A DNA stretch of 39,066 bases from an uncultured Bacteroidales bacterium (lineage in GTDB: Bacteria; Bacteroidota; Bacteroidia; Bacteroidales; UBA932). The notes under the pieces were generated by a model. That model did not search any database and was not told the DNA's origin. It was given only the letters and a program-made list of their open reading frames with translations. The stretch covers positions 1-39,066 of the forward strand of contig CALUQM010000020.1 in the NCBI GenBank assembly GCA_944322925.1, read 5' to 3'. Shown here piece by piece: positions 1 to 39,066 of this stretch. How positions within the stretch are numbered: position 1 is the stretch's first letter; every line of letters begins with the position of its first letter. A program made the position numbers and the translations under genes.

Positions 1-97
1 AGATGAGAAAACCGGAGTGTACTGGTGTACATGAGGATTTTCGAATCAAGCGTAACGAAGAAAGTACCCTTTTTAGTAACCCTCGGATAAAAATTAT

Positions 98-1129
98 ATG
101 GAACCGGCAATAATAGAATGCGTCCCGAATTTCAGTGAAGGGAGGGACATGAATAAAATACAGGCAATCGCAGACAGTATCGCTTCTGTTCCTGGAAGTG
201 AAATCCTGAACATCGATTCCGGAGAAGCCGCCAACAGGACCGTCATCACTTTCAAGGGGGCCCCGGAGGCCGTAGTCGAAGCCGCTTTCAGAAGCGTCCG
301 CACTGCAGCGGAAGTCATCGACATGCGGCAGCACAAAGGAGAACATCCGCGCATCGGGGCGACGGACGTGCTTCCGCTTGTTCCCATAGCCGGAATAAGC
401 CTGGAAGAATGCGCCGCCCTTGCCCGCAGCCTTGCGGAAAGGATTTTCTCCGCACTCGGAATCCCGTGCTACTGCTACGAAGCCGCAGCCCTGAAACCTG
501 AAAGACAGAAACTCGAAGTCTGCCGCCGGGGAGAATATGAGGCGCTGCCGGAAAAAATCGCAGACCCTGATTCCCGGCCCGATTTCAGCCCTGAAACCTT
601 CACCGGAACCGCAGCCCGCTCAGGAGCCACTGTCGTAGGCGCAAGAAATTTTCTCATTGCCGTCAATTTCAATCTTGACAGCAAATCAGCCGGACTGGCA
701 TCTGAAATCGCAGCGGACGTCAGGGAAAGCGGACGTACCGTAACAGGACCAGACGGGACCAGGAGAAAGATTCCCGGAACATTGAAAGGATGCAAGGCAA
801 TAGGATGGTATATCGAAGAATACGGAATCGCCCAGGTTTCCATGAACATTACTGACATTTCAGAGACTCCGCTGCATAAGGCATATTGCGAAGTCAGCAG
901 GGCAGCCTTGGAAAGGGGGACGAAAGTCACGGGTACGGAAATAATAGGACTCGTTCCCCGTAAATGCCTTCTCGATGCCGGGACATATTTTCTCATGAAG
1001 GAAAACCTGAACGGGAACAAGGGAGTGAACATTGCTCCAGCCCCGGAAGAGAATCTGCTGAAAAAGGCCGTCGATGCCATGGGACTCGAGGACCTGCGCC
1101 CGTTCGACCTGGACACCAGACTGATATGA
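98..1129 (+). CDS. ftcD: Glutamate formimidoyltransferase
   Basis: This enzyme moves the formimidoyl group of N-formimidoyl-L-glutamate to tetrahydrofolate, the last folate-linked step of histidine breakdown in the cytoplasm. The N-terminus ECVPNFSEGRD (about residues 7-17) and the segment HPRIGATDVLPLVP (83-96) are signatures of the formiminotransferase fold, and His83 sits where the family's catalytic His is expected. At 343 residues it has only the transferase part and no fused cyclodeaminase domain, so the next step would need a separate FchA-type protein, which is not in this window. The ATG at 98 begins directly with the conserved N-terminus. It is convergent with the flippase gene 30 bp downstream. 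Other hut genes, if present, lie outside the left edge. Confidence 0.95.
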   Translation: MEPAIIECVPNFSEGRDMNKIQAIADSIASVPGSEILNIDSGEAANRTVITFKGAPEAVVEAAFRSVRTAAEVIDMRQHKGEHPRIGATDVLPLVPIAGISLEECAALARSLAERIFSALGIPCYCYEAAALKPERQKLEVCRRGEYEALPEKIADPDSRPDFSPETFTGTAARSGATVVGARNFLIAVNFNLDSKSAGLASEIAADVRESGRTVTGPDGTRRKIPGTLKGCKAIGWYIEEYGIAQVSMNITDISETPLHKAYCEVSRAALERGTKVTGTEIIGLVPRKCLLDAGTYFLMKENLNGNKGVNIAPAPEENLLKKAVDAMGLEDLRPFDLDTRLI

Positions 1130-1159
1130 CAACAGCAAGGCCGTAACCGCACGCAAGTC

Positions 1160-2608
1160 TCAGCCCCTGATTCTCAGGGCCTTCAGGACAGAATTCCGTA
1201 TTTCCGCATATTCGCTGTCCCTGTAAACGGCTTCGAACGAAAACACCACGATGGCAACGCCCGTAAGAATCTGGATGATGAGGATGATCCATTGCGGCAA
1301 AGGCAGGAAAGACAGACAGAAAACGACGGCAGCCATTACCGCCGACACGATGAAATACGGGAATATGTCTGCGAGCTGTTCGCGCAGCGGATATGCCACC
1401 GACTTCGACACCATTACCGCATATACGAGATATGAAACGGCAGATACGGCCACGGTACTCCACAACAGGGCTTCTATGCTGACATATATTCCGGCAAAAA
1501 CCGGAATAACGGCCAGAGCCACTTTCATTATTTCCAGATAAAGAGTGGTATCCGACCGCCCGTCGGCATTGATGATGTTGCTGCTGCATATCATCAACGG
1601 TATGAAAAGCCCCGACAGGCACAGAATCCGGAGATAACCGATTGCAGGAATCCACTGCTCCCCTACCAGAGTCAGAATAAATGCTTCGGACACGGCGGCA
1701 AGGCCGAGGACAGATGTGAAGGATACAAGTACTGTAGTCCTGAAAACCTTTCTGTATGCCCTTGTCTGGCGGACCTTGTCATTCTGGATAGAGGACAGAA
1801 CAGGATATGTCACCCGCTGCATCACAAGGCTTACATTGGATGTCACCATGTTCCGGAATTTGTCCGCCCGGGAATAATGTCCGAGTACTGTCGGTGAATA
1901 CACCTTCCCGACGATAAAGGAATACGCCTCGGCCCAGACTGTTTCAATGATGGCAGTAAGCAAGAGCCTTCCCCCGAAAGAGAACATTTCCCGGAAAGAC
2001 GCCGCTGAAAACATGAATGCCGGCTTCCATCGTGAAAAAATCCATAAAAGCAATGTCGTAAAGACAAGCCTCGAAAGCTGGAGGGCCACAAGGCTCCATA
2101 CGCCAAGACCGGACAGGGCCATTCCTATGCCCACTGCCCCGCTCGACACTGCCGACACCACGGAAATCAACGCCTGTGTTCTGAAATCTATCTTGCGTAT
2201 CAGGATGACTTTCTGCACTATGCCTGCTGCCGAAACTATCAATGAAAGACCGAGAATCCTTATTATACTTGTCAGAACCGGCTGGCCGAAAAACGAAGCA
2301 ATGGCAGGAGCCGCAAGGAAAAGTACCAGATACAGGACCGCAGATGTGAGAAGATTGAAATAAAAAACAGTATTGAAGTCTTTTTCGTCCACATTTTGCT
2401 TTCTGGTCAATGCTCCTGAAAAACCGCTGTCCACAAGAGTGGCCGACAATGTCAGGAAAATAGCTGTCATTCCCACTATTCCGAATTCCTCGGGAGTGAG
2501 AAGCCTTGCCAGAACAAGATTCACGACAGCGAGAATCCCGGTCCCGGCAATATTGTCGATAAAGCCCCACTTGACGCCCTTCCCGGTTTTTTCCTTCAAA
2601 TCATCCAC
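1160..2608 (-). CDS. Polysaccharide flippase, MOP superfamily (Wzx/WzxC-like)
   Basis: A 482-residue, very hydrophobic protein with roughly a dozen membrane segments. The N-terminal stretch (KTGKGVKWGFIDNIAG, then ARLLTPEEFGIVGMTAIF) is typical of the oligosaccharide flippases that carry lipid-linked repeat units of O-antigen, capsule or exopolysaccharide across the inner membrane. The start is a GTG at 2608; the nearby ATG at 2604 is in another frame and is followed at once by a stop. It lies 12 bp after the glycosyltransferase gene and is probably cotranscribed with it, which supports a role in envelope glycan assembly. The substrate cannot be read from the sequence. Confidence 0.9.
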   Translation of the reverse strand: MDDLKEKTGKGVKWGFIDNIAGTGILAVVNLVLARLLTPEEFGIVGMTAIFLTLSATLVDSGFSGALTRKQNVDEKDFNTVFYFNLLTSAVLYLVLFLAAPAIASFFGQPVLTSIIRILGLSLIVSAAGIVQKVILIRKIDFRTQALISVVSAVSSGAVGIGMALSGLGVWSLVALQLSRLVFTTLLLWIFSRWKPAFMFSAASFREMFSFGGRLLLTAIIETVWAEAYSFIVGKVYSPTVLGHYSRADKFRNMVTSNVSLVMQRVTYPVLSSIQNDKVRQTRAYRKVFRTTVLVSFTSVLGLAAVSEAFILTLVGEQWIPAIGYLRILCLSGLFIPLMICSSNIINADGRSDTTLYLEIMKVALAVIPVFAGIYVSIEALLWSTVAVSAVSYLVYAVMVSKSVAYPLREQLADIFPYFIVSAVMAAVVFCLSFLPLPQWIILIIQILTGVAIVVFSFEAVYRDSEYAEIRNSVLKALRIRG

Positions 2609-2620
2609 GGCACACAGTTT

Positions 2621-3772
2621 TTATTGATTCACCATCCCGGCGCATTTCTCCGACACCTTCATGTATTCACCTATCATGGCCGCCACATTGTCACGCCATC
2701 TGTAGCACTTTTCCACCTTTTCCCTTCCTGCTTTCGCATACGAAAGCCTGGCTTCCCTGTCCATGGCAAGGCCGGCCATGGCCTCGGCCGCAGCTTCCGC
2801 ATTTTCCCTCGGGACTATGATTCCTTCGCCCCCGTCCAGAATTTCCCGGAATCCGTCGGCATCCGAAGCTATCACAGGTACAGAGCAGGACATGGCTTCG
2901 ACTGCGGAAACGCCGAAACTTTCTTCCCTCGAGAGAAAGACAGCCACATCCATTTCCGCATAAACGGCAGGAACATCCCCGTGCGGGACAGCTCCGACAA
3001 AACGGACATTTCCAGCCACTCCGAGGTCGCACGCCAGAGTCTTCAACATCTCCAGATCCGGTCCACTCCCTGCTATCAGCAATTCCGTTTCGGGAACGCC
3101 GTCATGTCCGTATTTTTCTTCGAGTATCCTGCGCATCCCTGCAAAAGCCCTTATCAGAAGGTCGATGCCATATTTACCGGACAAAGTCTTTACGGTACCG
3201 AAAACGACGGTATCCTTGTTGTCCCCGCGCGTTCTATCCCGCCTGCCGACGAAAAGTTCCGTATCGACTCCGAACGGAGTAATATCGGGAATCCCCTTAT
3301 AATATTTCCGGGTCTCGCGTGCCATTGCCCTGCTTGTAGACAGGACCAGATCGGCTTTCCCGAGAATATATCTGACGGTCTGCCTGTTCAGAGCCGAAAG
3401 TTTCGGAAACTCATAGACGTCGCTCCCCCATACGGATACGATCAGCGGATGAAAACCCGCAAGAGCCGCGACAAGCCCGTAACTGGTCGCATAATGCGCA
3501 TGCAGTATGTCAGGATTTTCTTCAGCCACTACGGATTTAAGACAACGCACCGCCCTGACATGAGAAAAAAGTGGTGAAACCAGCGGTATTTTTTTCTCTT
3601 TTTTATATCTGAAAAGATCAAAAACATATACCTTGATTCCGTTTTCCTCATAAAAGTCATCATCTGCCGGCGTGATGGAAAACAATACGATATCAACCCC
3701 CGCTTCCTTCAAGGAAACGGCCCACCTTCTGGTATGTATGCTTCCGGCATCGGAAACCATCAGAACCTTCAT
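2621..3772 (-). CDS. Glycosyltransferase family 4 (GT-B fold)
   Basis: A cytoplasmic or membrane-associated retaining glycosyltransferase that would add a sugar from a nucleotide-sugar donor to a growing envelope glycan. It begins MKVLMVSDAGSIHTRRW, the usual GT4 start, has HAHYATSYGL in the N-terminal Rossmann domain, and carries the donor-binding E-x7-E motif in EESFGVSAVEA (Glu284 and Glu292 from the ATG). I chose the ATG at 3772 over an in-frame TTG at 3790: a purine-rich Shine-Dalgarno-like GGAGGGAG lies just before this ATG, and the TTG would add a non-conserved tail that includes it. It is followed 12 bp later by the flippase gene. The sugar specificity is unknown. Confidence 0.92.
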   Translation of the reverse strand: MKVLMVSDAGSIHTRRWAVSLKEAGVDIVLFSITPADDDFYEENGIKVYVFDLFRYKKEKKIPLVSPLFSHVRAVRCLKSVVAEENPDILHAHYATSYGLVAALAGFHPLIVSVWGSDVYEFPKLSALNRQTVRYILGKADLVLSTSRAMARETRKYYKGIPDITPFGVDTELFVGRRDRTRGDNKDTVVFGTVKTLSGKYGIDLLIRAFAGMRRILEEKYGHDGVPETELLIAGSGPDLEMLKTLACDLGVAGNVRFVGAVPHGDVPAVYAEMDVAVFLSREESFGVSAVEAMSCSVPVIASDADGFREILDGGEGIIVPRENAEAAAEAMAGLAMDREARLSYAKAGREKVEKCYRWRDNVAAMIGEYMKVSEKCAGMVNQ

Positions 3773-3817
3773 ACTCTCCCTCCAGGACAAATGAATTTTC
3801 TGCGAATTTAGGCATAT

Positions 3818-3851
3818 TTTGGAATTAGTTGACGCAGTTTGATTATCTTTG
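3818..3851 (+). promoter_or_regulatory. Bacteroidota-type promoter of ddh
   Basis: TATCTTTGT at 3844 matches the Bacteroides -7 consensus TAnnTTTGY exactly. A TTTG at 3818-3821 lies 22 bp upstream, close to the 19-21 bp expected for the -33 element. The start codon follows about 30 bp downstream at 3882. This assignment is by pattern only. Confidence 0.6.
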
Positions 3852-3881
3852 TGAGAACGATGACTAAAAACAAATAGTACA

Positions 3882-4781
3882 ATGAAAAAAATTCGTGCAG
3901 CCGTTGTCGGTTACGGCAACATAGGCAAATACGTTATCGAGACTCTGAGAGTCTCGCCTGATTTTGAAATCGCAGGCGTCGTAAGGAGAAGCGGGAATGA
4001 GAACTGTCCTGACGAACTGAAAGACATCAAGGTCGTAAAGGACATCAGGGAACTCGGAAACACAGATGTCGCTATCCTGTGCACGCCTACAAGAAAAGTC
4101 GAAGAATATGCCCGGCCTATTCTTGAAATGGGCATCAACACCGTCGACAGTTTCGACATCCATACGGATATAGTGAATCTCCGCAGGAACCTCGGAGAAG
4201 TCGCCAGAAAGCACAATGCCGTATCGATAATCTCTGCCGGCTGGGATCCGGGCAGCGACTCCGTCGTCCGGGCCCTGCTTGAGGCGATTGCCCCGAAAGG
4301 CATCACATACACCAATTTCGGCCCTGGAATGAGCATGGGACATACAGTGGCAGTCAAGGCCATCGAAGGCGTGAAAGCGGCACTGTCCATGACTATTCCT
4401 ACCGGCACCGGAGTACACCGCAGAATGGTCTATGTGGAAGTCATGGACGGATATGATTTCGGCAAGGTTTCCGCAGACATCAAGGCCGACCCATACTTTG
4501 CAAGCGACGAGACCCACGTCATCAAAGTCGATGACGTAGATGCTCTCATCGACATGGGCCACGGAGTGAATCTCACAAGAAAAGGCGTCTCAGGCAAGAC
4601 CCAGAACCAGCTATTCGAATTCAACATGAAAATCAACAATCCTGCACTCACGGCCCAGGTAATGGTATGCTCCGCCCGCGCCACCTTCAGACAGGCCAGC
4701 GGATGCTACACCCTCATAGAAATCCCTGTCATCGATCTGCTTCCGGGCGACAGGGAAGAACTGGTAAGGCATTTGGTATAA
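3882..4781 (+). CDS. ddh: meso-Diaminopimelate D-dehydrogenase
   Basis: Catalyses the NADPH-dependent reductive amination of tetrahydrodipicolinate to meso-diaminopimelate in one step, feeding lysine and peptidoglycan synthesis in the cytoplasm. The protein starts with a Rossmann motif (VVGYGNIGKYV, about residues 8-18) and contains SAGWDPGSDSVVRALLE and FGPGMSMGHT, both characteristic of Ddh. Its 299 residues are close to the usual 300-330. It stands alone between a divergent glycosyltransferase and a convergent gene, with its own good promoter and a hairpin after it, so it is probably a single-gene transcript. It is likely core genome rather than part of the glycan locus. Confidence 0.95.
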   Translation: MKKIRAAVVGYGNIGKYVIETLRVSPDFEIAGVVRRSGNENCPDELKDIKVVKDIRELGNTDVAILCTPTRKVEEYARPILEMGINTVDSFDIHTDIVNLRRNLGEVARKHNAVSIISAGWDPGSDSVVRALLEAIAPKGITYTNFGPGMSMGHTVAVKAIEGVKAALSMTIPTGTGVHRRMVYVEVMDGYDFGKVSADIKADPYFASDETHVIKVDDVDALIDMGHGVNLTRKGVSGKTQNQLFEFNMKINNPALTAQVMVCSARATFRQASGCYTLIEIPVIDLLPGDREELVRHLV

Positions 4782-4804
4782 AAACGGAGAACTGACAAAT
4801 ATGC

Positions 4805-4856
4805 TGATGACTCTTGCTTCGCGATATGATATTGTCGCACTCGGCAAGAGTCATCA
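4805..4856. terminator. Long hairpin, probable bidirectional terminator
   Basis: TGATGACTCTTGC (4805-4817) and GCAAGAGTCATCA (4844-4856) form a perfect 13-bp stem. A smaller inner stem GCGA/TCGC (4821-4824 with 4835-4838) lies inside the 26-nt loop. It sits between the convergent ends of ddh and the next gene, and its right arm abuts that gene's stop codon. There is no long T-run, so efficiency as an intrinsic terminator is uncertain. Confidence 0.6.
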
Positions 4857-6854
4857 TTATTTCTTGAAAATATAGGCGGCATCCACAGGAGGGACTGAGA
4901 CTGTTTCAGTTACGGACTCTGCGACATATTTACGTATCGGAATTTCAACTGTTTCCAATGAAGGGTTCACGACAATAATGCCATTTTCAAATTCTCTTAC
5001 AAGGACATCCGGATCATTGAAAATACGCAGGCCGGATATTTCAATCTCACCGGTTCCCGTCACTTCAAGTTCCAGAGTATTTTCTCCTCCTGGTAAATTC
5101 CTGAAATAAAAACTTAATTCCCCCGGCTCAGAACAGTCGATCATTCCATAAAGGTCCGTATGGAATTTATCATATTTCGGATCCGATTCGTAAACCGGTA
5201 AATCAACCGGTCTCAATTTGACCAGTCTTGGTATACGGTATTTTTCAGAATAATCTGTCAGAGGCTCCGTTGCCTTCACTTTCAGGAATACTGTAATATC
5301 ACCTTCAGGTAAGACGACATTATTGATATTGAATCTGAAAGATGCGGCATTCCTGTCCGGAGAATCAGGCTTGACATATACTTTCCCGTCATCGAGTCTC
5401 ACGGAAATGCCGGACGTATCAACAGATTCATATAAAATTTCCCCGGCCATATCAATTGCCGCAGGAGCGGTTTTGGCCACCCGTATCAAATCTCCGACAA
5501 TATGCCCCAACGATCCCTGTTTTCTAAACTCTGCAGGAACATACGCTCTGTTCCCCGCACTTGTGACAGCTGCTCCCATACAAAAAGCTGTTGCTGCCGA
5601 GAACTTTCTGATTTCATCTGCCCGAGGCGCATCATTCCCGTTGATTTTCATAACGACATATCTGAATTTATACGGACTTCCAATCCTCTTCATCCAATAA
5701 TCATGTGTATTCAACATCCTGGAAAATCCTCTCCATGAATCAAGAGGTTCAATCAAACCTTCCGATTCAATACCATTCAGCAAATAAGGGGTCTGCTGAT
5801 TCGTCGGCAGTTGGGCATCGCATGTAATGATCCTGTCTTGTCCGAGATATTTCCGGACAAGGCTCAGGAACTTCAAATCGCCATCCATCCAAACATTCCG
5901 GCCATTGATCCAGCCGGCATCTGCAACACCGTCATTGTCCACATCCCATTTCAGTCCCTTCCCGATTCTGTTAAAATAATTGACATCGAAAGCAATACCA
6001 TCCAGCCCGGCAAGAGGGCCGTCTTTGTCAAACCATGTCCGGATTTCATCTGCATAAACTTCATTTGCCATTCTTCCGGAAGAATCTTTGGGACACACCG
6101 ATGACAGATTATAATACCACATTGCATCCTTGCCCCATACGGCAGCAGCTATCGGTGCCATATATGCCTTCCCGCCTTTATATGACAAGGGCTTGCTTCC
6201 ATACAGTCCGCGTTTTAACGAAACAGCGCCGGTTGCTTCATCAAAACCTGTGACTGTCGCATATTCCGACCTGTACCACTGCCTGCGGCCATCCGTATTC
6301 AAAGAAACGATTATCACTTTCAACGGGATATATTCAGGTTCAACCGTATTTCGTTTTATATAGCCTTTATGTTTAAAAGGGACAACATCCTTTACGTATA
6401 CCACATCATCGTTCACGCTGATATCATTTATGACGTCGCTTCCAGCCATATACACCCAGTGCCCCGGGAAATACCTGTCAAGCACGTCTTCATGCTCTGT
6501 GATCTGGCGGCCTTCTCCGTTGAGATGAAGAAGGATCATTTTTTCGGGATTCTGCCGCAAAAATTTCGAGCACCATTCCCGGCTCTTCGTATCAACGTCG
6601 ATTTCTTCCTGCATGAATTTTTTGATAATTATATCGGCGTCGCCTGCCTTATCCAGCCACTCATGATAATCAATCTGCCGAGGCATGACTGTTTCCCCTC
6701 TGAAAGAGACATAAGAAGGAAATGTATTCCGGAAGACTGCTTTCCCGTCCGGAATATCAGAAATTCCAGACATTTTATCCTGACCGCATACGGCAACCAG
6801 GCCAATGCTCAGAAGCAATACACAACAAAAAGTCCTAAGTGCTGACATAACCAT
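4857..6854 (-). CDS. Secreted protein of unrecognised family, possible barrel glycosidase (paralog A)
   Basis: I do not recognise a named family. The 665-residue protein has a signal peptide (about residues 4-24, ending AVCGQ) and should be periplasmic or on the surface. It is clearly homologous to the first 700 residues or so of the gene at 33584-36393. Shared landmarks in the same order are RYFPGHW (127-133), SVCPKD (252-257), LDGIAFDV (284-291), a Ca-loop-like DVDNDGVAD (304-312) and NGIESEGL (360-367), followed by C-terminal beta-rich segments. The DGI-x-FD and ESEG motifs look like acidic strand ends of a (beta/alpha)8 glycoside hydrolase, so Asp285, Asp290, Glu363 and Glu365 are candidate catalytic residues; this is inference. 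Unlike its paralog it has no esterase domain. It is divergent from the HTCS gene. An ATG at 6848 is an alternative start. Confidence 0.85.
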   Translation of the reverse strand: MVMSALRTFCCVLLLSIGLVAVCGQDKMSGISDIPDGKAVFRNTFPSYVSFRGETVMPRQIDYHEWLDKAGDADIIIKKFMQEEIDVDTKSREWCSKFLRQNPEKMILLHLNGEGRQITEHEDVLDRYFPGHWVYMAGSDVINDISVNDDVVYVKDVVPFKHKGYIKRNTVEPEYIPLKVIIVSLNTDGRRQWYRSEYATVTGFDEATGAVSLKRGLYGSKPLSYKGGKAYMAPIAAAVWGKDAMWYYNLSSVCPKDSSGRMANEVYADEIRTWFDKDGPLAGLDGIAFDVNYFNRIGKGLKWDVDNDGVADAGWINGRNVWMDGDLKFLSLVRKYLGQDRIITCDAQLPTNQQTPYLLNGIESEGLIEPLDSWRGFSRMLNTHDYWMKRIGSPYKFRYVVMKINGNDAPRADEIRKFSAATAFCMGAAVTSAGNRAYVPAEFRKQGSLGHIVGDLIRVAKTAPAAIDMAGEILYESVDTSGISVRLDDGKVYVKPDSPDRNAASFRFNINNVVLPEGDITVFLKVKATEPLTDYSEKYRIPRLVKLRPVDLPVYESDPKYDKFHTDLYGMIDCSEPGELSFYFRNLPGGENTLELEVTGTGEIEISGLRIFNDPDVLVREFENGIIVVNPSLETVEIPIRKYVAESVTETVSVPPVDAAYIFKK

Positions 6855-6954
6855 TTATTTTTTTTATAAAGATATACTAAAGCACGATATATGCCTGACT
6901 TCGCCATAACATATAATCGCACAAAAGAAACACGGACAAACAACACAAGGCAAT

Positions 6955-6970
6955 GTTACAAATTTGCAAC
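6955..6970. promoter_or_regulatory. Near-palindrome between divergent genes
   Basis: GTTACAAATTTGCAAC is a 16-bp dyad with one mismatched pair. It lies in the 184-bp gap between paralog A and the HTCS gene. Its position and symmetry fit an operator, but nothing shows which protein would bind. Confidence 0.3.
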
Positions 6971-7010
6971 CCCATGTAGCACGAACGCTATAACAGGTAA
7001 AATATTTTTC

Positions 7011-7018
7011 TTAATTTG
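7011..7018 (+). promoter_or_regulatory. Weak -7-like element before the HTCS gene
   Basis: TTAATTTG matches five of the six defined bases of TAnnTTTG and lies 20 bp before the HTCS start. No -33 element is visible at the expected spacing. Confidence 0.25.
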
Positions 7019-7038
7019 GATGAATAAAACAACTGTAT

Positions 7039-10000
7039 ATGAAAGGACTTTTACGACTCATGTTACTTACGTTTACTATATATTCAGGCACGTCATACAG
7101 TCAGGCACAAAACAATGAAAAAGTTGAAATATATACTGTAAACGACGGACTTTCCCAGCAATCGGTTACCTGCATAACCCAGGATTCCAAGAATTTCCTG
7201 TGGATAGGAACTTTTGACGGGCTCAACAGATTTGACGGCAAGAAATTCGAGACTTTCAGGCATATCAACGGAGACAGTACATCGATAATCAACAACAGGA
7301 TAATCGCATTGGCCAATGACGAGGATGAGGGACTTTGGATACTTTTCGCGAACAACCACATAGGCAAATTTACCGGAAACGGCAAATTCACCAATTACAA
7401 TCTGGGAGGAGACATTTCAGATCTGGGCAATGGCATAAGAAATTTGCAGATATGCGACGGCTATCTGATTGTAACCGGAGAAAAATCAGAAACGATATTT
7501 TTCAATATCGACACCCAAATCACTGATACAGACAGAATCGCCACGCTGAAAAATATTACGCACAACATAGAAAACAAAGGAGAAAGAGTGGTATCACTGG
7601 GCCTTGACGACAATAAAATATGGATATCCGCTACGGACGGGATCTACTGTATAATAGATAAAAATGTACACAAAGTCAGCAGCCTTTCAGGATTCTGTCT
7701 CAATTGCACGGGGAATGGACATATTGCATTATGGAAAGGTGGAGAAGCTGTCATTTATGAAACATTGTATGAAAAAATAGAAAGGCCGCAATTATTTGAA
7801 ATAGCCAGATTCAATGTCGGGTCTGAAATCAATGTCATAGCATCGCCGAACAACAGAGAATTCTACATCGGTTCTTTATCAGGGGTGTATAAATATGTCA
7901 GCAATAAATTATCGTTTTATCCTCCGGCATCCCGTATCCGAACCATATTCTGCGACAATATGGGAATTATCTGGTGTGGGGGAGGCAACGGATTAAGATC
8001 AGTCAATCCCTACTCCAAAGCCATACATAACTTCAAGTTCAGCCGCGAACCTTTTTCTTTCTACAACTATATAAACACATTGAATATCTCTCCGGACAAA
8101 ACACAACTTTATGTAGGATCACGGCATACCGGACTGAATATATTATCCATAAGAAAACTTGAAAACGGACAACTCGAAATAAGAAACAACGAGCGCTTTC
8201 TTCACGGGCAGAACATATCCATGATATATCCTTTCTCAAACGACAGCACATTAATAGGCGCCGATAAATCCCTGTATATGATGACAAGGAACAACGGGAC
8301 AATTTCTTTTGCAACAATCAAGGCAGACCGGTCATGGATACATCCGTTCAAGGCAGCAAAATCAGGCAGTTCGATATATTTCAGCAATGGGCAAACCCTC
8401 AATAAACTGCACAGAAGCCGGTCGGGAAAATTTGTAATTGACAGCCTTCAGGTACTTAACAGCCAGTTGAATCTCACGAGCATAATCACTGTAATCGCGA
8501 AAGACCCGCGTACGAATGTACTGTGGGTCGGTTCGCGAGGAGACGGATTGTTCAGAATCGATCCGGAGAAAAACCGGATAACAAATCTTCATGAAATAAC
8601 GGATGACAGAATAACAAATCCATATATCTGGGATCTGTATTTCGATGCTTCGGACAGATTGTGGATAGGGACTGACGCCGGACTCAATGTATTATATCAG
8701 AATGATTCGACATTCCATCTGCACAGCATATCATCACGAGACGGACTGATAAACGACAAAATCGACACTATACAGGAAGACATGAACGGACAGATATGGA
8801 TGGGGACCAGCCATGGAATCATCTGCTACAACCACGTCAATGGCATATTCAAGACATACGGATATGAAGACGGATTCCAGTCGGACAATTTTACAGGCAC
8901 ATCATGCCATTATGACGATTTCCTGATTTTCGGCGGAGCAAACGGTTTCAGCTGGTTCAATCCGGCTTTGTTCCAAAACTCTACCGTGCCGCCAAGTGTC
9001 AATATAAACAAAATCATTGTCGGGGGAACTGCTCTTTCCGAAGATAAATGGGAAGACATAAGAATAAGGGATTATAAAGATATTTCCATTGAATTATGTT
9101 CCTATTACTCCCCCAATCCCCTCAAGGTAAAATACAGATACCAGATCAATGGGTCGGGCTGGAATGAAACATCCGACAATATTCTCAGGTTCAACAATCT
9201 GAGGCCCGGGAAATATACCGTGCTTTGCAAAGCATTCATCAATGCTGATGTTGAAAGCCGGGAACTGACTGTCAGGTTCAAGATACTGAGACCATTATTT
9301 GCTTCCATATCAGCAATTTGCATTTACAGTATTTTGGCATGTATATGCATTTTTATGATTATAAAAACAATTACGACAAGAAAACTCCTGTCAGACAAAC
9401 TGAAAGCAGAAGAAACACTGCGTTTGAACGAGCGCGAGCTATCAAAGGAAAAATTGAACTTCTACACAAACATGGCCCATGAAATCAAGACGCCGTTGAC
9501 ATTGATTCTCGGAAGGACAAATGACATAGAAAATTGTGACGAAGCATCGCCGGATATTGTAAGAAAGGCCAGACTGATAAATGACAATGCCCTGATCATA
9601 AATCAGCTTACAGACCAGATTCTGGAATTCAAACGTGCAGTTTCCGGAAAACTTACGTTAGATATAAATGACACAGACATAATGCCGAGCATTAACAACA
9701 TCATAGACAACTACCGGGATTATGCCAATAAGCGCGGGATAACTATTGAGCTTGAAAGTTCGTCGGACATTCTGACAAAACCCATAGATATCCAAAAATT
9801 CATACGGATTCTATACAACCTCATTTCCAATGCAATAAAATTTTCTGAAAGAGGCGGTAGAATCCTTGTAAAAATAACGGAAAAGAATGACGAACTTATA
9901 CTTGTCGTCAGCGATACCGGATGCGGAATATCAGAAACCGACCTGCCTCATATATTCGAGCGTTTTTATAAATCGGACAAATCCGGAGGATTCGGAATCG

Positions 10001-10968
10001 GGCTTGCATTTACGAAATCTCTGGTAGAACTTATGGGAGGAGACATTACAGTCACAAGCAGACTCGGAGAAGGGTCAACGTTCATGGTAAGAATTCCGGA
10101 CCAGTCTGGCGCGAAAAAAGAACGCATAAAGCCGGACAGCCATACACCGGACAAAGAACGGAAAGCAATATATTCTCCTTCAATCCTGGTCGTAGAAGAC
10201 GATATTGAACTTAATTCATATATCAGCGAAATTCTATGCATAAAATTCAAGGTCTACCAGACCTATAATGTCAAGGAAGCAATGCATACACTAAGGAATA
10301 AAGATATAGACATGATCCTGAGTGATATTATGATGCCCGGGACAGACGGGATTGAATTCGCCAGGCGGATTAAGGGCATTAAGGCATTCGCACATATTCC
10401 AATCATTTTCCTGTCGGCAAAATCCGATCAGTTCGACCAACTCGACGGTCTTGCTGCAGGAGCCGTAGACTATATCGTAAAACCGTTCAATCCCAATATA
10501 CTGTTGCTGAAAATCCAGAACATATTGGCACAATACTATCTGAGCAAAGAAAAATTCAGGGAAGCGGACCTTCCTGCAACGGAATACACGGACAAGACAT
10601 ACGGAGTCAACAGAGACGAGATGCTGATAAACAAGGCCAGGGAAATTATTTACAAAAACCTGTCAAATGAAAACTTCAGCGTCAGTAGACTCAGTACGGA
10701 ACTTGGAATAAGCAGAGTACATCTTACAAGGGAGTTCCAGCGCATTATAAATACATCTCCTTCAATATTCATAAAAAAAATCAGGCTTAATTATGCAAGA
10801 CACATGCTTCAGTCCGGGAATGTATCGATCAAGGAAGTTCTGTTCGAAATAGGCATAAGATCACACAGCGGTTTCACAAAAGCATTCAAGGAAGAATTCG
10901 GACATCTTCCGAGTCAGATGCCGGCAGATGCCGACGACAGGACCGCAAACGACAATTGTGACAAATAA
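7039..10968 (+). CDS. Hybrid two-component system sensor-regulator (HTCS)
   Basis: A one-protein glycan sensor and transcription activator of 1309 residues. After a signal peptide (to about residue 24) comes a periplasmic double-propeller region with repeats such as FLWIGTFDGLNRFDG, RLWIGTDAGLNVLY and QIWMGTSHGIICYN. A Y_Y_Y-type beta domain and a membrane segment (about 755-778) follow. The cytoplasmic part has a HisKA box NMAHEIKTPLTLILG with His814, an HATPase (NLISNAIKFS, DTGCGI, GFGIGLAF), a receiver domain with phospho-acceptor Asp1096 in LSDIMMPG and the KPF lysine, and a C-terminal AraC-type DNA-binding domain (about 1195-1300). All catalytic boxes look intact. It lies 34 bp before the GH2 gene, so the regulator may be cotranscribed with enzymes it controls. 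Its ligand is probably an oligosaccharide of the target glycan. Confidence 0.97.
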   Translation: MKGLLRLMLLTFTIYSGTSYSQAQNNEKVEIYTVNDGLSQQSVTCITQDSKNFLWIGTFDGLNRFDGKKFETFRHINGDSTSIINNRIIALANDEDEGLWILFANNHIGKFTGNGKFTNYNLGGDISDLGNGIRNLQICDGYLIVTGEKSETIFFNIDTQITDTDRIATLKNITHNIENKGERVVSLGLDDNKIWISATDGIYCIIDKNVHKVSSLSGFCLNCTGNGHIALWKGGEAVIYETLYEKIERPQLFEIARFNVGSEINVIASPNNREFYIGSLSGVYKYVSNKLSFYPPASRIRTIFCDNMGIIWCGGGNGLRSVNPYSKAIHNFKFSREPFSFYNYINTLNISPDKTQLYVGSRHTGLNILSIRKLENGQLEIRNNERFLHGQNISMIYPFSNDSTLIGADKSLYMMTRNNGTISFATIKADRSWIHPFKAAKSGSSIYFSNGQTLNKLHRSRSGKFVIDSLQVLNSQLNLTSIITVIAKDPRTNVLWVGSRGDGLFRIDPEKNRITNLHEITDDRITNPYIWDLYFDASDRLWIGTDAGLNVLYQNDSTFHLHSISSRDGLINDKIDTIQEDMNGQIWMGTSHGIICYNHVNGIFKTYGYEDGFQSDNFTGTSCHYDDFLIFGGANGFSWFNPALFQNSTVPPSVNINKIIVGGTALSEDKWEDIRIRDYKDISIELCSYYSPNPLKVKYRYQINGSGWNETSDNILRFNNLRPGKYTVLCKAFINADVESRELTVRFKILRPLFASISAICIYSILACICIFMIIKTITTRKLLSDKLKAEETLRLNERELSKEKLNFYTNMAHEIKTPLTLILGRTNDIENCDEASPDIVRKARLINDNALIINQLTDQILEFKRAVSGKLTLDINDTDIMPSINNIIDNYRDYANKRGITIELESSSDILTKPIDIQKFIRILYNLISNAIKFSERGGRILVKITEKNDELILVVSDTGCGISETDLPHIFERFYKSDKSGGFGIGLAFTKSLVELMGGDITVTSRLGEGSTFMVRIPDQSGAKKERIKPDSHTPDKERKAIYSPSILVVEDDIELNSYISEILCIKFKVYQTYNVKEAMHTLRNKDIDMILSDIMMPGTDGIEFARRIKGIKAFAHIPIIFLSAKSDQFDQLDGLAAGAVDYIVKPFNPNILLLKIQNILAQYYLSKEKFREADLPATEYTDKTYGVNRDEMLINKAREIIYKNLSNENFSVSRLSTELGISRVHLTREFQRIINTSPSIFIKKIRLNYARHMLQSGNVSIKEVLFEIGIRSHSGFTKAFKEEFGHLPSQMPADADDRTANDNCDK

Positions 10969-11002
10969 TATCTTGAAAAAATAACCTTTTATACAATCTG
11001 AC

Positions 11003-13417
11003 ATGAAAACCATCAAAATTCTATGCCTCCTATATTGTATTTTCGTGCTGTCATCTTTTGCAGTCTCATCCCGCGAAGTCATCGACATTAATACCGGATG
11101 GCACATATTCAATCCATATCGGCCCTGGACAGAAAGAGCATCGCATCCCGGAGATGAAAAAGCCGGCAAAGGGAAACCGGTCGACCTGCCTCATGATTTC
11201 AGCATAGAAGGACCTTTCAGAAAAGAAAATCCTTCCGGCCAGGCAGGAGGCTATCTTCCAGGCGGTAAAGCATTATACAGAAAAGACGATGTTTTTATAA
11301 AAAAGGAATGGAAAGGACAGAAAATATTTATCGCATTCGAAGGTATTTATCAAAACAGTACCGTATACGTAAACGGGATCAAGGCAGGGTTCAGGCCCAA
11401 CGGATGGGTCCCGATAACTTATGAGATATCGAAATGGCTGAAGTTCGGAGAAAACAATATGATCGCTGTCCTGGTCGACAATACACAGATACCGAACTGC
11501 AGGTGGTATTCGGGATCAGGCATCTACAGGCCGGTACGTCTCATAATCAAAGACAATCTCAATATTGACAACGATGGAATATTTGTCACGACTCCGGTTA
11601 TCAATGAAGATTTTGCGATTATAAGATCGAAAACAGCCGTGAAAAACGAATACGACATCCCCCAAAGATTCAACATTATTCAGGAAATCATCGACAGTAA
11701 AGGAATGACAGTGGCCGCAGACACCTCTGATTTCTATCTTCCGCGAAATCATAGCAAAGAATTCGAACAGAATACCGTAGTATGGAAGCCCGATATCTGG
11801 GATATCGATAACCCTGACTTGTATACATTGAAAACCAGTATATGCCAAAATGGGGAAACAATAGATGAAACCGCTACCGTATTCGGGATAAGGAGTATTG
11901 AATTTACCGCTGACAAAGGTTTTTACCTCAACGGGAAAAGACTGAAGCTAAAAGGTGTCTGTCTGCATCATGACGGAGGAATGACAGGTGCGGCTGTCCC
12001 GCCCGGCATCTGGGAAAGACGATTGAAAATTCTTAAAGACATGGGATGCAATGCCGTAAGAACCAGTCATAATCCATTTGATCCTGCATTTTATGACATT
12101 TGCGACAAAATGGGATTCCTTGTCATGGATGAATTTTTTGACGAATGGACAACCTGCAAACTGGAAACAGTACCATACGGCTCTCACATATATTGGGATG
12201 AATGGCATAAGAAAGACTTGACGGATCTTGTAAAAAGGGACAGGAACCATCCGTCCGTAATACTGTGGAGTGTCGGTAACGAAATCTCTGAGCAGGCTTA
12301 TCCCGAAGGGTATAAAATAGCAAGGGAGCTCGTCGACCTGATATACTCTCTGGATAATACCAGACCGGTTACGTGCGGGAACAACAAGCAGATTGAAGCC
12401 AATCTGACCGGGTTTGCGGATGAATTCGATATTGCAGGCTATAATTATGGCCCTCAATTCGGCAATTACGAGCGGGACCGCGCAAAATATCCATTCAGAA
12501 AATTTATCGGGACAGAAAGCACACGAGGCAAATCCAATCGCGGAGTATATGTCTTCCCTGTATCTGAAAACGGGAAGATGGCCATATCGGAAGATAACTA
12601 CTACTCTTCCTACGATGGAAAATTCCGTATATACGGACAAGAAAAAGAATGGGAAATAACAGAAAATTATGATTATATTTCAGGAATGTTTATCTGGACC
12701 GGCATAGATTATATCGGAGAAACATCTTTCCCGTTCCCGACGAAATATTCAGATTTCGGCGTTCTGGACGTTTGCGGATTTCCCAAAGACGCATATTATT
12801 TTTACAGAAGCGTCTGGAATGAAAAAGATATCACACTCCATATTCTCCCCCACTGGAACTGGCCGGACAGAAAAGGAGAAAAAACACCTGTATGGTGTTA
12901 TACGAACTGCGATGAAGTAGAGTTGTTCCTTAACGGAAAATCCCAGGGCATCCGGAAGTCCGGAGACAACGGCATGCTTCATTTGGAATGGAATGATGTA
13001 CTTTACGAAGCAGGCGAATTGAAAGCTGTCGGATATGTCAACGGGAAAAAAGTCAAGGAAACCACAGTCGCGACTACCGGAAAAGCGACTGAAATTCATC
13101 TTGAGGCAGACAAGCCGCGACTTGAATCAGATGGTGCAGATGTCGTACACATTACGGTAAGTACACTTGACAGCAACGGACGATTTGTCCCCGATGCACA
13201 AAATGCTCTCGACTATCATGTTGAAGGAGGTAAACTGTTAGGTATAGACAATGGAGACCCGCAATATGTCGGCAATTACAAACATACTGAAGGGAGGACT
13301 CTGTTCAACGGACTCAGCCTGATTATAATACAGTCAGATCCGGACGATCCGTTCATTGAAGTTACGGTAACGGGAGACAACCTGAAAACCGGGAAAATCA
13401 AAATAAAAATAAATTGA
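11003..13417 (+). CDS. Glycoside hydrolase family 2, beta-galactosidase-like
   Basis: A secreted 804-residue retaining exo-glycosidase. After the signal peptide come the jelly-roll sugar-binding domain (about 30-190, with RWYSGSGIYRPV), an Ig-like domain, and the catalytic barrel (about 305-600). The barrel has acid/base Glu427 in WSVGNEIS and nucleophile Glu505 in IGTESTRG. C-terminal beta domains of the DUF4982 and GH2-C5 type follow, beginning near VWCYTNCDEVELFLNGKSQG. This architecture is common among PUL-encoded beta-galactosidases, though other beta-linked sugars are possible. It is encoded 34 bp after the HTCS and 2 bp before the phosphoesterase, so all three are probably one transcript. 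It would remove non-reducing beta-galactosyl ends from imported oligosaccharides in the periplasm. Confidence 0.93.
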   Translation: MKTIKILCLLYCIFVLSSFAVSSREVIDINTGWHIFNPYRPWTERASHPGDEKAGKGKPVDLPHDFSIEGPFRKENPSGQAGGYLPGGKALYRKDDVFIKKEWKGQKIFIAFEGIYQNSTVYVNGIKAGFRPNGWVPITYEISKWLKFGENNMIAVLVDNTQIPNCRWYSGSGIYRPVRLIIKDNLNIDNDGIFVTTPVINEDFAIIRSKTAVKNEYDIPQRFNIIQEIIDSKGMTVAADTSDFYLPRNHSKEFEQNTVVWKPDIWDIDNPDLYTLKTSICQNGETIDETATVFGIRSIEFTADKGFYLNGKRLKLKGVCLHHDGGMTGAAVPPGIWERRLKILKDMGCNAVRTSHNPFDPAFYDICDKMGFLVMDEFFDEWTTCKLETVPYGSHIYWDEWHKKDLTDLVKRDRNHPSVILWSVGNEISEQAYPEGYKIARELVDLIYSLDNTRPVTCGNNKQIEANLTGFADEFDIAGYNYGPQFGNYERDRAKYPFRKFIGTESTRGKSNRGVYVFPVSENGKMAISEDNYYSSYDGKFRIYGQEKEWEITENYDYISGMFIWTGIDYIGETSFPFPTKYSDFGVLDVCGFPKDAYYFYRSVWNEKDITLHILPHWNWPDRKGEKTPVWCYTNCDEVELFLNGKSQGIRKSGDNGMLHLEWNDVLYEAGELKAVGYVNGKKVKETTVATTGKATEIHLEADKPRLESDGADVVHITVSTLDSNGRFVPDAQNALDYHVEGGKLLGIDNGDPQYVGNYKHTEGRTLFNGLSLIIIQSDPDDPFIEVTVTGDNLKTGKIKIKIN

Positions 13418-13419
13418 CA

Positions 13420-14301
13420 ATGATCAGAATATCACATTTCATATCGGGCGGCATAATCCTGATTTCAGGTTTCATATTATCTGCAACGGCTGTCGAATCG
13501 CCAGACCGGAACTGCAGCATGAATAAAGACATTGTCAGATTCGGCATATTTGCCGATGCACAATATGCCGACATTCCGGACAAGGGGAAACGCCAGTACA
13601 GGGAATCTCTCTGGAAAATTGATTCATGTATTGCAGAATTCAATGAATCCGATCTGGACTTTGCAGTAAATCTCGGGGACCTCGTCGACCGCTGTCCCGA
13701 ATCACTTGATACGGTGAATGCACATCTTTCAAAAGCCGGGATGCCATTGTATCACGTTTTGGGCAATCATGATGTAAGCACCATGCCACCGGCCATGTTC
13801 TTAAAGAAACTCCGGCAGAAAGACAGGTATTACAGTTTCACGGCAGGAAACTGGGGCTTCATCGTCCTGGATACCAATGAAAAGCCTCGCGGCAAGGCCG
13901 ACAGGGAGCTGGCACGGAAAAGATATTCCGGAGTAGCAGGACCACGACAGATGCGATGGCTTGAAAAGACGCTGGACAACCTGGAAAAATCCGGTTTGAA
14001 TGTCATAATCTTCTCCCACCAGCCGATATTCCCGTCAACCGGTATCAATGCAGTCAATGACATCCAGCTGCTGGAGCTGTTCAGGTCCCGCCCATGTATC
14101 AAAGCCGTATTTGCAGGACATCACCATCGCGGAGGATTCGGTCATGACGGTTCCGTTCCATATATAATCCATACCGGCATGGTAGAATCCGGAGACGATA
14201 ACTCCTATTCAATCGTAACGCTTGCCGATGACAGGATTATTATCGAAGGATTCGGCACAGCCATGTCCGCTACAGCCGCAACAAACGGGGAACGAGAGTA
14301 A
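13420..14301 (+). CDS. Calcineurin-like metallophosphoesterase, ADPRM-like
   Basis: A 294-residue secreted protein with an N-terminal hydrophobic signal (about residues 5-24). All metal-site motifs of the calcineurin-like superfamily are present: FADAQYAD (Asp46, Gln48), NLGDLVDR (Asp87), GNHD (115-118), FSHQP and AGHHHRGG. The DAQYAD variant recalls Mn-dependent ADP-ribose/CDP-alcohol diphosphatases, so a phosphodiester or pyrophosphate substrate is likelier than a phosphomonoester; this is inference. I place the start at the ATG 13420, two bases after the GH2 stop; an in-frame TTG at 13414 overlaps that stop and is less likely. Why a sulfated-glycan locus needs it is not evident. It could act on a phosphorylated glycan substituent or on nucleotide scavenging. 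Confidence 0.85.
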   Translation: MIRISHFISGGIILISGFILSATAVESPDRNCSMNKDIVRFGIFADAQYADIPDKGKRQYRESLWKIDSCIAEFNESDLDFAVNLGDLVDRCPESLDTVNAHLSKAGMPLYHVLGNHDVSTMPPAMFLKKLRQKDRYYSFTAGNWGFIVLDTNEKPRGKADRELARKRYSGVAGPRQMRWLEKTLDNLEKSGLNVIIFSHQPIFPSTGINAVNDIQLLELFRSRPCIKAVFAGHHHRGGFGHDGSVPYIIHTGMVESGDDNSYSIVTLADDRIIIEGFGTAMSATAATNGERE

Positions 14302-14316
14302 CATCCACCTTTTCGG

Positions 14317-15894
14317 TCATTCGGATTCAGGATTGAAGTCCTCGTACTGCACCTGAAGCTCATGCAGTTTTCGCATCATCCGGTCTTTCACATCTGCGTA
14401 TTCCGGATCATCTATGAGATTGTGCAATTCGTGAGGGTCTTTGTCCAGATCATACAACTCCCATGTATCTATGTCATTATAAAAATGTATCAGCTTGTAC
14501 CTTTCATCCCGCACCCCATAATGTTTCTTGACGCCGTGCGGCAGAGGATACTCGTAATAATGGTAATATATTGCATCGCGGACATCCGATTTCTTTCCGG
14601 TCAGGACCGGTTTCAATGATTCACCCTGTATATCGGAAGGGATATCCACGCCGGCAAAATCCAGTAAAGTCGGAGCCACATCAATATTCTGCGTCATGCA
14701 GGACAGTTCCTTTCCGGCAAACCGGATTCCGTCAGGATAAGATATCAGGAAAGGCGTATGCAGCGATTCCTCGTACATGAAACGCTTGTCGAACCACCCG
14801 TGCTCTCCCATATAGAATCCCTGATCGGAAGTATATATGACAATAGTATTGTCAAGCAGGTCGTTTTCCTCAAGATAATCCAGCATTTTCCCCACCATGT
14901 CATCCACTGACGAAATCACTTTGCAATAATCCTTCATATATCGCTGGTACTTCCACTCGGCAAGAGCGTCGCCTTCAAGTCCCGATGTCCTGTATTCCTC
15001 AGATACCTTCTGATACACCTTGTCGAACACCTCTCTCTGGTCATCTGTCATCCTTGACAGTTCGGCTTCGATGTTCATGCCCTTGGCCTGTGACTCTATA
15101 CCGGAAACTTTCAGGTCCCAGTCAAGCCTCATGTCCTTGTCGATCGACATTTTCTGCTCCTTTGCAGCCTGTCTCTCGTCATAGTCATCGTAAAATGTTT
15201 CCGGCAACGGGAATTCCATATCTTCATACAGCTCCATCTTGTCCGGGGCCGGCATCCAGTTCCTGTGAGGAGCCTTGAAGTGCATCATCAGACAGAACGG
15301 CTGCGACCTGTCCACGGAATCAAGCCATTCAAGGGACTTTTCAAGAGTCAGACAAGTGGCATATTCCCCGTTGTAAGTATGTTTCCCGTCAGGCTCAATC
15401 ATTACCGGGCTGTAATAAGTCCCCTGCCCCGTATGGACACAATAATAGTCGAACCCTGTCGGCGTCGAACCGAGATGCCATTTTCCGATTACGGCAGTGT
15501 TGTATCCGGCGTTCTGCAGCAGTTTCGGAAAAGTCTGCTGGGAACCGTCGAATCTGGTTTTGGCCTGATTGTCGCGAAATCCGTTCTTGTGGCTGAACTT
15601 TCCGGTCAGGACCACCGCCCTGCAGGGTCCGCTTATCGAATTGGTCACAAAATTATTCCTGAGGAGAACGCCGTTATCGGCAATCCTGTCGATATTCGGT
15701 GTTTCATTCAGGCCATAGCCATACGCACTTATCGTCTGCATGGAATGGTCGTCCGACATTATGTACACGATATTCGGTCTCTGCTTTTCAGGCTTTCCGG
15801 CGTAAAGGGAAGGTTGGAAACAAAGTACGGATACTGTCGAAAACACAGTAGTGGAAATCATGACTTTTGATGCCATTAAATTATCTTGATTCAT
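14317..15894 (-). CDS. Sulfatase, S1 family (S1_11-like, GlcNAc-6-sulfatase type)
   Basis: A 525-residue exported sulfatase. Metal ligands Asp48-Asp49 are in IMSDDH. The activation motif is S-G-P-C-R, with Ser88 as the residue to be converted to formylglycine, followed by LTGK. GKWHLG, HFKAPHRNWMPAPDK and the C-terminal VRDERYKLIHFYND resemble the N-acetylglucosamine-6-sulfatase group (S1_11), although related enzymes act on other 6-sulfated sugars. The start at ATG 15894 gives a signal peptide; an in-frame TTG at 15915 lies almost at the predicted transcript start and is rejected. An ATG at 15876 is also possible. It stands alone, convergent with the phosphoesterase (15 bp apart). Two candidate promoters lie upstream, at 15921 and 16069. 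Confidence 0.92.
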   Translation of the reverse strand: MNQDNLMASKVMISTTVFSTVSVLCFQPSLYAGKPEKQRPNIVYIMSDDHSMQTISAYGYGLNETPNIDRIADNGVLLRNNFVTNSISGPCRAVVLTGKFSHKNGFRDNQAKTRFDGSQQTFPKLLQNAGYNTAVIGKWHLGSTPTGFDYYCVHTGQGTYYSPVMIEPDGKHTYNGEYATCLTLEKSLEWLDSVDRSQPFCLMMHFKAPHRNWMPAPDKMELYEDMEFPLPETFYDDYDERQAAKEQKMSIDKDMRLDWDLKVSGIESQAKGMNIEAELSRMTDDQREVFDKVYQKVSEEYRTSGLEGDALAEWKYQRYMKDYCKVISSVDDMVGKMLDYLEENDLLDNTIVIYTSDQGFYMGEHGWFDKRFMYEESLHTPFLISYPDGIRFAGKELSCMTQNIDVAPTLLDFAGVDIPSDIQGESLKPVLTGKKSDVRDAIYYHYYEYPLPHGVKKHYGVRDERYKLIHFYNDIDTWELYDLDKDPHELHNLIDDPEYADVKDRMMRKLHELQVQYEDFNPESE

Positions 15895-15920
15895 TTCACT
15901 TAAATTTCTGAACAAATTTG

Positions 15921-15928
15921 CAAAATTA
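15921..15928 (-). promoter_or_regulatory. -7 element for the minus-strand sulfatase
   Basis: Read on the minus strand this is TAATTTTG followed by C, an exact match to TAnnTTTGY. It lies 27 bp before the ATG at 15894. No -33 TTTG is seen at the usual spacing, so an activator may be needed. Confidence 0.5.
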
Positions 15929-16046
15929 TCCGAACGCTGACAGTTATTTTTGTTTAAATTATTATCAGTAGCGTAACATAGTTATAATATTTATGAAAAC
16001 CCGAAAATCATGCGTACTGCACTAAACGTCTGTCCTACTCCCCTTC

Positions 16047-16060
16047 CCCGTATAAACGGG
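16047..16060. other. Small GC-rich hairpin in sulfatase leader
   Basis: CCCGTATAAACGGG forms a 5-bp stem with an ATAA loop. If the minus-strand promoter within the block at 16069 is used, the hairpin would fall at the extreme 5' end of the transcript. Confidence 0.4.
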
Positions 16061-16068
16061 AAACGCGA

Positions 16069-16143
16069 CAAATATATTTTGGTCTGCCATAATACAATGT
16101 CAGTATTATGCCAAAGACTGTAACTTTTGTTTCCCGGAAAATT
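16069..16143 (-). promoter_or_regulatory. 75-bp promoter/operator block, copy A
   Basis: Aligned without gaps to 38458-38532, 62 of 75 positions are identical. On the minus strand the block ends in TATATTTG (plus coordinates 16069-16076), an exact -7 match. Upstream of it is the perfect inverted repeat CATAATAC-n7-GTATTATG (16089-16111), further enclosed by TTTGG and CCAAA. The arrangement of a good -7, no -33 and a dyad just upstream fits an activator-dependent promoter. In copy B the same orientation reads into a DUF1680 gene. Here it reads toward the minus-strand sulfatase with a leader of about 170 nt, though control of the plus-strand sulfatases is also possible. Confidence 0.6.
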
Positions 16144-16240
16144 CACCGTTGATGTTACATGAGTTGGAACAAAAATTTCATATCCTCAGCATCATTATTC
16201 CTATTTTTCGTATCAGTGAAATTTCATAACCTGCATAATT

Positions 16241-17731
16241 ATGCAACACATATTCAAGAATATTCCTTTATGTATTGCCGGCATGTCCGTTACATTGCCG
16301 TCGGCAATGGCCTCCGGTTCTGACAAACCAGACAACCGGCCCAATATCCTCATATTCATCGCCGACGACATTTCCCAGCGGGACCTTGGCTGCTACGGGA
16401 ACAGTACGGTAAGGACGCCGAACATAGATGCCCTTGCACGGGACGGGGTGAAATTCAACAATGCGGTCCTCGCTACAAGTTCAAGCAGTCCGAGCCGCGT
16501 GAGCATAATTACCGGACGCTATCCGCATAATACCGGAGCATGCGAACTTCACTCTCCTGTCGGAGATGAGCAGATATCATTAGCCGGGATATTGAAAGGA
16601 ACAGGATATTATACGATGCAGGCCGGGAAATGGCATTTCGGGAATTCGGCGGCAAAGCCTTCCGGACCTTTTGCAAAAGATTTCGACAGATCAGGCGGCA
16701 ACTCGAAGGACGGTGGCGGAGAAAGCGGGGCCGGCAGATGGGTGGAATTCCTGCGGGAACGTCCGAAAGACAGACCTTTCTTCGCATGGTTTGCCGCTCA
16801 TGATGCCCACAGGAACTGGGACAACGACATGTCGCTTCCGAGATACGACCCCGACAGTCTTGAAATAGAACCGTATTTCGTAGATGACCGACAGACGAGA
16901 GAAGATTTTGCCTCATATTATTATGAAGTGTCCAGATTCGACCATTCCGTAGGTCTTGCCATAGAAGAACTAAGACGTCAGGGCATTTATGACAATACGG
17001 TCATTATCGTAATGGCCGACAACGGAAGACCTTTTGCCCGGGCCAAGACACGGCTTATAAAAGACGGGATATGGACTCCGCTTATAATCAGATATCCGGG
17101 TAATGAAAAGAATGCAGGGAAAGAATGCAACAGCCTTGTAAGCGCCATAGATATCGCCCCGACACTTGCCGCGGCGGCAGGAGCCGGCAAAATAGAGAGT
17201 TTTCAGGGGAAAGACTTTTCAAAAGTTATCACGGCCCCCGGCAAACCGTTCCGACGCTATGCTTTCGCGGAACATAACTGGCACGATTTCGAAGCTCATG
17301 AGAGAATGGTCTGCACATGGAACTACATCCTGATCGAAAACAACAGGCCTGACCTGAATGCAGAAGGCGCCATCGACATTATGGGCGGAGGTTCCGGAGT
17401 CTCACTAAGGGAAGGCAATGCGGCTGGAAACCTTACCGACCTGCAGGCAGATATTTTCAGAACACCGAGACCGCGCATTCTGCTATATGATCATGTAACG
17501 GATCCGATGCAGTCAGAAGACATATCGGATCAACGGCCTGACATAACAGGTAAATTGCTCGAAATACTCGGAAAATGGAAAATCGACACAGGCGATTCCA
17601 CACCGGAAGCTCTGACTCCAGACTGGTATGACAGAACAAGTCTCAAAAAAAACGAAAAAGCCAATACCCGAGGAGAAATGCCCGGAAAATCAGGACAGGC
17701 GACATACAACAACAATCCAGGCCCGTTTTAA
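16241..17731 (+). CDS. Sulfatase, S1 family (N-sulfoglucosamine sulfohydrolase-like)
   Basis: A 496-residue exported sulfatase with a short signal peptide (to about residue 25). Asp42-Asp43 in FIADDIS bind the metal. The activation motif S-S-P-S-R places the formylglycine precursor at Ser82, followed by ITGRYPHNTG. GKWHFG, AAHDAHRNW and especially FAEHNWHDFEAHERMV resemble the SGSH-like sulfatases (subfamily S1_8). Bacteroidota members of such subfamilies act on several O- or N-sulfated sugars, so the exact substrate is open. The C-terminal 30 residues (NEKANTRGEMPGKSG and after) are polar and probably disordered. It lies 12 bp before a second sulfatase gene, and the two are surely cotranscribed. 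Confidence 0.92.
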   Translation: MQHIFKNIPLCIAGMSVTLPSAMASGSDKPDNRPNILIFIADDISQRDLGCYGNSTVRTPNIDALARDGVKFNNAVLATSSSSPSRVSIITGRYPHNTGACELHSPVGDEQISLAGILKGTGYYTMQAGKWHFGNSAAKPSGPFAKDFDRSGGNSKDGGGESGAGRWVEFLRERPKDRPFFAWFAAHDAHRNWDNDMSLPRYDPDSLEIEPYFVDDRQTREDFASYYYEVSRFDHSVGLAIEELRRQGIYDNTVIIVMADNGRPFARAKTRLIKDGIWTPLIIRYPGNEKNAGKECNSLVSAIDIAPTLAAAAGAGKIESFQGKDFSKVITAPGKPFRRYAFAEHNWHDFEAHERMVCTWNYILIENNRPDLNAEGAIDIMGGGSGVSLREGNAAGNLTDLQADIFRTPRPRILLYDHVTDPMQSEDISDQRPDITGKLLEILGKWKIDTGDSTPEALTPDWYDRTSLKKNEKANTRGEMPGKSGQATYNNNPGPF

Positions 17732-17743
17732 CAGACTAATGAA

Positions 17744-19339
17744 ATGAAAAAAGGAACATATATCAGGACAGGCAGCCTTCTTATAGTTTCAGGCTGCAAT
17801 CTGGCATTGAATACAAACGATATTTTCGCCCAGGACAGGCCGAATGTCGTCATCATCCTGTCTGATGACCAGAACAAGAATACGGTCGGATGCTACACTC
17901 CGGGAATTCCGACACCGAATATCGACAGGCTGGCGGAAAACGGGATGAAATTCACGAATGCCAACGTAGTCGCTTCCGTAAGCAGTCCGTCGAGGTATTC
18001 CATACTGACCGGAAGATATTATAACAGCAACTATTCCGAAGAATTCCTGACAGAATACCCGGAAGGCACGGTTTCATGCTTCGGGAACGCATGCTATCTG
18101 GAAAAGGACGGAAACAATATTGCAGGGATTCTGCAGAAAGCCGGATACAGGACCGGATTTACGGGGAAGTTCCATCTGACACAACATGAATATCTGACTA
18201 CGAACAGAAAATGGGACGAAGTCGGGCTGCAGACCTACCCGCATGATTCAGACCCCCGCACAGACCCTGACACCGACAGAAAAATGCGTGAAAACCACCA
18301 GTGGTGGTGCGGACAGATAAAACCTTTCGGTTTCGACTACGTGAATGGAGTATATTCGGCTAATCTGCGGGAAACATTCAATCAATATACGAACGCCCAC
18401 AATGTCGAATGGACAATGGATGCCGCACTGGAATTTCTCGATGATCAGAAAGGACAGTCCTCGCCGTTCCTTCTCGTTATGGCGACCACATATCCGCATG
18501 GCCCGGCACCTCAGACAGTAAAAAACGGAAAATTCGTAAATTCAATCGACAATCCTGTTGTCCTTACCGGTGAAGGAGTCCGTGAAGATCTGTCTAAATA
18601 CAGCGGAGACCGTAAAAAAGTGCTTGAGGCTTACTCAGAACTGACGGAAAACAATCCCGACATGCCGCAGACCGCCGCTACCGCAATGTGGTGGGATAAT
18701 GCCGTAGGAAGAGTAATCGACAAACTGACGGAACTCGGAGTAGAGGAAAATACCATTATCGTGTATATGTCCGACCATGGCATACTAAAGGGCAGCAAAG
18801 CGACTCTTTATGATGACGGGACCAATATTCCGTTTATCATGCAATGGAAAAAAGGTATTCCTGCAGGCACGACATACGACCACGTCATAGGCTCGGTCGA
18901 TCTCGTCCCTACGCTGCTCGAACTGTGCGGCGTGGAGCCGTCAGACAGGAAAATCGACGGAATCAGTTTTGCATCCGCCTTCGCCGACCAGGACAAGCCG
19001 GTACGGGATGCCCTGCTGATGGAATTGGGTTATGCCCGCGCCATCAAGACCGATGAATTCAAATACATAGCAATCCGCTATCCTGAGAATCCGGAAACAG
19101 AAACCGATCCCGTGTCAGGCCTTCCATACATAATGAAACACGCCCAGCTTTCAAAAAAGGCCGCCAGGGCAAGAGCAAACTATTTTCTGCCTGACCAGGT
19201 ATATGAATACCGGTCAGACACCTCTGAATCACATAACCTTTTCGGAGAAGATCCTGCAAGAGACAAATCCCTGCAGGACCTTATGGCTCGCGAACTCATG
19301 AAATATTCCGGACGGCCGTTCGGGGAGTTCAATCAGTGA
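17744..19339 (+). CDS. Sulfatase, S1 family, probable lipoprotein
   Basis: A 531-residue sulfatase. The signal sequence ends in VSGC (Cys18), a good lipobox, so it is probably anchored in an envelope membrane; the residues after the Cys lack the acidic stretch typical of surface-exported lipoproteins. Asp41-Asp42 in ILSDDQN bind the metal, and S-S-P-S-R places the formylglycine precursor at Ser80. GKFHLT replaces the commoner GKWHLG. VYMSDHG carries the second metal-binding Asp, and a lysine follows in LKGSKATLYDDG. I do not assign a subfamily. It follows the upstream sulfatase by 12 bp. Its last 11 bases overlap the convergent lipoprotein gene, which leaves no room for a separate terminator. 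Confidence 0.9.
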   Translation: MKKGTYIRTGSLLIVSGCNLALNTNDIFAQDRPNVVIILSDDQNKNTVGCYTPGIPTPNIDRLAENGMKFTNANVVASVSSPSRYSILTGRYYNSNYSEEFLTEYPEGTVSCFGNACYLEKDGNNIAGILQKAGYRTGFTGKFHLTQHEYLTTNRKWDEVGLQTYPHDSDPRTDPDTDRKMRENHQWWCGQIKPFGFDYVNGVYSANLRETFNQYTNAHNVEWTMDAALEFLDDQKGQSSPFLLVMATTYPHGPAPQTVKNGKFVNSIDNPVVLTGEGVREDLSKYSGDRKKVLEAYSELTENNPDMPQTAATAMWWDNAVGRVIDKLTELGVEENTIIVYMSDHGILKGSKATLYDDGTNIPFIMQWKKGIPAGTTYDHVIGSVDLVPTLLELCGVEPSDRKIDGISFASAFADQDKPVRDALLMELGYARAIKTDEFKYIAIRYPENPETETDPVSGLPYIMKHAQLSKKAARARANYFLPDQVYEYRSDTSESHNLFGEDPARDKSLQDLMARELMKYSGRPFGEFNQ

Positions 19340-21419
19340 CCGGGGCATTTTCCGTGATTTCCATCTTTCTGAAACATCTTACACTCGCACCGCCCCTGTC
19401 AGCAACATTTCCTCCGATATACAGTTTATTGTTATAATCCGCGACAGTGATATATGGATAGCCTGCAAAATCAGTGTCTGAATCCGTATCCCTGGCCTGG
19501 AAGGCAGATCTGTTTCCTACAATATCATCATTATCCGCACAATAAAGCGTGCAATACTGAATCGTTTTGGAAAAGACTCCGCCATTGCCCATTCTGTTTC
19601 CCGTCTTGCCTACCTTAATCAGATTAAACATTCCCGTAAGGTTCTGCTCGGATTCAGGCAATACTGCTATCAGTGCAGACCATTCCGCTCTGGTAGGTAT
19701 AAAATAATTGTCCGGCGCAGGAGTGTACTGCGGCATGTTCCAGTCAAGACAATCTTCATGAATGTCATTCCCTGCAACCCAGCCGAATTTTGCCTGAGCC
19801 ACAACCCCTGTCGACGGCACGGCTCCCGGTTTCGGATACGAAAATACGTAACATGACCCTATACTTTGTATATCATTGGAAACTGACGGATCTTCAACTA
19901 CTTTTGTTGCTCCCAGATTTCTGTCAAGGAAATAATACTTGAATTTCCTGCCGTCAGCCTCGGTTACTGTTACCGGAGGCAGTTCATAATATGTTTCAGT
20001 CGCCGTTGCGCTTCTTTGGATCCAGTTGTTCGGTGCTCCGGAACCGATATTTTTGCCGACATTTTCCCAAGCCGGTATTACAATCTTGGTTCCTATTGAT
20101 TCCAGCGGAGTGATGAATTCTCCCATACTGTTTTTTGCAAAGAACTTGTAGTAGACGATTTCTCCCGAATTCAGTCCGGAGATGCTGACCGATACCGAAT
20201 CCCCGAATTCTCCGACAATGGACCCCAGAGCCTTTTCTGACAGATCGGTGATACTGTTCCCATAATAAACACCGCATTCATCTATGTCCAGACCTCCGTC
20301 GGAATTCATAAATGCCCTTAATGTAACCGTGTTTTCCGTAACGTCACGCAGAATTTCCTCATAAGCAGGAATATGTGCCGTAAGCTGCGGAATACTCTCC
20401 GGTCCGGTCTTAATGGAAACGGTTTCTCCCGAGACCTCGCCGGAATAATTTTTCACAAACGGTTTAAGATAATATTCGGTTTCTTTTTCCAGGCCGCGTT
20501 TCCTGACAATAAAATTGTCTTCCGAATCATATTCATCGGAAATCAGTCTTTCGGAAAGATTGTCTGCAGATTCTCCGAAATAAAAGCCGCATTCTATATC
20601 CGGATCATTCCCGTAATCGGTTACAGTTCCGGCTACGGCAAATAACGTCGTGGCGATATTTTCCGGTCCCTTATATTCTACTGCCGGCATCGATGTCTTG
20701 TCCGTCGTAAATGAATATGATTCCGAAAACTGTTCCTTACGATTATTCCTGGCGTAAATCATGTATTCGTATTCCGTCTCCGGTGTAAGATCTGTAACCA
20801 AAACGTCAAACGGAGTGTCCAAAGCTACTGCATTGTCAGTTCCCGGTATGACTGATGTGATTTTATAAGCCTCGCTGCTGCCGGCTTTTCTGGTATAGAC
20901 ACCGTATTCGATAACACCGTCCTCATCTCCTCCGAAATCAGAAACCATGCCCGACAGTCTGTAATGACGGGCATTGACAGAAACTGCGTCTTCCGGCAAG
21001 GCTTCCACGGAGACATAATCGATAATTTCCGAAGAAGTCGTTACACGTATGGTTCTGCCGCAATATTCAGTTCCGTCATCTCCGATACCGTACGCCCTGA
21101 CATAATAATTTGTCTCTTTCTCAAGGCCGCCGATCCATGTCCTGAAAAATTCGTTTTCGATCTGATCGGCAACATATTTTCTGGCATCCTCATTATTGTC
21201 GAATTCCGTATCCGACAGATAGAATCCGAGTTCTGAAAAAACGATTCCGCCGTATATTTCACCCTGCGCAAGAAATTCATCGTAGAATACCCTTGATTCA
21301 ATTGGATAATCGGTAGTTATCGGCTGCTGAATATCAAAAGCCGTATCCAAAGACTCGACGCATGAAACGGCCGGAATCATACACAGCAACATAAATATAA
21401 ATTTTCGCATATTTTTCAT
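19329..21419 (-). CDS. Surface lipoprotein with FnIII-like repeats, probable glycan-binding protein
   Basis: A 696-residue lipoprotein (signal ending AVSC, Cys20), third in the SusC-SusD operon and 14 bp after susD, the position normally held by a SusE/SusF-type surface glycan-binding protein. The body holds about four fibronectin-type-III-like repeats. They are marked by similar strands LEKETNYYVRAYGIGD, LTPETEYEYMIYARNN, LEKETEYYLKPFVKN and LNSGEIVYYKFFAKN. The last 230 residues resemble the FISUMP (Fibrobacter major paralogous) type: FLDRNLGATKV, FIPTRAEWSALI and the ending GGASVRCFRK. That domain is not part of classical SusE/F. A carbohydrate-binding role is inferred from position. The binding surface cannot be predicted here. 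Confidence 0.8.
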   Translation of the reverse strand: MKNMRKFIFMLLCMIPAVSCVESLDTAFDIQQPITTDYPIESRVFYDEFLAQGEIYGGIVFSELGFYLSDTEFDNNEDARKYVADQIENEFFRTWIGGLEKETNYYVRAYGIGDDGTEYCGRTIRVTTSSEIIDYVSVEALPEDAVSVNARHYRLSGMVSDFGGDEDGVIEYGVYTRKAGSSEAYKITSVIPGTDNAVALDTPFDVLVTDLTPETEYEYMIYARNNRKEQFSESYSFTTDKTSMPAVEYKGPENIATTLFAVAGTVTDYGNDPDIECGFYFGESADNLSERLISDEYDSEDNFIVRKRGLEKETEYYLKPFVKNYSGEVSGETVSIKTGPESIPQLTAHIPAYEEILRDVTENTVTLRAFMNSDGGLDIDECGVYYGNSITDLSEKALGSIVGEFGDSVSVSISGLNSGEIVYYKFFAKNSMGEFITPLESIGTKIVIPAWENVGKNIGSGAPNNWIQRSATATETYYELPPVTVTEADGRKFKYYFLDRNLGATKVVEDPSVSNDIQSIGSCYVFSYPKPGAVPSTGVVAQAKFGWVAGNDIHEDCLDWNMPQYTPAPDNYFIPTRAEWSALIAVLPESEQNLTGMFNLIKVGKTGNRMGNGGVFSKTIQYCTLYCADNDDIVGNRSAFQARDTDSDTDFAGYPYITVADYNNKLYIGGNVADRGGASVRCFRKMEITENAPVTD

Positions 21420-21433
21420 GTTTAAACTAAAAA

Positions 21434-23434
21434 TTAATATCCCGGATTGTTCTTCTTGAAATCCTCATTCATCGACAAGTCAGTCTCCATCAATGGAATC
21501 GGATACAGGTAATGCTTAGGAACCTGAATGTCCGGCAGCGGGAATGAAGACCAGTTGATCTTTCTCTGCAGGACCTTGTATTCCAACCATCCTAAACGCT
21601 GAAGGTCAAACCACCGCTGGAATTCCCCGAAAAACTCCTTACCCCTTTCATCTATGAGCGCTTCGTATGTAAGGGTCTCTGTCGTATACCTTTTCATGCA
21701 GATGTCAGAGACATTGGCAAGCTTGTACAGGGCATTTTTATAATTCAATTCATTAGTATAGTATGTTTTATATGTCGAATTATTGTTAGGCGTTTTCTCG
21801 TAGTCAGCCTTTGCCGTCTCATAAGCCTCCAGAGTCGTTGCAACTTCTGTCTCAAACTGAAGCCTGTATGTGTTTTCAATTTCCATCGGGTCTGCACCGG
21901 CGAGAGCTCTGTCTACTACTTTATTGACGTAATCCACTGCCTGCTGCGAAGCATAGGCTCCCGACGGATCTGAAGGGCTCGCGCCATTCAGCAGCATATC
22001 GCATTCCGCATACATCAGCAATATGTCAGCATATCGCAGGACCACTACATTGTTCGGGCAGTCGGACAGGGCATAGGCCATTGATTCATACATCCAGTTG
22101 GAAGGATCGTCAGACTGCCCCCACCCATATTTCCATGTTCCGGACTGCAGGGAAAGAGCGGATTGCAGATACGAATATTGCAATATTTCAGGAATAAAGA
22201 TATTTTCAAGATTAGAACTGAAAGCTATGCTGACAGGTTTCCCGTTCGAAGGATTCTCGACATTCGAATTATACGCCTGGGAAAAGGAATTGGCTGTGGT
22301 CTGCACTGTCATATCATCAAAATAAACGACGCGCAGGTGGGAATAATTTATGTCTCTTCTCGTATCTCCGAACTTAAAGTACTTATAATAGCCCGGAGTT
22401 GGCTTCAGCACGTTCGAACCGCCCACGGCACTGAAATTCTGTTGATTTGTTCCGGTATTTATTCCGAACATCTTGGACCAATTGCTGCCATATCCTGATA
22501 CTGCAGCGAACTGTATTTCCCAGATACTTTCAACGTTGGTATTCTTTTTTGACGGCATAAACGGCTCATGGTAGCTTTCTGTCAGGTCAAATCCGCCGTT
22601 CTCGATAATATCGGCCAGCAATGTCCTTGCCTTTGAGAACAACTCCTGACATGATTCAGTAACATCATTATAGCCGGGGACAATATCAGTTTTCCCTCCC
22701 GGTATAGGTTCTCCGTTATCCGCTCTCAATCCGCCTTCCGGAGTCCCCTTTTCATTTCTCAGCTTGGAGGTCCCGACATAGAGATAGAGTTTGGCAAGTA
22801 ATCCTTTGGCAGCCCAGATATTGACCCGGCCGCCGTTTTTATTGCCCAAAAGCCCGGAATCCATTGCTGTTTTCAGATCCGTTTCTATAAAATGGAAAAC
22901 TTCATTGATCGATGCCCGCGGGTATGCGAACTCATCTCTCCCGATGATATCGATACGTTTGTCTACCAGCGGCAACTCGCCGAATGCCATCATAAGACGA
23001 TAGTAGGCAAAAGCCCGGAGAAAATATGCTTCCGCCTTTATTCTCATACCGTCTCTGTCATCTATTATTCCTGCAGCCATCAATACGTCCGCCTTGTCAA
23101 GAACGATATTGGCATCCCGGACGACAAGAAAGTGATTCCGCCAAAACAATTCACACGGTGTCGATGACGGAGTTATTGTATAAGAATCTACTGGAAGAGC
23201 ACTCTGATTGGACTTTGTAGTACAGGTAATATCCGTACCAAGCTCTCCTATCGATATGAGATTTGCTGCATAGCAGCCCTGAAGCCGGGAATAGACACCC
23301 GTCAAGGCGAATTCAAGTGAATTCAAATTCTTGATGTCGTCCATTGCTATATCAGTCTTGTATTCCTCTTCGAGAAATGAACAGGCACATGCCAGAGGAA
23401 TCAGTAAGGACAGTAAAAATATCTTCAATTTCAT
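21434..23434 (-). CDS. susD: SusD/RagB-family surface glycan-binding lipoprotein
   Basis: A 666-residue outer-membrane lipoprotein that caps the SusC channel and helps deliver oligosaccharides. The signal ends in PLACAC followed by SFLEEEYKTD, the typical SusD N-terminus. The TPR-like core is visible in LNSLEFALTGVYSRLQG, AEAYFLRAFAYYRLMMAFGELPLVD and VVVLRYADILLMYAEC. The C-terminal part has LIDERGKEFFGEFQRWFDLQRLG and ends NPGY, both characteristic. It is at the long end for the family, with a long helical insertion near ATTLEAYETAKADYEKTPN. It lies 40 bp after susC and 14 bp before the FnIII lipoprotein. Symbol by family homology only; the glycan is unlikely to be starch. Confidence 0.95.
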   Translation of the reverse strand: MKLKIFLLSLLIPLACACSFLEEEYKTDIAMDDIKNLNSLEFALTGVYSRLQGCYAANLISIGELGTDITCTTKSNQSALPVDSYTITPSSTPCELFWRNHFLVVRDANIVLDKADVLMAAGIIDDRDGMRIKAEAYFLRAFAYYRLMMAFGELPLVDKRIDIIGRDEFAYPRASINEVFHFIETDLKTAMDSGLLGNKNGGRVNIWAAKGLLAKLYLYVGTSKLRNEKGTPEGGLRADNGEPIPGGKTDIVPGYNDVTESCQELFSKARTLLADIIENGGFDLTESYHEPFMPSKKNTNVESIWEIQFAAVSGYGSNWSKMFGINTGTNQQNFSAVGGSNVLKPTPGYYKYFKFGDTRRDINYSHLRVVYFDDMTVQTTANSFSQAYNSNVENPSNGKPVSIAFSSNLENIFIPEILQYSYLQSALSLQSGTWKYGWGQSDDPSNWMYESMAYALSDCPNNVVVLRYADILLMYAECDMLLNGASPSDPSGAYASQQAVDYVNKVVDRALAGADPMEIENTYRLQFETEVATTLEAYETAKADYEKTPNNNSTYKTYYTNELNYKNALYKLANVSDICMKRYTTETLTYEALIDERGKEFFGEFQRWFDLQRLGWLEYKVLQRKINWSSFPLPDIQVPKHYLYPIPLMETDLSMNEDFKKNNPGY

Positions 23435-23474
23435 GGTATCATAATTTATTGGTATCGACTTCGCTTCAGATCAA

Positions 23475-26400
23475 TCAGAATGTTACGCTGATTCCCGCCG
23501 AATAATTCCTGGTTCTCGGATAGGCACAGTCATCAAGTCCCGGCAACAAATCCGCACCTGAGGAACTTACAGAGTTGACATCGGGATCAAAACCTGAATA
23601 ATTCGTAAAGACATACGCATTTTTTACACTTACAAAAAATTTCATGTTCCTGATAAATATTTTCTGGGTGAACTTTGCTGGCAAAGTGTACGACAATGTG
23701 ATGTCATTGATCCTCAGATATGACGCATCTTCTACATAAAGAGACCGGCAGTAAAAGTTCTGAGGTTCGGAAAACGACAACGGGCCTCCAATATATGCTA
23801 TGTCTTCGTTGCCCTGAAAATACAGTTCTCCTGTATCTTTCATATAAAGAGTCTGATACAATCCGTATTTCGCAGCTCTTTTTGTCTGGTTGATATTCGC
23901 CCCCTTTCCACCTTCCAAAGACATTCGGGTAGAATTGAATACGGTTCCGCCATACTTGAACTCAAGTCCTATCTGAAGATCTATGTTCCTGTATGTAAAA
24001 GTATTGACAAATCCTCCCTGAAATTTAGGTTCCGCATAACCGATTATCTGTCTGTCCGATTCATTGATCTGGTGATCGTTGTTGTAATCTTCATATTTGA
24101 TATAACCCGGGCGAGTCGTTGTAGATCCGAAAATCGAGGTTATGCCGCTGTTTTCTATTTCGCTCATCGACGTATAGACACCGTCATCTTTATAGCCGTA
24201 CCACAGGCCGATCGGCTTGCCTTCCTGCAGAAGTCCGAAATCCGAAGCTCCGCCGGCACTTGATGACAGAACCATCCACCCTGATTCGGCAATGTATTCA
24301 ACATTGGACCTGTTGAACGATATATTGAAAGTAGATGACCACGTGAAATTTTTAGTCGATATCGGATAGCCGCTCAATGATAATTCAAGTCCCTTATTGC
24401 TGACTTTCCCCCTGTTTGTCCATCTTGTCTGATACCCGATATAATCAGGGACCGATTCAAGCAGCAGAAGGTCTTTTGTCTTTTTCAAATATACGTCTAC
24501 TGTCATCAACAGCCTGTTGTTCCAAAGGCCGACATCGATTCCGGCATCATATTGAGTTGTCGTCTCCCATCTTAGATCAGGATTCCTTGTTCTCGACGCT
24601 ACAAATCCCAGGGACGGATTCAAGCCATCCATCGGATACCCTGAAGTTGACATCAGTGCCAGTGTCTGATATGGTGAAATTCCCGTATTTCCGCTGACAC
24701 CTGCCGAAGCCCTGAATTTCAACTCGGAAAAAAGATTAAGTCTTTTTATGAATGGCTCCTCACTTGCCCTCCACGCAATTGCACCGGAAGGAAAGTAACC
24801 CCATTTATTCCCTTTTGCGAGCCGGGATGATCCGTCAGCTCTGATTGATGCAGTAAAAAGATACCTGTCCTTGATTTTGTAATTGGCCCGTGCCAGAAAC
24901 GACAGCAATGCAGACTTGGTATATTTATTTATCGTAGGAATCGGTGTGAGCCCCATTTCCATATTATAAACGCCCTTGTCCTCATAAGGGAAGTTATTTG
25001 CTTCAGTGTTAAGGTTGTATATATTCGTTCCTTGCAGTGTCACTCCGACCAGCGCATCAAAAGTGTGTATGCCGAACGGTTCCGGAGTAATATAAAGCAG
25101 GTTTTCATTCAGCCAGTTAATATTCTCGGAGACATAGGATTGCGCTTTCCCGCCGACGACATTTCCGCTACCGGTCTGCACGTCAGAAGGATAATAACGT
25201 TCGGTTTTGGTTCTGGTATAATTATAACTTCCTGATATGTTAAGTCTGAAAATCTTTGCAAAATATATGTCGGCCCAACCTTTGAAGGTCGCATTAAGAC
25301 GGTTCTGATTATTGGTAATTTTCATTGCCTGACTTACCGGATCCTGATTAATCAATGTATTGTCATCGGTAATGTCAATCTCGTCCTCCTGATAAATGGC
25401 TTTTGTCGGCGGTCTGGACAACATGGATTTGATTATGTTGCCGGTAGTGTTTTTCATCGACATTGAACTTCCCGATGCATTTACGCCTATTTTCAGCCAC
25501 GGAGTGACTTCCCTGTCGAAATTTGCCCTGACATTATAGCGTTCCATTCCCGTGTTCAATACAATACCATCCTGATCAAGAATGCTTCCTATAACAGAGT
25601 ATGTGCCTTTCTGGTCGCCGCCGCTGATACTTAACCTGTATTCTTCGATCAATGCATTCTTCAGGACTTCTTTTTGCCAGTTCGTATCTGTCGTGAAATC
25701 GCCATTCAGAATTTCCTGATATCTGTCGCTGTATGTAGATGCATAAGACAAATTCCAGACATAGCCTTCCATGTCATAATAATCGCGTGAGTCTCCTCCG
25801 GCACGGCCTGCTCCCCAGACACAATATCTGGCAAATTCCTCCGCATTCATCATTTCGTACAGCCGTACCGGCTGCTGCATCGACACCGTGGCCGAAAAAT
25901 TTATCCTCGGTGCTCCTGCCCGACCTTTCTTTGTCGTAATGATGACTACGCCGTTCGCTCCTCTCGACCCGTATATCGCCGTGGAACTTGCATCTTTCAG
26001 TATCTCCATCGATTCGATCTCAGACGGACTGATATCCGTACTTTCCATCAATACGCCGTCAACTACATACAGAGGCGAATTCGATGCATTGATGGAATTC
26101 GTACCCCTTATTCGGATGTTCATCGATGCCCCGGGAGCGCCGTCCGTGCTGAGAATGCTTACTCCGGCAAGCTGACCCCTCAGGGCATCCTCTACTGAAA
26201 GCACCATCCTGTCCTCCATCACATCAGCCTTGACGGATGCCACGGAGCCTGTAAGGTCCGATTTCTTGATAACTGCATACCCGATAACCTGAACTTCGTC
26301 AAGAAGTTCGGAATCCTCTTCCATAACGATTCGCATCCCGGATTCAGACACAGGTTCTATTTCCAAATCCAGAAAACCGATGTAACTGAATATGATCGGA

Positions 26401-26621
26401 TGAGATTTGTCGGATACTGAAATCGTAAAATTCCCATCGATATCAGTCGCAGTTCCATTTTTTGTTCCTTTTTCCAATACGGATACGCCTATAAGAGGAT
26501 TACCGCTCTCATCATAGACTGTTCCTGACATGGAAATCCGTTTCTGAGCGAATGAAACTGTTGAAAAACAGATCAGAAACAGTAAAATTCCAATTCGGTT
26601 AAAGACAGGTTCCCTTAACAT
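23475..26621 (-). CDS. susC: SusC/RagA-family TonB-dependent outer-membrane transporter
   Basis: A 1048-residue TonB-dependent receptor that imports glycan fragments across the outer membrane. After the signal peptide (ending VSFAQ) comes a carboxypeptidase-D-like beta-sandwich (GTVYDESGNPLIGVSVLEKG, about 33-115). Next are a TonB-box-like DEVQVIGYA and the plug domain with EDALRGQLAGVSI, IRIRGTNSIN, SPLYVVDGVL and the SusC signature STAIYGSRGANGVVIITTKK. A long beta-barrel follows and ends in an aromatic C-terminal strand (YSAGISVTF). It is first in the operon with SusD and the FnIII lipoprotein. The best -7 candidate is TAATTTTA on the minus strand (plus 26661-26668), one base off consensus. 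It is divergent from the GH36-like gene. Confidence 0.97.
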   Translation of the reverse strand: MLREPVFNRIGILLFLICFSTVSFAQKRISMSGTVYDESGNPLIGVSVLEKGTKNGTATDIDGNFTISVSDKSHPIIFSYIGFLDLEIEPVSESGMRIVMEEDSELLDEVQVIGYAVIKKSDLTGSVASVKADVMEDRMVLSVEDALRGQLAGVSILSTDGAPGASMNIRIRGTNSINASNSPLYVVDGVLMESTDISPSEIESMEILKDASSTAIYGSRGANGVVIITTKKGRAGAPRINFSATVSMQQPVRLYEMMNAEEFARYCVWGAGRAGGDSRDYYDMEGYVWNLSYASTYSDRYQEILNGDFTTDTNWQKEVLKNALIEEYRLSISGGDQKGTYSVIGSILDQDGIVLNTGMERYNVRANFDREVTPWLKIGVNASGSSMSMKNTTGNIIKSMLSRPPTKAIYQEDEIDITDDNTLINQDPVSQAMKITNNQNRLNATFKGWADIYFAKIFRLNISGSYNYTRTKTERYYPSDVQTGSGNVVGGKAQSYVSENINWLNENLLYITPEPFGIHTFDALVGVTLQGTNIYNLNTEANNFPYEDKGVYNMEMGLTPIPTINKYTKSALLSFLARANYKIKDRYLFTASIRADGSSRLAKGNKWGYFPSGAIAWRASEEPFIKRLNLFSELKFRASAGVSGNTGISPYQTLALMSTSGYPMDGLNPSLGFVASRTRNPDLRWETTTQYDAGIDVGLWNNRLLMTVDVYLKKTKDLLLLESVPDYIGYQTRWTNRGKVSNKGLELSLSGYPISTKNFTWSSTFNISFNRSNVEYIAESGWMVLSSSAGGASDFGLLQEGKPIGLWYGYKDDGVYTSMSEIENSGITSIFGSTTTRPGYIKYEDYNNDHQINESDRQIIGYAEPKFQGGFVNTFTYRNIDLQIGLEFKYGGTVFNSTRMSLEGGKGANINQTKRAAKYGLYQTLYMKDTGELYFQGNEDIAYIGGPLSFSEPQNFYCRSLYVEDASYLRINDITLSYTLPAKFTQKIFIRNMKFFVSVKNAYVFTNYSGFDPDVNSVSSSGADLLPGLDDCAYPRTRNYSAGISVTF

Positions 26622-26794
26622 AAAGCTGATAATATTAGTTGATGTATTAATTATGTGACCTAAAATTAGATATTGTCTATTCTTGTTTCTGATATGGATG
26701 AATCATTTTTTTGCTTGTTTGTATTTCGCATCTTGCTGTTGCATTCCGGATACCTAATGTTACATACGCGACAGTAAAAAGCCCCTTTTAACAA

Positions 26795-26802
26795 TATATT
26801 TG
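26795..26802 (+). promoter_or_regulatory. -7 element for the GH36-GH3-GH127 operon
   Basis: TATATTTGT matches TAnnTTTGY exactly, 16 bp before the start codon at 26819. No -33 TTTG is present at the expected distance. The same octamer TATATTTG is the -7 of both copies of the 75-bp block, but the sequence upstream here is different. Confidence 0.5.
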
Positions 26803-26818
26803 TTTCAATTTTAATCAC

Positions 26819-29368
26819 ATGATTATGAACAAGTACCTTTTCATCATTATTCTGTGCTTTTCATGTCTGTCATCATGCACATCGGAAACCGTACGATACA
26901 ATGAGACGTACGCACAGTGGAACAGACACGAACTGACAGTATCTACCGGGAATTTTACAAGAGTATGGAATATCGACAGGCACGGCCTCGTTTCAAAAAA
27001 AATCATTGATGATGAATCGGGATACAATTGGAGCAATGGCAACAGACAGAATACATGCGACTGGGATTACTGTGGATTGATCGACAACTCGACAGAAGGA
27101 AAACTGGTATCTGTCCATGCTTCGCATTCGAATGATTCATCATTCACGTCGGATCATCTCGCAGTTTTCGTCGAATACGAATATCCGAAAATAGAAACAC
27201 GAATATTATATGAAATAAGGGCGTACCCTGAAACTGCAGGCTTGTATACGAACCTGTATATTAAAGGTTCTCCCCATAAGCATATCGACAAAAATGCGAT
27301 GGATTCAGACGATATCCGATTCGACATGTTGTCAGGAGAGAATACTTTTAATTATAAGGCCAATGCTTTCGTCCCTGAATACATAGCCCGACATGCATGT
27401 TCAGATAATGACATAGAATATAGAATCAGCGGCCTGAATGCTTTAAAAAAATATAAGATCGGAGTATCATGGTGGAATTCCGACAGTACATCCATCGTAC
27501 AAAATCTGGTTCTGTACAACCCTGAAAAAGATAATGGAATCAGATTGCTTGAAGCCCATGAAATTCCTTCGTGCCATATAAACAACGAGCCTGAAGAATT
27601 TACTTTCGACGTACCTGAAGGGTCGTACAAAGACGGAGAAATTCATCTTGTGATTGAAAAGGTGTCCGGCAAGGCCACAGTATCTGAAATATGGGTATAT
27701 GAATATGGCGGACAGACAAAAGAACTTATCGGCGATCCGGAAAGATTATCCGATCTGAGAGAGTCCGCAGGAGACGGGACTTACAGTCTTGCAGGATATC
27801 TGAATTGCGGCAATTCAAATAAAAGCACTGCCAATGGCACAGGCAGGATCGATTATTTTCCGATAGATACGGAGGGCGCGACGCGTCACTATATCGGTTA
27901 TTACAACGATACCCAGCACAGAAACCGTAAAGAAACACCGTTGCTAAAAGAATGTATAATGTCAGAAAACATAGCCGGCACAGAACAGAATGCCTGGGCC
28001 AGCATATTGAGCATCGGAAAAGATGGCAATTCCTTGACAATTGTCAAGGAATCTCATAAATGCGTTAACCAGCACGGTCATGATACCGGATCCTTTATTG
28101 TTACGGAAACCGGGATATCAAATACAGGGACAGCCATGATGCCGGAAGAAGTATTGCCTGACAGATACAGGAAAGCCTGGGCCACATGGATAATTTCAAG
28201 CAGTAATGATGAACTTTCCAAAGGACTTGCCTTAAAAAAATTCGAACGCATGAGATATCCGGTCGATCATGATACGGATGTATACTTGATTGCCAATGCC
28301 TGGGGAAGCGGACGAGGAGCAAATGCGACCCTGGAATCGAACATAATCGAAGAATTAAAAGTCCAGAATTACCTCGGCATTGATGTTCAGCAAATCGATG
28401 ACGGATATTTCTACGCAGGGACCAGACGTCCCTCAAATCTCAATATCCCATATCGCGCACATGAAAGCAAATATCCAAGTGGTTTTGAAAATGTACGTGA
28501 CATTGCTGCCGGGTACGGAATCCGTCTTGGACTCTGGTTCCCTGCCATGCCGGTATCGCTGGCGGATATGAAGCATAACTATGATGAAGGAAATTTCAAA
28601 TACTACAAACTGGATTTCGCAGATTTCCGTAATTACGCGCAAATGGAAAATATGATACGGAAAATCCGCACTTTCGAACAATATGCAGGGCATACGGCCA
28701 AAGTAAACTGGGACGTAACTGAAAGTGCTGCAAGATTCGGCTATTTCTGGGCTAAAGAATACGGAGCGGTTTTCCTTGAAAACCGACGTCACGACAAGCC
28801 GCTTAATGTCATATATGAACCGTACCTTGTATTGCGGGACTTGTGGCATCTGTCAAAATACTGCAATCTGAATAAGTTTCAGGGAACCATTCAGAATAAG
28901 GAAACGGTCTCTGCCGATCTGAGTGACGCTTACAGATATTCTCATGCATATACTGTGGGAATTGCCTTGATGTCAACTCCTTTGTTTTTTCAGGAAACCA
29001 AATTTTACTCAAATAAAGCATTGTCTGAAATAAAGACAGTGATCGATGCCTATAAACCAATCCGGCACTCTTTATATGACTGTTATGTTTTTCCTGTCGG
29101 AGAAGAGCCGGACAATGCATCATGGTCCGGTTTCCAGGCCATTTCCCCTGACGGCAACAGCGGATTTATGACTGTTTTCAGAGAAATCAACAATAATAAT
29201 CCGTCTTATAATATGGCCATTTACAATAACGGCAGCAAAAAGATGAAAATCAAAGACCTGATTTCAGGAAAAACAGAAATAATCGATATCAGCAAGGCAA
29301 ATGAAATAACAGTTTTCATCCCGAAACCAGGTGAATTCAGATTCCTTTCATACGAATATGTAAATTAA
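26819..29368 (+). CDS. GH36-like (clan GH-D) alpha-galactosidase-type lipoprotein
   Basis: An 849-residue lipoprotein (signal ending LSSC, Cys20). The N-terminal beta-supersandwich (about 30-190 and 300-450) is interrupted around residues 195-298 by an apparent extra beta-sandwich (NALKKYKIGVSWWNSD to EIWVYEYGG) that looks like a carbohydrate-binding insert. The catalytic barrel (about 470-750) has the expected nucleophile Asp599 in YYKLDFADF. The acid/base region reads WDVTESAARFGYF, where classical GH36 enzymes have an Asp after the R-aromatic pair; a Gly is there instead, so Asp632 or Glu635 may take the role. It may therefore belong to a divergent subfamily with altered specificity. It is first in a tight operon with GH3 (7 bp) and GH127 (16 bp). 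An ATG at 26825 is an alternative start. Confidence 0.85.
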   Translation: MIMNKYLFIIILCFSCLSSCTSETVRYNETYAQWNRHELTVSTGNFTRVWNIDRHGLVSKKIIDDESGYNWSNGNRQNTCDWDYCGLIDNSTEGKLVSVHASHSNDSSFTSDHLAVFVEYEYPKIETRILYEIRAYPETAGLYTNLYIKGSPHKHIDKNAMDSDDIRFDMLSGENTFNYKANAFVPEYIARHACSDNDIEYRISGLNALKKYKIGVSWWNSDSTSIVQNLVLYNPEKDNGIRLLEAHEIPSCHINNEPEEFTFDVPEGSYKDGEIHLVIEKVSGKATVSEIWVYEYGGQTKELIGDPERLSDLRESAGDGTYSLAGYLNCGNSNKSTANGTGRIDYFPIDTEGATRHYIGYYNDTQHRNRKETPLLKECIMSENIAGTEQNAWASILSIGKDGNSLTIVKESHKCVNQHGHDTGSFIVTETGISNTGTAMMPEEVLPDRYRKAWATWIISSSNDELSKGLALKKFERMRYPVDHDTDVYLIANAWGSGRGANATLESNIIEELKVQNYLGIDVQQIDDGYFYAGTRRPSNLNIPYRAHESKYPSGFENVRDIAAGYGIRLGLWFPAMPVSLADMKHNYDEGNFKYYKLDFADFRNYAQMENMIRKIRTFEQYAGHTAKVNWDVTESAARFGYFWAKEYGAVFLENRRHDKPLNVIYEPYLVLRDLWHLSKYCNLNKFQGTIQNKETVSADLSDAYRYSHAYTVGIALMSTPLFFQETKFYSNKALSEIKTVIDAYKPIRHSLYDCYVFPVGEEPDNASWSGFQAISPDGNSGFMTVFREINNNNPSYNMAIYNNGSKKMKIKDLISGKTEIIDISKANEITVFIPKPGEFRFLSYEYVN

Positions 29369-29375
29369 ATCATAT

Positions 29376-31583
29376 ATGAAAACCTTATGTTTCATGTCGA
29401 TAATATTGATGTCGTTCAATATTGTCAACACCCATGGGACCGACATCAGTGATGATAATGCTGAATACAAAGCTATTGCAAACTCAGACAGCACTGTAGG
29501 CCGGGCCATATATGCCGACACGGCTGCATCGCCTGCTGAACGGGCTTATGACCTCATACGTCGCATGACATTGGAGGAAAAGATTTCAATGACAGGCGGA
29601 TGGAACAAATTTATGATACCGGGTATTCCCCGGCTGGGCGTCAGAGGTGTATCTATGGCCGATGCTTCTCAAGGGATCAGGCTTCAGACTGCATACATCA
29701 AGGATAAAAGTACATCTTTCCCCTGTATGCTGGCTCTTGCTTCAACATGGAATCCGCATCTTGTATATGACATGGCGAAATGTCTTTCCAAAGAATGCCG
29801 ATCCCATGGTGTCGATATATTGTTGGGACCTGGAATGAATATGCAGCGGCTCTCTGTCGGCGGACGTAATTTTGAATATATGGGAGAAGATCCGTATCTG
29901 ACATCCGAAATATCATTTGCGTATTTAAAGAGTTTTCATGACAACAATGTGATTGCCGTAGCCAAACACTTCATTTGCAATGACCAGGAATTTTGCCGGC
30001 ATATAGCGAACAGCATTGTCGGAGAGAGGGCATTTCGTGAAATCTATTTTTATCCCTGGGAAAAGGCAATCGAAAAAGGCGTATGTCACGCAATAATGAC
30101 AGGGAACAATATGGCAGGAGGAATTCCCTGTTGCATGAACAAAACTCTTCTGACAGATCTCCTTCGGACGGAACTCGGTTTTGACGGAACCATAATGACC
30201 GACTGGCAGAATTCTTCCTATTTTCCGGAAAGACAAAATCTGGTCCTGCATTCGGGAATAAATCTGCTGATGCCTGACAATAATACTTTCAGACAGTATA
30301 TCGATGATGAAATACGCAAGTCTGAGTCCCGGAAAAATGAGGTGGAAATCATGCTCGAACATATGATTTACCCGACGATCCGGACTTTGTTCAAGGCTGG
30401 AGTTTATGACAGGCCGTTTGCTTCATCTATAACCGACGATGACATGGAGTTCCATAAACATATAGCAGAAAAATGTGCACTGGAAGCTCCTGTACTTTTG
30501 AAAAACGACAACATACTGCCACTGCGCCCGGGTCAGAAAATTCTACTTGCGGGTCCTTGTGAAATTCATAGCGGAACAGGAAGCGGATACGTTGAAGGAT
30601 ATGACCATGTCAACTATCTTGACGGGCTGATGTCAATCTACGGGGATAATGTGAAATATGAACGATTCCCTGATCATTCCTCACTGAACGATGCTGACGT
30701 TATAATATATTTATTGAGTAAAGATGCGGGGGAAAGCAAGGATATTCCGTTTGAAGAACCTGTGGATCAAATAGACGATATTCGGAAGATAGCCGCTGTC
30801 AACGACAACGTCATTGTCCTTGTCAATGCGTGCAACACTTTTCCTTCAGACTGGATAAACGACGTAAAAGGCTTGGTCTGGTGCTATTTCCTCGGCCAGG
30901 AACGGGGTGATGCGCTTGCGAAATTATTGTCGGGTGAAGAAAATTTTTCAGGAAAACTGCCATTTACCGTCGAGCGCAGCTTTTCCGAATCTCCGGCACC
31001 TGATTTCAATCGTCTCGGGAATAAGCCGTATTGGGGAGGAGACAGCAAAGTCTACAAAAAATATTGGATGGGAACTTCCGCCAAAAAGATACCCGGATTT
31101 TCGGAATATGTAAAACCTGGACAAAACGTAGATATAGACTATTCCGAGGGGATATTTACAGGATACCGCTGGTATGACAGACACGATATCGATGTCGTTT
31201 ACCCTTTCGGATACGGTCTTTCATATACGTCCTTTTCTTACAATAATATCGTATGTGAAAACAAAATGGAATCCGAAGGCCTGATAAGCGTAAGTATAGA
31301 TGTCAAAAACACCGGAAGTTGTATCGGGAAGGAGACAGTCCAGATTTATGTTGAAGATTGCGAGTCCGATGTAGAACGCCCTGTAAAAGAACTTAAAGCC
31401 TTCAAAAAAATTACAATTGCACCGGGCGAAACCGTCACTGTGAATTTCAGCCTGGACAGGAAAAGTTTTTCCTACTGGGATGAAATCAATCATGAATGGG
31501 TGCTTGAACCCGGCAGATTTGTTATCCATGCCGGAAAATCCAGCGGAGAACTGCTGTTGCGAACAGAAATAATCTTAAATTAA
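29376..31583 (+). CDS. Glycoside hydrolase family 3
   Basis: A 735-residue secreted retaining exo-glycosidase of the beta-glucosidase, beta-xylosidase or alpha-arabinosidase type. After the signal peptide (about residues 1-21) the (beta/alpha)8 domain shows RRMTLEEKISMTGG, LLGPGMNMQR, GGRNFEYMGEDPYL, VAKHFICNDQE and GERAFREIYFYPWE. The catalytic nucleophile is Asp276 in IMTDWQNS. The alpha/beta sandwich domain follows (LLAGPCEIHSGTGSGYVEGY), and then the C-terminal FnIII-like domain with YPFGYGLSYTSF and RPVKELKAFKKI. No key element appears missing. The substrate is not predictable from sequence. It sits between GH36-like and GH127 genes with very short spacers, so the three are coexpressed and probably act on the same oligosaccharide. 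Confidence 0.94.
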   Translation: MKTLCFMSIILMSFNIVNTHGTDISDDNAEYKAIANSDSTVGRAIYADTAASPAERAYDLIRRMTLEEKISMTGGWNKFMIPGIPRLGVRGVSMADASQGIRLQTAYIKDKSTSFPCMLALASTWNPHLVYDMAKCLSKECRSHGVDILLGPGMNMQRLSVGGRNFEYMGEDPYLTSEISFAYLKSFHDNNVIAVAKHFICNDQEFCRHIANSIVGERAFREIYFYPWEKAIEKGVCHAIMTGNNMAGGIPCCMNKTLLTDLLRTELGFDGTIMTDWQNSSYFPERQNLVLHSGINLLMPDNNTFRQYIDDEIRKSESRKNEVEIMLEHMIYPTIRTLFKAGVYDRPFASSITDDDMEFHKHIAEKCALEAPVLLKNDNILPLRPGQKILLAGPCEIHSGTGSGYVEGYDHVNYLDGLMSIYGDNVKYERFPDHSSLNDADVIIYLLSKDAGESKDIPFEEPVDQIDDIRKIAAVNDNVIVLVNACNTFPSDWINDVKGLVWCYFLGQERGDALAKLLSGEENFSGKLPFTVERSFSESPAPDFNRLGNKPYWGGDSKVYKKYWMGTSAKKIPGFSEYVKPGQNVDIDYSEGIFTGYRWYDRHDIDVVYPFGYGLSYTSFSYNNIVCENKMESEGLISVSIDVKNTGSCIGKETVQIYVEDCESDVERPVKELKAFKKITIAPGETVTVNFSLDRKSFSYWDEINHEWVLEPGRFVIHAGKSSGELLLRTEIILN

Positions 31584-31599
31584 TTCAAATCTGCTTGAT

Positions 31600-33552
31600 A
31601 TGAAGTCAGATCTGCTTAAAAAAACGATTGGGATACTTGTTGCACTTGTCAGTCTTGCAGCATCGGCCTCGGGACAGGAAAATCATTATGTTTATACGGA
31701 CGGACTGATGAAAGACACGTCTGCGAAAGGCTGGATCAAAGAATTCCTGAACAGGCAGAAAAGCGGCATGACCGGGAATCCCGATGCATTGTCATATCCA
31801 TACAACACCTGCCTTTGGGACGGCGAAATAGCCAGGAACAGGAATTACGGCAGAGACTGGTGGAGGTATGAACAGACTGCATACTATACCGACGGACTGT
31901 TAAGATTGGGATATATACTCGACGACAGAGAACTTGTCGACAAAGGCGAAGCCGGAATCATATATACATTGAAAAACAAAGAAAGCAACGGAAGATTGGC
32001 CCACGGCAGTTTCTCACATGCTACTATGTGGCCCATGTGCATATTTTTCAGGGCAATACAAGCATATTACGATGAAAATAATGACAGTGGAATTCCGGAA
32101 GCTCTCGAAAAACATTATTTGAGCTACAGTATGGAGGATTTGCAGAACTGGCGGAATATCGTCAGTCTGGAAGGAATGCTGTGGACATACGGACTTACCC
32201 GCAACAAGGAACTGCTTGACAGGTCTGTAAGCGCCTGGAATAATGGAAAATTCGGCGATCTCACTCCAAAGGCATGCGCCGGAGACACTATACCGAAAAT
32301 GCATGGCGTAACGTTCTGTGAAGAATTGAAACTGCCCGTATTATTATACGCCCATACCGGCGACAAGCGATATCTGGAACTTGCAAAACATGCTTACGAC
32401 AACATGGAACGAGACTATATGCTTCCTGACGGTGTAAATACAAGCGCCGAACATCTTTTGAAAAATGATAATATAATCATCAGTCATGAAACTTGCGACA
32501 TTGCTGACTTATCATGGACTTTAGGTTATTTCCTAATGGCTACAGGAGATGCCGGATGGGCGGACAAAATTGAAAGAATTGTATTTAATGCCGCACCTGG
32601 AGCTGTTACAAAGGACTTCAGATCATTGCAATATTTCTCATCCGTGAATCAGGTAATCGCTACCGGCTACTCAAACCACAATGAATATTTCCATGGCAGT
32701 ACATGGATGGCATACAGACCCATACATCAGACAGAGTGCTGCTCGGGCAATGTCCATCGGATAATGCCGAATTATGTTTCCAGAATGTGGATGAAAGATA
32801 AGAAAGGAAAAATTGCAGCGACATTATACGGGCCGTCGGAAATAGAACTTGAGCTGGGTGACGGTTCAACGTGCAGAATAGAAGAGGTCACTTCTTATCC
32901 GTTTGATAATGAAATAAATTTTATTTTTCATCCGGAAAAAAGGTCAAGGATACCTTTTACATTCAGGATTCCCGGATGGAGCAGGCATACAGAGATATCA
33001 ATCAACGGGAAGAAAATGAAAAACAGCCCTGAAAGCGGATCTTTTTTCACTTTGGACCGCATCTTCAAAGACGGGGATACCGTAAAGGTGAATTTTTGCA
33101 TGGAGCCTGAGGTGGTACATATCGAGAATCAGGGTGCTTATATACAAATGGGACCTGTAGTATATTCATATCCTGTACCTCAGAAAGTCAAGGAAGACAC
33201 CACGCAATATGAAAATATGTTCGGCAAGTCCGCAGACAATGAAAATTTCAAGTGCTGGGAAATTTCACCTGACGGAAGCTGGAACTACGCATTGTACAAA
33301 CCGTCAATTTCAGATTTTGAAATACAGATTTCCGATCCGGACAAATATCCTTTTGACGATGACGGCGTGAACATGAAAATCAAGGTTCCCGTAAAAAAGA
33401 TAGACTGGACTCTTGAAGACAATAAGTTTACGCCTGAATTACCTGAGCCGGACAAAATAAAAGTGCTGCATGACAATGTGGAATATATCGATCTCGTTCC
33501 TTACGGAAGCACGGAATTGAGAATAACCGTATTTCCAGTATTGAATCAATAG
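31600..33552 (+). CDS. DUF1680 / GH127-family glycosidase (copy 1)
   Basis: A 650-residue secreted (alpha/alpha)6-barrel enzyme; the signal peptide ends ASASGQE. The zinc-site residues known from GH127 beta-L-arabinofuranosidase are recognisable: Glu297 and Cys299 in HETCDIADLSW, and Cys380-Cys381 in ECCSGNVHRIMPNY, the second pair supplying the thiol nucleophile in characterised members. Known activities in this superfamily include beta-L-arabinofuranosidase and, in carrageenan loci, removal of 3,6-anhydro-D-galactose; either would fit here. The C-terminus carries beta domains ending VPYGSTELRITVFP. It is last in the GH36-GH3-GH127 operon and convergent (31 bp) with the disrupted esterase fusion. 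A paralog is at 36411-38435. Confidence 0.9.
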   Translation: MKSDLLKKTIGILVALVSLAASASGQENHYVYTDGLMKDTSAKGWIKEFLNRQKSGMTGNPDALSYPYNTCLWDGEIARNRNYGRDWWRYEQTAYYTDGLLRLGYILDDRELVDKGEAGIIYTLKNKESNGRLAHGSFSHATMWPMCIFFRAIQAYYDENNDSGIPEALEKHYLSYSMEDLQNWRNIVSLEGMLWTYGLTRNKELLDRSVSAWNNGKFGDLTPKACAGDTIPKMHGVTFCEELKLPVLLYAHTGDKRYLELAKHAYDNMERDYMLPDGVNTSAEHLLKNDNIIISHETCDIADLSWTLGYFLMATGDAGWADKIERIVFNAAPGAVTKDFRSLQYFSSVNQVIATGYSNHNEYFHGSTWMAYRPIHQTECCSGNVHRIMPNYVSRMWMKDKKGKIAATLYGPSEIELELGDGSTCRIEEVTSYPFDNEINFIFHPEKRSRIPFTFRIPGWSRHTEISINGKKMKNSPESGSFFTLDRIFKDGDTVKVNFCMEPEVVHIENQGAYIQMGPVVYSYPVPQKVKEDTTQYENMFGKSADNENFKCWEISPDGSWNYALYKPSISDFEIQISDPDKYPFDDDGVNMKIKVPVKKIDWTLEDNKFTPELPEPDKIKVLHDNVEYIDLVPYGSTELRITVFPVLNQ

Positions 33553-33583
33553 CTTTCCTTCAACTCGCTACATCTTATTGGCT

Positions 33584-36393
33584 TTAATCATGCCTTTTCC
33601 TGTGGCTGAATATCCATTCCAGAAAATCAGGCTCCTCGAATGCTTTACTCCAGCAATTATGAGGTACTCCTTCATACAAAGTATAACGGAATTCCACGTT
33701 TTCCGCTTTCAGTTCAGCTATGATTCTTTCATCATTTTCCGGCAGGACAATAGTATCGGAAAGACCATGGAAAATCCATACGGGAACCTTTCCCGCCCAC
33801 AAATCCACCAACGACATGTCAGCACCTCCACCCATTGGAGAGGCGGCTGCAAAAAGTTCCGGATACTGTGCAATAAAATGATATGTTGAATAGGCCCCCA
33901 TCGACGAACCTGCGACATATACCCTTTCAGGATCTACCTTGCCTGCAGCAATCATATCCTTTATCAGACCGATGACCATGTTGCCGTATTTCGACATCAC
34001 GGTCGTTGTTCCGGCCATGGACGGATTGTCGGAGTCTTCACTTCTACGAAAGTCTCCGGTGTCTGGGGATACAGGACATAACACGGATACTTGATCCTGT
34101 TAAGACTGTCCAAAAATACAGATGCACCTATCGACAACTGTTTTTCATTGTCCGTTCCCCTCAAACCCATTCCATGCAAATATACGAAAAGCGGATATTT
34201 AACGTTTCGATCAATATCAGCCGGAGACAAAAGCCTGTACGGCATTTCCGTGCCGGTCCCGTCCGTCACGGTGCAATATTCATACATATCAAGGCCCTGC
34301 GCCCGGGGAACCACGGACACTAAAAACATCGCATCAGCGGGGGCTACCGTAATTTTTCCACGGACTTGTGAACCGTCGTTCAATTGAGATCTGCCTTTTA
34401 TCCTTCTGAACACGGAATCAGGACATATCCTGTCCAGATCAAACGTATATTCATTCAATGACGGATTTACGAGGACAAGCCCGTTTTCATATTCCCGGTA
34501 AAAAGCGCCCGAAGATGCCAGGATTCTAAAATCCTTCAGCCGGAATGCCCCCTGTCCCTCGACCTCTATCTCAAAAGACAAATCCTTACCGGCAACATTC
34601 CTGTATAAAAACGTCTGTTCCACATATCCTTTACAGTCGAACAGCCCCCACATATCATTATACATGTCATTGTTCTGCTTATTATCTTCGTATTGGGGAA
34701 GCCCCTCGGCAGTGACTCTGACGATTCTCGGAAAATCTGAAGAAAGCCCGGCCAGTCCCTCATCAGCCATTACAGAAAAAGAAACCACAATGTCATTGAC
34801 TCCATCCGGGACCCGAAAAACCGGAGTACGTAAAAGACAGTTCAAATCGTATCTTTCCGGATTCTTTCCTTTTACCATAAGGACACTGTCCTTTGCTTCC
34901 ATGGTACTGTTTTCAGTCGAAAACCCGGCAATAACTGCATCGGCCGTTCCGAAGCGGTTTGACAGTATGTCCGAAGCATGAGCGTCAGCATATATTATCC
35001 CGGAGACAGGAGAACCCAGCCAGTGCAGTTTGCCTTCGTCTCCGCATCTCAGTTCGTCCGACAGACTTTCCTCTGATTTTACAGGCGATATGTTCAATGC
35101 GGCATCAAGACAAGTGGCGACTGCAGTACATAGTCTTGTGTATTGCTCCTTACGAAGCATGTCGACAGGGTTATTGACCTTAGGGACAAAGGTCATCAGC
35201 TTATATTTCATCGGATTTCGGGAATTCCAGTATGAAAACACGTTCATTGTCTTCGAAAAGCCTCTGAAAGCATCATTATGCTTGACAAGACCTTCCGATT
35301 CTATTCCGTTGAACAGCCCCATCGCCCGTTGGTCCTTGAAATTATAACCGTCATTAATCAGGATAAAATCTTCCCCGAAATGAGCACGGAGCCTCTTCTG
35401 GAAATCAACCGCCCCTTTTCGCCACAGATTTTCTCCGGTATAAGGATCTGTCGCCCCGTCAGCAAGACCGTCGGAATCGGAGTCAATCAAAAAACTGTTT
35501 ACAATCGGCGGATTCCAGTTAAGTACATCGAAAGAAATCCCGTCAAGGTTACGCAACAGGCCTTTATCCTTATCAAATAATGAAACCAGTTCATCCAGTT
35601 GCACATCTATGGCATTATGCCCGTTTCTGTCCCTCGGGCAAGATGTCGAATAATTGAACATGAACAGATGCTCCGAACTCAGGTATGTGAGAATCTGCGC
35701 GACTCTGCTGCCTTCAGCAAATGCCATGGGTGTAGATAAAGCCTGTCCTCTGCGGACCGTAATCGATGATTCCGATTCATTCACATTGTCTACGGCAACA
35801 TACTCATAATGTTCCCAGTCAGGCTTTCCATTCTTGTCCAAAGCGACAAGCAACAGCATCGGATATTCCCATTTTGACCTTGCCTTTTTGTTTTTCGTCA
35901 GTTTGGAAAAATATTCTATATCGGCCACGAATATCTCGCGGTCGTACGGTGAACAATCTCTTGTCAGCGATGATGCCCTCAAAGTCGCCCAATGCCCGGG
36001 AAAATATTTCGATGCGGATTCTTCCATGATGTTTACATGCTCTTCCGCATCCCAGTGCAACAGGACAAGTTTTTCAGGATTTTCGGTCACATACCTGGAC
36101 GCAAAGCCAGCAGTCAGGACCGGATCTATTCTCGGCAGTTCGTCATACGGTACGTATTTCTGAATAAATCCGGCTCCGTCTGCGCCCGATCTGACAAAAT
36201 TCCCGTATGAAGAATTTGCTTCCTTGTCATATTCTCCCCTGAAGACAAAAAATTCAGGGTATCTGCCATTAAAAACTTCTTTCCGGAACAAACCGTCGTC
36301 CGGGGCATCCGCATTTAAAGCTTTCTGACCGGGAACAAGTGTCAGGAACAAAAATATTGCGGCAAGGTTGGATATGCGACCAAACGTTTTCAT
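33584..36393 (-). pseudogene. Unknown-family secreted protein (paralog B) fused to esterase, frameshifted
   Basis: The first frame (36393 to 33997) encodes a signal peptide and a protein homologous to the gene at 4857-6854, with SKYFPGHW, SCPRD, LDGISFDV (283-290), DSDSDGLAD (304-312) and NGIESEGL (362-369) in nearly the same spacing. From about residue 703 an alpha/beta-hydrolase domain begins (YPLFVYLHGMGLRG, CYVLYPQTPE), but the frame runs into a stop at 33997. The rest of that hydrolase continues in another frame down to 33584, with nucleophile motif GSSMG, HGLSDTIVLPENDE and PHNCW. Restoring one base near 34015-34020 (around the TGGCC) would give a single protein of about 935 residues. 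The domain resembles PHB-depolymerase or feruloyl-esterase-like enzymes. No slippery heptamer or homopolymer is visible at the break, so mutation or assembly error is likelier than programmed shifting. It follows the DUF1680 gene by 17 bp. Confidence 0.85.
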
Positions 36394-36410
36394 CTGTAAT
36401 TCGATTATAA

Positions 36411-38435
36411 TTATTCTGCAGCCAATACTTCAGAAGCAATCTCTGTCTCTTTCCAGAACGGAAACATCGAAATGCGCAGTTCCGTACTTCCATACGGTTC
36501 AAGAGTAATCATTTCCGGCTCAAGATGTCTCAATACGAAAATCATGGCTCCCCTGGCCGGCAAAGGCGGCGTCATCGGAGCATAAAAATCATCTCCGCCG
36601 ACTTCAACCTTATGGTAATGTTCTTTCCATGTCGGATCCTTGTATGCGGGAACCTTCAATTGCAACGGCTGGGGTTCCTGATTCCATGGATTCTCAGGCG
36701 AGACGATTTCATTGCGGACTACACTTATCAATGAATTGTCCGTTCCGTCTACTCCGAGTATATAATTCCAGTCCGACGCAGGAGTCATCCTGTATGATCT
36801 GAATGACGGACACTTGAATGCCGGATTTCCTATGTATTCCTTGATGACTTCAGCGTCAACAGGCAAAGCAAACAACAAAGGCCCGTAATTGACCGTCATG
36901 GATTCATACCCGTCCCAGTTCACGAACTCAGGTTTTTTCGGGAAATGCAGTTCTACTGTATCCCCTGTCTGCCATTCTCTGTTTATCCGGTAAAAAGTAC
37001 CGGAAGTGACGTCAGGCAAATCTTCTCCGTTGAGTCTGATTGCAGGAGACTCGCACCATCCCGGAATCCTGAGGTACAACGGGAAACGTACCTTATCACA
37101 TGAAACTCTCAATACTATATTGTCGGAATACGGATAAACCGAATCTTCTTGTATTAAAATACTCCTGTCACCTATGCGATGAGTCACGGAACCCGGACCG
37201 TATAATGCCTTGTACAAAGCCCCGTCTTCTCCTGTCAGCCACTGTGTACCGATGAATACCGGAAACATTCTTGTAACGTTTCCCGTACAGCAAGGCGGCT
37301 TGTGGGCCAGTCTGTATGCCAGCCTGCTGTCATCGTATGACAGGACATGACTTGAGTAGTCATCGCAAAAGACCTGATTAGGGCAGGAATAATACTGATG
37401 CGCATCGAAAGTTTTTGTTATAGCTCCCATTCCTGCATTGAAAAGAGCGCGTTCCATCCTGTCCGCCCATTCCGTCTCCTTCGTAACCTTCAGCATATAT
37501 GAACATGTCCACATGTAGTCTATAATATCGCAGGTCTCATGCGTATTCGTTGAACTTTTACCGGAAACCCCCTCTTCGCTGCTGTTTACTCCATCAGGGA
37601 GCATGTGGAATTCATCCAGATTTGCAAATCCGGCCCTCGCCTCATCCAGATATTTTTCTTCCCCAGTAAGTGTATACATGATTATGGGGAGCTTCAACAT
37701 TTCATTATACGTGACACCGTGGACTTCTTGTTTCCTGCCTCTGACGAAACCGCCCGACATGTCTTCCTTGAATGTACTTGATCCCGGGTTTTCATAAGCA
37801 TCTATTATCTTGTCGTACAGTTCCGCATTGCCTGTCTTGCCGTACAGCCATGCCATCGTCTCGATATTGCATAAATCGCGGCCGGACAATTTCGTCGTAT
37901 CATTCATATAATGTCTGGTCAGGGCATCGATAATCCTCCGGTCTCCGGTAACATCATAAAGAGCCGACCATGCCCTGAAAAAGACAGCATGAGGCCAGCG
38001 GATTCTTTCTTCACCGGACAGGATGTGCTCGATTATCCCGTTTTCCGAGACATTGTCAATTGTAGAATAAACGGCATCCTCGACTTTTTCAATCATTGAA
38101 GTATCCTTCAATATCAAACCGCATCTCAACACTCCGTCATTAAAATATCCGGACTGTTCATATGGAACCCATGAGCCGGTCACACCGCTCCTCGTCTTCT
38201 TCAAGAACGGTTCTGTCCCCCAGCCTCCCTGCGTAAACGGAAAAATCAGAGTATCGAGTTCCGATATAAAAGCCTTTTCCTGCTGCAACATCGTTTTCAG
38301 CCAGCCGTCAGCCTCTATGTCGGATAATCGTACATTGTTCAATACAGCATTGTCTCCTGCCGAACATGAGATGGAAACCGATGCCGCTGAAACGGCAACG
38401 GCTACCAACATGGATTTCACAGTCATTCTGTTCAT
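36411..38435 (-). CDS. DUF1680 / GH127-family glycosidase (copy 2)
   Basis: A 674-residue exported enzyme related to the gene at 31600-33552. The probable metal and nucleophile residues are Glu300 and Cys302 in HETCDIIDYMW and Cys382-Cys383 in PPCCTGNVTRMFP. The signal ends SISC (Cys24), a weak lipobox, so it may be a lipoprotein. It ends, like its paralog, in a YGSTELRISMFPFW segment. It is first in a two-gene operon with the disrupted esterase fusion and is preceded by copy B of the 75-bp promoter block, whose -7 element lies about 25 bp before the start. An ATG at 38426 is an alternative start. Two divergent copies suggest two linkages or two sugars, for example L-arabinofuranose and an anhydro-sugar; this is inference. 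Confidence 0.9.
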   Translation of the reverse strand: MNRMTVKSMLVAVAVSAASVSISCSAGDNAVLNNVRLSDIEADGWLKTMLQQEKAFISELDTLIFPFTQGGWGTEPFLKKTRSGVTGSWVPYEQSGYFNDGVLRCGLILKDTSMIEKVEDAVYSTIDNVSENGIIEHILSGEERIRWPHAVFFRAWSALYDVTGDRRIIDALTRHYMNDTTKLSGRDLCNIETMAWLYGKTGNAELYDKIIDAYENPGSSTFKEDMSGGFVRGRKQEVHGVTYNEMLKLPIIMYTLTGEEKYLDEARAGFANLDEFHMLPDGVNSSEEGVSGKSSTNTHETCDIIDYMWTCSYMLKVTKETEWADRMERALFNAGMGAITKTFDAHQYYSCPNQVFCDDYSSHVLSYDDSRLAYRLAHKPPCCTGNVTRMFPVFIGTQWLTGEDGALYKALYGPGSVTHRIGDRSILIQEDSVYPYSDNIVLRVSCDKVRFPLYLRIPGWCESPAIRLNGEDLPDVTSGTFYRINREWQTGDTVELHFPKKPEFVNWDGYESMTVNYGPLLFALPVDAEVIKEYIGNPAFKCPSFRSYRMTPASDWNYILGVDGTDNSLISVVRNEIVSPENPWNQEPQPLQLKVPAYKDPTWKEHYHKVEVGGDDFYAPMTPPLPARGAMIFVLRHLEPEMITLEPYGSTELRISMFPFWKETEIASEVLAAE

Positions 38436-38457
38436 GTCTTGTCTTTGTTTACTGCAG

Positions 38458-38532
38458 CAAATATATTCCGGCCTGTCATAATACTTTGTCAGTATTGTAC
38501 CAAAAATTATAACTTTTGTTTCCTGAAAAATT
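38458..38532 (-). promoter_or_regulatory. 75-bp promoter/operator block, copy B
   Basis: The sequence is 62/75 identical to 16069-16143. On the minus strand it ends in TATATTTGC (exact TAnnTTTGY, plus 38457-38465), placing transcription start about 15 nt before the DUF1680 start codon. The core dyad AATAC-n7-GTATT is kept, but the outer arms of the palindrome are less perfect than in copy A. Its left neighbour is the DUF1680 gene. Its right end overlaps the region just after the stop of the HTCS remnant. Confidence 0.65.
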
Positions 38533-38537
38533 TAAAG

Positions 38538-39066
38538 TCATTTCATCAGTTCTGACGGCAGAATACCGAAACGTTCCTTATACATTTTCGAAAAATATGA
38601 AGGGCTGTTGAATCCGACGGAATACAAAACCTGGGTTATGGTATAATGTCCGGTCAGCAGCATCTCCCTTGCCTTATCGAGTCTGATATTCCTGATAAAT
38701 GTTGACGCAGATGCTCCGGTCAACGCAGTCATTTTCCTGTGCAGCTGCGTCCGGCTTGTCCCAAGTTCATTGACCAGTTTGTCTATATCGAATTCACTGT
38801 CATCAATATTACCGATAACGATATTATATGCCTTGGCCAGGAACTCCTTTTCCTTTTCAGCCTTGAATTGTGCGATTTTTGCAGAATATGGCTCGTCCTG
38901 AAATCACGTTTTATCCTCGAACACAATTCAAGTCCGTCCATTCCGGGCATCATCACGTCGGATATGACAAGATCAGGTATTGTCTCAACGCACTGCTGTC
39001 CGGAGAAATTTTACCATAAAGTAGGTTGCTCGACAGAACCCGCCTCCGGAACACTAACGGGAGTTG
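38538..39066 (-). pseudogene. Remnant of a second HTCS regulator (receiver and AraC parts), partial
   Basis: The 3' end encodes a complete-looking AraC-type DNA-binding domain from about 38900 to 38538 ([20 protein letters not shown], then GHYTITQVLYSVGFNSPSYF). In a different frame, about 39010-38890, is a receiver fragment [19 protein letters not shown] with its phospho-acceptor Asp. The expected second half of the receiver, with the KPF lysine, is missing between the two. Further right, PVSVPEAGSVEQPTLW (39061-39014), the usual linker before an HTCS receiver, runs into a stop at 39011-39013, with the first 30 or so receiver residues missing. So two internal deletions disrupt the receiver, and the gene continues beyond the edge. 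This may be real decay or poor assembly near a contig end. Confidence 0.75.

Follow-up and report, generated by a model that had tools for sequence, protein, structure and literature searches.

What are the two large proteins encoded near either end of a sulfated-glycan-type PUL in this window (the whole stretch of 39,066 nucleotides analysed here), and what might they cut? Few enzymes are able to open sulfated polysaccharides, and any further family may make another polymer accessible. Our reading, to which we assign a probability of roughly 0.68, is that both belong to a family of retaining, secreted glycoside hydrolases, unnamed in Pfam and NCBIfam, which has a common ancestor with GH168 and probably acts on a sulfated glycan other than fucan. 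We know of no assay of any member, and no published account of the family was found in the open-licence PMC literature; the analysis supplies a proposed catalytic pair, the nearest characterised family, and a probable substrate class for a protein that is nameless in both databases.

A Pfam scan of the window ORFs (Table 1) bears out the sulfated-glycan setting that had been proposed, with sulfatases, glycosidases, SusC/D-like proteins, and also a metallophosphoesterase among the PUL genes. The original prediction placed the pair at both ends of the locus; the two family genes, both on the minus strand, do flank most of the PUL, and a GH127-type gene lies beyond protein 2. Both proteins have signal-peptide-like N-termini by eye, in agreement with the predicted secretion. 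The second protein had been described as one chain spanning 33584-36393, and a family protein is indeed encoded within it, but this interval comprises two frames, 33997-36393 and 33584-34084. The reading frame shifts within the overlap 33997-34084: the C-terminal extension of protein 2 is the start of an alpha/beta-hydrolase with esterase-type matches, and the remainder of that domain lies in the second ORF, which has Peptidase_S9/DLH-like Pfam matches.

Table 1. Features of the window and of the two family proteins (w, window positions; residues are those of the protein named).
Feature	Position (w)	Strand	Evidence
Family protein 1, 665 aa	4857-6854	-	ORF and translation; AF2 model; GH168 fold match
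CBM-like beta-sandwich, protein 1 residues 462-614	5013-5471	-	
Glu365 codon (proposed acid/base, at the end of barrel strand 7)	5760-5762	-	invariant 20/20; hhalign
Asp346 codon, just after strand 6	5817-5819	-	Asp 20/20 in family; hhalign
Calcium-type loop with DxDxDGxxD motif between barrel strands 5 and 6 (residues 304-312)	5919-5945	-	
Asp290 codon (proposed nucleophile, at the end of barrel strand 5)	5985-5987	-	invariant 20/20; model strand 286-289
Stretch rich in beta-structure between barrel strands 3 and 4 (residues 112-240)	6135-6521	-	AF2 secondary structure
Hybrid two-component regulator	7039-10968	+	Reg_prop, Y_Y_Y, HisKA, HATPase_c, Response_reg, HTH_18
GH2-type protein	11003-13417	+	PF02836, PF02837, PF00703
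Sulfatase 1	14317-15915	-	PF00884
Sulfatase 2	16241-17731	+	PF00884
Sulfatase 3	17744-19339	+	PF00884
Protein with Pur_ac_phosph_N (Fn3-like) match	19329-21419	-	Pfam
SusD-like	21434-23434	-	Pfam
SusC-like	23475-26621	-	Pfam
Weakly Melibiase-like protein, below Pfam cut-off	26819-29368	+	Pfam
GH3	29376-31583	+	Pfam
GH127-type protein, first	31600-33552	+	Pfam
Rest of alpha/beta-hydrolase (esterase-like) domain, other frame	33584-34084	-	PF00326 E 7.1e-12, PF01738 E 4.4e-9
Family protein 2, 798 aa	33997-36393	-	BLASTP to protein 1, E 9e-85
Glu367 codon, protein 2, counterpart of Glu365	35293-35295	-	acidic pair kept
Asp289 codon, protein 2, counterpart of Asp290	35527-35529	-	acidic pair kept
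GH127-type protein, second, beyond family protein 2	36411-38435	-	Pfam

The paralogous relationship is real: in BLASTP, proteins 1 and 2 are identical at 194 of 654 positions (30%, 271 bits), a similarity that is far above chance and spans nearly the whole length, with protein 2 homologous to protein 1 across its first ~660 residues. The claim of ordered motifs with near-identical spacing also holds, as their order is the same and their starts differ by at most two residues (protein 1/protein 2: FPGHW 129/131, CP 254/252, LDGI 284/283, DG(V/L)AD of the calcium-type loop 308/308, and NGIESEGL 360/362). In a 20-row tree of residues 40-469, protein 1 clusters (support 0.987) with L036, L049, and L057, all from other genomes, and protein 2 lies outside this cluster; to judge from the tree, the two are an old pair. 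The own genome also carries a third, short family copy, a 99-residue N-terminal fragment.

The original prediction could not place the proteins in any known family. This stands insofar as neither has a match in Pfam or NCBIfam, both databases gave only chance-level matches among 20 members, Pfam gave none in 5 distant members, and no pairwise match to a characterised family was found in the PDB. It does not stand for structure and profile, both of which point to GH168 as a neighbour. The AF2 model of protein 1 (pLDDT 80.6, pTM 0.82; a 3-row AlphaFold2 run gave a poor model, pLDDT 40.6) is a predicted (beta/alpha)8 barrel with a CBM-like sandwich and C-terminal strands, and the conserved acids lie at predicted strand ends, as had been anticipated. 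Foldseek places GH168 as the closest fold, although the TM-scores are modest, at 0.3 by query and about 0.5 by target; the first rows also include CBMs and an isomalto-dextranase, and here rows ranked below GH168 are read as common-barrel matches, while families missing from the list are not counted as evidence.

GH168 comprises endo-alpha-fucanases of sulfated fucans, with Fun168A/FunA, FWf5, MeGH168, and PbFucA among its members. The family resembles them in the barrel followed by C-terminal beta-strands, in similar LR/TR-x-x-x-G-x-D-x-I/L-I and REF/REY-type motifs, and in the setting of sulfated polysaccharide use. In contrast to GH168, the family has a long beta-rich stretch after strand 3, which contains FPGHW and an RGxxGSxP motif (~130 residues versus roughly 40 in MeGH168, by eye from the printed sequence), a calcium-type loop after strand 5, and a CBM-like sandwich before the C-terminal strands. 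The loop, whose insertion into the barrel had been correctly foreseen, would bind calcium to judge from its residues: Asp304, Asp308, and Asp312 are each present in 20/20 aligned members and Asp306 in 17/20. The closest known counterparts of the sandwich are CBM6/CBM22-type modules and CBM1 of BiXyn10A; in contrast to these, it is not terminal and lies inside the GH168-like chain.

Whether this likeness reflects more than shape was addressed by profile comparison. The GH168 set (A6, 23 rows) consisted of MeGH168, with its sequence from PMC12210190, and 22 of the 30 loci that it matched, short matches (L091-L098) being omitted; on the family side, profile A7 was the 20-row profile A3 minus the partial L037, L059, and L061 plus L051, L064, and L065, and L063, L066, and L067 were left out of the alignments. 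With hhalign, the family profile matched the GH168 set at E 9.3e-6 (Prob 82.9), and the 11-row profile A4 alone gave E 0.0012 (Prob 19.7). Full-length local alignments lost register upstream of strand 6. Since a single alignment is disturbed by the insertions, the comparison was made for three segments in turn: residues 38-125 matched GH168 columns 56-82 (24.5 versus 22.0 for the best shuffle), 236-470 matched columns 171-222 (50.2 versus 21.0), and 600-665 matched columns 327-352 (21.4 versus 19.5). The segments fall in the correct order and each outscores 100/100 column-shuffled profiles; most of the link comes from a single stretch of 48 columns (strands 6-7), and the remaining two segments exceed their best shuffles narrowly. 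On these profiles, the family appears to share homology with GH168 and not shape alone.

The same comparison suggests where the active site lies. Four acids had been proposed to cluster there, of which Asp290 and Glu365 are invariant and Glu363 is kept in 19/20 aligned members; Asp285 fares less well (Asp in 17/20, with Glu, Gln, and Asn once each), and the putative catalytic residues are better described as the pair Asp290 and Glu365 than as a four-acid cluster. Glu365 is paired by hhalign with the catalytic Glu of GH168, that is, MeGH168 Glu237, the predicted acid/base, in a column that is Glu in 21/23 and Asp in 2/23 of the GH168 set. Asp290 would correspond to MeGH168 Asp167, the predicted nucleophile, because of the DGI-x-FD and DGIFMD motifs and the strand order; hhalign of the short segment 236-300 left Asp290 unaligned. 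Both groups appear to place Asp on strand 5, Glu on strand 7, Lys on strand 2, and Asn on strand 3. Asp346 is paired by hhalign with MeGH168 Asn213, which is Asn in 23/23 of the GH168 set, and the strand 3 columns are His110 (18/20) and Asn112 (17/20) in the family versus Tyr (23/23) and Asn (21/23) in GH168. FunA variants D206E and E264Q are reported to be inactive (PMC7401878), and for FWf5 the source lists E81, K82, Y115, N117, D194, N234, and E254 as conserved and gives the catalytic counterparts as D196 and E254 (PMC10778895). By motif and position, Lys79, His110, Asn112, Asp290, Asp346, and Glu365 compare with the FWf5 conserved set.

Could the proteins then be divergent GH168 enzymes acting on sulfated fucan? 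The nearest fold, the profile homology, and the sulfatases of the locus would all fit, yet we consider this unlikely. Membership of a CAZy family is judged by significant sequence similarity to a characterised member, and here the link to such a member comes by profile-profile comparison only. Against PDB sequences, phmmer with protein 1 gave one match (E 0.95), the 9-row profile A2 none, and A3 one (E 1.4), neither match being to GH168; no GH168 chain appeared at E <= 10 in these searches of a set that includes 10 distinct GH168-type sequences, and searches started from L065 and L064, two distant members, yielded chance matches or none. Among the GH168 entries, 9f9v (Planctomycetota strain 892) is matched by MeGH168 at E 2e-76. 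MeGH168 also matches GHL15 (PF14885) at E 8e-62, whereas this domain, despite a strand order the same as that of the family, has no match above cut-off in the two window proteins, the 20 members, or the 5 distant members, and none in the own genome. The (beta/alpha)8 barrel with C-terminal antiparallel strands and the catalytic Asp and Glu (the Asp by motif) are found in the family, but His replaces Tyr in the Tyr-x-Asn of strand 3 and Asp replaces the Asn of strand 6. By the tests run, the family is not a member of GH168. Fucan is moreover an unlikely substrate because the own genome (94%-complete) has no match to GH29 or GH95, the two families that made up the fucosidase test.

It is rather improbable that the GH168 match reflects no more than a shared barrel and that these glycosidases are closer to GH13, GH66, GH27, GH114, or a CAZy family outside the search; the placement relative to CAZy rests on Pfam, NCBIfam, and PDB, with families that have no solved structure (e.g., GH187) outside the comparison. 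The structural scores of GH13 and GH66 are lower than that of GH168 and a Pfam match to them is absent, PF03537 (GH114) was not found above the Pfam cut-off in the window proteins, the 20 members, or the 5 distant members, and hhalign found nothing against a 9-row GH114 set, a weak test, as L107, L111, and L113 entered the set in frames other than those listed for them. A non-catalytic glycan-binding protein with a retained barrel would agree with the CBM-like domain and with the fact that no activity is known, but there is little chance of this, given that the acidic pair is kept in 20/20 aligned members, which by their record titles come from several phyla, and in both window copies.

The preferred reading, that of a retaining hydrolase family related to GH168, leads to a mechanism by analogy: the family seems to act in the same way as GH168. 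The two may descend from a shared ancestor inside a wider GHL15-type group, and the catalytic barrel would be centred on Asp290 as nucleophile and Glu365 as acid/base, with Lys79, His110, Asn112, and Asp346 flanking them. The proteins would most likely cut a sulfated polysaccharide, probably from within, and the products could then be handled by the sulfatases, the GH2, GH3, and GH127-type proteins, and SusC/D of the locus. The bond cut is perhaps that of an alpha-linked L-galacto-configured sugar, as in GH168. L-Fucose is 6-deoxy-L-galactose, and for this reason L-galactose specificity was considered, as a guess. Of all this, hydrolysis, retention, endo action, the sulfated substrate, and the sugar are inferred; the results themselves show the paralogous pair, its rarity in the genomes searched, the invariant residues, the neighbouring sulfatases, and the predicted fold linked by profile to GH168. 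More tentatively, and with somewhat less than even confidence, we suggest a new CAZy-level sister family of GH168 in gut and water bacteria (by record title) that cuts a sulfated backbone rich in L-galactose or another non-fucose sugar, its GH168-type barrel having acquired a CBM within the chain, a beta-rich segment, a loop for calcium, and, in one of the window copies, an esterase-type domain.

The family is rare in what was searched. Of 101 close genomes, 2 match protein 1, its own included, and among 393 genomes sampled from the order its own is the single match; protein 2, against 395 genomes of the phylum, matched outside its own genome through the esterase extension only. Relatives were found neither on plasmids (tblastn) nor in the IMG/VR scan. 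A 3-row profile scan of genome contigs, which relied on two short peptide patterns, turned up 7 loci, whose titles name Bacteroidia, Alistipes (three loci in two MAGs), Bacteroidales, Verrucomicrobia, and Spirochaetes. In the phylum of the Verrucomicrobia-titled MAG, profile A2 matched 16 of 387 sampled genomes with at most two candidates scored per genome, and two of the 16 (G886, G1075) match in the C-terminal part only.

The sulfatase setting recurs, with at least one sulfatase in 6/6 Bacteroidota loci with scanned neighbours (window 3, L036 2, L037 2, L039 1, L040 3, and L042 1, from the subset of neighbours scanned); none was found at L038 or L041, with 5 neighbours scanned at each. L040 and L042 share the order GH36, FAD oxidoreductase, family protein, sulfatase, GH43, and FAD oxidoreductase, with one further ORF, not scanned, before the family gene at L042. 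The L036 genome carries two adjacent, divergent family genes, and its locus includes a GLAA-B gene, which we take to be GH110-type.

Within the window, the stretch past the third strand of the predicted barrel of the first family protein found a sole PDB sequence match, a phage tail-tip J-like protein, and because its E value was 1.4, this match likely arose by chance. The second family protein runs on into a hydrolase domain whose frame may have been broken either by a sequencing error or by gene decay.

Coordinates of features in the window and at loci carrying genes of the GH168-related putative glycosidase family
Location	Coordinates	Feature
Window	6135-6521	stretch past the third barrel strand, with an RGxxGSxP motif
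Window	33584-36393	second family protein, then an alpha/beta-hydrolase domain split over two frames
Own genome, G000:C23 (L003)	35859-36143	third family copy, N-terminal fragment (99 residues)
L036	4961-9256	two family genes, adjacent and divergent
L037	10004-11742	family member, broken over two frames
L040	5674-17218	common gene order
L042	4057-17239	common gene order

The L003 fragment neighbours a beta-helix-like protein, whose likeness to GH110 was judged by eye, and the L036 locus also holds two sulfatases and one GLAA-B (GH110-type) gene.

The L037 member lies in an Alistipes-titled MAG. L040 and L042, from two such MAGs, have gene content and order in common (GH36, FAD oxidoreductase, family protein, sulfatase, GH43, FAD oxidoreductase), with one additional ORF within this order in L042.
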